Assembly (NCBI RefSeq): GCF_000186865.1 | Contig: NW_008705564.1 | Span: 1,903,494-1,967,493 of the forward strand | DNA from: Aureococcus anophagefferens | Taxonomy: Eukaryota > Sar > Pelagophyceae > Pelagomonadales > Pelagomonadaceae | DNA: 64,000 nt | Direction: 5' to 3' | Shown here: positions 1 to 64,000 of the stretch, in pieces | Numbering within the stretch: the first letter of the stretch is position 1 | Layout: every line of letters begins with the position of its first letter | Notes under the pieces: model-generated | What the model was told of the DNA's origin: nothing | Database searches by the model: none | The model's input: the letters and a program-made list of their open reading frames with translations, nothing else | Position numbers and translations under genes: made by a program

Positions 1-138
1 GCGCCGTCCATGTTCGCGACGGTGTCGACGACGTCCCTCGCGACGCCCGAGGCGAGCCTCGTCTCCACGAGCGGTGCGGAGGGCGTCGCGGGCGTCGCCG
101 CGGGCGCGCTCCTCCTCGCCGCGGCCGTCGCGTTGTAA
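1..138 (+). CDS. C-terminal fragment of an unknown protein
   Basis: The window opens inside an open frame that begins at base 1 and stops at TAA 136-138. The last 45 residues are Ala/Val/Ser/Thr-rich and end in a hydrophobic stretch (GVAAGALLLAAAVAL), which could be a C-terminal membrane anchor or a GPI-type signal. The frame is judged real because the next gene, on the opposite strand, stops only 5 bp away, a convergent arrangement seen throughout this window. No family can be assigned from so short a piece. Confidence 0.45.
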   Translation, partial: APSMFATVSTTSLATPEASLVSTSGAEGVAGVAAGALLLAAAVAL

Positions 139-143
139 CTCTC

Positions 144-1604
144 TTACATCGTCGCCCGTCGGATGCGCGCGGGGAGGCGGACCTCGTCGTGCTTCTTGGG
201 CACGTACTCCTCGCGCTCCGGCTCCGGCTCGGCCTCCGGCTCCGGGTTCTTGTAGGCGTCGACGAGCGCGTAGGCGAAGTCGTCGGGCGCGTCGACGTCG
301 TCGATGTCCGGCACCCCGAAGATGTTCGCCACGCACTTGGCCAGCGGGCTCGGCTGGCCCCGGAGCGTCGCCAGGTTCTTGGACCGCTCCCGGAGGCCCG
401 TCAGCGCCGCCTCGATGAGCCGGTTCTCCGCGAGCGCCGCGTTCAGGACCCCCTCGTGCCGCGCGATGTCCTCCTCGAGGTCGTCGTCGTCGTCCTCCTC
501 GCCCTCCTTGCGCGGCGGCGGCCGCGGCGCGCGGCGCCAGGCGCCGAACTTCTTCGACGCGCGCGCGGCCACGCGCGCGTCGAAGCCCGCCGCCGGGTCC
601 GGCGGGTCGGCCTCGGCCGCGTCGACCCTCGCGTCGCGCTGGTCCACGGCCGCGGCCTGGCGCGCCAGCACGTCGAGGAGCGCGTCGACGGGCGACCGCG
701 ACGGGTCGAGCTTCCGGCGGTCCGGGTTGAGGCGTTTGCAGACCGCGAGGACGCGCTCCTCCTTCGTCGTCGCCGGGGGCAGCCGATCCATGTGCGCGAC
801 GGTCTCCCGCAGCGCCTTCGCCTCGGCCTCGAGGTGTTCGAGCTCGCGCGCGGCGCGGCGCCGCAGGCCCTCGCACTGGGCGTCGACGCGCTGGCAGCCC
901 ATGGCGAGCCGGAAGAGCGCGCCGGCCGCGGCCGCGCGCGAGTCGTCGAGTCGCTCGTCGATGGCGCGCATCGCGTCGCGCGCGGCGTCGGAGCGCCGCG
1001 TCTTCGCGACGCGGTCCGCCGCCGCGGCGCCCGCGGCGTCGCAGCGCCGCGCGAGGGCCGCCGTCCGCGCGACGTCCGCGTCCGCGGCCGCCGCGTCCTT
1101 CAACGCGCGGTCGACGTCGAGCTTGACGCGCCGGCTCGCGGCGACGCGGCTCGCGTGCTTGAACTCGCGGCTCAGGTCCTTGCGCTTGCAGGTCGCCGCC
1201 CAGGCGCGGCGCCGGTCGCCGGTCTCCGCGGCCTTGTCCGCGGCCGCCGCGAGTAGGCGCGCGCACGCGGCGCGGCCGCTCTCGTCCGCCGGCTTCCGCC
1301 GGCTCGCGCGGTCGACCCCGGCGCCGCCCCGCGCCGGCGGCGGCGCCGCGCGCGGCGTCGACGTCGGCTTCGGCGGCGTACCGTCGCCCTCGCCGGCCTC
1401 GCGGAAGAGCGGCTTCGTGAAGTAGAGCCGCTGGGGCACGGTCTGGAGGGCGGCGTAGTCCTGGCGCTTCGTGAGCGTCACGGGCGTCTGCGTCTCGCTC
1501 TTGATGGCCAGCGGGTCCGTGACGACGAGCACGCGCCGCGTCGGCGTCACGACCGTCCCGCCGCTGCCCAGGGACGACTTGGACGGCGACGCCTTGGCCA
1601 CCAT
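144..1604 (-). CDS. Coiled-coil protein of unknown function
   Basis: A single 486-residue frame starts at ATG 1604. The N-terminal 75 residues are ordered-looking (TPVTLTKRQDYAALQTVPQR). The middle is Ala/Arg/Asp/Glu-rich helix with heptad-like spacing (about 110-330), then an acidic patch (EEDDDDDLEED) and a basic tail. No catalytic motif is visible. It is divergent from THOC7 with 140 bp between start codons and convergent with the preceding gene. A cytoskeletal or flagellar role is possible for such a protein but cannot be shown here. No intron is needed to read it. Confidence 0.6.
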   Translation of the reverse strand: MVAKASPSKSSLGSGGTVVTPTRRVLVVTDPLAIKSETQTPVTLTKRQDYAALQTVPQRLYFTKPLFREAGEGDGTPPKPTSTPRAAPPPARGGAGVDRASRRKPADESGRAACARLLAAAADKAAETGDRRRAWAATCKRKDLSREFKHASRVAASRRVKLDVDRALKDAAAADADVARTAALARRCDAAGAAAADRVAKTRRSDAARDAMRAIDERLDDSRAAAAGALFRLAMGCQRVDAQCEGLRRRAARELEHLEAEAKALRETVAHMDRLPPATTKEERVLAVCKRLNPDRRKLDPSRSPVDALLDVLARQAAAVDQRDARVDAAEADPPDPAAGFDARVAARASKKFGAWRRAPRPPPRKEGEEDDDDDLEEDIARHEGVLNAALAENRLIEAALTGLRERSKNLATLRGQPSPLAKCVANIFGVPDIDDVDAPDDFAYALVDAYKNPEPEAEPEPEREEYVPKKHDEVRLPARIRRATM

Positions 1605-1744
1605 GCTGCCCCCCGGAGAGCCCGTCGGTTGCGGACGCGCGGCTCGACCGGCTTCAAGAACTTGAGCCCCGCTCGGCGCTCGGCTCGCGCTCGATCTCCG
1701 CGAGCCGCGGCGCGCGCGCAGCGCTCCGCGTGCAAAGCCCCGCC

Positions 1745-2740
1745 ATGGCGCCGAAGCGCAAGGCCTCGGAGGCGAGCGCCGGGGGCCCGCCGGCGAAGCG
1801 GCCGGCCAAGGGCAAGGCGCCGCCCGTCAAGTCCGCCGTGCCGCCCAAGGCGCCGCCCGTCAAGTCCGCCGTGCCGCCCAAGGCGCCGCCCGTCAAGTCC
1901 GCCGTGCCGCCCAAGCCGGCGCCGGCCAAGGGCAAGGGCGGCAAGGAGAAGCGCCGGTTCGACTGCCCGAAGCCCGCGTCGTCGGGCGAGGCGCTCGAGG
2001 TCGAGAAGAGCCGGCTGCTCACGCGCGATACCGTCTTCCTCGGCCGGAGCGCGAAGAAGGCGCTGCTCAAGTTCCAGGCCTTCGCCAACGCCGCGGACTC
2101 GCGGGGCGCCGAGGCGTCGACGGACGACAAGGTCGCGGGGCTCCGGGCCGGCGCGACGCACGAGCTCAGGCTCCTCGCGATCGAGGTCCGCAAGGCGCGG
2201 CTCGCGAACGCGGCCTGCGCGCGCGAGATGGAGGAGTGCGCCGCGCTCGAGGCGGAGACGGCGGCGAAGATCGAGGCGACGAAGGTCAACATCGCGCGGC
2301 TCCAGGGCGAGCTCCGGTCCGAGCGCCGCGTCCGCGAGCGAAAGGAGGAGTACGAGTCGCTGGCGAAGATCATCAACGGCGTCCCGCCCAAGGTCGCGTC
2401 GACCAAAGCCATCGCGGGCCTCGAGGCCGACGTCGCGGGCCTCGGCGAGCGCAACGCGCGCGTCGCCGCCGCGCTCGACGAGCGCGCGGCGCGGTTCGAG
2501 CTCCTGCTCCAGACCATCGACGACCTCCAGCGCGCCGACGAGGAGGCCTACGACGAGGAGGCCGAGAAGAACGCCGCCGCCGCCGCCGCGGGCGGCGACG
2601 ACGCCGCGCCCATGGACGTCGACGACGGCGGCGCGGACGGCAAGCGCGGCGACGCCGCCGCCGACGACGAGGAGGACGGCGAGGTCGAGGAGCACACGTC
2701 GCCGAAAAAACGCAAGCTCAGCGCCGCCGACGACGAGTAG
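1745..2740 (+). CDS. THOC7: THO complex subunit 7 (THOC7/Mft1-like)
   Basis: The 331-residue product matches the THOC7 family, the THO/TREX subunit that couples transcription to mRNA packaging and export in the nucleus. The diagnostic part is the helical core at about 80-260, with the EVRKARLANAAC region, an acidic helix (CAREMEECAALEAE) and the RKEEYESLAKII motif followed by a P-x-K/R-x-x-S/T element. The N-terminus is Lys/Pro/Ala-rich and carries three copies of APPVKSAVPPK. The C-terminus is acidic and ends near a KKRK basic signal. The start at 1745 has a favourable GCCATGG context. The family call rests on motif recognition without an alignment. Confidence 0.75.
   Translation: MAPKRKASEASAGGPPAKRPAKGKAPPVKSAVPPKAPPVKSAVPPKAPPVKSAVPPKPAPAKGKGGKEKRRFDCPKPASSGEALEVEKSRLLTRDTVFLGRSAKKALLKFQAFANAADSRGAEASTDDKVAGLRAGATHELRLLAIEVRKARLANAACAREMEECAALEAETAAKIEATKVNIARLQGELRSERRVRERKEEYESLAKIINGVPPKVASTKAIAGLEADVAGLGERNARVAAALDERAARFELLLQTIDDLQRADEEAYDEEAEKNAAAAAAGGDDAAPMDVDDGGADGKRGDAAADDEEDGEVEEHTSPKKRKLSAADDE
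1817..1915 (+). repeat. 33-bp coding tandem repeat (3 copies) in THOC7
   Basis: Three 33-bp units at 1817-1849, 1850-1882 and 1883-1915 encode APPVKSAVPPK three times in the disordered N-terminus of THOC7. Near-identity at the DNA level indicates recent slippage or unequal exchange. The unit is a multiple of three, so the frame is kept. Confidence 0.85.
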
Positions 2741-2851
2741 GCCGGGGCCTTAACAACTTACTCGCTTCTTGTTTTAGAGCCGCTTCAACATCGAGTTTTT
2801 TTATTTTACGACGAGCCGCCTCTCGACAAAACGCTGCCATCAAATCTGTTC

Positions 2852-2929
2852 GCAGCCCTCCTCGACGCGCGCGGACCGCAGCCCTCCTCGACGCGCGCGC
2901 ACCGCAGCCCTCCTCGACGCGCGCGGACC
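2852..2929. repeat. 26-bp tandem repeat in an intergenic spacer
   Basis: Three nearly identical 26-bp units beginning GCAGCCCTCCTCGACGCG lie at 2852-2877, 2878-2903 and 2904-2929, with a partial fourth up to about 2946. They end just before the ATG (2951) of the von Willebrand A gene, so they fall in its 5' UTR or core promoter. The rest of the 210-bp spacer is AT-richer and holds a short T tract near 2797. Confidence 0.8.
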
Positions 2930-2950
2930 GCAGCCCTCGACCCTCGGGCT

Positions 2951-4954
2951 ATGGCGCGGGCGGTGTACGGCACGCGGCGCATCGGCAAGGGCCGCAAGGG
3001 CACCTGTAGCCTCTGGCTCAAGCGCAACTGGCTGTTGATGATCATGGTGTTGATGGCCATCGCCGGCGTCGTCCTTTCCATACTGCTCTTCCTCGAGCCC
3101 TGCGACAAGAAGACCAAGTACGACACGACGAACGTGACGAGCATCCAGAACGTGACGACCGTCGTCAACGTGACAACCGTCGAGAACGTGACGAGCTACT
3201 TCAACGAGACGCACGCCTACAACGTGACGAGCTACTTCAACGAGACGCACGCCTACAACGTGACCACGGAGGTCATGGTCGAAGTCGAGGTCTCGCAGCA
3301 GCAGGCCGTGGACGTCGTCGTCGCCCTCGACTCGTCGAACTCCGTCAGCGCCGACGGCTGGACCGACGAGAACGCCGCCGCGCGGACGCTGCTGCGAGGG
3401 CTGCGGAACGATCTCGAGAGCGACATGGCCGCGGGCCTGAGCGTGTGGGCGAACGACGGCGTCGTGCGCATGGAGCTCGCCGCCGTCGCCGACGCGGACG
3501 CCGTCGACGCCTACGACGCCGACCGCGTGCCGTACTGCTCCGCGGTGCCCGCGAGCGGGAGCCAGAACCAAGCGCAATGCGTCGATACCTTCGGCTACGC
3601 CCCCTCGGGCACCTGGGCCATGACGGGCGTGTATACCTACTACTCCCAGGCGCTCCTGAGCTGCATCGACGAGCTCGCGGCCCGGGGCCGGAACGACTCG
3701 TTCCAGCTGTGCATCATCATCACGGACGGCGTCATCAGCGAGGACTCCTACGCGCAGGACCCGGACTGGACGACGATGCTCTTCACGGACACGATGGTCG
3801 AAAACTTCTACGACGCCGGGAGCGCCTACGAGCTCTACTTCACGTCCGGCGAGTACTACGGCTACTACGTGACGGAGATGTGGATCGCACCGGGCGCGTA
3901 CGCCTTCTGCCAGAGCGCGGGCATCTCGGTCTGCTCCGTGGACAACATCGCGCGCTACATGAAGGACGACCTGGGCATCACGATCCAGAACGTGCTCGTC
4001 GGCTCGGAGGACATCTTCACGGCCAACGTCACGAGCCGCATGTCGCAGCTGTCGAGCTGCGATTCGTCCGCGGTCGACTACGACGGCTGCGCGTACCTGA
4101 GCAAGAGCGACGACTTCGAGGCGCTCAACGACGCGGCGACGACGATCGCCGCGTCCGTCGCGACCCAGGTCGGGACCGTCATGACGCTCGAGGAGCGGAC
4201 GACGACGGAGACGGAGACGCGGACGTCGTCGTCGACGGTCGCGGAGACGGAGACGCGGACGTCGTCGTCGACGGTCGCGGAGACGACGACGACGCCCGTG
4301 ACGACGACGGCGTCGGTCACGGACATGATCAGCCTCACCGAGAGCCTGACGACGCAGGAGACCGTCTGCACCGGCGACGGCGTGTCTTTCGCGTTCATGC
4401 TCCTGGCGATCCCGCTCCTCGTCTACCTCTTCTTCAAGCCCATCTCCAACGTCCTCGAGCGCTGCCTCTGCCCGCCGGACGCGCCGCCGCCGGCGCCGGA
4501 GGCGGCCCAGTCGCCGTGCACGATGAGCGTGAACCCCGTCTTCGGGAAGGAGATCGACCCCGACGCGGACCAGCGGCCCCCGCCGCAGCTCGCGAAGAAG
4601 GAGCGCGCGAAGATCGACAACACGCTCACGAAGCAGGCGCGGGGCAAGAAGAAGAAGAAGATCTTCGGGCTCGTGACGCCGCGCGGCGGCGGCGGCGCCG
4701 CCGCGCCGCCGGCGCCGCCGCCGTCGAGCCCCGCGCACGACTACGTCATCGAGGCGCCCGCCGCGCCGCCGCCGCCGCGCTTCACCCCGGCGCGCGGCGG
4801 CAGCGCCACGGAGTGGGGCACGGGCATCGCCGCGGTCTACGACGGCGACGACTGGCAGGAGACCGTCGCCGACTTCGTCATCGCCGTCGTCTGCTGCAAG
4901 TGCGGCGCCAAAAAGGCCGCCGATTCCTCCAAGGACGACCCCCACCCTCTCTAA
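2951..4954 (+). CDS. Two-TM surface protein with von Willebrand A domain
   Basis: This 667-residue protein has a short basic N-terminus and a first membrane segment at about 26-47. A linker at 54-105 carries many N-glycosylation sequons (NVT/NET), including a repeated SYFNETHAYNVT. The A domain follows from about 115, and its metal-binding MIDAS motif reads D-S-S-N-S (VVVALDSSNSVS). After a Thr/Ser/Glu-rich stalk with a duplicated TETETRTSSSTVAE block comes a second membrane segment at about 477-496, then a Pro-rich, Lys-rich tail. A domains usually bind protein ligands in a metal-dependent way, so surface adhesion is an inference. The stop lies 1 bp from the stop of the convergent fibrillin gene. 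Confidence 0.75.
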   Translation: MARAVYGTRRIGKGRKGTCSLWLKRNWLLMIMVLMAIAGVVLSILLFLEPCDKKTKYDTTNVTSIQNVTTVVNVTTVENVTSYFNETHAYNVTSYFNETHAYNVTTEVMVEVEVSQQQAVDVVVALDSSNSVSADGWTDENAAARTLLRGLRNDLESDMAAGLSVWANDGVVRMELAAVADADAVDAYDADRVPYCSAVPASGSQNQAQCVDTFGYAPSGTWAMTGVYTYYSQALLSCIDELAARGRNDSFQLCIIITDGVISEDSYAQDPDWTTMLFTDTMVENFYDAGSAYELYFTSGEYYGYYVTEMWIAPGAYAFCQSAGISVCSVDNIARYMKDDLGITIQNVLVGSEDIFTANVTSRMSQLSSCDSSAVDYDGCAYLSKSDDFEALNDAATTIAASVATQVGTVMTLEERTTTETETRTSSSTVAETETRTSSSTVAETTTTPVTTTASVTDMISLTESLTTQETVCTGDGVSFAFMLLAIPLLVYLFFKPISNVLERCLCPPDAPPPAPEAAQSPCTMSVNPVFGKEIDPDADQRPPPQLAKKERAKIDNTLTKQARGKKKKKIFGLVTPRGGGGAAAPPAPPPSSPAHDYVIEAPAAPPPPRFTPARGGSATEWGTGIAAVYDGDDWQETVADFVIAVVCCKCGAKKAADSSKDDPHPL

Positions 4955-4955
4955 G

Positions 4956-5942
4956 TTACTCGGATGCGCCGTCGGCGAGCCGCCGCTGCACGAAGAGGAG
5001 GCCGTCGAAGGTGCGGTGCATGCGGACGTCGTCGTCGACGTAGAGGAGCGCGAAGCCCGCGCCGCGGTCCGACGCGTCGACCTTCTTCCCGATGAGCCCG
5101 CGCGAGAACCTGCGGAGCCGCCGCGGGTTCGGCAGCGGGATCGTGATCGTGCCGAAGAGCCGGGGGAACCGGCTGCGGCGCAGGAGCCGGACGCGCTTGA
5201 AGACGAGCTGCACCTCCAAGTCGTTGAGCGCCTCGCCCTCGACCTCGACCCGGAAGCCCCGGAGCTTGCCGTCGCCGTCGAAGTCGACGCAGTTCACGAA
5301 GAGGCCCGCGGCGCTGTCGATGGTCTGCGACGTCGTCGCCGCCCCCCGCGCGTCGTCGCGCTTGAACGTCGCGTCGGCCGCGTTCGTGAAGCGCAGCGCC
5401 CAGCGGCCGTCGAGCGCGCACGTGTCCCGGCCGTTGCGGCCCCGCCAGCCGTCCAGGGGCGCGGCGGTCGGGTTCAGCGGCGCGAGCGCGTCGACGGCGG
5501 CGACGACGGCGTCGCGCTTCTCGCGCAGGGCCGCGTCGTACGACGATTCCATCGCCACGAACGACTCCGCGGACAGCTGCTTGCCCAGCTTCTTGTCGAG
5601 CGACGGCTGCTCGCCCCGCGCGCCGCGCAATCGACGGAAGAAGCGCCGCGCGCGCGAGGGCCGCTCCCCGGCCGCGGCCTCCGCCTCGGCCGCGGCCGCG
5701 GCGGCCTCGGCCGCCGCGGCCTCGGCCGACGCGCGCTCCTGCTCCTTGAAGGCCGCACAGGCCTCGAAGAGCTCCTGCTTCAGCGTCTCTCGCTTCTCGG
5801 CGAGCAGCGCCTGCGGCGTCTGCGGCGTCGCCGTCGCGAAGGCGGTGTGTGTTGTGCTGCGGGTCGGCGCGCGGCTCGATGGCAATGTTTGGAACGCGTG
5901 TGTCAGCGCGAGTGTCGCCGCGAGAATTGTCAAAGCTCGCAT
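4956..5942 (-). CDS. Plastid lipid-associated protein (PAP/fibrillin domain)
   Basis: The 328-residue product has a signal peptide (residues 1-17, MRALTILAATLALTHAF). The THAF boundary resembles the stramenopile bipartite plastid signal with Phe just after cleavage. An Ala/Glu-rich helix precedes the PAP/fibrillin domain at about 155-325, recognised by LDGRWALRFTN near its start and by the closing LLYVDDDVRMHR...FDGLLFVQRR strands. Fibrillins sit on thylakoids and plastoglobules and are linked to lipid or prenylquinone handling. The upstream frame is open for another 80 codons, but ATG 5942 is chosen because it exposes the signal peptide. It is divergent from the U-box gene by 160 bp. Confidence 0.75.
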   Translation of the reverse strand: MRALTILAATLALTHAFQTLPSSRAPTRSTTHTAFATATPQTPQALLAEKRETLKQELFEACAAFKEQERASAEAAAAEAAAAAAEAEAAAGERPSRARRFFRRLRGARGEQPSLDKKLGKQLSAESFVAMESSYDAALREKRDAVVAAVDALAPLNPTAAPLDGWRGRNGRDTCALDGRWALRFTNAADATFKRDDARGAATTSQTIDSAAGLFVNCVDFDGDGKLRGFRVEVEGEALNDLEVQLVFKRVRLLRRSRFPRLFGTITIPLPNPRRLRRFSRGLIGKKVDASDRGAGFALLYVDDDVRMHRTFDGLLFVQRRLADGASE

Positions 5943-6102
5943 CGCACGTGGCTCGATCAGAGATGAGACTCTCACCGTGGGTGAAGATGTTGAAGTTTTA
6001 ACAGCGTCAAGGTGAACACTCAAAGTGCTGCATCCAGCGAGGACTGCCGGGCTGCGTCTCTCCCGCCGCCGTCGTCGTCGGACGGTGCTCTCGGGAGCGA
6101 GC

Positions 6103-7190
6103 ATGGGGCTCTTCTCTCCCGGCGAGGTGCGGTCCCTGGCGAAGCCCGCTGGGGCCGAGAACCTCGACACCCTCGACGACGTCGCCAACGCCGAGGCCCC
6201 GAGCGACCGGGGCGGCGTTTGCGGCGCGGGCGACGGCGGCGGCGACTGGCCCTACGTGGCGTCGGAGCTCGTCGGCGGCCTCTTCCACGTCTTCCTCGGC
6301 GGGGACCCCCTGGCGCGGTCCGGCGACCTGCGCGACGTCGCGTCCGAGGCCCACGTCGCGGCCACACTCCGGGACGTCGCGCGCCGCGTCGGCCGCGCGC
6401 CCGGCGGCCTCGGCGCGCTCCGCGTCGCCGCGCGGGTCCCCGGGCGGGCGTCGGCCGACGAGATCCTGGGCGCCGCGGACCCGCTCGTCGCCCTCGCGGC
6501 CGAGCACGCGGGCGAGCCCGTCGCGCGCGCCGTCTGCCTCAGGGCAGGACAAGAGAGCGAAATTCCCAACTTCAAAGGCTCCTTTCTCGGCCGTTTTCCA
6601 CTCGTTTCGGCTGATTTTTGGACGAGCGATCATCTCTCGGAACGGTCTCGAAGCGTGGATGCTTTTTTCGGAACGCGCGCGCGCGGAACACTCACGTTGA
6701 AGCGACGTTGAATCTCTCTTGTCCTGCCCAGGTCTGCCTCGAGGCGCTCGCGCGGCTCTGCGAGGCGTCGGCCGCCGCGCGGCGGCGCGTGTCGCGCGCG
6801 GAGCGCGTCTACGACGTCGTCAACCGGTCCCTCAAGTCGCCGCTCTGGCGCGCGTCGGCCAAGCACCCCAAGTCGCCCGCGCTCCGAGCGCTCCTAGCGA
6901 AGGCGTACCCGAATTACTACGAGCCCGAGGCGTCGCTCGGCTGCCGGCTGCTCATGCACCTGCTCCCCTGCGACCCGCCGCCGGGCGTCGACCTCGGCGG
7001 CATCGGCACGGCGCTGCTGATTTTACTGGACGGCACGCGCGACGCGAAGCGGCGGCCCATCGTCGTCGCGGCGACGTGCCTCGCGATGCTCTGCGCGACG
7101 GCGAACCGGACGGGCCTCGCGGCCGTCGACGGCGCGGGCGTCGCGAAGCTCGTCGAGGCCTGCCGGGGGCGGCTGCCCGTGCCGGACAAG

Positions 7191-7221
<31 letters not shown>

Positions 7222-10200
7222 GCGACGCGGCCGACTGCCCGCACCGCAAGCTCGACAAGGTCGAGCGCGACGCGTTCGCGGCCGCGTGCGGCAACTGCCT
7301 GCGGGTCTCGACGCGGTCCCCGCGCATGCTGCCGTTCCTCGTCGACGCCGACGCCATCGAGACCGTGCTCGTGCCGGGCCTCCTCGTCGGGTCGCCCGAC
7401 GACAAGGCGAACTCGGAGCGCGCGCTGCTCATGCTGTCGCTCGACGCGGCGACGGCCGCGGACGTCGCGCGGACGCCGGCGCTCGCGACCTTCGCGCAGC
7501 TCGACTTCGTCGCGGGCGGCGACGCCGACGACGGCCGCCGCGGCGCGTCGGCGGCGGCGAAGGCGCTCGCCGCGCTCGCGGACCGGGGGCTGGGCGTCGC
7601 CGTCGCGGGCGCCGTCGCGCGGCGCGACGCGATCGGCGAGCGGCTCGTCGCCAACGGCGGCGCGGCGCCGGCGCGCGTCCCGGACCTCGACGACTGCGCG
7701 GCGCGGGCCGCGCGGGCCGTCGCGGACGCGGACGCGGCCTTCGGCGACCGCGTCGCGTCGGACTGCGTCGCCGTGTGGCGGAGCAGCGGCACGGAGCGCG
7801 CGCACCGCCACGAGCTGTGTGGAAATCAAATCTTCAACCCGACTTCAATGTGCGCGTAATCGAACGGTTCGGACCAGACTCTTCAACTGTGCTTCGAGAA
7901 CTCGACGAGAGCAATCGATTCGTCCAAAAATCAGCCGAATCGACTTCAATTTGACTGAGCTAGAGATTTCTGAAGTTTGGCCCCGACGTCCCAGCTCACT
8001 GGTTGATTTCCACACAGGCCACGAGCCGACGCTCCTCGACGCGCTGCGGCGCCTCCGGGCGCTCGTGGCGCCGGACGCGCGCGCGCTCGCCATGCGGTCG
8101 ACGACGGCCGCGGCGACGATGGCGCTGAGCCCGCGCTTCGACGCGGACGACGACCCGCGGCTCGCCGCGCTCGAGGACCGGCTCGTGACCTACGGCTGCG
8201 TCGAGGCGCTGGGCCTGCTCATCGACATCCGCGTGTCGACGCCGCGGCCCAAGGACCACGAGGTGTCGCTCGCGGCGTGCGCGGCGCTCGGCGGCATCTG
8301 CCGCGCGCCCCTGGTCACCAAGGGCGACGGCGACCGGAAGCAGCCGCTCGCGCTCGTGCACCTCGCGAGCCGCCTCCTGGACCGGGACGGCCCGCTGCGG
8401 TGCTGGGGCTACAACTTCCTCGCGCTCGTGACCATATCGGCCGCGAAGCGCGCGCTGCACCGGCCCCGGGGCACGAGCCGCGTCTTCGAGGACGCGCTCG
8501 CGGAGGCCTGCAAGAAGGCCGTGAAGCGCGTGCCCAACGGCGACGAGCCCTTCGCGGCCGTCTGCGTCAAGGCGCTGACGACGCTCGGGGAGCTGGGGCG
8601 CGTCCAGTCGGCGACGGACGAGGCGGACACGAGGCGGCTGGTGGGGCTGCTGGGCTGGGGCGTGCCCGCGGACATCTGGTCGCTCCTGGGCGAGCTCTGG
8701 GGCTTCGACGTGCCCTGCGACGACGCCTTCGAGCAGCCGCCCCTCGTGCGCCACGTCGCCGCGGAGGCGCTCCTCGCGTTCGCGACGCGCGACGACGACG
8801 AGCGGCTGTGGCTGCAGGACGTCGCGGCCCACGGCGGCTGCGACGACCTGCTGGAGATCCTGAAGAAGGACGTGGCCCACGAGGCGGGCCGCGACGCGGC
8901 CTACGACCTGCTGGTCATGCTGAGCGAGGTCGACGGGCGGCGCCACGCGCTCATCGACGCGATCAAGAAGCGGCGCGGCGCCGTCTTCTGGGAGAAGCAC
9001 GAGCGGAACCTCAACGACGAGCGCGCGCTCAAGTCGGCGCTGCGGGCGCTCAAGGTCGAGGCCGAGGTCGCCTTCGAGCGCATCCAGAAGCGGCGCGACG
9101 ACCGCGCGTCGCGCGTCCGCGCGAACCCGGAGGCCGCCGCGCGCCTCGCGGCCGCCGCGGAGACCGCGGAGCAGGAGCTCCTCGAGCTCTGCGACGCCGA
9201 GGCCAAGGAGCGCGAGCCCAAGGCGTCGAAGAAGAAGAAGAAGAAGAAGAAGAAGGCGCCGCAGCAGCCCGACTCGCCCGACCGCGGCGACGCCGCGGCC
9301 GCCGCGGCCGCGGACGGCGGCGGCGACGGCGGCGCCGCGCCCGGCGACGGCGGCGCCGCGCCCGACGACGGCGGCGACGCGCCGGACGACGGCGGCGACG
9401 CGCCCGACGACGGCGGCGACGCGCCCGGCGACGGCGGCGNNNNNNNNNNNNNNNNNNNNNNNNNNNNNNNNNNNNNNNNNNNNNNNNNNNNNNNNNNNNN
9501 NNNNNNNNNNNNNNNNNNNNNNNNNNNNNNNNNNNNNNNNNNNNNNNNNNNNNNNNNNNNNNNNNNNNNNNNNNNNNNNNNNNNNNNNNNNNNNNNNNNN
9601 NNNNNNNNNNNNNNNNNNNNNNNNNNNNNNNNNNNNNNNNNNNNNNNNNNNNNNNNNNNNNNNNNNNNNNNNNNNNNNNNNNNNNNNNNNNNNNNNNNNN
9701 NNNNNNNNNNNNNNNNNNNNNNNNNNNNNNNNNNNNNNNNNNNNNNNNNNNNNNNNNNNNNNNNNNNNNNNNNNNNNNNNNNNNNNNNNNNNNNNNNNNN
9801 NNNNNNNNNNNNNNNNNNNNNNNNNNNNNNNNNNNNNNNNNNNNNNNNNNNNNNNNNNNNNNNNNNNNNNNNNNNNNNNNNNNNNNNNNNNNNNNNNNNN
9901 NNNNNNNNNNNNNNNNNNNNNNNNNNNNNNNNNNNNNNNNNNNNNNNNNNNNNNNNNNNNNNNNNNNNNNNNNNNNNNNNNNNNNNNNNNNNNNNNNNNN
10001 NNNNNNNNNNNNNNNNNNNNNNNNNNNNNNNNNNNNNNNNNNNNNNNNNNNNNNNNNNNNNNNNNNNNNNNNNNNNNNNNNNNNNNNNNNNNNNNNNNNN
10101 NNNNNNNNNNNNNNNNNNNNNNNNNNNNNNNNNNNNNNNNNNNNNNNNNNNNNNNGCCGGACGACGGCGGCGACGCGCCCGACGACGGCGGCGACGCGCC

Positions 10201-10777
10201 CGGCGACGGCGGCGACGCGCCCGGCGACGGCGGCGACGCGCCGCCGCCGCCGCCGGACGCGCCCGCGGCGCCGCGCGACGCCGCGCCCGAGGCCGCCGCG
10301 GACTTCCAGCCCGTCGTCGGCCGGCGCCGGGGCCGCCGCGCGCCCGAGCCCGCGGCGGCGCCGCCCGCGCCGCCGCCGGAGCCGGAGCCGGCGCCCGCGC
10401 CGCCCGCGCCGAGCCCCGCGCCGGAGCCCAAGGCGGCGCCGCCCAAGGGCGGCGCCGTCGTCGTCGTCGCGCCCGTGGGGGCCGCCTTCGTCTCCCGCGC
10501 GCCGGCCGAGCGCCGCGTCGCCGCGGCCGAGCCCGACGCCTTCGTGCCGCCGGAGTGCTTCTGCCCCATCAGCATGGCCCTCATGCAGGAGCCCTACCTC
10601 GCGACGGACGGCCACACCTACGAGCGCGAGTGCATCGCCGCGTGGCTCGAGAACCACGACACGTCCCCCCTGACCAACGACCAGCTCCCCTCGAAGATGA
10701 TCATACCCAACCACGCGCTCCGCTCCCTCATCATGACGCGCTTCCAGCACCGCGAGCACCCGCCGGACCTCTTCTAG
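6103..10777 (+). CDS. Large helical-repeat protein with C-terminal U-box
   Basis: Exons are 6103-6531, 6732-7806 and 8018-10777; both introns are introners and the phases join exactly. The long Ala/Leu-rich N-terminal part (VCLEALARLCEAS; RALLMLSLDAATAADVA) suggests ARM/HEAT-type helical repeats. An acidic and Lys-rich linker leads into a DAPDDGG repeat interrupted by an assembly gap. After the gap the frame changes, so the gap length is not exact. The C-terminus is a clear U-box (CFCPISMALMQEPYLATDGH...YERECIAAWL...TSPLTNDQL), the E2-binding fold of ubiquitin ligases. An E3 ligase whose repeats bind substrates is the likely role. The start at 6103 is the first ATG after the divergent promoter. 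Confidence 0.75.
6532..6731 (+). mobile_element. Introner 1 (family A), acting as intron 1 of the U-box gene
   Basis: The target duplication GTCTGCCT (6532-6539 and 6732-6739) flanks a 192-bp element with perfect 14-bp terminal inverted repeats GGGCAGGACAAGAG. The first copy of the duplication supplies the GT donor and the element ends in CAG. Removing 6532-6731 (200 bp) joins ...EPVARA to VCLEALA in frame. The element lies in the reverse orientation relative to most other family A copies, in gene-strand terms. Confidence 0.93.
7807..8017 (+). mobile_element. Introner 2 (family B), intron 2 of the U-box gene
   Basis: The duplication GCCACGAG (7807-7814 and 8018-8025) flanks a 203-bp element with terminal repeats CTGTGTGGAAATCAA and its complement. 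Exact restoration of the coding sequence (AHR-HEPTLL) requires a GC donor taken from the duplication and the element's terminal CAG as acceptor. The intron is 211 bp, the same size as two other family B introns in this window. Confidence 0.92.
9440..10155. other. Assembly gap inside a 21-bp coding minisatellite
   Basis: There are 716 undetermined bases. Both edges sit in the same repeat, encoding (G)DAPDDGG/GDAPGDGG units of about 21 bp that run from about 9345 to 9439 and from 10156 to about 10240. The reading frame before the gap does not match the U-box frame after it, so the gap size is nominal and the true array length is unknown. Confidence 0.95.
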
Positions 10778-10859
10778 GGAGCGCCGCGCCCGCGTAAGCC
10801 TCCTTTTCTTGGCTTGCGCTTGAAAAGCCCGCGTCCGACGGGAACCACAGCACATTTTT

Positions 10860-11753
10860 TTAGAGCCCCGCGGACCCGAAGTCGAAGGGCCGGCTGCCCG
10901 GCGACGTCCTCGGCGGCGCGGCCTTGAGCTTCTTGTTCTCCGCCTCGAGCGCCGCGAGCTTCTCCGCCATGGCCGCCTCGCGCTCCTTGAGCTCGTCGAG
11001 CTGGGACATCTTGTTGTTCTCCGACTGGACCAGGGCCTGCGCGAGCTCCTCCTTGTCGAGGAGCTCCTCGCGCGTCCGCGACAGGTCGCGCCGCGCCTCC
11101 TCGGCGAGCGCCGCGGCGGCGGCGGCCTCGGCGAGCGCCGCGTCCCGAGCCTTGGCGTCGCGCGCCGCGGCGTCGCGCGCCTCCCGGAGCGCGAGCGCCG
11201 CGCGGCCCCGCTCCGCGCTCTCCTCGAGGCGCGCGCGGTTCGCGGCGACGCGCTCCGCGCCGGACAGCTCCCGCGGCGCCGCGGCGCGCGCGGGCGCCGG
11301 CGCGGTCGCCGGCGCCGCGGTCGCCGGCGCCGGCGCCGCGGCCGCGTCCCTCGGCGCGCGCGCTTTCCAGCAGCCGCAGCACATGGGCAGCGCCGCCTTC
11401 TCGCCCTCGTGCGGCTCGCCGCAGTGTTTGCAGACCCAGCCGTTCGTCCGCGGCCGGGACGGCGCGACCTCGAGGCGCTTCTTCTTTTTCTTCGCCGACG
11501 ACGCCGGCGCGGCCCGCTTCGGCGGCGACGGCGGGTGCCGCGGCGACGGCGATGCCTTCGCGGGTTGCCGCGGCGGCTCCCGCGGCGGCGACGGCGACGC
11601 CTTCGCGGGTTGCCGCGGCAGCGACGCGCGCCGCGTCTCCTGCGTGTCGCGCCGCGACTCCTGCGTGTCCGGCGACGCCTCGTCCTCGGACGACGAGTCG
11701 GAGGTATCGTCTGGGAAGATCTTCGTCGACTTCTTCTTCTTCTTGTGGTCCAT
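10860..11753 (-). CDS. Zinc-ribbon and coiled-coil protein, unknown function
   Basis: This 297-residue protein has a Lys-rich start, an acidic Ser/Glu/Asp patch and a duplicated PRQPAKASPSP segment. A single putative zinc module follows (VCKHCGEPHEGEKAALPMCC; C-x2-C, 14 residues, C-C-x-C). After an Ala/Pro linker comes a C-terminal coiled coil of Ala, Arg and Glu (about 185-280). The domain order suggests a nuclear or cytoskeletal adaptor, but no family is recognised. It is convergent with the U-box gene (82 bp between stops). Confidence 0.6.
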   Translation of the reverse strand: MDHKKKKKSTKIFPDDTSDSSSEDEASPDTQESRRDTQETRRASLPRQPAKASPSPPREPPRQPAKASPSPRHPPSPPKRAAPASSAKKKKKRLEVAPSRPRTNGWVCKHCGEPHEGEKAALPMCCGCWKARAPRDAAAAPAPATAAPATAPAPARAAAPRELSGAERVAANRARLEESAERGRAALALREARDAAARDAKARDAALAEAAAAAALAEEARRDLSRTREELLDKEELAQALVQSENNKMSQLDELKEREAAMAEKLAALEAENKKLKAAPPRTSPGSRPFDFGSAGL

Positions 11754-11813
11754 TGTTAGCCGGTCGCTGCGCCGGCGCGAGCTATCCTTCGGAGCCCAAA
11801 GCCCGCGAGACAA

Positions 11814-11823
11814 TCTCGCGAGA
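11814..11823. promoter_or_regulatory. Perfect palindrome TCTCGCGAGA upstream of the zinc/coiled-coil gene
   Basis: The 10-bp palindrome TCTCGCGAGA lies about 60 bp upstream of the ATG at 11753, in a 215-bp spacer. The same string is a known core-promoter element in mammals. Its function in algae is unknown to me and a single hit in GC-rich DNA may be chance. Confidence 0.25.
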
Positions 11824-11968
11824 CAAGAACTTGTTTGAACTTCACGATCACCCGCTCGCACCCGCCCCAGACGGGCGTGCGCGGTCGGCAAGAGGCTTGC
11901 AAGTCGTGCTCTGGGCCTCTGCCCGCCCGCATCCGCAAGCACGCGCCGCGTCGCATCGACAATCGCGC

Positions 11969-13195
11969 TTACCCCGCCCCCGCGTAGGCCGCGCTCGCGT
12001 CCCAGAGCGCGTCGGCGAGCGCGTCCGCGTCGCGCGGGAGGCCCGGCGCCTCCGCGCGGCAGTCGGCGACGTAGGGGCTCCGCCCCGCGTTCTCCGCCGC
12101 GGCGAGCTCGGGCGCGAGGGCCGCGTGGACCGTGGCGTGGGCGCCGTGGGGCGGGAGCTTCTGGAAGAGGAGCCAGCAGGGCACCGCGAGCGCGTGGGCG
12201 GCGCGGACGGGCCACGGGAGGCTCCGCGTGACGTCCGTGTAGACGCAGCCCGGGTGCACGGCGATGGCGGCGACGGCCGGCCGCCGCCGCGCGAGGGCGC
12301 GCGCGTGGAGCACGTTCATGAGCTTGGACAGCGCGTAGCGCGGGAAGAGGCCGTACGCGCGCGCGTCGCCCCGGAGGTCGGCGACCGCGGCGCGCCGCGC
12401 GGCGGCGTCCGGCAGCGCGTCCAGGGCCCGCGCCGCGACGCGGTGGAGGCTGCTGCTCACGACGACGACGCGGCAGTCGCGGCCGCGCGCCGCGTTCGCG
12501 GCGAGCGTCGGTCCCAGGAGCTCCGCGAGGAGGAAGTGGCCGAGGTGGTTCGACGCGACGGTGGCCTCGGCGCCGCCGCCGACGACGCCGTAGGCCGGCC
12601 GCATGACGCCCGCGTTGAGCACGAGGAGCGCCAGGTCCGGCGCGGCCGCCGCCGCGGCCGCCGCGTAGCCGCGCACGGACGCGCGGTCGTCGAGCTCGAG
12701 GCCGGCGCCCGGGAGCGCGCGCGCGCGGCCGGGCCCGCGCGCGGCGGCGTTGATGCGCGCCGCCGCGGCGGCGGCCCGCTCGGGGCTCCGGCCGGGCACG
12801 ACGACGTCGACGCCGCGGCGGCAGAGCGCGACGGCCGTCGCCAGGCCGATGCCCGCCGTCGCGCCGGTGACGAGCGCGACGGTGCCCGGCGCCGCGCGCC
12901 GCGCCGTCGGCGACCGGCCCCGGGCGTTGTGGGCATAGGTGGCGAAAACGCCGACGACGAGCACGACCGCGCGAAACGCCGGCGCGTCGCGCAGGGCCAG
13001 CGCCGCGCCGCAGCACGCGAGGCGCGCGGCGGTCCACCGCAGCCAGCGCAGGCGCTCGGCGGCGGTCGCGAGCTCCTCCGTGCGCAGGCGGAAGAGCAGG
13101 CCCGACGCGGCGTAGCCGGCGACGATCTGCAGCGGCTTCGCACAGGCCCAGGCGGCGGCGGCGCGCAAGGACATCGTCGCAAAAGCTTGTGGCAA
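11969..13195 (-). CDS. Membrane-associated short-chain dehydrogenase (retinol-dehydrogenase-like)
   Basis: The 408-residue product has an N-terminal hydrophobic region of about 100 residues with probable membrane helices (AFRAVVLVVGVFATYA). The Rossmann SDR domain follows, with the cofactor motif TGATAGIG, the NAG structural motif (VLNAGVM), the catalytic Ser strand (VVVVSSSLHR) and the Y-x-x-x-K pair (YALSK). This arrangement resembles retinol dehydrogenase/WWOX-type SDRs that reduce or oxidise lipid-like carbonyls with NADP(H). The true start could be 13195 or the next ATG at 13174. It shares a 63-bp divergent promoter with the PDZ-ferredoxin gene. Confidence 0.8.
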   Translation of the reverse strand: MPQAFATMSLRAAAAWACAKPLQIVAGYAASGLLFRLRTEELATAAERLRWLRWTAARLACCGAALALRDAPAFRAVVLVVGVFATYAHNARGRSPTARRAAPGTVALVTGATAGIGLATAVALCRRGVDVVVPGRSPERAAAAAARINAAARGPGRARALPGAGLELDDRASVRGYAAAAAAAAPDLALLVLNAGVMRPAYGVVGGGAEATVASNHLGHFLLAELLGPTLAANAARGRDCRVVVVSSSLHRVAARALDALPDAAARRAAVADLRGDARAYGLFPRYALSKLMNVLHARALARRRPAVAAIAVHPGCVYTDVTRSLPWPVRAAHALAVPCWLLFQKLPPHGAHATVHAALAPELAAAENAGRSPYVADCRAEAPGLPRDADALADALWDASAAYAGAG

Positions 13196-13258
13196 AACGG
13201 CATCATCTTCATCATCTTCGACTCAAACAGGACTTGCAGCGTCCTGCCGGAGAGTCGC

Positions 13259-13888
13259 ATGGCTGGGTCCGGACCGAGGCGGCTCGCATTGCGTCGCGTC
13301 CTGCTGTTCGTCGTCTGCGCCGACGCGTTCCTCGCACCATCGAGAACGACTCGTCGGCGACCGCCGCGCGTGAGCGACGACGCCGAGGAGGTCCCGCTCA
13401 TGGTCGCCGTCGCGGAGATCCCGCGGCCGCTGGGCCTCATCTTGGAGGAGCGCGAGGACGGCCGAGGCGTCGAGATCATCCGCGTGGACCCGCGCGGCAA
13501 CGCGGCGCTGTCGCGCGCGGACGTGCTCGTCGGCGACCGGGTGCTCGCGGTCGGCGACGCCGCCTGCGGGGAGGGCGGCTTCGACGACGTCGCGGGCCTC
13601 ATCGGTCGCTCGCCGGACGTCGTGGAGCTCACGCTGGGCCGCGCGCTCGACGTCGTGCGCGTCGAGTGGCCCAACGGCTGCGTCGTCGGCGCGCGGCCGG
13701 GCGACCGCATGGTCGACCTCGCGGCGAAAGCCGGCTGGGGCGTGCGGTACTCGTGCGCGGGCGGCTCCTGCGGCACCTGCGAGCACCGGCTGCGGACGGG
13801 GACGGGCGAGCGCTACTCGCGCCTCTGCGTCGCGCGCGTCCCGAAGAACGCGCCCGTCGTCGCCGTCGTCCGCGGCGACCGGTATTAA
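13259..13888 (+). CDS. Plastid PDZ-[2Fe-2S] ferredoxin fusion protein
   Basis: The 209-residue product starts with a signal peptide and a plastid-type motif (VVCADAFLAPSR). A PDZ-like domain spans about 55-125 (PLGLILEE, then GDRVLAVGD). A plant-type ferredoxin domain follows at about 130-205, with cluster ligands C-A-G-G-S-C-G-T-C (residues near 165-173) and a fourth Cys in SRLCVARV. The ferredoxin part is complete although short. It probably transfers electrons in the plastid stroma or at the thylakoid, and the PDZ domain may dock it to a partner; that last step is inference. It is convergent with the TTL gene, with 14 bp between stops. Confidence 0.8.
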   Translation: MAGSGPRRLALRRVLLFVVCADAFLAPSRTTRRRPPRVSDDAEEVPLMVAVAEIPRPLGLILEEREDGRGVEIIRVDPRGNAALSRADVLVGDRVLAVGDAACGEGGFDDVAGLIGRSPDVVELTLGRALDVVRVEWPNGCVVGARPGDRMVDLAAKAGWGVRYSCAGGSCGTCEHRLRTGTGERYSRLCVARVPKNAPVVAVVRGDRY

Positions 13889-13902
13889 AAGCGAGGACGC
13901 GC

Positions 13903-16392
13903 CTAGCGCTCGGGGTCGACGTAGCGGGGGAACGCGTCGCGGTCGCCGTCGTCGGGCCGCGCCGCGGAGGGCGACGCGAAGTAGGCCCGGTCGAGGGACC
14001 GGAGGAAGTCGAAGTGGAGCCGGCCCGCGCGCGTCGCGGAGCCCTCGAAGAGGGCCATGACGCCGGCGTCGTCCGCGAGGTCCGGCCGCGCGCCGCAGGC
14101 GTCGCCGCAGTCCACGGGCGGCCACGCGCGGTACCAGCCGCTCGACGCGTGCGCGTTCTCGTGCGCGGCCGCCGCGAGGACCTCGCGGTCGCGGCCGTCG
14201 CAGCCGCGGCCGGCGCAGAAGTCGTCGAGCGCCGCGTCGAGCGCGGCGGCGTAGGCCGGCGCGTGCGGGTAGCCGTCGACGCCGGCGATCTGGAGCCAGG
14301 CCTCCGTGTAGCCCTCGTCGACGTGGAACGTGCGCACGTCCTCGCCCTCGTCCGCGCCGAGCTGGAAGAGGCCGTTCGTGTTGATCTCCTCGAGGCGCCA
14401 GCCGCCGAGGTCCGCGTCCCAGAGCGCGTCGGGCGACAACAGCGCGAAGCGCCGCGACCGCCGCGAGAGCTCGCCGTCGCGCGCGCCGTAGACGCGCGCC
14501 TCGTGGCCGTGGAGCTCGTCCTTGGCCAGGAGGAGCGGCAGGAGCGCGGTCCGCTCGAGCGCGGGCCAGAGCTCGGCCTGCCACGCCGCCCAGGCCGCCT
14601 CGCCGCCGAGGGGCGGCGCCTCGCCGAGCCGGAGCTCCTCGAAGAAGCTCCGCCCCCCGCGGAGGCCGCCGAGGTCCGGCCGCGTCACGCCGGGGTAGTC
14701 GTAGGGCCACGGCCGCGGGAACGTCATGTGCTTGAGGCAGAACTCATTCGCCATCATGAGGATGTGCATGCACTTGGCCGGGAGCGTACTCGCGTTGCGG
14801 GGCAGGCCCCAGCCCTCGTAGTCGACGACGGAGATCTTCCTGCGGGGGGCGGCGGCAAAGGTCCGGGCCCGCGCGCGGCGGCGGCGGCGGCGCGGCGCGC
14901 GCGCGGGAACGCGACGTCGAGGACGTAGACCGCGAGGGGCTCGAGCGACGCGACGAGGGTCCAGAGCCGCAGGTCGAACTTGCGGCGGCCGAGCGTCGCG
15001 GGCCGCGTCACGTAGCGCTGCATCGTGAACTCGCCCGGCTGCTTCGTGTGGTGCTCGCGCTTCTTCTCCTCGAGCGGCGTCTCGCGCGTCGCCCACGCCG
15101 CGACGGCGCCCGCGCTCGCGAGGTCGGCCTCGAGGAGGGTCGCGAGGTGCATGCCCAGGCTCAGGTAGCGCCGCTGGGGCTTGACGATCCACGTCGACCT
15201 GCGCGGGGAACAGGGCGCGAGATTCCCAAGGCTCCTCCCTCGGCCGCGTGCCGCTCGTTTCGGCGCGCGTCGCGACGGGCGATCGTCTCTCGGAGCGCCC
15301 TCGACGCGGGGATGCCTTTGGAACGCTCGCGTCGAAGCGACGTCGCATCACCCCCGCGCCGCGCCGGCGTCGACGGGCCCTCGCGCGCGAGGAGGTCGAC
15401 GAGCGCGTCGATGCCTGTGTGGAAATCAAATCTTCAACCCGACTTCAATGTGCGCGTATTCAAACGGTTCGACCCAAGCTTCTTGGCTGTGCTTCGAGGA
15501 CTCGACGAGAGCAATCGACTCGTCCAAAAATCAATCGAATCGACTTCGATGTGACCGAGCTAGAGAATTCTGAAGTTTGGTCAGGACGTCCCAGCTCACT
15601 GGTTGATTTGCACACAGGTCGACGCCGCCCTCGACGGCGAACCGCGGCGCGCCGTCGACGAGCTTGTGGACCGCGTTGAAGGACGGCGTCGTCCAGGCGC
15701 AGAGGCCCGCCGCCGCCGCGGCGCCGAGCGCGCCGGCGTCGCGGAGCGACGCAGCCGCGCCAGAGCCGCGCGAACGCCTCCTTGTCGCCGAGGACCTCCT
15801 TGAGGCCGGGGATCGACGACACGAGGCTCCCCGCCGGCGCGAGGAGGTAGTTGTGCTCGTGCTCCGGCGTGAACTGGAGGCCCACGTAGCAGTCCCAGTC
15901 CATGCCCTTGGTCTCGAGCAGGCCCATGCGCCGCAGGAGCGGCGCGACGAAGTTCTCGAGGTCCTTCCGCGGGCCCGCGCGGAACTTGCGGCTCGACGCG
16001 CGCACGGGCCGCTGGACGTTCCCGCGGCGCACGAAGCGCTCGCCGCGGCTGAAGGGGAACGACGTCGCGGCCGCGAGGCGCGCCGTCGGCGCGGGCGTCG
16101 GCGCGGGCGTCCGCCGGCGGCCGCGGCGCCCGCGCTTCCCGCGGCGCGTGCCGTTGCGCGCCTTCGACGGCTTCTTCGCCCGCTTCGCCGTCGCGTTGCG
16201 CGGCGCGGGCGTCGGCGCGACCGTCGCGTCGTCGGCGGCGCGGCCGATGGCGAAGAGCTCGGGCTGCGACAGGCGCAGCAGCTGGACGCAGGACACGACC
16301 CACGCGCCGGCGAGCAGCGCGCCGACGAGCCACGCCGTCGTGCCGCGGCGCGCGCCGCCGCGCGCCGCGCGCCGCGCGCGCGTCGCAGGCAT
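13903..16392 (-). CDS. Type II membrane protein with tubulin-tyrosine-ligase-like domain
   Basis: Exons (descending) are 16392-15626, 15414-15375 (40 nt), 15198-14905 and 14839-13903, about 678 residues. An N-terminal membrane anchor (about 18-42) is followed by a basic Thr/Pro stalk. The TTL-like fold is marked by DWDCYVGLQFTPEHEHN, the STWIVKP ATP-grasp strand, RKFDLRLWTLV with PLAVYV, and FALLSPDALWDADLGG leading to LEEINTNG. TTL-like enzymes ligate amino acids to proteins, but the membrane anchor makes tubulin an uncertain substrate. Phases agree only if one extra base near 15759 is ignored, so exon 1 carries an apparent one-nucleotide frameshift. The third intron (14904-14840) needs a GC donor. 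Confidence 0.7.
15199..15374 (-). mobile_element. Introner 3 (decayed family A), intron 2 of the TTL-like gene
   Basis: The flanking duplication reads GTCGACGC (donor side, 15374-15367) and GTCGACGT (15198-15191). The interior still aligns with family A (CGAGATTCCCAA, GGCGATCGTCTCTCGGAGCG, CGTCGAAGCGACGTCG) but is shorter and GC-enriched, and its inverted repeats are largely lost. GT-AG splicing of these 176 bp joins LAREGP to STWIVKP in frame. Confidence 0.85.
15415..15625 (-). mobile_element. Introner 4 (family B), intron 1 of the TTL-like gene
   Basis: A 203-bp element with CTGTGTGGAAATCAA at one end and its near-complement at the other is flanked by GCGTCGAC (15625-15618) and GCATCGAC (15414-15407), one mismatch. 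On the gene strand the donor is GC and the acceptor is CAG, giving a 211-bp intron. The element is inverted relative to gene direction compared with introner 2. Confidence 0.9.
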
Positions 16393-16871
16393 CACTCACT
16401 CACGCGCATCATGCTCTCACAAAATAAAATCATCATGATGGGCTGCCTTTACGCTCTCTCTAGCGCATTAGGCGACGCACCCCGCCTACGCGCCTGCCTT
16501 GGGCGGACGCGGGCACTGGGGGCTGCTCTCGGAAGGGCGCGATACCCGCCACCGGCGTCGCCGCTCTCCCGACCACCGGGATCGCGTCTGGCCACGTGGG
16601 ATCGCGCGGGGTCGCGTAGGATCGCGCGGGGTCGCGCGGCATCGGCGGGGACCGCTCCAGATCGCCCCGGGTCGCCGCGCGGCTCCTAGACGCGGCTCCG
16701 TGCCCCGACGCGTCCGCCCCGCGCGCGCGTCGAGGCGGCGGTGCTTAGGGGCCTCGTGTTCGCTCGGCGGCGCGACGGACGAGTCGGCGGCGGCGGGCTG
16801 CTTGCGGCGCGAGGCGGGCGACGCCCGCGGCGGGTTCGGAACGAGTGCGGGGGCGGGAGGCGTCCTCCGGC
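16393..16871. other. Spacer between TTL-like gene start and RNase II-like gene stop
   Basis: The 479-bp spacer has an AT-rich patch next to the TTL start (CTCACAAAATAAAATCATC, about 16417-16440), likely its promoter. A GC-rich minisatellite follows at 16581-16680. I see no credible coding region in the rest. Confidence 0.5.
16581..16680. repeat. 20-bp degenerate tandem repeat (about 5 units)
   Basis: Consecutive 20-bp units begin with ATCG at 16581, 16601, 16621, 16641 and 16661. The units at 16601 and 16621 are nearly identical (ATCGCGCGGGGTCGCG). The array is intergenic and lies between two genes on the minus strand. Confidence 0.7.
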
Positions 16872-17555
16872 CTAGACGAGGCAGAACTCGCCGTAGTCGT
16901 CGCCGTGCGTGTTGCAGAGCGTGACCTTGGCCGCGTCGACGGCCTTGTGCGCCTTGGCCTTGAAGGCCGCCGCCTCGCCCTTTGCTGATTTGAAGAAGAC
17001 GCGGCCGAGCTCGGACGTCATGATGCGGAAGGTGCGGTAGAGGTCGACGGGCGACGTGCCCTCGTCGAAGAGCTTCGCGATCTCCTTGACGCGGAAGACC
17101 TTGCCGTCGTCCTCCTCTGCCGCGAGCTCGTAGCAGATCTCGAGGACCTCGGGGTCGACGAGGCGCGCCGCCGACGTCGCCAGCACGTCCTCGAAGTCCT
17201 TGATGCGCTTCATGGGGCTCTTGTCGCCCTTGTCGCCGGGCAGCGGCGCCGCGCTGAAGTGGATGTCCTTGGGCGCGACGCCCGCGTGGACCTTCTCGTC
17301 GGCGGTGACGACGTCGTAGCGGAGGCCGCCCTTGGCCTTGACCATGTGCGCGTCGACGACGCCGATGCACGTGTGCTTGTTGAACTCGAACTCGACGATG
17401 GAGCCCTTGCCGAGCGCGTTGACCTCGACGGGCGCCGCGTCGCCGTCGGCGGCCTTGTCCTTCTTGGCGCGCAGCGAAGGCGGCGCCGCGCCCGGGGACG
17501 CGCGCAGGAACGCGCTGGCGGTCGACGCGACGGCGACGGCCACGATGAGCTTCAT
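16872..17555 (-). CDS. Plastid protein resembling the RNase II N-terminal module
   Basis: The 227-residue product starts with a signal peptide ending in an ASAF plastid motif (ASTASAFLRAS). It then shows a small beta domain (GKGSIVEFEFNKHTCIGVVD ... PKDIHF) and a helical part (FRVKEIAKLF, TSPVDLYRTFRIMTSE, RVFFKSAKGE). This order matches the N-terminal region of cyanobacterial and plastid RNase II/R enzymes, where these modules precede the RNB nuclease. No RNB catalytic domain with its Asp cluster follows: the frame ends in TAG at 16872. It may be a stand-alone RNA-binding paralogue or a gene lacking its 3' exons. The family link is from motif memory and is moderate. Confidence 0.6.
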   Translation of the reverse strand: MKLIVAVAVASTASAFLRASPGAAPPSLRAKKDKAADGDAAPVEVNALGKGSIVEFEFNKHTCIGVVDAHMVKAKGGLRYDVVTADEKVHAGVAPKDIHFSAAPLPGDKGDKSPMKRIKDFEDVLATSAARLVDPEVLEICYELAAEEDDGKVFRVKEIAKLFDEGTSPVDLYRTFRIMTSELGRVFFKSAKGEAAAFKAKAHKAVDAAKVTLCNTHGDDYGEFCLV

Positions 17556-18059
17556 TGCGGTGCCTGCGTGCGACGAGAGCCTGTCAGAACCACTCATAGT
17601 GACACGCGTTTCCGCGCGACAAGCAAAAAAAAAATTGCGCCCCTTGTTCAAAAAATAAATACGCGACGCGCACGTTGCGGCGCGCTGCATTGCGAGCGGA
17701 CGCCGGGTGCGCACGGCTGCGGAAGGACAAGATCGAGAGGGTGGAGCGGCTAGCTTCGACCTCGACCTTCTCACCTGCTGACACGGCACGTTCAAGGCAA
17801 CACCTACCGCGCGCACGCGAGCTGATGCGAGTGCCCGAACAAACAGGCCCAATCTCCCGCTCTCCCCCCTCTGGCCAGCCGGCTCAGAGAAAAGCCCACA
17901 ATTAAATCATTTGGCGATTTTGACAGAGTCCTTGACAGAGTTGGACTTGTTGGGCGTACCCCCCCCCCAAAAAAAAACCGACTCGTGCCTTCAACAGGCG
18001 TGCGCCACTCCCGGCGCCCCGCGTCGTTCGGGGAGAGTTAGGGGGGCGGGCGCCCCGGG
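17556..18059. other. Spacer upstream of the RNase II-like gene
   Basis: The 504-bp spacer is AT-richer than its surroundings. It holds an A9 run near 17624, the string AAAATAAATACGCG near 17650 (a plausible promoter region for the minus-strand gene) and a mononucleotide junction of about ten C followed by nine A at about 17959-17978. No coding region is supported. Confidence 0.5.
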
Positions 18060-20069
18060 TCACTTCTTCTCGTCGGCCGGGGCGTCGCCCTTGGCCGCGA
18101 GGGCGGCGACGGCGGCGTCGGCCTTGGAGTCGGCCTTGGCGTCCGCGCCGCCGTCGTGGTGCTTGTGCGTGAACCCGGACGCGCGGAACGCGCGCATCGC
18201 GGAGACCATGCGGCCCGCGAGCTTGAAGCGCTGGACGTTGGTCAGGGAGCGGCCGGACTGGACCTTGCGGAGCTTCGCCGGCGGGAGGTGGTGCTCGATC
18301 TCGTGCTCGTCGTCCTCGCCCGGGTGGCCGTGGCCGTGGTGCTCGTCGTCGTCGTTGTGGTGGTGCTCGTCCGTGTACTGGACCGTGTACTCGAGGTGGC
18401 CGTCGCAGAGGCTCCGCGTGACCTCGAGGACGATGGCGCTGTACCAGAGCGCCTCGTCGCGGGGCTGCGCCTCGACGCGGTCGCCGACCTCGAGCGTGTG
18501 CCAGTGGAACTTCTTGGCGATCTGCGCGCGGCCGCGGACCGTCGCGGCGGCGGCGGCGCGCGCGTCGAACGACGGGTCCCCCCCCCCCCCGCGGCGCGCT
18601 CGGCGCGCGCGCGCGACGCGTCCGAGCATCGCGCGAACCGACGGCGCCGCGACGGCGCGCGCGCGCCGCGACGTTCGGCTGGCGCGCGCGGGACCGGCGG
18701 TCGGCTTCGGCGCGGCCGCCGGCGGCGTCGAGGGGCACCCAGAGGTCCTTGCCCGCGTGCTCCTCCGTGTCCTCGTTGGTGATGTGGATCAGCGCGCGGC
18801 CCCGCTTCGCGTCCGCGTCCGTGACGACGCCCTCGCACCAGAGGTCCTCGCCGGGCGGGCGGCACCTGTGTGGAAACCGACCGGTGGAACGCGCCGTCCG
18901 GCAAAAACTTCAAACCTCTCGAGCTCGGCCAAATCGACGTCGATTCGGCTGATTCTTGGACGAATCGATTGCTCTCGTCGAGGCCTCGAAGCACAGCCCA
19001 AGAGTCAGGCGCAATCCGTTCGATTACGCGCACATTGAAGTCGGGTTGAAGATTTGAGTTCCGCGCGGGGCGGCACGTGACGATGTCGCCGACGACGAGC
19101 GGCTCGCCGCCGACGAACGCCGTCGCGCGCGGCGACACGGGCGTGTCCTCGACGGCCTTGTCGTCGTCGCCGTGGTGCGCGTCGTCGTCGCCGGGGCCGT
19201 GGTGGTGGTCGATGGCGCACTTGATCGCGTCGCGGCCGCCGACGGCCGCGAAGGGCAGGCTCGCGCGGTTGAACGCGTGGCAGGCGACGACGGCGTGGAA
19301 GGCCTCCTTCCAGCGCTTCACGGCCGTGGACCGCGCGCTCCGCACCTTGCGCACGCGGCTCGGCGCGACGTCGGCCTCGACGTCGGCCTCGCCGTCGTAG
19401 GCGACGTCGTAGCGCGGCTCGCCTGGGCGGGAAACGAAACTGTTCACACACGACGTCAATGCGGTTTCGACATGCTTTCTTCACGGTCTGAAAAGAGCTC
19501 GCCGAGAGAAAACGACTCGTCCAAAAATCAGCCCAAACGACTTCGATGTGACCGAGCTGGAGCCGTTTCGCCGGACGCGTCCATTCCGCGGGTCGTTTCC
19601 GGCGCGGCGGCTCGCCCTCGTCCCCGAAGTTCACGGCGTCGACGGTGCCGAGGAAGAGGAGGTGGGAGTGCTCCTCGCGCACCTGCACCGTGTCGCCGAC
19701 CTCGAGGACGCTCCAGCTGAGCACGCGGCGGCACGCGCCAGCGTCGACGACCTGGATGTCGTGGTCCCCAAAGTCGACGTGCGCGCCCTCGGCGTCGACG
19801 TGCGTGACGACGCCCTCGAAGTAGAGGCCGTCGACGGGCGCCTGGACGACGTCGCCGGCCGAGATGGCGTGCGGGTGCGCGTCGTGGCCGTCGCTGAGCC
19901 ACTGGTCGTACTCCTTCTTGAGGGTCGCGTAGAGCGCGTCGCGCTCAACATCGCTCCCGAGGGCCGGCGACTCGCCGTCGTAGCGCGCCTTGAGCCGCGC
20001 GTAGATCGCCTGCTCCTCGGGGTCGCTCGACTCCAGCGGCGCCTCCTTGGCCGACGCGCCGGCCCCCAT
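18060..20069 (-). CDS. Tudor/agenet-like multi-module protein, probably myristoylated
   Basis: Exons (descending) are 20069-19616, 19422-19077, 18865-18727 and 18521-18060, 466 residues with consistent phases. The N-terminus MGAGASAK fits an N-myristoylation signal; an upstream ATG at 20093 would remove it. Small beta modules of Tudor/agenet type recur (SAGDVVQAPVDGLYFEGVV, LEVGDTVQVREE, GDIVTCRPPGEDLWCEGVV, LEVGDRVEAQPRDEALWYSA). Two copies of a basic helix follow (VRKVRSARS...RWKEAFHAVV and LRKVQSGRS...RFKLAGRMV), each near a His/Asp-rich linker. Such modules often bind methylated or charged peptides, but membrane attachment would point elsewhere. The donor of the third intron (about 18726-18522) is uncertain. 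Confidence 0.6.
18866..19076 (-). mobile_element. Introner 5 (family B), intron 2 of the Tudor-like gene
   Basis: A 203-bp element (18866-19068) sits between copies of GGCGGCAC (18858-18865 and 19069-19076). Its 5' end on the gene strand reads CCGCGCGGAACTCAAATC, the family B terminus with several T-to-C changes, while the other end keeps CCACACAG. The gene-strand duplication GTGCCGCC supplies a GT donor. The intron is 211 bp and joins IVT to CRPPGEDL in frame. Confidence 0.9.
19423..19615 (-). mobile_element. Introner 6 (divergent family B), intron 1 of the Tudor-like gene
   Basis: The duplication GCGAGCCG (gene strand, 19615-19608 and 19422-19415) flanks a 185-bp element. Its interior matches family B (GACTCGTCCAAAAATCAGCC, CTTCGATGTGACCGAGCT), but its ends read TGGGCGGGAAACGA and the imperfect partner TCGTTTCCGGCGC. 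A GC donor and CAG acceptor restore GDEGEPRYD. Confidence 0.88.
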
Positions 20070-20197
20070 GGCGGCCCCAGCGCGCGCTCTCACAAAACAG
20101 AGTCGTTGCCGATAGATTCTTAAGTTAGACTTAACGGCACGTTGGCCCTTCGGGCGCCGTGCTTAGCGGAGTGCTTAGCGCGCGCGCCGCGCGCCGC

Positions 20198-21051
20198 CTA
20201 CTCCTCCGCGGCGGCGGCGGCGGCCTCGTCGCGGTCTCGCTGGAGGACCATGGAGCCGTCGATCTTCGCGAGGTTCGGGAGCCGTCGGAGGATCTCGATG
20301 CGGGACTCCGCGGCCGTGAGGCCCTCGTACATGGGGTTGCCCACGAAGAGCACGTCCTTCAGGTTCGGCAGGCCCGCGATCTTCTCGAGCTCCGCGAAGT
20401 TTTTCAGGTTGTTGTTGCTCATGTAGAGCGTCGTCAGCTTCGTCATCGCGTGGAGGCCCTCGAGCGCGCTGATCTGGTTGTAGCTGATCCAGAGCTCCTC
20501 GAGCGAGTCGCCGAGGTCGTCGAGCTTCTCGATCTTCTTGATGACCTGCGCCCGGCGCCCGCGCGGTCGCGCCGGCGCGGTCGCGCGCGCGGGCCCCCGG
20601 CGCGCGGTCCGGCCGCGCGGCGGCCGAGGCGGCCCCGAGCGCGCGAGTGAGACGCGCCGGCGACGACGTTGCGCCCCAGGGACAGGATCTTGAGGTTCTT
20701 CAGCCCCGTGAACGCGAGGCCGATCTTGTCGATGTTGTTCGTCGACAGCTGCAGGTGCCTGCGCGCGCGCGCGCGGTCGCCGGCGGGCCGCGCGCGCGTC
20801 GCGCGCGCGCGGCGGCGGCCCCGGCGGCCCCGGCGGGCGCCCCGGCGCGCGGCCCCGGCACCCGGCCGCGGCGCGGCGCCCGGGGACCGGCGGGACGCGG
20901 CGGCGCGCTCGCAGGCCGCGAGGTTGTTCAGGGAGCTGTCGAGCTTGGCGATGGGCGGGATCTGGCAGTAGAGCTTGACGATCTTCGCGTCCGACGCCGT
21001 CTCCCCGGTCTTCTCCTCGAACTTCTTGATCGCCGCCGCGCACGTCGTCAT
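20198..21051 (-). CDS. DNAL1: Axonemal dynein light chain 1 (LRR)
   Basis: Exons (descending) are 21051-20909, 20758-20668 and 20545-20198, giving 193 residues; human DNAL1 has 190. The N-terminus EEKTGETASDAKIVKLYCQI and IAKLDSSLNNLAACE, the repeat core LQLSTNNIDKI and LKNLKILSLGRN, then SLEELWISYNQI, LYMSNN and LPNLKDVLFVGNP all follow the DNAL1 family. This leucine-rich-repeat protein binds the motor domain of outer-arm axonemal dynein and so implies an axoneme at some life stage. Intron 1 (20908-20759) uses a GC donor; intron 2 (20667-20546) uses GT. Both introns are almost pure G and C and are not introners. Confidence 0.92.
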
Positions 21052-21205
21052 CCTGGCGCGGGCGTCGACCACCGGCGGAGGCGGGCGGTTAGAGCGCGCT
21101 GCTAGAGACGCGGGGGCAGCCTCCGAGATATGTGTACTGCACCTTAACGCCATTGGGCCGTGATGGCGCGGCGCCCGCGGGGCCGGAGGCGGCGGTGAGC
21201 GCGCC

Positions 21206-22542
21206 ATGGGCAACCTCTTGAGCTTCAGCGTGCCGCCGACGGCCGACGACCGCATCGTCAAGGCCATGCAGACCTTTGGCATGAAGCAGCGCGACATCGC
21301 CGTGCTCTGGTCGGTCTTCAAGAAGCACGACACGAAGCGCCTCGGCGTCATCTCGACGTCGGTCTTCTACACGGACATCCTCTTCACGCAGCGGACCCTC
21401 TTCTGCGACGGCCTCTTCGACCTCATCGAGGGCGCGGACCCGGAGGCCATCGACTTTGGCGAGTTCGTCGCGGCGATCACGACGTTCTGCTTCTTCGAGA
21501 TCCCGGAGATCCTGCAGTTCTGCTTCTACGTCTTCGACCGCGACAAGAACGGCTACATCACGCAGGAGGAGATGCGCCTCTTCGTCGACGCCATGCACTG
21601 CGGCAACATGTCGACGAACGTGCAGTACGCGCTCGACAACATCCGGTACGAGAACAGGGCGGGAAAAGAGTGATTCAAGGTCGCTTCGACATGAGTGTTC
21701 CGCGCGCGACCGTTCCGGAAAAGCATCCACGCTTCGAGAACGCTCCGAGAGATGATCGCTCGTCCAAAAATGAGCCGAAACGAGTGGAACATGACCGAGA
21801 TGTCAGTATCCAAAGTTGGGAATTTCCTGCCAGGTACAAGAAGGACGGCAAGTTCGACTTCGAGGAGTTCACGTCCATGCACAAGCAGTACCCCGCCGTG
21901 CTCTTCCCCGCCTTCTCCCTCCAGAACTGCATGATGACGCAGATCGGCGGCGAGGGCTGGTGGAACCGGAAGAAGATCGAGCTCTCGATGAAGAAGGAGG
22001 ACCTCCGCTCCGCGGCCGCGAACAAGGAGGTCAAGGAGAAGGCCGACGCCTACAAATACCGCGACGCCCAGATCCGAAGACACATGGGCTTCGTCAAGTA
22101 CCACGTCCTCCCCCACCACCGCAAGAAGTACTACGAGATCTACCCGCTCCCGCGCAAGTACCGCGCGCTCGAGGCCGCCAACGCCAAGGTCCACCCGAAG
22201 CTCGACGACGACGACGAGAACGACAGAAGCCACGCGCGCGTGGGTATTCGAACCTACACCGGACAGAAAACAGCACAGGGGAGGTCAATATCGTTCGATG
22301 TGTCAAACTGTAACGGCAATATATACGGGGCTGCCAAAATCGAATCGGGACGCGCACACCGCAGCCGCAGAGATCGAATCCGACAGCACGAACTCCTCAG
22401 ACATGTTCCGGCGCGCGCCGCGCGCGTGCGCCGGCAGAAGGCTGTGTTCCGGAGCGCGCGACTCCCGGCGCGTTCCGGCCGTTCCGGCGTACCGGTGCAG
22501 CCCCCAGACGCTGTTCCGGCGACGCCTGCCCTCGAAATTTAG
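21206..22542 (+). CDS. Myristoylated EF-hand protein
   Basis: Exons are 21206-21645 and 21834-22542 (382 residues if the frame is read to TAG 22540-22542). MGNLLS is a good N-myristoylation signal. The fold resembles calcineurin-B-like proteins, with degenerate N-terminal hands and one canonical loop (FDRDKNGYITQEEM, about 111-124). A further hand (KKDGKFDFEEF) is split by the introner and lacks the usual Asp at loop position 1. A long charged C-terminal part (RRHMGFVKYHVLPHHRKKYY) follows. The last 80 or so codons after PKLDDDDEND look non-conserved, so the true stop may lie earlier through an unseen intron. A Ca-responsive membrane adaptor is likely. Confidence 0.75.
21646..21833 (+). mobile_element. 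Introner 7 (family A variant), intron of the EF-hand gene
   Basis: GTACGAGA (21646-21653) and GTACAAGA (21834-21841) flank a 180-bp family A element with a shortened right end (GGGAATTTCCTGCCAG). GT-AG splicing of 188 bp joins DNIR to YKKDGKFD, restoring the EF-hand. One mismatch in the duplication suggests an older insertion. Confidence 0.9.
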
Positions 22543-23145
22543 CGGAACATGGTTCCGGAACATGAAACCTCAACTTCGCATGTTTCCCGCCGTCGTCGGC
22601 GCCCCTTTATTGGCGATCCTTTAAGTTCGGCGCGAGCCCGTACTTCCCGAACTGGGGTGCCCCTTCAAACTCGGTCATCTTCCCCGCGCGCGCAGCTCCT
22701 GAAAAAATCCGGTGTTTCACAGTGGGCGGGCGCCGACGGGAGCCGGAGGCCATCCACCGTATCCACGATGTCCAGTAACACGTGCCGTACCATCGACTCG
22801 GGGCAGGTTGCTGGTGGAGGTGCTCGTCGGGGGGACGACGCCGCGTCGACCTGGGTTTCGACAATGTGGCACGGGCGCCTCGCGAGCCGCCGCGAAGGAC
22901 CGGAGACCCGTGGCGTCGAACCGCGGAGCGGCTGGTCAGGGTTGCCCGAGCTCGAGACCCCTCCACGTCGAGACCACCGGGCTAGACGTCCCAGTCCCAC
23001 GTTGAAGCCCCATCAGTACGCCTGGACATCCTCTCACAGGCCTTCGCACTCGGCATCCGTTGGGGCTGATGATGCAGTTTTATATTCAAAGAGGAGGTGC
23101 TCTCGCCTGATGGGCACATCTGCCGACAACTCCAAGTGCACAACC
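22543..23145. other. 603-bp spacer upstream of purL
   Basis: The spacer has noticeably lower GC than flanking genes. It is likely to hold the 3' end of the EF-hand transcript and the purL promoter and 5' UTR. An in-frame extension of purL runs through it but shows no conserved protein, and the family start is at 23146. No repeat or RNA gene is seen. Confidence 0.5.
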
Positions 23146-26100
23146 ATGGCCGCCACGGAGTCCTTCGTCGCCGCGGCGCTCGAGGGTGGCACGCCATTCC
23201 GGCTGTACCGGCGCGGCGTCGTCGACGAGGCGGCCTGCTGCGCCGTGGGGTCGGCCATCGCGTCGGCGACGAAGGCGGCGGGTCCCGTGGCGGTGCAAGC
23301 GGAGCACTGCTTCAACGTCACGGCGGCGGCCATGAGCGCCGGCGACGCCCGGGCCGCGGCCAAGACGCTCGTGTGGCTGCTCAGCGAGACCTACGCGCCG
23401 GAGGACGTGGGCGCGGCGTCGTTCCTCGGCGAGGCCGTGAGCGTCGAGGTCGGCCCGCGGCCGGCGTTCGCGAGCGCGTGGTCGTCGACGGCCGTGCAGA
23501 TCGCCGAGGCCTGCGGCGTGTCGGGCCTGCGGCGCGTCGAGCGGAGCCGGCGCTACGCGTGCGCGGCCGGCGGCGCGCGGCTCGGCGCGGCCGCCGTCGC
23601 GGACCACGTGCACGACCGCATGACCGAGTGCGTCTACGAGGGCGGCGCGGCGCCCTTCTTCGCCGAGGCCGCGGCGCCCGCCGCGGACACGGCCGTCGGG
23701 ACCGTGGACGTCGTCGCGCGCGGCGCGGCCGCGCTCAAAGACGCGAGCGACGCGCGGGGCCTCGGCTTCGACGCGTTCGACGTCGAGTACTACGCGGACC
23801 TCTTCGCGACGAAGCTCGGCCGCGACCCGACGGACGTCGAGCTCTACGACATGTCCCAGTCCAACTCGGAGCACTCGCGCCACTGGTTCTTCTCCGGGCG
23901 CCAGGTCGTCGACGGCGTCGAGAAGGACAAGTCGCTCTTCCGCCTCGTCAAGGCGACGCTCGAGGCCGCCAAGGCCGCCGCGGCCCGCGACGGCCGGGAC
24001 GACGTGAGCGTCATCGCCTTCCACGACAACTCGAGCGCCATCGCGGGCGGCGCCGCGACGGTGCTCGTGCCCGAGGCGTGCGAGGCCGCGGACAAAGCCG
24101 TCCGCGGCGACCTCGGCGGCGCGCCGCCGCCCGCGGCCTACGGCCCGTCGCGGCTCGTCGAGACGCAGCGCACGCTCCACAGCCTGCTCACGGCGGAGAC
24201 GCACAACTTCCCCTGCGCCGTCGCGCCGCTGCCGGGCGCGGAGACGGGCGCGGGCGGGAGGCTCCGCGACGTGCAGGCGACGGGCCGCGGCGCGCACGCC
24301 ATGGCCGGCGTCGCGGGCTACTGCGTGGGCAACCTCCTGCTCGACGGCCACGCCATCGCCGGGGAGGATCCCTCGAGAGCCTACCCCGCGCACCTCGCGT
24401 CGCCGCGGCAGATCCTCCGCGACGCGTCCGACGGCGCGTCGGACTACGGCAACAAGTTCGGCGAGCCCGTCGTCTGCGGCTACTGCCGGTCCTTCGGCGG
24501 CGTCGACGCGGCCGGCGACCGCTGCGAGTGGCTCAAGCCCGTCATGTTCTCCGCGGGCGTGGGATGGCTCGACGCGCGCCACTGCGCCAAAAACGCGGCC
24601 GCGCCGGGCATGGCCGTCGTCAAGGTCGGCGGGCCGGCCTACCGCATCGGCCTCGGCGGCGGCGCCGCGTCGTCGCGCGTCTCCACGGCGGAGCGCGCGG
24701 ACCTCGACTTCAACGCGGTGCAGCGCGGCGACGCGCAGATGTTGAACCGCATGAACCGCGTGATCCGCGCGTGCGCGGAGCGCGGCGCGGCGAACCCCAT
24801 CGTGTCCATCCACGACCAGGGCTGCGGCGGCAACGGCAACGTGCTCAAGGAGATCGTCGAGACCCACGGCGCGCGCTACGATTTGGCGCGGCTCTCGCTC
24901 GGCGACGCGACGATGACGCCGCTCGAGCTCTGGGGCGCCGAGTACCAGGAGTCGAACGCGCTCCTCGTCGACCCTCGCGACATCCCCCTGCTCCGGGCCA
25001 TGGCGGAGCGCGAGCGCTGCCACGTCGACGTCGTCGGCGAGGTCGCCGCCGACGGCCGCGTCGTCGTCGTCGACAGCCGCGGCGGCTCCGACGCGAAGAT
25101 CGTGGACCTGCCCCTGGAGCTCGTGCTCGCGGACATGCCCAAGAAGGTCTTCGAATCGACGACGCCGGACGTGGCCCCGACGCCGCTAAACGTCGCGGCC
25201 GCGGCGCTCTTCGGCGGCGGACCGCCGGACTTCCGGGCGGCGCTCGAGGGCGTTTTAGGCCTGCCCGCGGTCTGCTCGAAGCGCTTCCTCGTGCACAAGG
25301 CGGACCGGTCCGTGACGGGCCTCGTCGCGCGCCAGCAGTGCGTGGGGCCCTTCCAGCTGCCGCTGAGCAACTGCGCGGTCCTCGCGCGGAGCCACTTCTC
25401 GACCGAGGGCGTCGCCGTCGCCGTCGGCGAGGCGCCCCAGCTCTCGGCGCTGAGCCCGGCGCGCATGGCGCGCCGCGCCGTCTGCGAGATGCTCACGAAC
25501 CTCGTTTCCGCGCCCGTGAGCGACCGCCGCGACGTCCGGCTCTCGGCGAACTGGATGTGGGCCGCGAAGCTGGAGGGCGAGGGTTCCCGCATGTACGCGG
25601 CCTGCGAGGCCATGTGCGACGCCCTGATGGCCGCGGGCTGCGCCGTCGACGGCGGCAAGGACTCGCTGTCCATGGCCGCGAGCGACGGCGCGGGCGCCGT
25701 CGTCAAGGCGCCGGGAGCGCTGACGCTGACGGCGTACGCGCCGTGCGTCGACGTCGCGCGCGTGCTCACCTGCGACCTCAAGGCCGACGACGGCGTGCTC
25801 GTCCTCGTGGACCTCGCGGGGGCGCCGACGCTCGACGTCGGCGGCTCGGCGCTCGCGCAGGCGCTCGGGCAGCTCGGCCGCGACGCGCCCGAGTCGGACG
25901 TCGAGGCGACGGCCAGGGCGGGACAAGGGTGATTCAACGTCGCTTCGACGTGAGTGTTCCGCGCGCGCGCGTTCTAGGAAAAGCATCCACGCTTCGAGAC
26001 CGTTCCGAGAGATGATCGCTCGTCCAAAAGTCAGCCGAAACGAGCGGAAAATGGCCGAGAGAGGAGCCTTTGAAGTTGGGAATTTCGCACCCTTTTCCTG

Positions 26101-27491
26101 CCCAGGCGACGGCGCGCGCGTTCGACGCCGTGCAGGCCCTCCACAAAGCCGGCGACCTCCTATCGCTCCACGACCGCAGCGACGGCGGCCTCGTGACCTG
26201 CGTCCTCGAGATGGCCTTCGCGGGCGGCCGCGGCGTGACCGTGGACGCGCCGCGCGCGGCGACGACGGAGGGCGACGTGCCGCCGGCCTGGGCCGCGCTC
26301 TTCCACGAGGCGCCGGGCCTCGTCCTCGAGGTCGCGCCGGAACGCGTCGCCGCCGTCCTCGCCGCCTTCAAAGCCGCGGACGTCGACGCGGCCGTCGTCG
26401 GCCGGGCGACGCGCGAGCGGACCGCGCGGATCGCCGTCGCGGGCGCCGCGGTCCTCGACGCGCCCGTGCTCGAGCTCTGGGCCGCCTGGGAGGCGACGGC
26501 CTTCGCCATGGAGCGCGTCCACGGCCGCGACGGCGCCTGCGTCGACGCGGAGATGGCGACGCTCGCGGCGCGGACGCCGCCGAAGTACGCGGTGCCCTTC
26601 GCCGCGGCGCCGGCGGCCACGACGCCGTCGCGGAACGCCAAGCCCGTGGCCATCCTGCGCTGCGAGGGCTCCAACGGCGACCGCGAGATGGCCACGGCCT
26701 TCCACCTCGCGGGTCTCGAGCCCTGGGACGTCGCCGTCGCGGACGTCGCGTCCGGCGCGGTGACGCTCGACCGGTTCCGGGGCATCGCCTTCGTCGGCGG
26801 CTTCTCCTACGCCGACGTGCTCGATTCGGCCAAGGGCTGGGCCGGCGCCATCCGCTTCAACGACGCGCTCCGGCCCCAGTTCGAGGCGTTCCGCGCGCGA
26901 AGCGACGTCTTCTCGCTCGGCGTCTGCAACGGCTGCCAGCTCCTCGCGCTCCTCGGCTGGGTCCCGGGCCTCCCGGCCTGCGACGCGGCCTACGAGACGC
27001 AGCCGCGCTTCGTCCACAACGCGTCGCGCAAGTTCGAGTCCCGCTGGCTCTCGGTGGCCGTCCTCGAGTCGCCGGCCAAATTGCTCGCGGGCATGGCCGG
27101 CGCGACGCTCGGCGTCTGGGTCGCCCACGGCGAGGGCCGCGCCCACTTCCCCGACGCCGACGTCGAGCGCGCCGTCTTCGACGGCGGCCTCGCGCCCGTG
27201 CGCTACGCGGACGACGCCGGCGAGCCGACGGACGCGTACCCGTTCTGCCCGAACGGCGCGGCGCGCGGCGCGGCCGCGCTCTGCTCGCCCTGCGGCAAGC
27301 ACCTCGCCATGATGCCCCACCCGGAGCGCTGCGTGCTGCCCTGGCAGTGGCCCTACAAGCCCCCGGGCCTCCCGGGCCTCGAGGCCGCGTCGCCCTGGAT
27401 GAAGCTCTTCCAGAACGCGAAGACGTTCCTCGACGCCGTCGACCGCGACGCCGAGGACGACTGCGCGCCCGTGCCGGGCTGCTGCAACTGA
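23146..27491 (+). CDS. purL: Phosphoribosylformylglycinamidine synthase (FGAM synthase)
   Basis: Exons are 23146-25905 and 26106-27491, 1381 residues, matching the large single-chain PurL of eukaryotes and gamma-proteobacteria. It converts FGAR, glutamine and ATP to FGAM in de novo purine synthesis. Visible hallmarks are DMSQSNSEHSRHWFF, the LTAETHNFPCAVAP segment, GRGAHAMAG, SIHDQGCGGNGNVLKEI, VDGGKDSLSMA and LHDRSDGGLVTC. At the C-terminus a class I glutaminase domain carries the nucleophile Cys in GVCNGCQLLA and the HGEGRAHF and MPHPERC motifs. ATG 23146 is chosen because MAATESF begins the conserved part; ATG 23110 is in frame upstream. It is convergent with the RING gene. Confidence 0.95.
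25906..26105 (+). mobile_element. Introner 8 (family A), intron of purL
   Basis: GCGACGGC (25906-25913 and 26106-26113) flanks a 192-bp family A element with inverted repeats GGGCGGGACAAGGG and CCCTTTTCCTGCCC (imperfect). A GC donor and CAG acceptor remove exactly 200 bp and join SDVE to ATARAFDAVQ, restoring the conserved PurL sequence. This is the cleanest case here that the GC donor is real, since the protein is highly conserved. Confidence 0.95.
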
Positions 27492-27572
27492 GGCGCGCGC
27501 GGGCGCGCCGCGCCCCGCCCCCCGCGAGCACAAGGCTCGCCCTAAGGCCTCTCCCGCGGTGGCGCGCGCGCG

Positions 27573-28202
27573 TCACTTGGGCCCGATGACGGGGATGACC
27601 TTGCGGCCGCTGTCGTCGACGGTCATGGTGCCGAGGCCGATGGTGACGATCTGGCCGATCTCCTTGCGGCAGAAGGGGCACATGCCCGACGTGACGCAGA
27701 CGTCGATGCTGCAGTTGTAGCAGCAGCCGCCGTGGCCGCAGTCGAGGATCACGGCGTTCTTCGCCTTCTCGAAGCAGATCGTGCAGGCGTCCGTCGGGTC
27801 CAGCAGCGACTCGGTCTCCGCCGTCGACTCGTCGTCGTAGATGAGCTTCTCCGACGCGCCCTTGGCGCAGTCGACGCCCTTCTCGACGTCGCCGTCCGCC
27901 GCCGGCGCCGACGACGCGAAGAGGCTCGAGAAGCCCTGGGAGAGCTTCTCGCTCACGGCCGCCGTGTAGGTGTCGCCGTCGCCGCGCCGCGCGACCTCGA
28001 ACTGGTTGTCGTTCTTGAAGACGAGGTGCGCGGGCTTGGCCATGCTCCGCATGCGATTGTGCGCGTCCACGCGCTTGCGGCCCATGTCGATGGGCTCCTC
28101 GCCGGCGACCTCGTCGAAGTTGTCCCGCAGCTCGAGGGCGAGCATCGTGAGCCGCGTGAACCCGATGCCCACGAGCGCCACGACGATGAGCGAGATCATC
28201 AT
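27573..28202 (-). CDS. Membrane-anchored RING-type E3 ligase candidate
   Basis: This 209-residue protein has an N-terminal membrane helix (MISLIVVALVGIGFTRLTML). A C-terminal RING finger of the MAPL/IAP type follows (CTICFEKAKNAVILDCGHGG, C-x2-C, then CGHG, C-x2-C and CPFCRKEI). The order TM then cytosolic RING is typical of organelle-membrane ubiquitin ligases. The start could lie further upstream if an unseen exon exists, because the helix begins at residue 2. It sits tail-to-tail with purL (81 bp) and downstream of the formin on the same strand. Confidence 0.8.
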   Translation of the reverse strand: MMISLIVVALVGIGFTRLTMLALELRDNFDEVAGEEPIDMGRKRVDAHNRMRSMAKPAHLVFKNDNQFEVARRGDGDTYTAAVSEKLSQGFSSLFASSAPAADGDVEKGVDCAKGASEKLIYDDESTAETESLLDPTDACTICFEKAKNAVILDCGHGGCCYNCSIDVCVTSGMCPFCRKEIGQIVTIGLGTMTVDDSGRKVIPVIGPK

Positions 28203-28514
28203 GGTCGCGGCGCGGCTGCCCGCGCCGCGCCGAGCCGCGCGCGGAGCGGCGGGCTCGGGGCTGCGGCGACCGGCGCGGACGTGCGGCGGCGGCGAAGGCG
28301 GCCCGGGGCGGTCGCGACGGGCGCGCCGCGCTCAACAGCGGGCGCCGGGGCGGACGACGCACATCATCCCCGATCCGCTCTGTGGTATCTTCTGTAAGAT
28401 GCCTTTATTGAAAACTTCACTGAAACCTGTCTTCGAAACGACGGAACAAACACGATGCGAGGCGCGGACGTGAAGCAGCAGGAAGGTGTTACGCCGGGGG
28501 CGCCGCGCGCCCGG
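28203..28514. other. Spacer between RING gene start and formin stop
   Basis: This 312-bp spacer on the minus strand has a GC-rich half next to the RING start and an AT-rich patch (about 28375-28460, ATCTTCTGTAAGATGCCTTT on the plus strand). That patch could include the formin 3' UTR and the RING promoter. No coding region or repeat is supported. Confidence 0.4.
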
Positions 28515-31500
28515 TCAGGGCGCGGGCGGCTTCTTGGGCTTGGCGGACATGTAGAAGCCGCGCGCGGTGTCGACCTCGTCCTCGTTGGAGCCGCTCCTCT
28601 CGGGCCGGCCGATGAGGTCGTCGAAGGACTCGGAGTCGTTCCGCGCGCGCGGGTTCGACGGCGACACGGCGCTCGCGGGCTCGACGGGCGCCTTGCGCGG
28701 CGCGCGCGCGGGCCCGCGCGGCGCGGCCGCGGGCCTCGCGGCCGCGGCCTTGAGCTCCGTCGCCTTGGCCTTGCGGTCGGCGTCGCGCTGGGCGCGCTGG
28801 GCGGACCGGAGCGCGTCGGCGAAGGCCGCGAGGAAGGCGTGCATGGTCTCGAAGACGTAGGTCGGCTGCCCCGCGGCCTGCGTCGACTCGCCGAAGTACT
28901 CGCAGAGCGCCTTGAGCCGGAAGCCCATGGGCCCGAGGTGCTTCACGCTCAGGTACTCGAGCTTGCGCTCGGCCTGGCCCGTGAAGTCGCGGAGCCGCGC
29001 GACGGCGCGGCCCCGCGCGGCCGCGCACGCGCCCGCGCCCGCGGCGCCGCCGTCGTCTAATCGCTTCGACGGGCTGCCCCCGAAGGACGCCTGCGGCCGG
29101 TAGCCGCCCCGCGAGTCCTCGGCGTTCATGTCCCGCGCCTCGCCGCGCACGAGGGCCCGCTCGGCGCCGCGGAGGTCCCGCTCGGCCTCGCGGAGCACGT
29201 CGCGCGCGCGGACGACGCCCGACCGTAAATCGCCGACGGCCTTCTCGTGCTCGCCGATGGGCACGCGCGCGGCCGCGGCGACGGGGCCGCCGAGCGTGCG
29301 CACGACCTCCTCCATGGCCGCGCCGTGGCCCCGCTTCAGCAGGCCCTGGACGACGTAGTCCAGCACCGTCGTCCGCCGGTCGCGGCCCTTCGTCTTCACG
29401 ATGGCTAGGAGGCTTCCGAGGCGGATGCCCCGCGCGTCGCCCTTCTTCGTGCCCGCGTTCATGACGTTGCCGACGGCGAGGATGCGCTGCAGGATGAGCG
29501 TGAGGCCCCGGCTCTTGACGAGGATCGCCGCGGCCGTCGTCACGGACCCGCAGGCCCGCTCGACGTCCGCGACGTGGTGCGCGAACGCCGCGCGCGACGA
29601 CGCGGCGTCGAGGTAGCGCGCGTGCATGGGCTCCCGCGCGGCGCTGAGGACGAAGCGCTCCGCCGTGGACAGGGCCTTCTCCGCGGCCCCGGGGTCGTCG
29701 GCCGCGGCGACGTGCTTGAGCACGGAGTCGCACTCGCTTCGCGTCGGGAGCACGGCCTGGAGCCGCTCGAGGGCGTCGGGCAGGAGGCGGGGCGACAGCT
29801 CGGCGACGGCGACCCAGAGCAGGTCGAAGTCGCCCTTGAAGGCGCGCTTGAACTTGGAGAGCGCGATCGTCATGTTCTGCGCGCGCTTCCCATCGACGAG
29901 CGTCGACGCCTTCGCGCTCGCGGCCCGGGGCCGGCGCTGGGTGACGTCGACCTGGCTCTCCTTGGCGGCGAAGATGTCGTTGAGCATGGCGACGTCCTCG
30001 TGGTCGAGCGCCGCGTGGTCGCCCGGCGCGTCGTCGTCGTCGTCGTCGAGGCCGCCGTCCTCGGGCGCCTTGGACGCGGGCGTCGCCCAGACGGAGTTCT
30101 CGGCGTTGGCCGCGCCGTCCATCTTCTCCCAGTGGAGGGCGATGGTCGCGCGGCGCTGCTTGCGCTTGCCCGCGGCCGCGGGCGAGTGCTTGTCGGGCGA
30201 CGCGCCGGCGGCGCCGCGGCCGTGCGCGGCCCGGAAGCGCTCGACGACGCCCGCGTCGACGTCGTCGGCGGCCATCTTGGACAGCACGCCCTCGACGGTG
30301 ACGCCGAACTTGCGCATCTTCAGGTAGGGCGCCAGCGCGGCCGCGTCGTCGTCCGCGGGCGCCGCCGGCGGTGCCGGTGCCGCGGCCGCGGCGCCGCCCG
30401 CGCCCCCGCGGAGCGCGGCGTCGATGTCGGCCTTGGAGCAGCGCTCGGCCTTCATCTTCGCCTCGACGGCAGCGGCGGGGATGCCCATCTTGAGCATCTT
30501 CTTGAACTTGGCGACCGTTTCGTTGTCGTCGGACGGCGGGAAGGGCGTCTGCGCGACGCAGTCCGGCGACTTCGACGGCGCGTCGCCACCGCCGCCGGGC
30601 GTCGACGGCGCGCCCGCGCCGCCGGAGCCGCCCCCGGCGCCGGAGCCGCCGCGGCTCAGGTTCGCGCCGAGCGTGTCGAGGTCCTTGGCGACGCGCCTCG
30701 CGACGATGTCGCTCCAGCCCTTGTCGACCTGGGCAGGACAAGAGTGATTCAACGTCGCTTCAACTTGAGTGTTCCGCGCGCGCGCGTTCCGGGAAAAACA
30801 TCCACGCTTCGAGACCGTTCCGAGAGATGATCGCTCGTCCAAAAGTCAGCCGAAACGAGTGGAAAACGGCCGAGATCGGAGCCTTTGAAGTTGGGAATTT
30901 CGCTCTCTTGTCCTGCCCTGTTGTCGACGAGCGCCGCGGCGAGGTCCTTCTTCGCGAGGCCGCTCACGAGCAGGCTCACGGCGACGCCGTAGGCGATCTG
31001 CGCGTCCTCGTCCTCCATCAGATCCCCGGGGACCGCGTCCGCGGCGTCGTCCGGTGTTTTCGTCGCGACGTCCGCCCACGCGTTCTCCGCCGGCGACGGG
31101 TCGCCGCCGTCGATGTCCATGGACAGGAGCGCCGCGAGGCGGTCCGCGCCGGCGCTCCTCTTGAAGATGCCCGACCCCCGCCGCTGCTTGGCCGGGGAGG
31201 GCGCGTCGAATTCGAGGGCCCGCGGCGACGCGACGAAGACGTCGGCCTCCTCGGGCCGCGGGCTCTCGCAGACGGAGCAGGTCCCGAAGTCGCCCGCGCC
31301 CGCCTCGCGCACGTTCGTGAAGGTGCACGTCGGGCAGGTCCAGCACTCGTTGCCCGCGGTCCGGTCGGCCTCGTCGTCCTCGTCCTCCAGGTGGATGAGC
31401 ATGACGTCGCCGTCGCCGCCGTCCGAGTCGCCGCCGTCGCTCCCGCTCTCCGGCGGGCTCGCGGTCCGCAGCGAGTCGTTGTCCGGGAGTCCCACGGAGA

Positions 31501-31849
31501 TCCGCACGTCCTCGACGCCGGGGCCGTCGCTCGCGTCGTCGCCGTCGTCCGCGGGCAGCGCGGTGAGGACGATCTCCGCGGCGGGCGCGGCCGGCGCCGC
31601 GCGCGGCCGCGGGGGGGCGACGTCGTCGTCGGAGTCCTTTTCCTTTCGCTCCTCGCGGGTCTCCAGCGCGAAGAGGTCCGACGCGCGCTTCGCGAAGGAG
31701 TCGGGCGGCGCCCTGTCCTTCTTCCGGCCGGCGGCCTGACCGAAGAGGCTGTTCACCGAGGGAAAGAAGGACGAGCTACTTTTTTCGTCGTCGACGGGCT
31801 TGCTGCTCCACCACGGCGCCTGGGCCGCCTCGACCATGGACGCGTACAT
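28515..31849 (-). CDS. Formin (FH2) with N-terminal NZF-type zinc finger
   Basis: Exons (descending) are 31849-30929 and 30728-28515, about 1044 residues. The N-terminal half is acidic and disordered and contains one RanBP2/NZF zinc finger (WTCPTCTFTNV, then CSVCESP). The C-terminal half carries a full FH2 domain: HWEKMD, VAMLNDIFAAKESQ, MTIALSKFKRAFKG, LPTRSECDSVL, LSTAERFVLS and LILQRILAVGNVMNAGTKKG, the last being the family signature. FH2 domains nucleate and processively elongate actin filaments. Proline-rich FH1 sequence is weak. The start at 31849 (MYASMVEAAQ) is preferred; the frame is open upstream to 32167 but looks non-coding. Confidence 0.85.
30729..30928 (-). mobile_element. Introner 9 (family A), intron of the formin gene
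   Basis: The gene-strand duplication GTCGACAA (30928-30921 and 30728-30721) flanks a 192-bp element with perfect terminal repeats GGGCAGGACAAGAG. GT-AG splicing removes 200 bp and joins LAAAL to VDKGWSD. It is nearly identical in length and ends to introner 1 and has the same gene-relative orientation. Confidence 0.93.
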
Positions 31850-32252
31850 GGCGGGCGACGCGCGGGCGCGGCCGCCGGGCCGCGGGCGGGCGGGGGAGCG
31901 CGGCGGTGGCGTCGCCCGGGGAACTGCGATCCGACGAGCCCGGCCCGGGCCGCGCGGCGGCGGCGCGGACGCGGCCGAGGGTCCTGCGGCGCGCCCCGCC
32001 CGGGGGTCGGCCTGGGGCTGGCGCGCGTATGGAAGGCCGAGGACGGTGGCCGCCGTCCTCGAGCTGCGGGCAGCCCCGAGGTGTGTGCTGCAAGGACTTG
32101 GATTTGGGGTTGATGGTGCCGTAAGCTGACTAGGCAGCAGCGGTGCGTCGTCCGAGAGCTTCATCAAGCAAGCAGCGTCACGCCGCGCCGCCGCCGTCGC
32201 AGTGCCACAGCACGCGCCTCACGCACTCACGCACTCACGACAAACGCAAACC
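31850..32252. promoter_or_regulatory. Divergent promoter region, formin and one-helix LHC-like gene
   Basis: These 403 bp separate two divergent ATGs. The half next to the formin is GC-rich. The half next to the photosynthesis gene contains a repeated ACGCACTCACGCACTCACGA string just before the ATG. No TATA box is evident. An open frame continuous with the formin crosses the region but lacks recognisable protein. Confidence 0.4.
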
Positions 32253-32714
32253 ATGCCGTCGCTCCGCGCCGCCGCGCTCCTCGTCGCCTGCGCCGCCTCC
32301 GCCGGCGCCCTCGTCGCGCCGCGGCCCCTCGCGGCCGCCGCCCCGGCGCGCCGCGCCAAACTCACGGTCCCGGCCATGTCCTACAGCGAGTTCGACGAGA
32401 CGGGCATGCGCAAGTTCCGATGGAACCTCAACGTCGGCCGCCAGCCCTGGGGCTTCGCGCTCAACGCCGAGGTCTGGAACGGACGCGTCGCGATGATGGG
32501 CTTCGTCTGGGTCTGCGTCCAGGAGCTCGTCCAGGGCAAGGGCTGCATCACGCGCATCCAGGAGGCCCAGGGCTTCGGCGACCTCGTCGCGCCCATCGCC
32601 ATCGGCGGCGTCTTCTTCGCGCTCGTGCTCGCGCTCGTGACCGTCATCGCGTCGTCGAACGAGGACGACTTCTTCGCGTCGGAGGAGATCCTCACCGAGC
32701 TCAAGAACCTGTGA
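32253..32714 (+). CDS. One/two-helix chlorophyll-binding (LHC/HLIP-like) protein
   Basis: This 153-residue plastid protein has a signal peptide and transit-type start (ASAGALVAPRPLA). A chlorophyll-binding helix carries the ExxNGRxAMxGF motif (AEVWNGRVAMMGFVWV, about 71-86). A second hydrophobic helix near 117-137 (GGVFFALVLALVTVIA) lacks this motif. LHC-like proteins of this size (HLIP, OHP, SEP) act in photoprotection and chlorophyll handling at the thylakoid rather than in bulk light harvesting. The start at 32253 is chosen because it exposes the signal peptide. Confidence 0.85.
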   Translation: MPSLRAAALLVACAASAGALVAPRPLAAAAPARRAKLTVPAMSYSEFDETGMRKFRWNLNVGRQPWGFALNAEVWNGRVAMMGFVWVCVQELVQGKGCITRIQEAQGFGDLVAPIAIGGVFFALVLALVTVIASSNEDDFFASEEILTELKNL

Positions 32715-33501
32715 GCCGCGCGGCGCGGCACCCCGGGGCCGGCGGGGCGCGGCCCCGTCGATAGAGACCGGTCCCTTCGAACGCTCGCGGCCGTCGCGCG
32801 GTCCGGGGCGCGGGGTCCGGGGCGCGGCGCGGGTCGCGAGCCGCGAGGGCGTCGGCGGGCGAGGACCTCCGGAGCCGGGATGGGACCGGCCCCTGGACCC
32901 GCGCCAGGTCGCGCGGGTCCACACGCGGCGCCGCGACCTCGACGTCCTGCGCTCCGTCGGCCGCCGGCTCCCCGCGCGGCTCGACCCGCGCGAGGGCCGG
33001 CCCCCGCGCGTCGGCGTCGACTTCCACACTGTACATATGGGTACCGTCGAGGCCAGCAGCAGCGCCTCGCTCTGGAGTTTCCTCCGCGCCGTCGCGTGCA
33101 CGTGCAAGCGCGACACCCCGCACTGACCCCGCTGTAGGAAGCCCACTGGCACCACGTCGCTGCCCTCGCCGCTGACTCGGATCTCGTGCTGATGGCCGAC
33201 GACGATGGCAAGCTGTGAGCAGAGCGCGCCCGCTGCCGAGCTGCGTCACCACCGGGCGACGATCGTCGCTCTCCAAGAAGCGAGGGCCATGTTGTCGCGC
33301 TGCGACCCGCCGAGGCGTCCGGACGTCGCTACCCCCCGCTAGATCCCGGCGGCAACAACGGCCCGAGCAATTCGGAGAACGATCGACTTCTAGCTCGGGG
33401 CGCTTCCTTGCACCTTCCCGATCGAGCACTGGCCACACGATCTGTGATCTGTGGCGAGCACAGGGTGTGTGGCCTGTGGCAGAGGATCTAACACCGCAAC
33501 C
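32715..33501. other. 787-bp spacer between the LHC-like and acyl-CoA synthetase genes
   Basis: The first 300 bp are very GC-rich. An uninterrupted plus-strand frame of about 85 codons ends at TGA 33124-33126 (DPRQVARVHTRRRDLDVLRS) and could be a gene remnant or an unrecognised exon. It has no start, no family match and no neighbour to join. The last 350 bp are AT-richer and probably hold the synthetase promoter. Confidence 0.4.
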
Positions 33502-35609
33502 ATGGGCTACACGACCGTCGACCCCAACGAGACCGTGGAGATCCGCATGGGCGCGTCGGGCCCCGCGGCGCGGCCGCCGACGACCGTCGTGGAAATCTTC
33601 AAGAAGACCGTGAAGGAGTGCGGGTCCAAGGTGAGCATGCGCTGCGAGCGCGACGGCGCGTGGAAGGAGTGGACCTGGGACGGCTACCACGCGGACGTCA
33701 TGAAGGTCGCCAAGGCGCTGCTGGCCCTGGGCGTCAAGGAGCGCGACGCCGTCGCCATCATCGGCTTCAACTCGCCCGAGTGGGTCTTCACGTGGATCGG
33801 CGCGGTGCTCATCGGCGCCATGGGCACGGGCATCTACGCGACGAACGGGCCCGACGGCGTCGCCTACGTCGTCGAGCACAGCAAGGCCAAGGTCGTCGTC
33901 GCCGAGGGCGCCAAGCAGCTCGCCAAGTTCCGCGAGGTCGACGCGGCGCGCCTCGCGTCCGTGCTCGCGTTCGTCGCGTACCTGCCCGAGGAGGCGACGC
34001 CGGCGCCCATCGGGAGCGCCCAGGGCATGAACTGGGCCGGCTTCCTCGCCTCGGGCGCCGGCGTGTCCGACGACGACGTCGAGGCGAAGGCGGGCGCGGT
34101 CGTCGCGGGCCAGTGCTGCTCGCTCATCTCAGGGCAGCAAAAGGGTGATTCAACGTCGCTTCAATGTGAGTGTTCCGCGCGCGCGCGTTTCGGAAACAGC
34201 ACCCACGCTTCGAGAGCGCTCCGAGAGATGATCGCTCGTCCAAAAATCAGCCGAAACGAGCGGGAAACGACCGAGAGAGGAGCCTTTGAAGTTGGGAATT
34301 TCGCACCCTTTTGCTGCCCAGGCTCATCTACACTTCCGGCACGACGGGCAACCCCAAGGCCGTCATGATCAGCCACGACTCGCTGACCTGGACGGCCCAC
34401 GTGGGCTTCATCGACGTCTTCAAGTGCACGTCGGAGGAGCACGTGCTCTCCTACCTGCCCCTGAGCCACATCGCGGGGCAGATGATGGACGTCGTCGCGC
34501 CGATACTGACGGGCTGCACGCTCCACTTCGCGCGGCCCGACGCGCTCAAGGGGTCCCTCAAGGACACGCTCGGCGAGGTGCGGCCCACGGTCTTCTTCGG
34601 CGTGCCCCGCGTCTGGGAGAAGTTCGGCGAGGCCATGAAGGCCAAGGCCGCGACGCCCGGGTCGATGAAGGACAAGGTCGCGACGTTCGCCAAGGGCTGC
34701 GGCGCGGCCAAGTACGCCGCCGCGGAGCAGGGCGACCCGGACCCGAACAACTGCATGGCGAACCTCGTCGCCGGCTCCATCTTCGGCAAGATCAAGGGCG
34801 CGCTGGGCCTCGACCGGTGCCGCCTCTTCGCGACGGGCGCGGCGCCGATCACGACGGACCTCCTCAAGTACTTCGGGTCCCTGGACATCAACATCCTCGA
34901 GCTCTTCGGCATGTCCGAGGTCACGGGCCCGACGAACATGTCCACCGCGGACAACTTCCGCGTCGGCAAGTGCGGCCTCCAGATCCCGGGCACGGAGACC
35001 GCGTGCGCGAAAGACACGTCCGAGGTCATCTTCCGCGGCCGCCACGTCATGATGGGCTACATGTACAACCAGGAGGCCACGGACAAGACCATCGACGCCG
35101 ACGGCTGGCTCCACAGCGGCGACGTCGGCTCCATCGACGAGGACGGCTACCTCAAGATCACGGGCCGCATCAAGGAGATCCTCATCACCGCCGCGGGCGA
35201 GAACGTCGCGCCCGTGCTCATCGAGGACGAGATCAAGCGCCAGCTCGACTGCGTCGCCAACGCCATGGTCGTCGGCGACCAGAAGAAGTTCCTCACGGTG
35301 CTGCTCACGCTCAAGACGAAGCCCGACGCGGACGGCCTCCCGCTCGGCACCGAGCTCGCCAAGGACGCGGCGCTCTGCGGCTGCGCGACCATCGCCGACG
35401 CCGCCGCGTCCGCGGACTACAAGAAGATGATCGAGGACGGCCTCAAAAAGGCCAACGCCAACGCCATCTCCCGCGCGCAGAACGTCCAGAAGTTCGCGAT
35501 CCTCCCCGTGGACTTCACGCAGGAGGGCAACGAGCTCACGCCGACGATGAAGCTCAAGAGGAAGGTCGTCCTCGAGAAGTACGCCGACGTCGTCGCCGGC
35601 CTCTACTGA
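33502..35609 (+). CDS. Long-chain acyl-CoA synthetase (bubblegum/ACSBG type)
   Basis: Exons are 33502-34121 and 34322-35609, 635 residues. The AMP-binding P-loop (YTSGTTGNPKAVMISHDS) spans the splice junction. Other adenylate-forming signatures are VLSYLPLSHIAGQMMD, FFGVPRVWEKF, ELFGMSEVTGP, GWLHSGDVG and DGYLKITGRIKEILIT, followed by GENVAPVLIEDEIK. The combination and length fit the ACSBG subfamily, which activates long or very-long-chain fatty acids with ATP and CoA. No signal peptide or membrane helix is seen. It is convergent with the next gene (171 bp). Confidence 0.93.
34122..34321 (+). mobile_element. Introner 10 (family A), intron of the acyl-CoA synthetase gene
   Basis: GCTCATCT (34122-34129 and 34322-34329) flanks a 192-bp element with inverted repeats GGGCAGCAAAAGGG and CCCTTTTGCTGCCC (perfect 14 bp, differing from introner 1 by compensating changes). 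A GC donor and CAG acceptor remove 200 bp and restore CCSLIYTSGTTG, the catalytic P-loop. Confidence 0.95.
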
Positions 35610-35780
35610 GCGCCCCCGCAGGAGCCGAGTTCCATCCGGCCAGCTCCCCTCCCCCGCCGCTCGCGCGGAGCCCCATCGGTAACGCGGCGACGCGCCTCCC
35701 GCCCTATCACGCGCTCTTACCGCCCCGGTGCGTGCGCGCACGCGCGGAGCCCCAAACGCGCCGACGCGCCCCCCGCCCCA

Positions 35781-37054
35781 TCACGCGCTCTTACCGCCCC
35801 GGTGCGCGCGCGGGTCCGCGGGCAGCTTCCGGTGCCCGGCCGCGGGGCTCGCGGTGCGCACGGACGCGCGGACGTGGTCCTCGAACGCGACCTTGCGGAG
35901 GATGACGTCCGCGAGGGACGTGTCCTGGCCCGCGAGGATGGCGAGGCCCGCGTCCTGGGGCTTGGCGGAGCCCTTGCCGACCGCGGGCCGGAAGTCGACC
36001 TTGCCGGACTCGCGCTTGGCCCTGAACTTGGCCGCGAGCAGGTCGGGCCTGGGCGGGACGAGGGTGCGACGCGCCCAACTTTGGAGGGTCCTCTCTCGGT
36101 CGGTTTCCACTCGTTTCGGCTCGTGTTTGGACGAGCGATCGTCCCTGGGAGCGCTAAAGAAGCGGGGATCCGTTCTCTGGAACGATCGCGCGCGGCACGC
36201 GCACGTCGAAGCGACGTCGCGTCGCCCGCGTCCCGCGCCGGGTCGCGCAGCGCGTCGCGCGCGACCTCGCCGCCGTCCTTGGCGATCCACGTCGTCATCA
36301 TCGTGCGCCGCGTCGTGCGCCGCCGGGCCACGGGCTTCGGCGGCGGCGCCCAGGCGAGGCCGCCGACCCACTTGTCGTAGCCCCACTTGCGCTCGCGCGA
36401 CCCGCGCTTCCGCTTCGTCCGCGCGCGCTCCTCCTCCACCAAATACTCGTGGCACACGAGGAAGTCCTCCTCGTCGACGCGGCTCACCGTCGCGAACTCG
36501 CGCGCGAGGTCCTCCTCCGCCGGGCTCAGCAGCTTCTGCTCGCCCCGCTTGCCGAGCGCGCGCTTCGTGACGTGCAGCGGCCGCAGCGGGAGCACGAACG
36601 GGTTCCGGCTCCCGAGGAAGAACCCAAAGTGCTTCACGGGGTCGATGTCCTGGAGCACGTCCATGTCGTCGCGCACGGTAAGCAGGTAGTTCTCGCCGCG
36701 GTGGAGGAAGGGCCGGTCGCCCACGGACACGCGCCAGCTCCGGATCGCCATGACGACGGCCAAGGTCGCCCTCCGGATGCCGATGAGCGCCCTGAGCGCC
36801 TTGGACTTGGGCCAGGGCTTGTTCTCCTTGTCGTACTCGATGACGTCGTAGATCTCGTCGAGCAGCACGTTGCGCTCGACGATGCGCTCGATGATGTGCC
36901 GCTCCTGGTGGTCCGTCTGCTCGAACTGCGTAAAGTAGACGTTCGACGTCGGGAGCTCGCCGTCGAGGAGCCGCTCCTTCTCCGTTCGTTTCCGCCGCAC
37001 GACGCGCCGCAGGGTCTGGACGTCGCGGTAGGGCGACGGCACGGCGCCGGACAT
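35781..37054 (-). CDS. Conserved-looking protein of unknown function
   Basis: Exons (descending) are 37054-36249 and 36048-35781, 357 residues. The first 230 residues look folded (LPTSNVYFTQFEQTDHQERH, HIIERIVERNVLLDEIYDVI, YLLTVRDDMDVLQDIDPVKHF). The remainder is basic (RARTKRKRGSRERKWGY) with a C-terminal tail (FRPAVGKGSAKPQDAGLAIL). No catalytic motif or membrane segment is seen and I do not recognise the family. It shares an 80-bp divergent promoter with the sulfotransferase gene. Confidence 0.65.
36049..36248 (-). mobile_element. Introner 11 (decayed family A), intron of the 35.8-kb gene
   Basis: The gene-strand duplication reads GCGCGACC (36248-36241) and GCCCGACC (36048-36041). The 192-bp interior still aligns to family A (GGTTTCCACTCGTTTCGGCT, GGACGAGCGATCGTC) but has drifted toward GC and its inverted repeats are imperfect. 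A GC donor and CAG acceptor remove 200 bp and keep the frame (RDAL-PDLLAAKF). Confidence 0.88.
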
Positions 37055-37134
37055 GGTCCTGGGCAGCGCCCGGGGCAGCGCCCAGCGCGGGAACGTCTGG
37101 CTTCTTGCCGGGGCTGCACCGACCGATGGTTGGC

Positions 37135-38520
37135 ATGAGGCGCCTCCTCTTCGCGGCGGCGGCCGTCGCCGCGGATCCGTCGTGCGCGTCGCTCGACGAC
37201 GTGAGCGCGGCGCTCGCGACGCTGCCGAGCGTCGTGAAGCCGCCGCAGCGGCGATCCGAGATGACGAGCCAGCTCCGGCTGCTCACGGAGCCGCCGCTGC
37301 CCGGCCTGCGGTCGCGCTGCTTCCGCCAGCGCATGGTCTACGCGCCGCCGCCGCCCGAGTGGTGGCGCGCCGAGCCCGGTGACGCCGCCGCGGCGCGGGG
37401 CCCGCTCGCGCCGGGCGAGCGCGTCGGCTGCCTGCCCGCCGTGCTCGTCATCGGCGCCCACAAGACGGGGACCACGGACATGTACCACCGCCTCGCGACG
37501 CACCCGGACGTGCTCGTGGACGCGTCGCGGAAGGAGTCGAACTTCTGGTGCTACGCGGGCCAGGACCGGAAGAACGGCTGGTACGACTACGCCGCGGGCG
37601 CGCTCGGCCCCGTCACGCGCGCCGTCGACGAGGCCTGGCGCCGGGCCCACCCCGCCGCGGGCGCGCCGCGCGTCGCGAACACGAAGGACGGCGGCGCCTT
37701 CGAGGGCGCCGTCGCGCGCGCGGCGGCGCTCGTGGGCCTCGACGGGACGCCCGCGAACACGTACTGCCGCACCGGCGGCGCCGGCCGCCAGGTCGCGCCG
37801 AAATTCGCGCGCGCCGCGCTCGGCGCGGGCGCGCGCGTCGTCGCCATGGTCCGCGACGCGGCGGACCGCGCCTACAGCGACTACAGGTACTTCGCGTCCT
37901 TCCAGCGCGCGCGCGGCGCGCCCCGCGAGAGCAGCTGCGCGCTCCCGAGGCTCCCGGGCCTCGCGCCGCCCTTCGTCTACCGCTACGCGCCGTCGCCGGA
38001 CCACTTCGACGCCGTCGTCCGCTGGGAGGCGGCGCGCATCGACGCCTGCGCGGCGCTGGACTGGGACGACCGGAGCTGCGCGCTCTGGGTCTGCGGCGTG
38101 CTCGCGAATCCGCCGTTCGCCGCGTGCCCGCCGGGCCGCGTCCTCCTGGGCTTCTACGACGCGTTCCTCGAGCCCTGGGAGAAAGCCTTCAACTGCGGCG
38201 AGGCGCGGCTCCTGCGCGTCCGCGTCGAGGACGTCGCGCGGCGGCCGGCGGAGACGATGCGGCGCGTCGCGGCCTTCGCGGGCCTCGGCGGCGGCGCGGA
38301 GGCCTTCGCGGCGGCGAACCGCACGAGGCCCGAGGACGCCCACGACCGGGGGCTCCACCGCGGCACGCACCTCCCGCCCATGGCCAACGGCACGCGCGCC
38401 TTCCTCGACGCCTTCTACGCGAGGCACGCGGCGACGCGGCTGCCGGAGCGGCTGAGCTGCGCCGCGGCGCCGCCGCGGCGGCTCCCGACCTGGGAGAGGC
38501 CGCCCGGGGGGCTCTCCTAA
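37135..38520 (+). CDS. Secretory sulfotransferase (PAPS-dependent, carbohydrate type)
   Basis: The protein has a signal peptide (MRRLLFAAAAVAADPSCAS) and a sulfotransferase fold of about 350 residues. The 5'-phosphosulfate loop is IGAHKTGTTDMYHRL and the 3'-phosphate strand is MVRDAADRAYSDYRYF. The next conserved block is GFYDAFLEPWEK, then LLRVRVEDVARRP. The pattern resembles Golgi enzymes that sulfate glycosaminoglycan-like polysaccharides (CHST15/HS type), so cell-wall or matrix sulfation is plausible. The start at 37135 is preferred over the in-frame ATG at 37105 because it begins the signal peptide. Confidence 0.85.
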   Translation: MRRLLFAAAAVAADPSCASLDDVSAALATLPSVVKPPQRRSEMTSQLRLLTEPPLPGLRSRCFRQRMVYAPPPPEWWRAEPGDAAAARGPLAPGERVGCLPAVLVIGAHKTGTTDMYHRLATHPDVLVDASRKESNFWCYAGQDRKNGWYDYAAGALGPVTRAVDEAWRRAHPAAGAPRVANTKDGGAFEGAVARAAALVGLDGTPANTYCRTGGAGRQVAPKFARAALGAGARVVAMVRDAADRAYSDYRYFASFQRARGAPRESSCALPRLPGLAPPFVYRYAPSPDHFDAVVRWEAARIDACAALDWDDRSCALWVCGVLANPPFAACPPGRVLLGFYDAFLEPWEKAFNCGEARLLRVRVEDVARRPAETMRRVAAFAGLGGGAEAFAAANRTRPEDAHDRGLHRGTHLPPMANGTRAFLDAFYARHAATRLPERLSCAAAPPRRLPTWERPPGGLS

Positions 38521-38569
38521 TCGACCGAGCGTACGCGCCCCGGGCGGCGCCGTCGTACGCTTAGGCGCC

Positions 38570-39586
38570 TCAGACGGCGTCGGCGACGGCGCCGTCGTGG
38601 CGCTTGTGGCCCCAGGCGCCGAGGAGGACGGCCTTGAGGCGCCGGTCGTGCTGGTACAGCGCCGGCTCGAACTTGAGGAACTCGAAGCGCTTGCCCACCT
38701 TGAGGATGTCGCCGCGCTTGTGCCAGGTGAAGCGCGGGTCCGTGACGAAGACGGCCCCCCAGAGCGGCGACGCGTCCAGCGGGACGGCCGGCGCGAGGCC
38801 CGCGCCGACGCCCGGCGGCCCCGTCGCGGCCCAGCGGATGAACTCGGAGGGGTTGATGACGAAGAACGTCGCCTTCGTCAGGCCCATCTCCCAGACGAGG
38901 AACGGCAGGTGCGCCACGTAGTGGCCGAAGAACGACTCCGGCACGTCGAGGGACCCGGAGAGCAGCTCGTCGCCCTCCCTCTCGTCGACGAACTTGAAGT
39001 CGAGCGTGTCGCCGGTGCGGTCCACCTGCATGACGCTGCCCTTGTGCTTGTCGCACCCGAGCAGGTGGCGGCCGTACTCGATGGGCAGCGCCTCGTCGAG
39101 CCACAGCTTGTCGATGTACTGGCGGACGCCCGGCCTCGTGTTGATCACGTTCACGCAGTGCACGGAGCCGCACGTGATCGTCACGCCCGGCTCGTCGGCG
39201 ACGACGTAGACGACGACGAGCTCCTTGTAGGGGCCCACGGTCGTCTTCCGGTAGTTGACGACCCAGAACGTGCAGATCGCCCTGCCGGTCTTGGCGTTCG
39301 TGACGGGGTGGAAGCCGGCCGGGAGCCGCGACTTCACGGCCGCGGCGTCGGCCCAGCCGTGGATGAGGAGCGTGTCGGAGCTGTAGTTGTGGTAGGGCGT
39401 CGCGACGGTCTCCTTGAGGCCCGGCAGGTGCGCGCGGCCGCAGCTCGGGAAGCGCCGGAACATGTCGTCCTCCTTGGGAAACGCGCTCCGGACGCCCCAG
39501 CACGCCAAGAGCACGACGACGACGAGGGCGACGACGAGGATGGCCACCGTGAGGTCCAAGCCGAGGATCTCCTCGGGGACCGCCAT
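38570..39586 (-). CDS. Membrane-anchored acetoacetate-decarboxylase-like protein
   Basis: This 338-residue protein has an N-terminal membrane helix (about 10-33, VAILVVALVVVVLLACWGV). Its fold is suggested by LPAGFHPVTN, TFWVVNYRKTTVGPYKELVV, and DEALPIEYGRHLLGCDKHKG, the pattern of the acetoacetate decarboxylase-like superfamily. The catalytic Schiff-base Lys of true decarboxylases cannot be assigned with confidence, so the activity may differ. It shares a 75-bp divergent promoter with the PhyH gene. Confidence 0.6.
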   Translation of the reverse strand: MAVPEEILGLDLTVAILVVALVVVVLLACWGVRSAFPKEDDMFRRFPSCGRAHLPGLKETVATPYHNYSSDTLLIHGWADAAAVKSRLPAGFHPVTNAKTGRAICTFWVVNYRKTTVGPYKELVVVYVVADEPGVTITCGSVHCVNVINTRPGVRQYIDKLWLDEALPIEYGRHLLGCDKHKGSVMQVDRTGDTLDFKFVDEREGDELLSGSLDVPESFFGHYVAHLPFLVWEMGLTKATFFVINPSEFIRWAATGPPGVGAGLAPAVPLDASPLWGAVFVTDPRFTWHKRGDILKVGKRFEFLKFEPALYQHDRRLKAVLLGAWGHKRHDGAVADAV

Positions 39587-39661
39587 GGCCGCGCGACGTC
39601 GGGCTGCCCCAGAAAAAAAAATCTAAACGAATCACTGCAACTTTCCAACTTGAAGGGCGCA

Positions 39662-40495
39662 ATGGCTCATCGCATCCTCTGCGCGGCGCCAGCCGCAGCG
39701 CTCTGCGCGTTGCTGCCCAGCAGGCCAGCGACGCGCTGCGAAGCGCGCTGCGATGCAGCAGCAGCGACCGACGACCTGCGGCGCGACGGCTTCGTCGTGG
39801 TCCGCGGCGCGCTGCCGCCCGCGCTCTGCGCGCGCGTGCGCGCGGACCTCGTGGCGGAGTACGGGTCCGCGCTCGCCGGCGGCGAGGCCGGCCGCCTGAC
39901 GCTGCCGCTGCCCCTCGACCACGCGGCGATGGCCGCGGTCCGGCGGCTCGTGGGGACCCACGCGGCGCTCTTCGTCGACGTCTTCGGCGCGGACGGGAGC
40001 CTGCGCACGCTGCAGGCCATCGTCGCGCTGCCCGGCGCCGCGCGCCAGCACATCCACGCGGACATCGACGCCGTCCCCGGCCTCTTCTACGGCAACGGCT
40101 TCGTCGCGCTGCAGGACGTTACTTCGGACATGGGGCCGACGCTCTTCTACCCCGGCACGCACACGGCGGCCTTCCACGCCGCGCGGGCCGCGCACACGGG
40201 GCGGCCCGCGACGATGTGCGAGGCGACGCGCGCGCCGCCCGGCGACCCGCTCGCGGACCTCGCGCCCGCGGCGATGGTGCTGCGCGCCGGCGACCTCGTC
40301 CTCTTCGACGCCTGCGCGCACCACCAGGGCACGGAGAACGCGTCGCGCGAGCAGCGCGTGCTGCTCCAGTTCTCCTTCCTCGCGGGCGGCGCCGACGCGC
40401 GGCGGCTCCCGGGCAACATCCGCTTCATGGCGTCGCCCGACGTCGCCGCGGGCGCCGTCCGCGTGCGCGACCTCCTTCCGGTGCGAGGGCGTTAA
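39662..40495 (+). CDS. Phytanoyl-CoA dioxygenase (PhyH) family protein
   Basis: This 277-residue protein has a putative signal peptide (residues 1-25) and a double-stranded beta-helix. The Fe(II) ligands fit H-x-D in QHIHADIDAV and the distal His in DACAHHQGTEN; the 2-oxoglutarate-binding Arg is likely in REQRVLLQFSF. The DLRRDGFVVVRGALPPALC start is typical for PhyH proteins. Substrates in this family range from fatty acyl-CoA to small metabolites, so none is assigned. It is transcribed in the same direction as the next gene, 295 bp away. Confidence 0.83.
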   Translation: MAHRILCAAPAAALCALLPSRPATRCEARCDAAAATDDLRRDGFVVVRGALPPALCARVRADLVAEYGSALAGGEAGRLTLPLPLDHAAMAAVRRLVGTHAALFVDVFGADGSLRTLQAIVALPGAARQHIHADIDAVPGLFYGNGFVALQDVTSDMGPTLFYPGTHTAAFHAARAAHTGRPATMCEATRAPPGDPLADLAPAAMVLRAGDLVLFDACAHHQGTENASREQRVLLQFSFLAGGADARRLPGNIRFMASPDVAAGAVRVRDLLPVRGR

Positions 40496-40790
40496 TCGCG
40501 TTGGTTTTGGCGTGGGGTTCTTCGTGACCTTCGTCGCGGCGCACGCGGATCTTGGGTTTGTGGTTGTCCCAAGGGCGAGGTGCGCCGGGCGATGAGGCGT
40601 GGGATGCCATAGGCCTCTGTGGCAAAAAAAAACGTCCGGGAGTGGAAGGAGAGCGCGAGTCGTCCACTGTTTCGGCCTGCGGCCGTCGTCTCTATCGTCC
40701 ACGAGCGGCCAGCGGTCGCTCCGGTTCGCGCCAGTCCGCCCGCAAAAGCCGTCGCCCCACCAAGCATTCACAAGTAGCCAAAAAAATCCG

Positions 40791-42076
40791 ATGACCTTTC
40801 GCCGCCTGTTGTGCGGCGCACGATGCGCTTTGGCCGGCGGCGGCGCGTCGTTCGTTTCCTGCGACGCCCCGGACAAGGGACAACCGCGCCTCTTCTCGCG
40901 CCAAAAGCAGATGCCCTGCCCGCGCTACAGCACGCCGCTCGGCCGCCGCTACGTCGGGACGAGCGCCGCGCGGAGCAAGCGCGCGACGATGCTGATGAGC
41001 GACGCCGAGGTGTCGGCGACGGCGCGCATCATCAACAACTTCGTCGATCTGGACTACTACGACGAGGACGAGGAGCAGGAGATCTTCGAGTCCGGCGCGG
41101 CGCCGTCGAGATTTTCGCGCGACTCGCGAAACCGCCCGTCGAGCTTTTCGCGCGACCCGCGAAATCGCCCGTAGATATTTTCGCGCAACCCGCGAAAACG
41201 CCCGTAAATCCCCGCAGGTTCAGCGTGAGCCGCCTCGTGGAGGACCTGGCCGCGTCGCTGCCGAACGAGACGATCAACCTCGTGCACAGCGAGAGCGCGC
41301 TGCCGGAGGCCGACGCCGCGGCGTTCGAAAAGCGCATGTTCGACTGGCTCCTCGAGCGCGCGGACCTGCCCTACCTCGACGCCGCGGACCAGCGCTGCGT
41401 CATCCATTCCCTGCTGGTGCTCCTCATGCGGTCCATGCGCAAGCGCAAGAGCGCCGTGGGCGCTCTATCCGACCTCGAGACGCACCACCTCGTGCTCGAC
41501 GTCTTCGTGAAGAGCACGATCGACATCTTCAACGACCCCGCGCAGCGCCGGCAATTAGCGGAGCGCATCGAGGCCTACGTGTCGGCCATTCCCTTTTTTC
41601 CCACGCCGGTCCTCGCGCACGTCATCGACTTCTTCTGCGGCCACGCGAGCGCCGTCATCACGCCCGTGCTCGTCGAGACCTACGACGAGCACCTGCGCCA
41701 CAGCGACGCCTACGCGGAGATGGCGCTCCGGAGCGCCGGCGAGGTCGCCGCGGACGCGAAGCCCTTCGAAGCGCGGCTCCGCGCGAACCTCGCCCGGGCG
41801 CTCGCGAAGGAAACCGGCCGCTCGAGGGTCGCCGCGCTCGGGATGAACTTCATACCCGAACCCCACTTCTTCATCGACCCTTTCCTCGAGAGCATCAACA
41901 CGGAGAAGCTCGAGGACGTCATGCGCTCGCTCGTGCTCGACGACGCGCTCCAGCGGGAGCTCGTCCACCGGCCGCTCCGGGTTCCGGACGAGGCCGACGG
42001 CCGCGCCGCGGCGTCCGTCGCCACCGCCGCCGCCGCCGCGGGCGCGGCGAAGCTGCGGCGGAAACGACGGCGCTAA
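40791..42076 (+). CDS. Unknown helical protein with internal 33-bp repeat or repeat intron
   Basis: Two readings are possible. In one, exons are 40791-41101 and 41218-42076 (389 residues) with a 116-bp GC-AG intron. In the other, the 33-bp repeats are coding and one base is missing near 41104. The N-terminus is possibly a mitochondrial presequence (MTFRRLLCGARCALAG), although MLMSDAEVSATARIINNFV looks like the start of the conserved part. The C-terminal domain (RRFSVSRLVEDLAASLPNET through VLAHVIDFFCGHASAVITPV) is helical and folded in appearance but not recognised. It is convergent with the PH gene (103 bp). Confidence 0.6.
41102..41200. repeat. 33-bp tandem repeat with a hairpin in each unit
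   Basis: Three 33-bp units each contain TTTCGCG, a 5-nt loop and CGCGAAA (stems at 41113-41119/41125-41131, 41146-41152/41158-41164 and 41179-41185/41191-41197). In one frame they encode an 11-residue repeat, VEIFARLAKPP, VELFARPAKSP, VDIFAQPAKTP. Confidence 0.9.
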
Positions 42077-42179
42077 GGCTCGCCGCGCCGAACCTCTCGC
42101 GCGCTCCTTTGCCGCGCGGGCGGCGAGAACACGTTGAATTTACATAAGGGGGGCGGGGGGGCCGCTGGCCGTCGCGCGC

Positions 42180-42557
42180 CTAGGGGTTGGGCCCGCGCAT
42201 GCGCTTCTCGATGATGGCGACCCAGGCGGCGGCGTCGTCGGCGCTGTCCGCGCGGAACGGGTAGTCCGTGGCACCGCACGTCATGACGAAGCAGCTGCCG
42301 TCGCTCTTGTCGCCGGACGTGAGCTCGACCTTGGTGATCTTCGACACCTTGATGGCGTTCTTGAGCTTCGTGCGGTCCTCGGCCTTGTAGGACGCGAGCA
42401 CGTCCTCGCGCAGCTCGAACCAGCGCTTCACCCACTTGCCCGAAGAGTCGACGCGCCAGAGCGTGCCCTCCTTCGTCGCCACCTCGACGACCGTCGCGGC
42501 GTCGCCGAAGAGGTCGCGGCTGCCCAGGGCCGACATGACCTTCTTCAAAAAGTCCAT
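42180..42557 (-). CDS. Small PH-domain protein
   Basis: This 125-residue protein is almost entirely one pleckstrin-homology domain. The first strands read KEGTLWRVD and GKWVKRWFELREDVLASYK, and the C-terminal helix carries the invariant Trp (DDAAAWVAIIEKRMRG). PH domains bind phosphoinositides or proteins at membranes; the Lys/Arg content of the first loop permits lipid binding. It lies between the unknown 40.8-kb gene (convergent) and a RhoGAP on the same strand. Confidence 0.85.
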   Translation of the reverse strand: MDFLKKVMSALGSRDLFGDAATVVEVATKEGTLWRVDSSGKWVKRWFELREDVLASYKAEDRTKLKNAIKVSKITKVELTSGDKSDGSCFVMTCGATDYPFRADSADDAAAWVAIIEKRMRGPNP

Positions 42558-42698
42558 GGCGTCGGCGCGGATTCGCTCGGCGGCGGCGGCGGCGGCGCGC
42601 GAGGTGGTGCTGGAGAAATCGAGGGTCGCTCATTCGCTCGGACACCTGGCGCGTCGGGGGACGCGTTCGCGTGGCGCCCCGCCTGGACACGCCGCAAG

Positions 42699-43921
42699 CT
42701 AAAAGTAGGTCGTATGATTCAGCGGGTCGGGGTGGAGGTGGGCCTCGTCCAAGTCGATGTCGATGTGGAGGTCCGAGAGGGACGCCGCGGCCGGGTGCCG
42801 CGGCGCGGGCGCGGGCGCGGCACCCGCGCGCCGCGCGCCGACGCGGTCCACGCGCCAGCCGCCGGCCCGGCCCGCCGCCGCGGCGCTCCGCGCCGCGTCG
42901 ACGTCGCGGAAGAGGACGACGCCGTCGTCGCCGTTGAAGCCGAGCTTCTGGACGGAGCCGAAGGTCGCGAGCGCGGCGCGCAGGTCCGACTCGCGCGCGG
43001 CGGCGTCGCCCCACGGTGCCCCGGTCCAGGACACGCGGACGCTGCGCTCCTTCGCCGGCGGCCGCGGGCGGCTCGACCTGGCCTTGGCCGCCGGCGCGGG
43101 CGCGACGGACCGGAGGAGCCGCTCCGTCGCGACGGCGTCCGCTTTCGCGTCGGCCGCCAGTTTCGCGAGCGCGTCCGGCGACGCGGCCGCGGGGCCGCCC
43201 TCGCCGCCCCGCAGGAGCGTCGGCGCGACGGCGACGGCGACGGCGGCCCAGCTCATGCGGTTCAGGCGCGACCGCTTCACGACCTTCGCGAAGTGCGCGG
43301 CGAGGCGCCCGAGGAGCTGGCGGTTGATCGGCGGCAGCTCCGCGACGAGCGCGCGCACGGCCGCGCGCTGCGCCTCGGCGTTGGACGGCGCGCCCGCCGG
43401 CGCCGTGCCGCGCCTGCGAACGCCGGCCGTCGCGGCGCGCGCGGGCTCCGTCGGACGCGGGCGGGCCTCGCGCGGCGGCGACGATCGCGGCGCGCCGCGT
43501 GTAGGTGCTCAGGGGCTGGTGCGACCGCAGGACGACCTTGATGGCGCCCGTGATGGCGTGCGCGTCGTCCTCCTCGATGGCGCGCTCCACCGCGCGCGCG
43601 GCCACGTCCTGCGGGCGGCGCGCGTCCCTTCGCGCTCGCGCGGTGTCGGGGCGGGCGCGGGCGCCGCGCGGGCGGGCCCATGAGGTGCGCGTGGAGCGCG
43701 GCGATGCGCGTCGACGAGCCGCTCTCGCGCCAGAGGCCCTCGGAGCACATGGCGCGCTCGTCGGCCTCCATGTGCTCCAGGGCCGTGCGCACGGCCTCGG
43801 CGGCCCGCGAGCCGATGGTCGGCAGCCAGCCCGCCTCGTGGCCGTCGCTCGCCTTCGTCTCGGCGGCGCCGGCGCGACTCGGCGCGTCGTCCTTCGGCTT
43901 GCGCCGCCACCAGCCGCTCAT
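42699..43921 (-). CDS. RhoGAP protein with C-terminal RRM-like domain
   Basis: Exons (descending) are 43921-43670, 43608-43472 and 43413-42699, 367 residues with exact phases; both short introns (61 and 58 bp) need GC donors. The RhoGAP domain shows the Arg finger in SEGLWRESGSSTRI, then HAITGAIKVVLRSHQPLS and NRMSWAAVAVAVAPTLL. RhoGAPs switch off Rho-family GTPases. The C-terminal part (SVRVSWTGAPW, LRAALATFGSVQKLGF, GVVLFRDVDAARSA) resembles an RRM fold of the DNAJC17 kind. The intron boundaries were placed to reconstruct the GAP fold and need transcript support. Confidence 0.75.
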
Positions 43922-44030
43922 CGCCGCTGGATCCTGCCTTTAGGCAGTGCCCATCACGTTGGGGCAGCAGGGGCAAGCAGAGCGAAACATGGGAAACATC
44001 GGCATTTTGAACCATCATCGCATGGTCTTG

Positions 44031-44114
44031 CCATCGAAAGCTCTTGCTGCCAACTAGGGCGCTTTGCTTTGGCCATCGAGAGCTCTTGCTGCCAACTAGG
44101 GCGCTTTGCTTTGG
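44031..44114. repeat. 42-bp direct tandem duplication upstream of an SDR gene
   Basis: Two nearly identical 42-bp copies (44031-44072 and 44073-44114) each contain CTCTTGCTGCCAACTAGGGC. They lie 17-100 bp upstream of the SDR start in the 209-bp divergent spacer shared with the RhoGAP gene, so they may duplicate a promoter or UTR element. Confidence 0.85.
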
Positions 44115-44130
44115 CACACAAGCCCTATCA

Positions 44131-44922
44131 ATGCCCGGCGTGCTCCTCGCCATGCTCCGACGTGCATTCAGCAGCGGCGCTGCGCCGTTGCGCCTCGCGG
44201 GCAAAGGTGCGATCGTCACGGGCGGCGGCTCGGGCATTGGACGCGGCATCGCGCTGGCGTTTGCTGCCGAGGGTGCCAGCGTCGTGGTGACCGGTCGGCG
44301 CGCGCAGAACCTCCAAGAGACCGCGGCGCTCGCGGCGGAACTCCCCGGCACGATCAGAGCCGTCGAGGCCGACGCGACGGACCGCGACCAGAGCCCGCTC
44401 GTCGCGCGGACGCTGGAGACGCAGACCATCGACATCCTCGTGAACAACGCGGGCTTCAACGTGCGCGGCCGCGCCATGGACCGCATCACCGTCGACGACT
44501 GGCACGCGCTCGTCGACACGAACCTCAACGGCGCCTTCCACCTGGTGCACGCGGTCCTCCCGCACATGCGCGCGCGCGAGGACGGGCTCATCATCAACGT
44601 GTCGTCCATCGCGGGCAGGCGCGCGCTGACGCTCTCCGGCGCGGCCTACTGCGCGGCGAAGCGCGGCGTGAACGCGCTCGGCGAGATGATCAACCTCGAG
44701 GAGCACAAGCGCGGCATCCGCTGCACGAACATCTGTCCCGGCGAGGTCGTCACGGAGATCTTGGACAAACGGGACGCCCCGCCGTCCGAGGCGCAGCGCG
44801 CGCGCATGTTACAGCCCGAGGACGTCGCGGCCGCCGCCCTCTTTATCGCGTGCCTGCCTCCGCGCGCGCACGTCACGGAGCTCACGATCACGGGGAAGAC
44901 GACGCTGCCCGAGAGCCTCTAG
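44131..44922 (+). CDS. Short-chain dehydrogenase/reductase, possibly mitochondrial
   Basis: This 263-residue classical SDR carries the cofactor motif TGGGSGIGRG, NNAG (DILVNNAGFNVRG), the catalytic Ser (INVSSIAGRR) and Y-x-x-x-K (YCAAK). The Arg pair after the second strand (VVVTGRRAQN) favours NADP(H). The N-terminus MLRRAFSSGAAPLRL resembles a mitochondrial presequence; the start could be 44131 or the ATG at 44152. It resembles 3-oxoacyl-ACP reductase-like and clavulanate-dehydrogenase-like SDRs, but no substrate can be set. It is convergent with the channel-like gene (43 bp). Confidence 0.88.
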   Translation: MPGVLLAMLRRAFSSGAAPLRLAGKGAIVTGGGSGIGRGIALAFAAEGASVVVTGRRAQNLQETAALAAELPGTIRAVEADATDRDQSPLVARTLETQTIDILVNNAGFNVRGRAMDRITVDDWHALVDTNLNGAFHLVHAVLPHMRAREDGLIINVSSIAGRRALTLSGAAYCAAKRGVNALGEMINLEEHKRGIRCTNICPGEVVTEILDKRDAPPSEAQRARMLQPEDVAAAALFIACLPPRAHVTELTITGKTTLPESL

Positions 44923-44965
44923 GTCGGCTTACACAACAACGTTAACAGCGGGCGCGGCGGGGCGC

Positions 44966-47707
44966 CTAGCCGGGCGGCGCGGCGTTCGGCGCGATGGACG
45001 CGTCCCGGCCGCCCCTCGCGTCCCCCTTGCGCTCCGCCTTGCCCTCCTTCTTGTCCTTGCGCTTCTTTGCGAAGTCGAAGACGCTCGTGCAGAGGCGGAT
45101 GAGGAAGGGCGTGAAGGAGTCGGCGACCGCCGCCGCGTGTTTTTTCGAGTAGCCCGTGCGGAAGCACTTGCCCTCGAGCTTCCAGGGCCGGGGGCCGTTC
45201 GGCGCGTAGGCCTGGAGGTCCTTGACGCAGTCGTCGTGGATCGTGGCCTCGTTGAGCTTGAGCTTGGCCTTGGCCTTCTTGTCGCCCGGCGGCGGCGCGC
45301 TGTCCGGGTCGAAGAACTGGCAGAGGTCGAGGAAGGGCACGTCGGAGCCCATGGAGTTGCCCGCGGCCTTGCCCGGGCGGCCCTTGAAGGTCATGGCGTT
45401 TTCGGCGTCGTAGTGCGGCGACAGGAGGAGGCGCCGCTTGAGCTTGAGGTAGATCGACAGGTTCGAGAACGGGAGCACGAGCGAGAGCCAGGACACGACG
45501 ATCGCGAAGATCTTGTAGTACTTCTTGTAGTTCGTCCGCGACGACGGGATGAGGGACCGGCACACCGGGAACACCGTCGAGGACACCATGAGCGAGAAGA
45601 AGATCCACATGACGTAGACGTGGTTGATCTGGAACGTGTCGTTGAAGCTCTCGTTCTCCGACAGCGACGGGATGAGGAAGACGAGCGTGAGCCCGATGGC
45701 GAGCTCGTTGCCGAGGAACTCGTTAAAGTCTGACGCCCAGATGATGTTCAGCGTGTTCGTGAAGATCGCGAAGAGCAGCGGCATGATCGTCTCGAGGAAC
45801 GGCTGCGTCGCGTCGCGGTAGAGGTAGAACGTGATCTTGACCTTGGGCGTGTAGAAGGGCTTCTTGCCCGGGATGCCGTCGCCGTCGGCCTGGTACTCCA
45901 CCGTCGGCGACGTGTTCATGACCTCCCACTTCTTCATCTCGTCCAGTTTCGTCAGGTCGTCGAAGTCGCGCACGGACACGAGGTTCCGCAGATCTCGGCA
46001 GTGGCACATGAGGCTCGGCCGCAGCTCGTACGTCGTCGTCGCCGCGCCGCTAAAGTTCTTCTCCGGCAGCTTACCCGTGAAGGACGTCAGTTCGACGAGG
46101 ACCTCCGCGGCCATGATGTGGAACGGGTGCGCGGAGAACACGGAGTACAATTTCATGGGCATCTTCGTCGCGAACGTCGTGCTCTTGGCCTGCCACTCGG
46201 CGTTGTAGTGTTTGGCCGCCGTCGGCGCCGTCTTGCGGAGGTCAAAGCAGTCCTTCGATTCCGTCTCGCCCTCGTTGACGCGCATGCCGAAGTAGGGGAG
46301 CGCGTCCGTGCCCGCGACGCGCTGCAGCGCGGCGAGGTCGTAGAGCAGCGGCCGCTGGATGAGCGTGCCCACGAGATTGACCGAGTCCTCCTCGTCCTTG
46401 CCGCGGTTCGCGCTCAGCTTCTTCACCAGGATGGTCATGTAGACGGGCACGACGATCTGCACCTTCTTCGGCTTGTGCTCATCGAGGTGCCGCACGGACG
46501 CGTGCGGCCGCGTGTCCAGCGACTTGTGCAGGAGGCGGTAGTCGAAGTCCTTGCCGCTCATGGCGTGCAGCAGCGCGTCGATCTTATCCGTGTCGCGGTC
46601 GACCTGGACGCTCATGGATTCGCGGAGCTTCCGCGTCTCCCGCATCAACTCCGGGATGAGACGCGTGACCTCGTCGAAGGTCCGCTCGCCGTGCTCCCGC
46701 AGGAACGCGTGTAGCCCCTCCGTCAGCCGCAGGCGCACGCCCATGCTCTGGAGGCGCAGCTCGCCGAAGGACGTGCCCTTGTCGCCCATCTCGCGGAGCT
46801 CCTCGCGCGTCACGTGCGCGAGGGCCTTCCCGTCGATGTGGTGCCCCTCGAGGACCTCGGCGATCTTCACGGCCATCTCCTCGTCGCCGTTTTCGGTTTC
46901 CCGCAGGATGTGGGCGACGACGAGGCCCGCCTCCTTCACCGTCCACGTCGCGCCCGCGCGCGGGCTCGAGAACGCCGCGCCGGCCTTCCGCGCCGTCGGC
47001 TGCCGCTTCAGGCCGTCGGCGGCCTGGACGGCGTCGAGCACGGTGCGCGCCGCGTGCTTCAGGGAGGGCCGCGCCTCCCTGACGGCGGCGAAGTCCTCGC
47101 GGCCCCGGTGCGTCTCGAGGAAGCGGCGGATCGCGGCGTGCAGGCGGAAGCGCGGCCCGACCTTGCGGAGCGTCGCCAGCGCCGCGCCGTCGTCGGCGCC
47201 GTGGTGGCCCTCGCAGAGGAGCGCCAGGTCGTTGGCGCCGAGGACCGCGAGCACGTCGCCCGTGACCTCGTGGCCTCGGAAAAGGCCGCCGCAGTCGCCG
47301 ACGCCGAGCTCGCGGCAGAGCTCGCTGACGACGGCCGCGACGTCGTCAGCGCCCCAGGCCGCGTAGGCCGCCGGCGGCGCGACGCCGTCGGTTCGTTCTT
47401 TGGAGAAGCGCTTGGGCTTGTCGCGCGGCGACTGCCGCGGCGGCGCGGCGGCGGCGCGCGGCGCGGCGGCGGCGCGCGGCGCGGCGCCGTTGGGCGGCGC
47501 GGCGCCGTTGGGCGGCGCGGCGCCGTTGGGGGGCGCGGCGCCGTAGGGCACGTGGGGCGTCGGCGGCAGCCGCGGCACGAGGGGCGCGGCGAGGTGCGCG
47601 GGGAAGCCGTGGCGGTCCACGGGCGCACTCAGCGCATGCGGATGCCACGGCTGCCGCCGCGGCGCCAGCGCGTCGCCGCGGGGCGAATCCGGCGGGGAGT
47701 TCGGCAT
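44966..47707 (-). CDS. SAM-domain protein with a pentameric-ligand-gated-channel-like region
   Basis: The 913-residue product starts with a Pro/Ala-rich tail containing three GAAPPN repeats. Two SAM-like helical bundles follow (VSELCRELGVGDCGGLFRGH ... LEGHHIDGKALAHVTREEL), then a helical stretch. A beta-rich region (KVQIVVPVYMTI, VFSAHPFHIMAAEVLVEL, KVKITFYLYRDATQ) leads into clustered membrane segments (FLETIMPLLFAIFTNTLNII; LAIGLTLVFLIPSL; VYVMWIFFSLMVSSTVFPV; a fourth at IFAIVVSWLSLVLPF). The order ligand-domain strands, then M1-M3, resembles Cys-loop channels. SAM domains would cluster the protein or recruit partners. The fold call is inference from topology and needs structure prediction. 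Confidence 0.65.
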   Translation of the reverse strand: MPNSPPDSPRGDALAPRRQPWHPHALSAPVDRHGFPAHLAAPLVPRLPPTPHVPYGAAPPNGAAPPNGAAPPNGAAPRAAAAPRAAAAPPRQSPRDKPKRFSKERTDGVAPPAAYAAWGADDVAAVVSELCRELGVGDCGGLFRGHEVTGDVLAVLGANDLALLCEGHHGADDGAALATLRKVGPRFRLHAAIRRFLETHRGREDFAAVREARPSLKHAARTVLDAVQAADGLKRQPTARKAGAAFSSPRAGATWTVKEAGLVVAHILRETENGDEEMAVKIAEVLEGHHIDGKALAHVTREELREMGDKGTSFGELRLQSMGVRLRLTEGLHAFLREHGERTFDEVTRLIPELMRETRKLRESMSVQVDRDTDKIDALLHAMSGKDFDYRLLHKSLDTRPHASVRHLDEHKPKKVQIVVPVYMTILVKKLSANRGKDEEDSVNLVGTLIQRPLLYDLAALQRVAGTDALPYFGMRVNEGETESKDCFDLRKTAPTAAKHYNAEWQAKSTTFATKMPMKLYSVFSAHPFHIMAAEVLVELTSFTGKLPEKNFSGAATTTYELRPSLMCHCRDLRNLVSVRDFDDLTKLDEMKKWEVMNTSPTVEYQADGDGIPGKKPFYTPKVKITFYLYRDATQPFLETIMPLLFAIFTNTLNIIWASDFNEFLGNELAIGLTLVFLIPSLSENESFNDTFQINHVYVMWIFFSLMVSSTVFPVCRSLIPSSRTNYKKYYKIFAIVVSWLSLVLPFSNLSIYLKLKRRLLLSPHYDAENAMTFKGRPGKAAGNSMGSDVPFLDLCQFFDPDSAPPPGDKKAKAKLKLNEATIHDDCVKDLQAYAPNGPRPWKLEGKCFRTGYSKKHAAAVADSFTPFLIRLCTSVFDFAKKRKDKKEGKAERKGDARGGRDASIAPNAAPPG

Positions 47708-47901
47708 CACTCTAAGCGCGCGACGCGCTCCGATGGGCTGCCTCTACGAGCTTCGTTGCGCCCGGCGTTCCCAGTAGCAGGGGAGGGCAATCCAGACTGC
47801 GGCCGGGCAGGCGCGCGACGGTTGAAAAGTGTACATTCAATGTTACCTCAATCACTTGATCAACGTCGGCATAATTAGTCGGTTGCTCGGGCTGCCCAAG
47901 C

Positions 47902-48759
47902 ATGAGCAAGTTCTCGGCGCCCGCGGAGGAGCTGCCCTTCCACTTCCTCGAGGCGTACCAGAGGGAGACGCCGGAGAACGTCGCCCTCTTCGCCGCGGCG
48001 GAGAAAGGCGACGGCGCGGAAGTCAAGGCCCTCCTCGAGCGCGGCGCCTACGCCAACTGGTTCGAGGAGGCGAGGACCGGCGGCATGACCGCCGTGCACG
48101 TCGCCGCCCGCGCCCCGTCGACGCACGCCCTCGACGCCCTCCTCGCCTTCGAGGCGGCGGACGCGGCCTACGCGCCGCGCTTCGACCTCAAGTCGACGGC
48201 GTCGAAGAGCTCGCCGCTCCACGAGGCCGCGGCGGCCGGCGCGGCCGACAACGTCGCATTGCTGCTGGCGGCCCCGGGCGTCGCAATCGACGGCGTCAAC
48301 GCCTACGGCGACACGGCCCTGGCCCTCGCCTGCGCCGCCAACTCGTCCGCGGCCGCGAAGGTCCTCCTGGACGCGGCCGCGGACGTCAGGGCCGCGAACG
48401 CGCGCGGCCAGCGGCCCCTCCACCTCGCCGTCGCCGGCGTCGCCGCGGCGCTCCGCCGGGGCACCGACGGCGACGCGGCCCTCGACGTCGTCAAGCTGCT
48501 GCTCGCGGAGAAGGCGGACCCGAACGCGCCCGACGGCCACGGCCAGACGCCGCTGCACCACGTCGCGGCCATGCGCGAGACGGAGGCGACGGTGAAGCTC
48601 GCCAAGCTCCTCCTCGCGAACAAGGCCCAGTCGAAGATCCGCGACGCCAACGGCCAGCGCCCCTCGGAGCTCGGCGCGAACCGCGCGACGCCGCGCGGCG
48701 AGCTCAAGGCGCTCCTCAAGAGCCACGAGCGCCTCATCGTCGACTCGACGACGTTCTAG
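47902..48759 (+). CDS. Ankyrin-repeat protein
   Basis: This 285-residue protein is built of about six ankyrin repeats. The clearest are SSPLHEAAAAGAADNVALLL, GDTALALACAAN, GQRPLHLAVAGV, GQTPLHHVAAMRE and the C-terminal GQRPSELGANR. The N-terminus (FHFLEAYQRETPENVALF) is outside the repeats. Ankyrin repeats bind other proteins and give no catalytic clue. The upstream spacer (47708-47901) contains TCAATCACTTGATCAACGTC, similar to a string near 51816. It is convergent with the PDZ/OmpA gene (23 bp). Confidence 0.85.
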   Translation: MSKFSAPAEELPFHFLEAYQRETPENVALFAAAEKGDGAEVKALLERGAYANWFEEARTGGMTAVHVAARAPSTHALDALLAFEAADAAYAPRFDLKSTASKSSPLHEAAAAGAADNVALLLAAPGVAIDGVNAYGDTALALACAANSSAAAKVLLDAAADVRAANARGQRPLHLAVAGVAAALRRGTDGDAALDVVKLLLAEKADPNAPDGHGQTPLHHVAAMRETEATVKLAKLLLANKAQSKIRDANGQRPSELGANRATPRGELKALLKSHERLIVDSTTF

Positions 48760-48782
48760 AGTCCCGCGCTAGGCCCCCTCCG

Positions 48783-50912
48783 TTACGCGAGCAGCGTGTG
48801 CACCTCGACGCGCCGGTTGACGTGGCCGACGGTCTCGTCGATGACGTCGCCAGTCAATCTCCTGGTGCCCGCGAAGCCCTGCGCGTAGACGCGGTCGGGC
48901 TCGATGCCGCAGGCGAGGATGAACTGCTTGACGGCGTCGGCGCGCGCCGTCGACAGGCCCATGGCGCCCCCGGGGCACTTGACGCACATCGACGACCCGT
49001 TGGGGCAGCCGCCGCTGCCGTCGCAGTCGAGGCCGCACTTGGAGTTCACGTGGCCCTCGAAGCGCACGGCGATGCCGGGGTGCGCCTGGAGCACCTTGAG
49101 GATCTGCGCGAGCAGGGGCTGCGACTTGGGCAGCGGGATCGCGCGGCTCCCGACGAACTGGATCATCTGCGAGAACCACATGCGCCGCGCGCCGGCGTCG
49201 ACCATGACGCCCGCGCCCTCGAGCGCGCACCGCCGGCAGATGGCGAAGTCGCCGCGCGCGTAGAGCTTGTCGTCGCTCCGCCCGCACTTGGAGCACGCCA
49301 GCGCGCGCGCCGCGGCGTCGGCCGGTCGCACGAATCGCAGTTCGCCCGCGTGGTCCTCGTGCTGCAAGACCGGCGGCGACTCGCCCAATTCGTAGACCGC
49401 CGTCGCGATCTTCGACTCGAGGAGCGGCGCCTCGCCGTCCGCGGGCTCGTAGACCGGCTCCAGGTCCGCGTCGCACGCGGCGAAGAACGCGTCCGGCTCG
49501 ACCGCGCCGAGCTCGACGCGCTCGCGGCCGCCGCCGAAGACGCCGTCGCCCGCCGCGCCGAGCGCGACGACGTCGCCGCCGCCGGCCTCCGCGAAGTCCA
49601 GGCCCTCGACCGTCGCCGCCGCCGCCGCCGCGCGCGTCGCCTTGGCGCGCTGGGCCCGCTCCGTCGCGCGGCGCCGCGCGAGCGCCGGCGACGCGTCCGC
49701 GACTTTGTCCCGCCACTCGCGCGCGAGGCCGTAGGGGTCGTCGACCTGCCCCGTCGCGCAGAGCTCGAGGATCTCGAAGGCGCCGTCGCGGTCCAAGAGA
49801 CCCGCGGCGACGGCGTCGACGAGCGCGTTGCCCAAAGCCGCGTAGCCCTCTGGGACCGAGCTCGTCGCCTCCGCGACGGCCGCGCGTTGCTCGAAGGACG
49901 CCAGGGTCTGGCCCGGCCGCGGCAAAGGCACGGCCTTCGTCAGCACGGCGTAGCGGCCCGGCGCCGTGAAGTGGAGCGGCCGCTCGTAGGACCGCCACGC
50001 GTGGCTCTCGTCGGCGACGCCCGCCGCCGACTCCTCCTCGAGCTTCGAGACGTCGACGAGCGCGTAGACGTGCTTCATGCCCCGGGGCGCGCGCGACATG
50101 GCGATCCTGAGCTCGTCGGGGTGCGCCGCGACGTTCTCGATGGCCGGCCGCGGCGCGCGCCGCTCCGCGGCGTCCTCGGCGCGCTGCGCGGCGGCCTCGG
50201 CGCGGCGCCGCGTCCGCGCGGCCGCGGCGAGGGCCCGGTCGCCCTGGGCCATGATCTTCGTCTCCTTCGTCGCCTTCTCGATGGCGCCGGCGAAGAGGCG
50301 GTTGAAGTAGGCGACGCGCGACCGCACGTGCTCGAGCTCCAGGCTCCGGAACTTGTCGCGGACGTCGGCGCTGATCGCGGTCTTCTGCTGCTCGAGCTTG
50401 TCGGCCTGGTGCGACCGGTGCTCGGCCTGGAGCGCCTCCCAGCGCGACGCGACGCCGCCGGAGGACGCGGCGGCCGCGCCGGCCGCGGTGGCTCCGGCGG
50501 CGACGGACGCCTTGGCGGGCGGCGGCGGCTTGGGCTTCGCGGCGGGCGGCGTCGGCTTCGCGGCCGGCGGCGGCTTGGGCTTCGCGGCGGGCGGCGGCGG
50601 CGTCGGCTTCGCGGCGGGCGGCGCCGGCGCGGCGGCGGGCGGCGCCGCGGCGGCGGGCGCGCCGACCTCGCGCTCGAAGAGGATCGTCACCGGCCGGCCG
50701 ACGTCGGCCATGACCGCCAGCACGCCGTCGTAGTCGCCCGCGCGGCGGCCGTTGACGCGCGCGATGACGTCGCCGACGGCGACGCCCTGCGTCGACGCCG
50801 CGCCGCCCGTTTTGACGGAGACGACGACGGCGGACGAGTCGCTCTCGCGGCAGCCGAGCACGAGGCCCAGCGTGCCGTCGAAGGTCGCGCCGTGGGTCGT
50901 GAACGCCGCCAT
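48783..50912 (-). CDS. PDZ protein with C-terminal OmpA-like domain
   Basis: The 709-residue product begins with a PDZ domain (about 10-85; LGLVLGCRESDSSAVVV, VGDVIARVNGRRAGDY). A Pro/Lys/Ala repeat linker, a coiled coil and a central unrecognised region follow. A four-Cys zinc knuckle (CSKCGRSDDKLYARG ... CRRC) precedes a C-terminal OmpA/MotB-like domain. That domain has the strand FVGSRAIPL, the GH motif in VRFEGHVNSK, then LSTARADAVKQFI and NRRVEVHTLL. In bacteria this fold binds peptidoglycan, but a eukaryotic copy with a PDZ domain probably binds another ligand. The start at 50912 (MAAFTTHG) is chosen because it precedes the PDZ; the frame is open 29 codons further upstream. Confidence 0.75.
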   Translation of the reverse strand: MAAFTTHGATFDGTLGLVLGCRESDSSAVVVSVKTGGAASTQGVAVGDVIARVNGRRAGDYDGVLAVMADVGRPVTILFEREVGAPAAAAPPAAAPAPPAAKPTPPPPAAKPKPPPAAKPTPPAAKPKPPPPAKASVAAGATAAGAAAASSGGVASRWEALQAEHRSHQADKLEQQKTAISADVRDKFRSLELEHVRSRVAYFNRLFAGAIEKATKETKIMAQGDRALAAAARTRRRAEAAAQRAEDAAERRAPRPAIENVAAHPDELRIAMSRAPRGMKHVYALVDVSKLEEESAAGVADESHAWRSYERPLHFTAPGRYAVLTKAVPLPRPGQTLASFEQRAAVAEATSSVPEGYAALGNALVDAVAAGLLDRDGAFEILELCATGQVDDPYGLAREWRDKVADASPALARRRATERAQRAKATRAAAAAATVEGLDFAEAGGGDVVALGAAGDGVFGGGRERVELGAVEPDAFFAACDADLEPVYEPADGEAPLLESKIATAVYELGESPPVLQHEDHAGELRFVRPADAAARALACSKCGRSDDKLYARGDFAICRRCALEGAGVMVDAGARRMWFSQMIQFVGSRAIPLPKSQPLLAQILKVLQAHPGIAVRFEGHVNSKCGLDCDGSGGCPNGSSMCVKCPGGAMGLSTARADAVKQFILACGIEPDRVYAQGFAGTRRLTGDVIDETVGHVNRRVEVHTLLA

Positions 50913-51395
50913 CGGTCGACGCGACCGGCGCCGCGGACAAGGTGGCGCGATGTGCCGGCGCCCTCTCGAGCCGCTTGATCGTTGTGGCAACGTCATCACG
51001 TCGTTACATGAATGATAACGCCGAAGCTTATGGGGCGGCTTTCGGAGGGTGCGCGGGGGTGGTTTCGCGCAGCGGCCGGTGGTGGGGCTCGCCGCGTCGG
51101 CTCCGGGGGGCGCTCGGGGAGGAGCACCCCGCTGCGCGCGTCGATTGGGCGGCGGGGCGCCGAGCGCGAGAGCTTGCAGTGCTTGGCCGTCGGCGCGACG
51201 TCGCCCACGGGCCCGGGGGGCTGCCGCGCGCGCTCGCTTCGTTCGGATGCCTTCGGCGTGAGTCTTGGGGGGAGCTGGTGGGGTCGGCGCCCTCGATGGC
51301 TTCGGTGTGCGGGCTTCGATGTGCCCGTGTCCATTCGTTTCTCTGCATTCTGCAGCGTCTCTTCGTAGCGTGGCGCTGTGTGCGGCTCCGTCGAC

Positions 51396-51437
51396 GTCGG
51401 CGTCTTCGCTCTCTTCGTCGGCGTCTTTGCTCTCTTC
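51396..51437. repeat. 21-bp tandem duplication
   Basis: GTCGGCGTCTTCGCTCTCTT at 51396 recurs with one change (TTC to TTT) at 51417, giving two 21-bp units. It lies in the long spacer upstream of the four-TM gene. Confidence 0.8.
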
Positions 51438-51796
51438 GGTCCCGCTGACTACGGGTGTCCTCTTCGGCGGTGCCCTCGGCTAGCCACTTGTGGTCCTGAG
51501 GTTGAATCGGCCTAGTCGAGCCGGACGTCCTGCCCGTCGGGTGCGGGTGCCTTCGTTCTCAACCTCCCCCGGTCCACGGAGAGTCCGTTGAGTGTCGTCT
51601 GAATGAGGCGACTCAGGATGCTACTGCCTTGCGCCAGTCCCGGCGTGCTCTCGGCGTGGCGGTGGTACCAGGCGTGGCGCGAGTGTACCGCCGCCTCCGT
51701 CCCGAGTGCGCGCACGATCTTCAGGGTGGAGGAGGGGGCCGGTGTGGTTCGCCAGATCCCCGGCTAGGCCTCCGCCCGCGCCTTCCCCGGCGGGAT

Positions 51797-51891
51797 CTTC
51801 GGGTGTGCTCCCCCTTCAATAACTTGGTCAACGTCGCCTCCGGGCGGGGCTTCGGGTGCGCACCCCCTTCAATAACTAGTCCAACGTCGCC
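51797..51891. repeat. 42-bp duplicated block upstream of the four-TM gene
   Basis: Blocks 51797-51838 and 51850-51891 share 37 of 42 positions, including CTTCGGGTG, CCCCCTTCAATAACT and CAACGTCGCC. The copies are 53 bp apart and about 190-280 bp upstream of the next ATG, a plausible promoter duplication. Confidence 0.75.
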
Positions 51892-52075
51892 AACGATCAC
51901 CGCGTCTGTCACACTCACGGCGCCGTCTTTCACGCACTGCGCGCAAGTTTCAGCCCTTTCATCGCTTGCAAACCGCCCACAACACTCCTTTGCGAGCGCT
52001 TCGACTACCAAAGCAACAGTCAGCGCACTAGACGCGACCAATTCCAGCATATCGAACGCCGTCGTCCTGGGTTCG

Positions 52076-52798
52076 ATGGAGGAATCTTCGGCCGTCGAGG
52101 TCGCCGCGACGGCCACGAACGTCGCCGTCGCCGTCGTCGCCGTGCCGGCGAACAACGACCACCCGCAGTGCGAGCTGTGCCAGCGGTATGCTGCGTTCGA
52201 ACTCCTCGTCGTCGCGTTGAGCGTCGCGTATTGGGCGCTCGCGGTCTACGCGCTCCACGCGCCGACGGTCGTCGCGGGCATCTTCCTCGGCACGCTCTTC
52301 CCCGGCCTGCTGCTCTCGCTCCACGTGCTGATGTCGTCGTCGAGTCGCGTCCACGTGAACCGGGGGTTGGACGACCTCTCGGAGGCCATGGGCGACAAGT
52401 CGTGCGCGCCCGCGGCGATCTCGGCCCACTGGGTCACGTCGCACGTCGCCAACGTCGTCGTCTGGGTTCTGACGACGCTCTTCGCCGTCGCGTGGTCCGT
52501 CTACGCCTACGTCGCGGGCCGCGTCCGCTCGCCGATCGGCGTCGCCTTCGTCGCCGCGGCGCTGCTCTTCATCCTCTTCTACCGCCGGGCCGCGCGCGTC
52601 GGCCAGCGCTGCAAGCCGACGTCTCGACCCTGCGACGCGACCGTCCAACCCGCGGACGCGGAGGGCGTCAGCATGGTCGCCGTCGCGACCGCGGCGGAGG
52701 ACGCGCCGGACGTCGCGACCGCGGCGCCGGCGCCGCCGCCGGGCCACGCCCTCCAGAACCGCCGCTTCTTCGTCGGGCCGCGCATCTACAGCCCCTAA
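52076..52798 (+). CDS. Four-TM membrane protein, unknown function
   Basis: This 240-residue protein has four hydrophobic segments: FELLVVALSVAYWALAVYAL, VVAGIFLGTLFPGLLLSLHV, VANVVVWVLTTLFAVAWSVY and IGVAFVAAALLFILFYRRAA. A CELCQRY pair of cysteines precedes the first. The C-terminal tail is Ala/Pro-rich. No transporter or channel signature is visible. The start at 52076 (MEESSAVEV) is the first ATG after the repeat-rich spacer; the frame is open further up but looks non-coding. It is in tandem with the hydrolase gene, 157 bp away. Confidence 0.6.
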   Translation: MEESSAVEVAATATNVAVAVVAVPANNDHPQCELCQRYAAFELLVVALSVAYWALAVYALHAPTVVAGIFLGTLFPGLLLSLHVLMSSSSRVHVNRGLDDLSEAMGDKSCAPAAISAHWVTSHVANVVVWVLTTLFAVAWSVYAYVAGRVRSPIGVAFVAAALLFILFYRRAARVGQRCKPTSRPCDATVQPADAEGVSMVAVATAAEDAPDVATAAPAPPPGHALQNRRFFVGPRIYSP

Positions 52799-52955
52799 GT
52801 GCGGGTGCACATAGCAGGCGGGGCGTTTCGCGGTGTCGTTGTCGTCAAGTTGCACTCAGAGAGCACTCGAAGCTCACTCGCCAAATCAGTGCGAAGGCTG
52901 CTGTGGCAGCAGGCCCTCGCAAGCAGCGCGACGAGCTGCCGCGGCAAAAAACAAC

Positions 52956-53858
52956 ATGGCCTCGCTCGGCTCCTACATCGACATCCTGCAACCGTCGAGC
53001 AGCCAGCGCTTCGCGTGCCTCGGCGCGGACCTGCACGCCGAGGCCTGGGAGCCGCCGTCGACGCCGCAGGGCACGCTCTACCACTCGCACGGCGTCTGCG
53101 AGAGCAACCACACCGTGACCGTGCAGCGCCTCGCGCGCGCCTGCGTCGACGGGGGCTGGCGCCTCGTGTCGCTGGAGCACGAGGGCCACGGCCTGTCGAG
53201 CGGCGCGCGCGCCGTCTGCGCCGACCTGGGGCGCTTGGCGGAGCACCTCGCGGCGTTCGTCGCCAAGGAGCTCGACGCGCGGCCCGCGGGCGAGCCCTGG
53301 GCGCTCAGCGGCCACTCCATGGGCGCCGTCGTCGCGCTCTACTCCGCCCACCTCCCCGCGCTCCGCGACCGGCCCGCGCGGCGCGGGCTCGCGCTGCTCG
53401 CGCCGGCCGTCGGCGTCGACGCGCGCGCGGTGCCGCCGACGGTCGTCGTCGGCGCGCTGCGGGCCTTTAGCTGGCTCGCGCCGGCGTCGAACTTCGGGAT
53501 GACGCCGCGCGAGGATCCGCGCGTCTACGCCGTGCCCGCGGACAGCGACCGCAACTACAGCGGCTTCTGGCCGCTGGCGACGTCCCGCGCGCTGCTCGAC
53601 GCGACGTCCGGCGGCGTCCTCGAGGACCTCGCGTCGGGCGCGCTCGCCGTGCCGGACCGCCTGCTCGTCGTCCACGGCCGCCGGGACACCGTCGTGCCGC
53701 TGAAGGCCGTCGCGGCCTTCGTCGAGGCCGCGGGCAAGCCCGTCGGGGAGACGCTCCTCGCCGTGCCCAAGGCGGGCCACGACCTCACCGTGGACCCGTC
53801 GACGGGCGGCGACGTCTGCGCGCGCGCCGTCGCCTTCGTCGACACGCCCCCGACCTAA
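52956..53858 (+). CDS. Alpha/beta hydrolase (monoacylglycerol-lipase-like)
   Basis: This 300-residue protein matches the serine hydrolase fold. Motifs are YHSHGVCESNH (oxyanion region), EHEGHGLSSG, the nucleophile elbow GHSMGA, the acid strand VVHGRRDTVVP and the catalytic His in PKAGHDLTVD. The pattern EHEGHGxSxG plus GHSMGG-type elbow is typical of monoglyceride lipase and lysophospholipase relatives. No signal peptide is visible. Its TAA (53856-53858) directly abuts the TAG of the convergent patatin gene (53859-53861). Confidence 0.88.
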   Translation: MASLGSYIDILQPSSSQRFACLGADLHAEAWEPPSTPQGTLYHSHGVCESNHTVTVQRLARACVDGGWRLVSLEHEGHGLSSGARAVCADLGRLAEHLAAFVAKELDARPAGEPWALSGHSMGAVVALYSAHLPALRDRPARRGLALLAPAVGVDARAVPPTVVVGALRAFSWLAPASNFGMTPREDPRVYAVPADSDRNYSGFWPLATSRALLDATSGGVLEDLASGALAVPDRLLVVHGRRDTVVPLKAVAAFVEAAGKPVGETLLAVPKAGHDLTVDPSTGGDVCARAVAFVDTPPT

Positions 53859-54884
53859 CTAGGATCGCGCGGCGGACGACGTCCGGCGGATCGCGCGCCG
53901 CTCGAGCGGGCGCACGTAGGTCGCGAGCGCGGCGGCGACGAGGTCGGCGAGCGCGACGCGGTCCGCGCCGCGGCCGACGGCCGCCGGGAGGCTCGCCGCC
54001 GGCGCGCCCGCCGGGACGAGCGCGACGCACGGCGCGCGGCCGGCGGCGGCGAGGGCGTAGGCCGCGTCGATGCCAAGCTTCGCGAGCTCGACCATCTCCT
54101 CGCCCGAGAAGTACAGCCCCGCGGTCCGCGCGCAGAGCCCGTCGTCGAGCTCGTCCCAGGAGACGACGAGCTGCGGCCGCGCGCCGTCGCGGAAGTGCGG
54201 GCAGTTCCGCGTGAGGCCGCCGTCGAGGCACGGTTTGCCGCGGAACGGCCGCGAGAGCCCCGCCGCGAGGAGCCACGGCACCGCCGCCGTCGCCAGTAGC
54301 GCTTCCCCCAGGTCCTCGCCGTCGTCGAAGGCGTCGACGAGCCTGGACTCGCCCGCGAGCGGCACGCCGAGAACGCGCTTCGTGACCTCGGTGACGCTCG
54401 CAAAGAGCCGACCGGGTCGCGGCGCGCCGTAGTGGCGCGCGCGGCCGCGATAGAAGATCTCCCAGAGCGGCGCGGGGTACGCGAACGGGTAGGCGCGCAG
54501 CGTCGTCGCGACGGCCAACGCCCAGCGCAGCGCGGCGTCGAGGTCGTCGTTGAGCGCGAGGAAGGCGACCTGCGCGCCGGCCGACGCGCCGGCGAAGCGC
54601 TCGCCGCGGACGCCGAGGTCCCTGAGCGCGAGCGCGAGGCCGCCCGCGAGGCAGACCTTGAAGCCCCCGCCGCTGCACACGAGGTCGACGACGTCCGGCA
54701 GCGCGCGCGGCGCGTTCGCGTCCTCGAAAGCTCGACGTCTCTTCGCGGCGTAGGCGTAGACTCGCCGCACGGGCTCCTCGATGGACTCCGGCGGCGCGTC
54801 GAGCAGCCCGACGAAGTAGGCGACAGCCTCGGCGTTGTAGCGCCGGAACCACCGCCGCAACGCGCAGCATCGCGCGGCAGCCAC
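53859..54884 (-). CDS. Patatin-like phospholipase
   Basis: This 341-residue protein has the patatin triad elements: the Gly-rich oxyanion loop (LVCSGGGFKVCLAGG), the nucleophile elbow GASAGA (Ser in GxSxG) and the dyad Asp in DGGLTRN. The DxG motif and surrounding FRGKPCLDGG are well kept, so the enzyme should be active as a lipid acyl hydrolase. No targeting signal is evident. It neighbours an alpha/beta hydrolase tail-to-tail, which may be coincidence. The start at 54884 is 127 bp from the divergent RhoGAP start. Confidence 0.88.
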   Translation of the reverse strand: MAAARCCALRRWFRRYNAEAVAYFVGLLDAPPESIEEPVRRVYAYAAKRRRAFEDANAPRALPDVVDLVCSGGGFKVCLAGGLALALRDLGVRGERFAGASAGAQVAFLALNDDLDAALRWALAVATTLRAYPFAYPAPLWEIFYRGRARHYGAPRPGRLFASVTEVTKRVLGVPLAGESRLVDAFDDGEDLGEALLATAAVPWLLAAGLSRPFRGKPCLDGGLTRNCPHFRDGARPQLVVSWDELDDGLCARTAGLYFSGEEMVELAKLGIDAAYALAAAGRAPCVALVPAGAPAASLPAAVGRGADRVALADLVAAALATYVRPLERRAIRRTSSAARS

Positions 54885-55011
54885 ATGACTTTTGGGCAGC
54901 GATCGGCACTATTTGGGTAGCATCAGAGGCCGGCCGAGCCATCCACGATGCCCCATCAAAGAGCCCAGTGCATCTTGAACAAGTTGATGTGGGAGAGGTT
55001 TCGATCGGAGC

Positions 55012-56223
55012 ATGGGATCTCGCTTGGTCTTCAGCGGCGAGGTGACCGACGCCGCGACGGCGGCGCTCGACGCGTTGCTCGACCGCCTGCGCGACGGCGG
55101 CCTCGAGCACGAGGGCCTCTTCCGCATCCCCGGCAACGCCGAGGACGTCGCCGACGCGCGGAAGCAGCTCGACGCCGGCGACGACCCCCAGACCCTCGCG
55201 GCGGCCCTCGACCTCGACGACGCCGCGGCGCTGACGAAGCTCTGGTTCCGGTCCCACGCCGTCGTCGGCGAGACGACGAACCGCGAGCTGCGGCGCCTCT
55301 CCGACGCGCACGGCGACGACGGCGCCGCGTTTTCCGCCGCGGCCGCGGCCGCGCTCGACGCGGCGGACCCAGGCGTCGGCGCGCTCCTGGACTTGTTGCG
55401 CTTCCTCCACGACGTCCAGCGGCGCAGCGACGCGAACAAGATGACGGCGAAGAACCTGGCGATCTGCTTCGCGCCGAATTTGTTCCTCCTCGAACACGCC
55501 GCCGCGGCGGACCTCCCGCCCGCGATCGCGCTCGCGGAGCGGCTCATCCGCGACTGCCCCGCCGCGGAGCCGTCGACGCCGCCGGCCCTCGCGGAGCGCG
55601 TGCCGTCGGCGTCGGACCTCCTCCGCGAGGGCGCGCAGGTCGCGGAGGCACCGATGAGGATAAGCGGCGCGCGGAGTTCCTGCCGCCTCGCCGTCGAGCT
55701 CCACTGCGCGTCCGGCGTGCCCGACCTCGGCTGGGTGCTGCCCCAGGACGTCGTCGCCGAGGTCGGCCTCCGCAGCCGCGGCGCGCGGCTCGCGTCCGCG
55801 CGCACGGCCGTCTGCGGCGCGTGCGGCGCTTCCCCCGTGTGGACGGGCCGCGCGGGCGCGTGCGTCGTCTTCGAGCTGACGACGCGGTCGCGGCTGGACC
55901 TGCGGCAGGTGGCGCTGGAGGTCACCCTGAGCTGCGCGAACCTCGTCTACGACGAGGTCGTCGTCGCCGCCGCGGCGCGCGAAAACGTCGGCGCGCTCGC
56001 GGACGGGTTGCCCCGGGAGCTCGCGCTCGCGGCGCCCGCGCGGGACGGGGGCGAGCCGACACCCGCGGGCACGCTCACGCTGAGCGTGCACTGCGACCGC
56101 GCGCCCGTGCCCGTCGTCCGGGCCTACGCGCCGCCGGCGGCCGTCGTCGCCTTCGCCGAGGACGAGCCGGCGGCCGCCGCCGCGGAGCCGCCCGTCGCGC
56201 TCGCGACGGCCGTGGAGTCGTAA
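55012..56223 (+). CDS. RhoGAP-domain protein with C2-like tail
   Basis: This 403-residue protein opens with a complete RhoGAP domain. The Arg finger is in HEGLFRIPGNAEDV, and the helix NKMTAKNLAICFAPNLF matches the family signature. The spacing between them is short but contains ALTKLWFRSH in place of the usual LK-x-x-LRELPEPL. The C-terminal half (CRLAVELHCASGVPDL, VALEVTLSCANLVYDE, TLTLSVHCDR) is beta-rich and may be a C2-like lipid or protein binding domain. It likely inactivates a Rho-family GTPase. It is convergent with the glycosyltransferase (83 bp). Confidence 0.83.
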   Translation: MGSRLVFSGEVTDAATAALDALLDRLRDGGLEHEGLFRIPGNAEDVADARKQLDAGDDPQTLAAALDLDDAAALTKLWFRSHAVVGETTNRELRRLSDAHGDDGAAFSAAAAAALDAADPGVGALLDLLRFLHDVQRRSDANKMTAKNLAICFAPNLFLLEHAAAADLPPAIALAERLIRDCPAAEPSTPPALAERVPSASDLLREGAQVAEAPMRISGARSSCRLAVELHCASGVPDLGWVLPQDVVAEVGLRSRGARLASARTAVCGACGASPVWTGRAGACVVFELTTRSRLDLRQVALEVTLSCANLVYDEVVVAAAARENVGALADGLPRELALAAPARDGGEPTPAGTLTLSVHCDRAPVPVVRAYAPPAAVVAFAEDEPAAAAAEPPVALATAVES

Positions 56224-56306
56224 CACGTGCCCCGAGGCTCGAGCCGGTCTAGCCGCGTCCACGAGGAGCAAGGGGCTCCCCCTGCCGCGGAGTCGCAACG
56301 CACCCG

Positions 56307-58229
56307 TTAGTCCAGCGCCGCGCTCGCGATGGCGCGGTCGCGGTGCCGGTTGTCCGGGTCGCCGGGCGCGTGGTAGCGGCTCTGCCACCACTGGCGCGGC
56401 GCGAGCTGCTTGTACTCCCGCGCGTTCCGGCGGTAGCACGGCTCCTTGCAGACGGAGCCGTAGCCCAGCGTGCAGTTGACGGACTTGGAGATGCCCATGG
56501 CGCGCTTGATGTCCATGGCCGGGCCCCAGGGCTCGTGCTTCCAGTTCTCGAAGCGGCGGAGCGCGCGGCGGCACTTGCCGTGGTGCACCCAGGGCGTCCG
56601 CGGGTCCCTCACGAGGCCCTGGGGCGCGCAGAGGCCGAAGCGCTCGCAGAAGTTCGCGTAGACGGCGTGCTCGTCGAGCTCCTCCTCGACGAACTTGCGG
56701 ATCGCGTCCTGGGCGTTGTGGATCTTGCGGTGCCAGTGCTTCTCGCCGCCTCCCAGGGACACGTCGCCCGTGACGTTCGTCTCCGCGACGATGGCCTTGT
56801 ACTTCTCGGAGTCGCCGAGGTACTTGACGAAGTGGCGCACGTCCGCGTTGAGCTGGGCCGACGTCGCGTTGGCGTCCGTGAGCGTGACGAAGGGCTGGCA
56901 CTGGAGGCCGATGTAGGGCATGGACTGCACGGACACGAAGACGGGCAGGCCGAAGTAGAGCGCCTCATAGAGCACGCGCGGGTTGCGGTCGCCGCTGCTG
57001 TAGTGGATGAGGCCCGAGGCCCGCGTCATGGCCTGCATCATGATCTCGTGGCTGACGCGCGAGTCGTGGAGCCGCACCTTGCCCCGGAGCCGCGGCGACT
57101 CCGCCTCGGCGACGATCGCGGTCCAGTCGTCGCCGAGGTCCGGCTGGCGCAGGCCGTAGAACTCGAGGGAAAAGGGGCCCAGAGCCCGCGGGTCCAGCTT
57201 CCGCAGGAACTCGAGCTGGCCCTTGGTCGGGCGGTAGGAGCCGATGTAGATCAGCGTCCGGGGCCGCGGCGCCGCGGCCGTCCGCGCGACGTCGTCGTAG
57301 AGCGCCTGCTCCTTGGGCGGCAGGAGCACGGGCTTGGGCAGCGCGTCGTCCCGGATGATCTCGATGGGCGTGTGGGACGGGTGCCGCCGGAAGGCCGGCT
57401 CGACGGTCCGCTTCTGGTACTCCCAGTCGGGCGTGCGGACGACGGTCCGCGGCCGGTGCACGTCCGGGAGCACGGTCTCCTCGAGCGGCGTGCCCACGGT
57501 GTAGAGCAGCGACCGCTCGTAGATGCCGCGGATCTCCGCGTGGGGGTTCAGGATGGGCAGCCACGCGATCCGCGTCGGCGGCTTCGCGGCCGGGTCGACG
57601 TACCTGTCGCCGAGGATCCGCTCGCCCTGGCGGTTCAGCACGTAGACGTCGCAGCCCCCCAGGTAGTCGTGGGGCGGCGAGTTGCCCGCCGTGCTCACGA
57701 AGGGCGCGCCCGTGGCGCCGCAGTACGTGTTCGTGCAGTGGAACCGCATCCGCTTGTCCTCGCCGCCGCCGAGGACGACGACGAGCGCGGGCGGCCGCCC
57801 GCCCTCGTCGCAGGCCGTGCGCCGAAACGTCCCGCAATCCGCGCAGGTGCCGTCGTCGTTGTGCGCGACGACGCGCAGGCCCGTGAGCAGGTGCAGGCAC
57901 TGCGCCATGCCGTCGCGCCAGTCCGCGCGCGACCCCTCGCAGAGGTTGCTCTTCGACGCCGTCATGGTCTGCACCATGATCAGGATGCTCCGGTTCTGGT
58001 CCCGGATCGTCTGGCCGTCCAAGCTCAAACCCACGCGCCGGCAGCTCGCCGACGCCTTCGGGGCGTCGCGGTGGAGCATGGCGCCGCCGTGCATGGAGCG
58101 CGCCAGCTCGATCTTCGACTTGCCCACGAGCCGCGCGTAGGGCGTCGCGTAGGGCGCCGGGTCCGCGCCGAGCGACGGCAGCAGCGCGACGGCCGCGGCG
58201 GCCACGAGGCCCCACCGCGGCCCCACCAT
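56307..58229 (-). CDS. Secretory GT-B-type glycosyltransferase
   Basis: This 640-residue protein has an N-terminal signal or anchor (WGLVAAAAVALLPSL) and many Cys, consistent with the secretory pathway. The second half carries TLIYIGSYRPTKGQLEF and NPRVLYEALYFGLPVFVS, the donor-binding pattern of GT4-like GT-B enzymes (E-x7-E equivalent). A Cys-rich C-terminal extension (CRRALRRFENWKHE, VCKEPCYRRNA) follows. Substrates cannot be inferred. It is divergent from the plastid protein gene by 153 bp. Confidence 0.78.
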   Translation of the reverse strand: MVGPRWGLVAAAAVALLPSLGADPAPYATPYARLVGKSKIELARSMHGGAMLHRDAPKASASCRRVGLSLDGQTIRDQNRSILIMVQTMTASKSNLCEGSRADWRDGMAQCLHLLTGLRVVAHNDDGTCADCGTFRRTACDEGGRPPALVVVLGGGEDKRMRFHCTNTYCGATGAPFVSTAGNSPPHDYLGGCDVYVLNRQGERILGDRYVDPAAKPPTRIAWLPILNPHAEIRGIYERSLLYTVGTPLEETVLPDVHRPRTVVRTPDWEYQKRTVEPAFRRHPSHTPIEIIRDDALPKPVLLPPKEQALYDDVARTAAAPRPRTLIYIGSYRPTKGQLEFLRKLDPRALGPFSLEFYGLRQPDLGDDWTAIVAEAESPRLRGKVRLHDSRVSHEIMMQAMTRASGLIHYSSGDRNPRVLYEALYFGLPVFVSVQSMPYIGLQCQPFVTLTDANATSAQLNADVRHFVKYLGDSEKYKAIVAETNVTGDVSLGGGEKHWHRKIHNAQDAIRKFVEEELDEHAVYANFCERFGLCAPQGLVRDPRTPWVHHGKCRRALRRFENWKHEPWGPAMDIKRAMGISKSVNCTLGYGSVCKEPCYRRNAREYKQLAPRQWWQSRYHAPGDPDNRHRDRAIASAALD

Positions 58230-58382
58230 CGCAGTATTTTTTTGGATGCTTGAACGAGCTGCAACCAGGCTGCTCCATGGGTGTAACGCTGGCCTGGGCG
58301 CCAGCGGCCCGAGTTGACCTCGCCACCACAGCTAGAGTCTTGGCACCAGCCAGCGGTGTCGTCGCGGCTTGATTTGAGAACG

Positions 58383-59054
58383 ATGCGCGCGACCCTCGTG
58401 CTCGCGCTCGCCGCGTCCGCCGCGGCCCTCGTGCCCGCGCCGCGGCCGCTCCGCGCGCCGACGCGCGTCTCCGGCTTCTTCGACGATCTCATGGACAAGC
58501 TCGAGGGCGTGGACAAGGAGGACGACTGGAAGGACGAGATGTTCCGCGAGCAGCAGGCCATCCTGAAGAAGCGCCAGGCCTCCGGCGGCTTCATCACCGA
58601 GGCGGAGGAGGACGAGATCCGCGCGCGGCGCGACTCGTTCAGCGCCGCCGACGCGGAGCTCAAAAAGGTGCAGGCGACGGGCGACCTCGAGGCGTGGAAG
58701 AAGGCCCGCAAGGAGGGCAAGATCAAGACCGCGACGTCGGGCCTGAAGCGCGACGCGTCCTCGAGCCGCCTCGGGTCCGCGGGCCTCTTCGCGGAGCGCG
58801 CGGACGCGAAGTTGCCGTGGATGGACCGCGGCTTCGTCGAGGAGAAGCCGAAGAAGGCGCCCGTGAAGACGTCGGCCGACGGCATCCCCATCAAGGACAA
58901 GGCGTCGTCGCCGGCGCCGGCGGCGCCGCCGAACCCCTTCGCCGCCTTCTTCGAAAAGAAGGAGCCGCCCGCGCCCGAGCCCGAGCCCGAGCCCGAGCCG
59001 GAGAGCCCCCTCGACTCGCTCATGAAGATGAACCCCTTCGCGAAGAAGGACTAG
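58383..59054 (+). CDS. Plastid-targeted protein of unknown function
   Basis: This 223-residue protein has a signal peptide with an AAALVPAP plastid-type junction. The mature part is highly charged and helical (MDKLEGVDKEDDWKDEMFRE, AELKKVQATGDLEAWKKARK), with a (PE)n repeat near the C-terminus and a final DSLMKMNPFAKKD. No enzyme motif is seen; it could be a small thylakoid or stromal assembly factor. Its stop is 7 bp from that of WDR5 on the other strand. Confidence 0.7.
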   Translation: MRATLVLALAASAAALVPAPRPLRAPTRVSGFFDDLMDKLEGVDKEDDWKDEMFREQQAILKKRQASGGFITEAEEDEIRARRDSFSAADAELKKVQATGDLEAWKKARKEGKIKTATSGLKRDASSSRLGSAGLFAERADAKLPWMDRGFVEEKPKKAPVKTSADGIPIKDKASSPAPAAPPNPFAAFFEKKEPPAPEPEPEPEPESPLDSLMKMNPFAKKD

Positions 59055-59061
59055 GCCATAG

Positions 59062-60087
59062 TTAAGCTTCGAAGGCCCACAGCTTCACGCGCCGGTCCTT
59101 GGACAGGGAGCAGGACGCGAGCGCGTCCCGGGTCGGGTGCGGGTCCACGGCGAGGACCGCCGCGTCGTGCGCGTTCCGTATCGTGTGCGTCCGCTGCGCG
59201 CTCTGCAGGTCCCAGACGTGGACGTGGCCGTCCTCGGACCCGGCGACGACCGCGTGGCCCCGCGTCGGGGCCGTGTGGAACGCGGACGGCCCGCAGTAGC
59301 GCGCGGACTCGCGGCCCGTGAAGACCCGCGCGAGGCGGCAGGGGTTCGCGTCGACGCGCCAGAGGCGCACGGTCGAGTCGTGGGTCGACGCGAGCACGTA
59401 GTCGCCGTTCGCGGAGTAAGTCGCGTGGCTCATGGGCGCGTGCTTCGCGGAGCTCCCCGCCTGCTCCGCGAAGATCGTCGTGAGGCACTCGCCCGACGCC
59501 ACGTCCCAGAGGCGCAACAGGCCGTCGTAGGAGCCGGAAGCGAGCACCGTGCCGTCGTAGCCGTTGAAGGACACGGCCGTCACGGGCTCGGAGTGCGCAT
59601 TGATCGTCTTCACGGCCTTCGCCACTCGGACGTCCCAGACCTTGACCGTCTCGTCGAAGGACCCGGAGGCCAGCAGCGTGTTCGCCGGGTTGAGGCCCAC
59701 GCAGAAGACGTAGGACTCGTGGCCCTCGAAGGACGACGCGCACGCGCCCGTCGCCGCGTCCCAGAGCCGCACGGTCTTGTCGTCCGACGCCGTGACGACG
59801 TAGGACCGGTCGCGGCTCCAGGCGACGTCGTTGATGCCCTCGGCGTGGGCCTCGAGCCGCAGCCGCACCGCCATGCCGCCGGACCCGTCGTCGCCGAAGA
59901 GCGCGCCCGTGCCGTCGGCGCTGCAGGCGCAGAGCAGGGACCCGTCGGGCGACCACGCGCAGCAGGACGTCGACCGCTTGAAGCCGCCGTCGAGCGACGC
60001 GCTTAGAGCGTAGGCGCCGCCCGGCGCGGCGTCGACGTCCATGCTCGCCGGCGCGGCCGGCAGGCGTGGCTCGAGGACGGCGGTCAT
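59062..60087 (-). CDS. WDR5: WDR5, WD40 core subunit of COMPASS/MLL complexes
   Basis: This 341-residue protein has seven WD40 blades that follow WDR5 closely. Examples are GINDVAWSRDRSYVVTASDD, SFEGHESYVFCVGLNPA, SGSFDETVKVWDV, AHSEPVTAVSFN, SGSYDGLLRLWDVASG and SGSEDGHVHVWDLQS-like text near the end. WDR5 bridges SET1/MLL methyltransferases to histone H3 and so supports H3K4 methylation in the nucleus. The start at 60087 is followed by MDVDAAPG at 60042; either could be used. It lies 219 bp from the next gene on the same strand. Confidence 0.88.
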   Translation of the reverse strand: MTAVLEPRLPAAPASMDVDAAPGGAYALSASLDGGFKRSTSCCAWSPDGSLLCACSADGTGALFGDDGSGGMAVRLRLEAHAEGINDVAWSRDRSYVVTASDDKTVRLWDAATGACASSFEGHESYVFCVGLNPANTLLASGSFDETVKVWDVRVAKAVKTINAHSEPVTAVSFNGYDGTVLASGSYDGLLRLWDVASGECLTTIFAEQAGSSAKHAPMSHATYSANGDYVLASTHDSTVRLWRVDANPCRLARVFTGRESARYCGPSAFHTAPTRGHAVVAGSEDGHVHVWDLQSAQRTHTIRNAHDAAVLAVDPHPTRDALASCSLSKDRRVKLWAFEA

Positions 60088-60305
60088 AGGGGGCTTTGTG
60101 CGATTCGGCTCGGCGGAGCGAGATGGGGCACGCGGCGCCGGCGATCCGGCGGCCGGCCTCGCCAGGCCTCGAGCGCGGGCGGCGACCGCTGGGTCGGAGC
60201 CGCCACCTATCGCGCAGGGATCCCAAAAAAAAAATTGAGGCCAGATACGACAACTTCGCGCGGAGACGGGAGCAAAAGACCGGCCACTTACCGCCCCCGC
60301 GGACG

Positions 60306-61130
60306 TCAAGGCGCCTCGGCGAAGACGTCGACGACGCGCGGGTCGCCGCCGACGCCCGCCTGCTCGGGCGCGCCGGCGTCGGCGACTTGCCGCGCCGCGG
60401 CGACGCCGTAGACGAGCGGCGCGGGGTCGCGGGTCGCGAACGCGACTCGCGCCGCGAGCAGACTAAAGCCGCCGCCGCCGAGGACGAGCGCGTCCGCGCG
60501 CGCCATGAAGAGAAGGTCGTCGTCCGGGTCGCGGTCGCGCCGCGCCGCGACGGTGAAGTTGCGGCCTTCGAGGTAGGCCGCCGCGTCGCGCGCGTAGCGC
60601 TCGCTCCGGGCGACGGCGTCCGCCGGCGCGGTCCCGACGCACGGCGCGTGCGTCGTCGAGTAGACGAGCGTGACGCTCCGCGCGTCCTCCGGGAGGCGCG
60701 CGACGACGGCCTCGAAGTACGCGCGGCCGTAGACGTAGCGTCCGCCCGTCGAGTCGAAATCTTGCGCGACGTCGCCGAGTCGGAGGTGCCACGCGGCCGC
60801 CCCGGGTATTCGCTCCGCGGGCCGCGCCGCTTCGAGCGCGTCGACGGCCGCGAGGAGCGCCGGCAGGTCGCGGCGGCCGGCGTGCGTCCGCGCGTAGGCG
60901 CAGGCGAGCGACGCCGGCCAGAAGCACGCGTAGCGCGTCAGCGCCGCTGGTCTAACGCCTTTGTACGTGTCGGCGAGGCGGTAGTGCGCGAACGACGCGT
61001 TGTCGCAGGCCCCGCAGAGGCAATCTCGTTTCGTACCGTTGACGATCCGCGTCTTGTAATAGTGGGGGTGCTTGCGTCGCGCCGCGGCGGGGCGCAGGAA
61101 AAAAAGCAGGAAAAAAAGGAGGCGGCGCAT
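60306..61130 (-). CDS. Secretory glycosyltransferase-like protein
   Basis: This 274-residue protein has a signal peptide (MRRLLFFLLFFLRPAAARR) followed by a Cys pair (CLCGACDNAS). The motif AWHLRLGDVAQDF resembles the H-x-R-x-G-D of GDP-fucose-type and related GT enzymes, and the late strand DLLFMARADALVLGGGGFSL is typical of the same folds. The LVYSTTHAPC segment lies between. The acceptor is unknown. The spacer to the divergent F-box gene (198 bp) is AT-rich. Confidence 0.7.
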   Translation of the reverse strand: MRRLLFFLLFFLRPAAARRKHPHYYKTRIVNGTKRDCLCGACDNASFAHYRLADTYKGVRPAALTRYACFWPASLACAYARTHAGRRDLPALLAAVDALEAARPAERIPGAAAWHLRLGDVAQDFDSTGGRYVYGRAYFEAVVARLPEDARSVTLVYSTTHAPCVGTAPADAVARSERYARDAAAYLEGRNFTVAARRDRDPDDDLLFMARADALVLGGGGFSLLAARVAFATRDPAPLVYGVAAARQVADAGAPEQAGVGGDPRVVDVFAEAP

Positions 61131-61328
61131 GTCTTGCTCACTGAGTTACAGCTTGTCACGCAAGAGGCGTTTCGAGCGCATCGCGAGCAGTGAGACGTTC
61201 ATAACGAGCCGTTAAATGTTGCGTTGTGCACACTTAAAGTGTCGCTTACTCGCCACCAGACCACTTTTTTTTGCCATAAACCAGTCGCATAAACCAGCGA
61301 TCGTCTTGAGACAGCGGAGGACCAAGAT

Positions 61329-62705
61329 ATGGACACGCTCGGTGACGACGTCCTCGCGCAGGTCCTCGATTACTTCCGTAGTGACCCCAAGAACGTAACA
61401 TATGATTACGAGGGCAAGCAGAGCCCCTGGTGCAAATCGCGGGTCGAGGAGGAGCGTTGTTTTGTAGAAGAGAAGAGCAGGCTCGCGAACGTGCTCGCAT
61501 TCGCCACGTGCTCGCGGGAGACGCGACGCCTGGGTCTGGGCGACGCCGTCTGGTCCGCGCATCGTCTGACGATGGAGGCGCAGCTCGGTTTCGAGGACCT
61601 GCGCGAACGCGCGATCGAGATCGCGCCGCTCCCCGCGACGACGAATTTGCGCGCGAGCGCGCCCGCCGGCGATACGAAGCTCTGCGGCGCCTGCGGGTCG
61701 TCGCTTGCCGAGGCCGCCTTCTCGAAGAAGCAGTGGAAGGCGCGGTCGCAGCGCCGTTGCATCGGCTGCGCCGACGCCGAGCGGCCCGTCGACGTGAGCG
61801 TCATCGCGGAGGCCCTCGACAGCGGCCTCCAACTCTGGACGGAGGAGGACCTGCACTCGCGCAAGTCGGAGCTGGATTCAGAGACGCGCTCCTATTCGGA
61901 CCACCAGGTCCCGCCGGCGAGGCTTGTCATCCAGTCGGAGGAGCACGGTTTGCTGGTACAGTGCCGGAGTAGCGGTTTTTATTTAGAGGACGAGTGGCTT
62001 CGGGGTGCGGGGGGCCGCATCCTCTCTCGGCCCGAAGGCGCGGTGGTGGTCCAGGATTGTTGGCACAGCAAGGCCGAGAAGGCGCTGGCGCCGGCCAAGC
62101 GAAAGATGGTGTGGCGCGAGCGAGACCTGCCGGTGCAATGCTGCGGCCAGAGCTTCGCGAGCCGCGCCGAGCTCGACGCTCACCTGCACACGTGGTCACA
62201 CGTTCGTTGCCATACGCCGCCCGATCGCCTCCTCCCCGACGAGTACGTCGATCCGCGCGTCCTGGACCCGGAGGCCTACGCGTCGCGGTCGGCGTACGAG
62301 GCCTACCGGGAGCTCCGCGTCTTCTACGACCGAGTCCGCGCCAAGCTGCTCTCCTTCCTCGATTTCGCCTCGTGTTCCTCTGCAGACCTGTGTCACATTG
62401 CAGATCTCGCGAATTTCGCGGGAGAGGCCGTCCAAGACGCCGAGGATCGCGCGATCATGGACGGACAAAACGACCCGAGCTACGACTGGGACCTCGCGTT
62501 GGCGAACTGCACCCCCGAGAAGTGCGCGGAGGTCGCCGTCCGGGAAATCGCGCTCAAGGAATTCCATCGCCAAGGCCTCGTCCGTAGCAACGCACGCGAC
62601 CTCCTCCTCGGTGGCTGGCCCAAGTGCCAGCCGTGCGCCGGCTCCTGCAGCACGACCGTCTTCCTGGAGTACCTCACCGGGTGCGGCTACTTCCACTACA
62701 TCTAA
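61329..62705 (+). CDS. F-box-like protein with Stc1-type and C2H2 zinc modules
   Basis: This 458-residue protein starts with an F-box-like helix set (LGDDVLAQVLDYFRS ... LAFATCSRETRRLGLGDAVW). A four-Cys module (CGACGSSLAEAAFSKKQWKA, then CIGC) fits the Stc1-domain pattern C-x2-C, F-S-K-x-Q, C-x2-C. A C2H2-like finger (VQCCGQSFASRAELDAHLHT) follows, and the C-terminus is Cys-rich (CQPCAGSCSTT). F-box proteins recruit substrates to SCF ubiquitin ligases, and Stc1 links heterochromatin RNAi factors in fission yeast. The combination is inference from motifs. Base composition is somewhat less GC-rich than neighbours. Confidence 0.65.
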   Translation: MDTLGDDVLAQVLDYFRSDPKNVTYDYEGKQSPWCKSRVEEERCFVEEKSRLANVLAFATCSRETRRLGLGDAVWSAHRLTMEAQLGFEDLRERAIEIAPLPATTNLRASAPAGDTKLCGACGSSLAEAAFSKKQWKARSQRRCIGCADAERPVDVSVIAEALDSGLQLWTEEDLHSRKSELDSETRSYSDHQVPPARLVIQSEEHGLLVQCRSSGFYLEDEWLRGAGGRILSRPEGAVVVQDCWHSKAEKALAPAKRKMVWRERDLPVQCCGQSFASRAELDAHLHTWSHVRCHTPPDRLLPDEYVDPRVLDPEAYASRSAYEAYRELRVFYDRVRAKLLSFLDFASCSSADLCHIADLANFAGEAVQDAEDRAIMDGQNDPSYDWDLALANCTPEKCAEVAVREIALKEFHRQGLVRSNARDLLLGGWPKCQPCAGSCSTTVFLEYLTGCGYFHYI

Positions 62706-62706
62706 T

Positions 62707-63389
62707 TTAGAACGGGCTCCCGCCCTGGTGCCCCGCGGCGCGCTGGCTCGGCGAGAGGCGCGACGGGCTCGACTGGACGAGGTCGTTGAGCTTCGAGAGC
62801 GACTTCTGGTGGAGCTTCGTCATGTCGCGTGTGGCCTTGAGGACGTTGTTGATGTTCGTGTCGAGGACCATGCCGGCCATGACGATCTCGTCGAGGATGT
62901 AGTGGACGCGGTCGCTGTGGAAGATGAGGTCGAGCTCGCAGACGTTCTCGAAGCACTTGTCGAGCCTGCGGGCGCCGCGTCGGCGCGCGCGCGCGGCGGG
63001 GGAGAAGGCGGGCGCGGCGTACGCGCGCTTCGACGAAGACCTGGATGAGGTCGAGGATGCCGAGGTCGCTCTCGAGGTGGGAGACGGCGAAGACGAAGTA
63101 GAGCGTCGCGTAGTGGCGGTAGATGAGCTTCGTGTCGGCGCCCCACTGGGGGATCGCGCCCTCGAGGTAGTTGCAGAAGGAGTCGGGCCGGCTGCAGATC
63201 TGGTTGTAGATCTTGCGCACGACGAGCTGCTGGATGACCTCGGGCTGCTCCTCGCCCTCGGTGTGCACGGGCTCGTAGAACTTCGCGATGCGGCACCTGT
63301 CGACGGGCGCGTGAGCGGGGGCGGTGGTGGGGGACGCGGCGCGACGACGTGCCCATGTTGTTCACGATCACGATCCCCTTGACGACCAT
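62707..63389 (-). CDS. AP3S1: AP-3 adaptor complex sigma subunit
   Basis: Exons (descending) are 63389-63349, 63296-63027 and 62965-62707, 189 residues with exact phases. The protein follows AP-3 sigma: VVKGIVIVNNMG at the start, CRIAKFY across the first junction, CNYLEGA, KLIYRHYATLYFVFAV, SELGILDLIQVFVE-type text (here SDLGILDLIQVFVE) and ALDKCFENVCELDLIFHSD. AP-3 sorts cargo from endosomes to lysosome or vacuole-related organelles. Intron 1 (52 bp) is GT-AG; intron 2 (61 bp) needs a GC donor to give VEALDKCF. Its stop is 1 bp from that of the F-box gene. Confidence 0.93.
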
Positions 63390-63569
63390 GGCGCCCCGGT
63401 CGACCGCCGCGAGGCGTCGAGAAACCGTGAGGCGAGGCGTCGCGATGAGCGCTCGACTGTGGAGGTCAATGTCGTCCGGCGACGGCAAGCTTGCAAGTTG
63501 AACGCGCTGCCCAGCAGAGCGCATGGTCGGAGGAACAACACGCGCTCGAGCGGCGCCGCGCCTTGCGCC

Positions 63570-64000
63570 ATGACCATGGACGCGTCCCCGAAGACCCCGA
63601 AGCGGGGCTCGCGGCGCTGGTCGCTGCTGAGCCTCACGCCGCTGCGGTCGTCGCTGAAGCACGCGCCCATCTCGCCCGTCGAGGAGGCGGCGGCGACGCC
63701 GGAGCCCGCGCCCGTCGCGGCGGCGGCGGCGGCGCTCCCGCCCGTCGTCCTCGAGGATTCGGCGTCCGAGGGCGAGGACGACGCGCTCGACTCCTTCGTG
63801 CGGGGCCTGCGCACTTCCACGACGTGCTGGGACTCGCCGCGGCCCTCCGGCCCCCGGGGCCCCGTCGCGAGCCTCGCGCCGGAGAGCAAGCGCGTCCTCG
63901 CCAACGTCGTCGCCCTCGTCTGGCAGCGGCGCACGCTCGCCGACCTCCACGGCGGCTGCTGCGACGGGCACCTCGCGGCCGCGGAGCGGCTGCTGCCGGA
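63570..64000 (+). CDS. Start of an unknown gene, truncated by the window end
   Basis: A frame open from ATG 63570 to the last base encodes at least 143 residues. The N-terminus is basic and Ser/Pro-rich (TPKRGSRRWSLLSLTPLRSS), then Ala/Pro and acidic. The last 40 residues look more ordered (SKRVLANVVALVWQRRTLAD). An in-frame ATG at 63576 is an alternative start. No family can be assigned. It is divergent from AP-3 sigma by 180 bp. Confidence 0.55.
   Translation, partial: MTMDASPKTPKRGSRRWSLLSLTPLRSSLKHAPISPVEEAAATPEPAPVAAAAAALPPVVLEDSASEGEDDALDSFVRGLRTSTTCWDSPRPSGPRGPVASLAPESKRVLANVVALVWQRRTLADLHGGCCDGHLAAAERLLP

Follow-up and report, generated by a model that had tools for sequence, protein, structure and literature searches.

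We conclude with high confidence that eleven related elements of 168 to 203 bp in a 64,000-nucleotide stretch of Aureococcus anophagefferens DNA (the window, at its full length) are introners, that is, non-autonomous cut-and-paste DNA transposons that make introns. A first-pass annotation had proposed DNA-transposon-like introners as in Aureococcus, and the inverted ends, the duplications, an AG carried by the element, a co-opted donor, the copy number and the small number of unspliceable copies all agree with that proposal. The introner system itself is already known, in its known host species. What we add is a family (A) that is indifferent to gene strand, a family (B) that is locked in polarity, and possible flips of the family-B body.

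Elements in the window and the genes that carry them

All eleven elements were recovered, by BLAST and by reading of the sequence on both strands, at positions given beforehand; the starts as first given are the first intron bases in plus-strand coordinates. Each intron comprises the element and one duplicate, for a length of 176-211 bp.

e1: intron 6532..6731, element 6540-6731 (192 bp), plus strand; family B, body r, GT-AG, duplicate GTCTGCCT, exact
e2: intron 7807..8017, element 7815-8017 (203 bp), plus strand; family A, GC-AG, duplicate GCCACGAG, exact
e3: intron 15199..15374, element 15199-15366 (168 bp), minus strand; diverged family B, GT-AG, duplicate with one mismatch; gene with a TTL domain
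e4: intron 15415..15625, element 15415-15617 (203 bp), minus strand; family A, GC-AG, duplicate with one mismatch
e5: intron 18866..19076, element 18866-19068 (203 bp), minus strand; family A, GT-AG, duplicate exact
e6: intron 19423..19615, element 19423-19607 (185 bp), minus strand; diverged, its core A-like and one end (CTGGGCGGG) B-like, GC-AG, duplicate exact
e7: intron 21646..21833, element of 179 bp, plus strand; family B, body f, GT-AG; EF-hand gene
e8: intron 25906..26105, element 25914-26105 (192 bp), plus strand; family B, body f, GC-AG, duplicate GCGACGGC, exact; phosphoribosylformylglycinamidine synthase gene
e9: intron 30729..30928, element 30729-30920 (192 bp), minus strand; family B, body r, GT-AG, duplicate exact; gene with an FH2 domain
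e10: intron 34122..34321, element 34130-34321 (192 bp), plus strand; family B, body f, GC-AG, duplicate GCTCATCT, exact; AMP-binding (acyl-CoA ligase) gene, directly before YTSGTTG
e11: intron 36049..36248, element 36049-36240 (192 bp), minus strand; family B, body f, GC-AG, duplicate with one mismatch

The 8-bp duplication claimed for every element does flank all eleven. It is exact in seven (e1, e2, e5, e6, e8, e9 and e10) and carries one mismatch in the other four (e3, e4, e7 and e11), with one additional base in e7. Exact excision leaves GT-AG boundaries for five introns (e1, e3, e5, e7, e9) and GC-AG boundaries for six (e2, e4, e6, e8, e10, e11). Elements e3 and e4 are parted by an exon of 40 bp.

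Families A and B are related, sharing part of the core and differing at the ends (BLAST matches of ~70-150 bp). Family A (e2, e4, e5) measures 203 bp and has the ends CTGTGTGGAA...CACAG, with e5 diverged at one end. Family B is represented by e1, e7, e8, e9, e10 and the diverged e3 and e11; it is 192 bp long in five of these seven and, where not diverged, reads CAGGGC...GCCCAG in gene sense. Four weak BLAST matches (E 0.002-0.004) fall outside the elements, near 5324, 12961, 18155 and 24878. A blind scan of the window for inverted ends plus a duplication returned 378 matches, most of them due to chance at 71% GC; an end-specific analysis took its place.

Because the window has this base composition and most of its frames are open, open frames alone are weak evidence for interrupted genes. 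One could accordingly regard the elements as ordinary MITE copies in a GC-rich genome with chance open frames, their splicing over-interpreted. We consider the probability of this reading close to negligible, since codon usage, Pfam domains that run across the junctions and relatives of the same genes concur on strand and frame, and since the donor signal described below lies far above background throughout the genome. In a small codon-usage segmentation, trained on the window without any splice rule, each of the eleven elements appears as a non-coding gap between coding segments of the same strand, and that strand is the GY..AG strand in every case. Once the introns are cut out exactly, the flanking frames match at all ten gaps, one of which holds both e3 and e4 (the arithmetic was done by hand). 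This bears out for all eleven elements the earlier statement that exact removal restores a split reading frame. As a control, the segmentation listed 24 same-strand gaps, of which 10 hold elements and 14, including one run of N, do not. The candidate signature GY-8bp...AG-8bp is absent from all 14 element-free gaps; the element gaps also show some chance pairs of this kind, and in the gap common to e3 and e4 the pairs are no more than approximate.

For the genes of e3/e4, e10 and e11 the frame was set by the codon model, the longest open frame being the wrong one there. Pfam domains continue over the junctions of e3 (TTL, at residues 35-137 of the translated e3/e4 gene piece), e7 (a pair of EF-hands) and e10 (AMP-binding), and the e9 gene has its FH2 domain downstream of the intron junction. 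No Pfam match was obtained for the pieces of the e5/e6 and e11 genes. The protein search scored no homologue of the e1/e2 gene, leaving codon usage, frame and duplicates as the evidence for e1 and e2.

Related proteins bear on recent movement of the introners, and there are relatives of the e8 and e10 genes without the insert at the corresponding places. The protein encoded at 22.6-25.9 kb is 98% identical to phosphoribosylformylglycinamidine synthase of A. anophagefferens; two further proteins of that name and species are 89% and 77% identical, the lower values apparently being due to differing gene models. Among relatives of the e8 gene, translated introners occupy three separate sites of that gene: P0001-P0004 read into e8 and then stop (EATARAGQG); P0007, unbroken across the e8 site, starts with a translated family-B introner fused before SDARGLGF; and P0008 has a translated family-A introner at its end, after GGGPPD. 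P0005 shows no break over e8 and could be a cDNA or an empty allele. At the e10 site, nine of the ten best relatives, among them P0121 (99% identity), have no insert before YTSGTTG, and extra residues appear only in the NCBI model P0122. The NCBI model P0006 at e8 is missing the residues VE that P0001-P0005 contain. We read the oddities of P0006 and P0122 as attempts by the gene models to avoid a GC donor, and the protein models that NCBI gives for e8 and e10 seem to be mis-spliced. Presence and absence of introners between relatives was observed at the protein level only.

A splice-donor rule across the genome

Genome-wide counts were made on 86 contigs totaling 49.05 Mb. Exact family-B ends number 1598 (CT) and 1235 (CA), exact family-A left ends 280, and many near-identical intron-like copies sit in unrelated genes. 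The element supplies the 3' AG, and the donor GT or GC is given by the first two bases of the upstream duplicate. A transposase provided in trans would insert the element and duplicate 8 bp of target. In the sequence, the terminal CAG of the element serves as acceptor, and with the donor taken from the duplicate, excision of the element together with one duplicate restores the frame. From sequence features of this kind, we infer that the introners are removed from RNA at the predicted boundaries.

GY lies eight bases outside the element at 1180 of the 1235 exact family-B CA ends (95.5%, with a background of 18-20%). Of the 55 CA ends that do not have GY at the standard place, 29 were inspected by eye, e7 included. 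Two are the ends of a single 479-bp element, L109. Among the remaining 27, GY is present at a shifted or 9-10-bp duplicate in 20, the far end could not be found in three, one is ambiguous, and only three (L110, L131, L134) have clean duplicates without GY. Duplicates are exact in 44 of 54 family-A copies, 25 of 28 family-B copies with body r and all 10 with body f. GC donors are common throughout, accounting for 6 of the 11 window elements, 14 of the 28 r copies, 6 of the 10 f copies and 16 of the 39 family-A copies with GY on one side only.

Could the GY rule be a taste of the transposase for its target site and not a splicing filter? The mirror dinucleotide RC does adjoin the element at 385 of 1235 ends (31%, against 21.6% in coding sense, p 5e-15), and because of this enrichment the splicing filter may be joined by a weak symmetric preference for the target; such a preference cannot explain the GY rate. 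A symmetric taste would lift both ends alike, whereas GY reaches 95.5% and RC 31%, and in family A the side that bears GY tracks the coding strand. Target taste as the source of the rule therefore seems very improbable, and spliceability, perhaps together with a preference for genes, would be what shapes the distribution.

None of the eleven elements lies in a spacer, as had been claimed, although with spacers making up 16.8% of the interval this is not significant within the window (P=0.13). Scarcity of introners in spacers is supported genome-wide, because random survival with spacers at ~17% would leave roughly 14% of copies without GY and the exceptions fall below that figure. BLAST detected 11 element pieces in a 200-kb stretch taken without selection, of which 26,834 bases are N. 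Six have same-strand coding sequence on both flanks and five on one flank only (four of the five adjoin another piece); none has non-coding sequence on both.

Orientation of the two families

Family A carries CAG reading outward at both ends. We sampled 60 loci on contigs C1, C2, C3 and C4, chosen solely by an exact left end, and parsed 62 copies, of which 54 were kept and eight were dropped for ambiguous duplicates or ends. For six of the eight, applying the same rule at the best-guess place gave GY or RC, with nothing else shown; L064 had neither until shifted by one base, and two dropped copies were cut short. Among the 54, GY is found on one side only in 21, on the other side only in 18, on both in 15 and on neither in none. 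The coding strand, scored from flanking codons with the candidate intron removed, could be called for 50 copies and not for four. Orientation relative to the gene is 25:25, and the donor GY stands on the sense side in 50 of 50. Family A is indifferent to gene strand, an orientation freedom expected if both of its ends carry an acceptor CAG.

This result bears on a spread at the RNA level, proposed for fungal introners, in which an intron, once excised, would enter another transcript by reverse splicing and return to DNA as a copy. Such a route would account for the strong bias to genes and spliceable sites. A 25:25 orientation with the donor always on the sense side is not what reverse splicing of one RNA strand predicts; this speaks against that route, and the 8-bp duplications and inverted terminal repeats are marks of DNA transposition. 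We find RNA-level spread scarcely credible here and favor transposition in which insertion would be blind to gene strand and spliceability would decide which copies survive.

In family B a single end has the acceptor CAG, and the copies are found with it downstream; the family is polarity-locked. GY is on the AG side at 28 of 28 r loci, which are the nearest kin of e1 with e1 included (L002 and L005 being seemingly a single site that was duplicated), and at 10 of 10 f copies. The coding strand agrees at 22 of the r loci, is uncalled at six and opposed at none. On contig C1 we listed 72 CA and 96 CT family-B ends, which form 60 inward pairs of at most 600 bp. All 58 pairs of introner size (107-197 bp) combine one CA with one CT end, and 12 CA and 37 CT ends have no partner. 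Two longer pairs were rejected: one of 437 bp spans two neighboring copies, and one of 479 bp, the sole CA-CA pair within 600 bp, has a different body and no matching duplicates.

The body of family B occurs both ways round with respect to the CA...AG polarity, with 689 r and 293 f copies by exact patterns in the genome. We built a tree from 63 bodies (47 r, 16 f), trimming 22 nt off each end; 53 of its rows came from 66 BLAST matches, 13 having been dropped for incomplete ends. The tree needs five orientation changes, on an uneven sample in which many r bodies are nearest kin of e1, ten f bodies were chosen as f and e1 enters twice (also as L001). Trees with a single orientation change make up 0 of 200 replicates of a bootstrap that had not settled, and a single f clade cannot be rejected (AU p 0.066). 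The data suggest repeated flipping but do not prove it. Tentatively, and with somewhat more doubt than belief, we propose that the body underwent several inversions, throughout which the outermost bases, those on which splicing depends (CA on the donor side, AG on the acceptor side), were kept in gene sense. Such flips might arise by recombination between the two inverted ends of family B, or from an ancestral element whose two ends were both CAGGG, either of which could independently gain an acceptor by one base change. If so, by either route, one transposon body would have been turned into an intron maker more than once.

Relation to known elements and significance

Introner elements were reportedly described in A. 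anophagefferens by Huff, Zilberman and Roy in 2016 (Nature 538:533). Those introners reportedly share with ours the species, inverted ends, duplications and the use of one splice site from the element and the other from the duplicated target, and we show no difference in kind. MITEs of the hAT type make 8-bp duplications and have CAGNG termini. The duplication is common to both, and one family-B terminus, CAGGG, is of the CAGNG kind; unlike hAT-type MITEs, family B has CTGGG at its other end and family A has CTGTG at both.

No match to the transposase profiles PF05699 (hAT domain) and PF18758 was returned by a profile search of the genome in which the controls were silent too. One prospective autonomous partner, with inverted CA ends ~3.3 kb apart on contig C9, turned out to consist of two separate introners with ordinary reading frames between them. 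Two scans of viral contigs gave no exact match of a family-A end or of the shared core.

PMC9481584 cites Huff et al. 2016 for A. anophagefferens introners, which are also discussed in PMC7789003. For introners of the same genus, in Aureococcus sp. TARA_AOS_82_MAG_00129, the Fig. 2 legend of PMC9860276 gives the same 8-bp duplication; those introners bring both splice sites with them and lengthen the transcript by 12 bp, whereas the introners of the window co-opt their donor and leave no extra bases. Within the collection of papers searched, Huff et al. 2016 not among them, no description of introners in either orientation was found.

Mass intron gain by introners is well documented. For annotators, the present elements carry a warning, as about half of their donors are GC and the models at e8 and e10 appear to have suffered from it. 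For the biology of intron gain, families A and B constitute a natural experiment within one genome, in which orientation freedom follows which ends can be acceptor. Their comparison helps to tell DNA-level insertion from reverse splicing of RNA, and it indicates that which copies remain depends more on spliceability than on a symmetric target taste.

An element with introner-like ends, and the flanks of introner copies

One locus in the A. anophagefferens genome (G000), L109, carries the following element:

G000:C1:618576-619054, 479 bp, CAGGGCAGCAAAAGGG at either end

Its body differs from those of the introners, and no matching duplicates were found flanking it. It is possible that L109 represents a relative with ancestral, unspliceable ends.

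Target duplicates seem to be 9-10 bp, rather than 8 bp, in the family-B introner copies L116, L118, L119, L121, L125, L128 and L133. Identical flanking octamers are shared by the copies at G000:C9:1299992 and C14:941367, at C26:403946 and C66:26519, and at C38:148019 and C38:148573; these three pairs are perhaps duplicated segments or alleles.

Features of the window

15375-15414, 40-bp exon of the TTL-domain gene, separating introners e3 and e4
9276-10240, tandem repeat of a 21-bp unit, broken by 716 N at 9440-10155

Introners and protein models

At the junctions of introners e8 (window 25906-26105) and e10 (34122-34321), the NCBI A. anophagefferens models, P0006 and P0122 respectively, are at odds with their relatives in a way that would fit avoidance of GC donors. 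Translated introner sequence is present in public protein predictions, at the N-terminus of P0007 and the C-terminus of P0008, both relatives of the e8 gene product. Predictions of this type provide an inexpensive route to insertion polymorphism.
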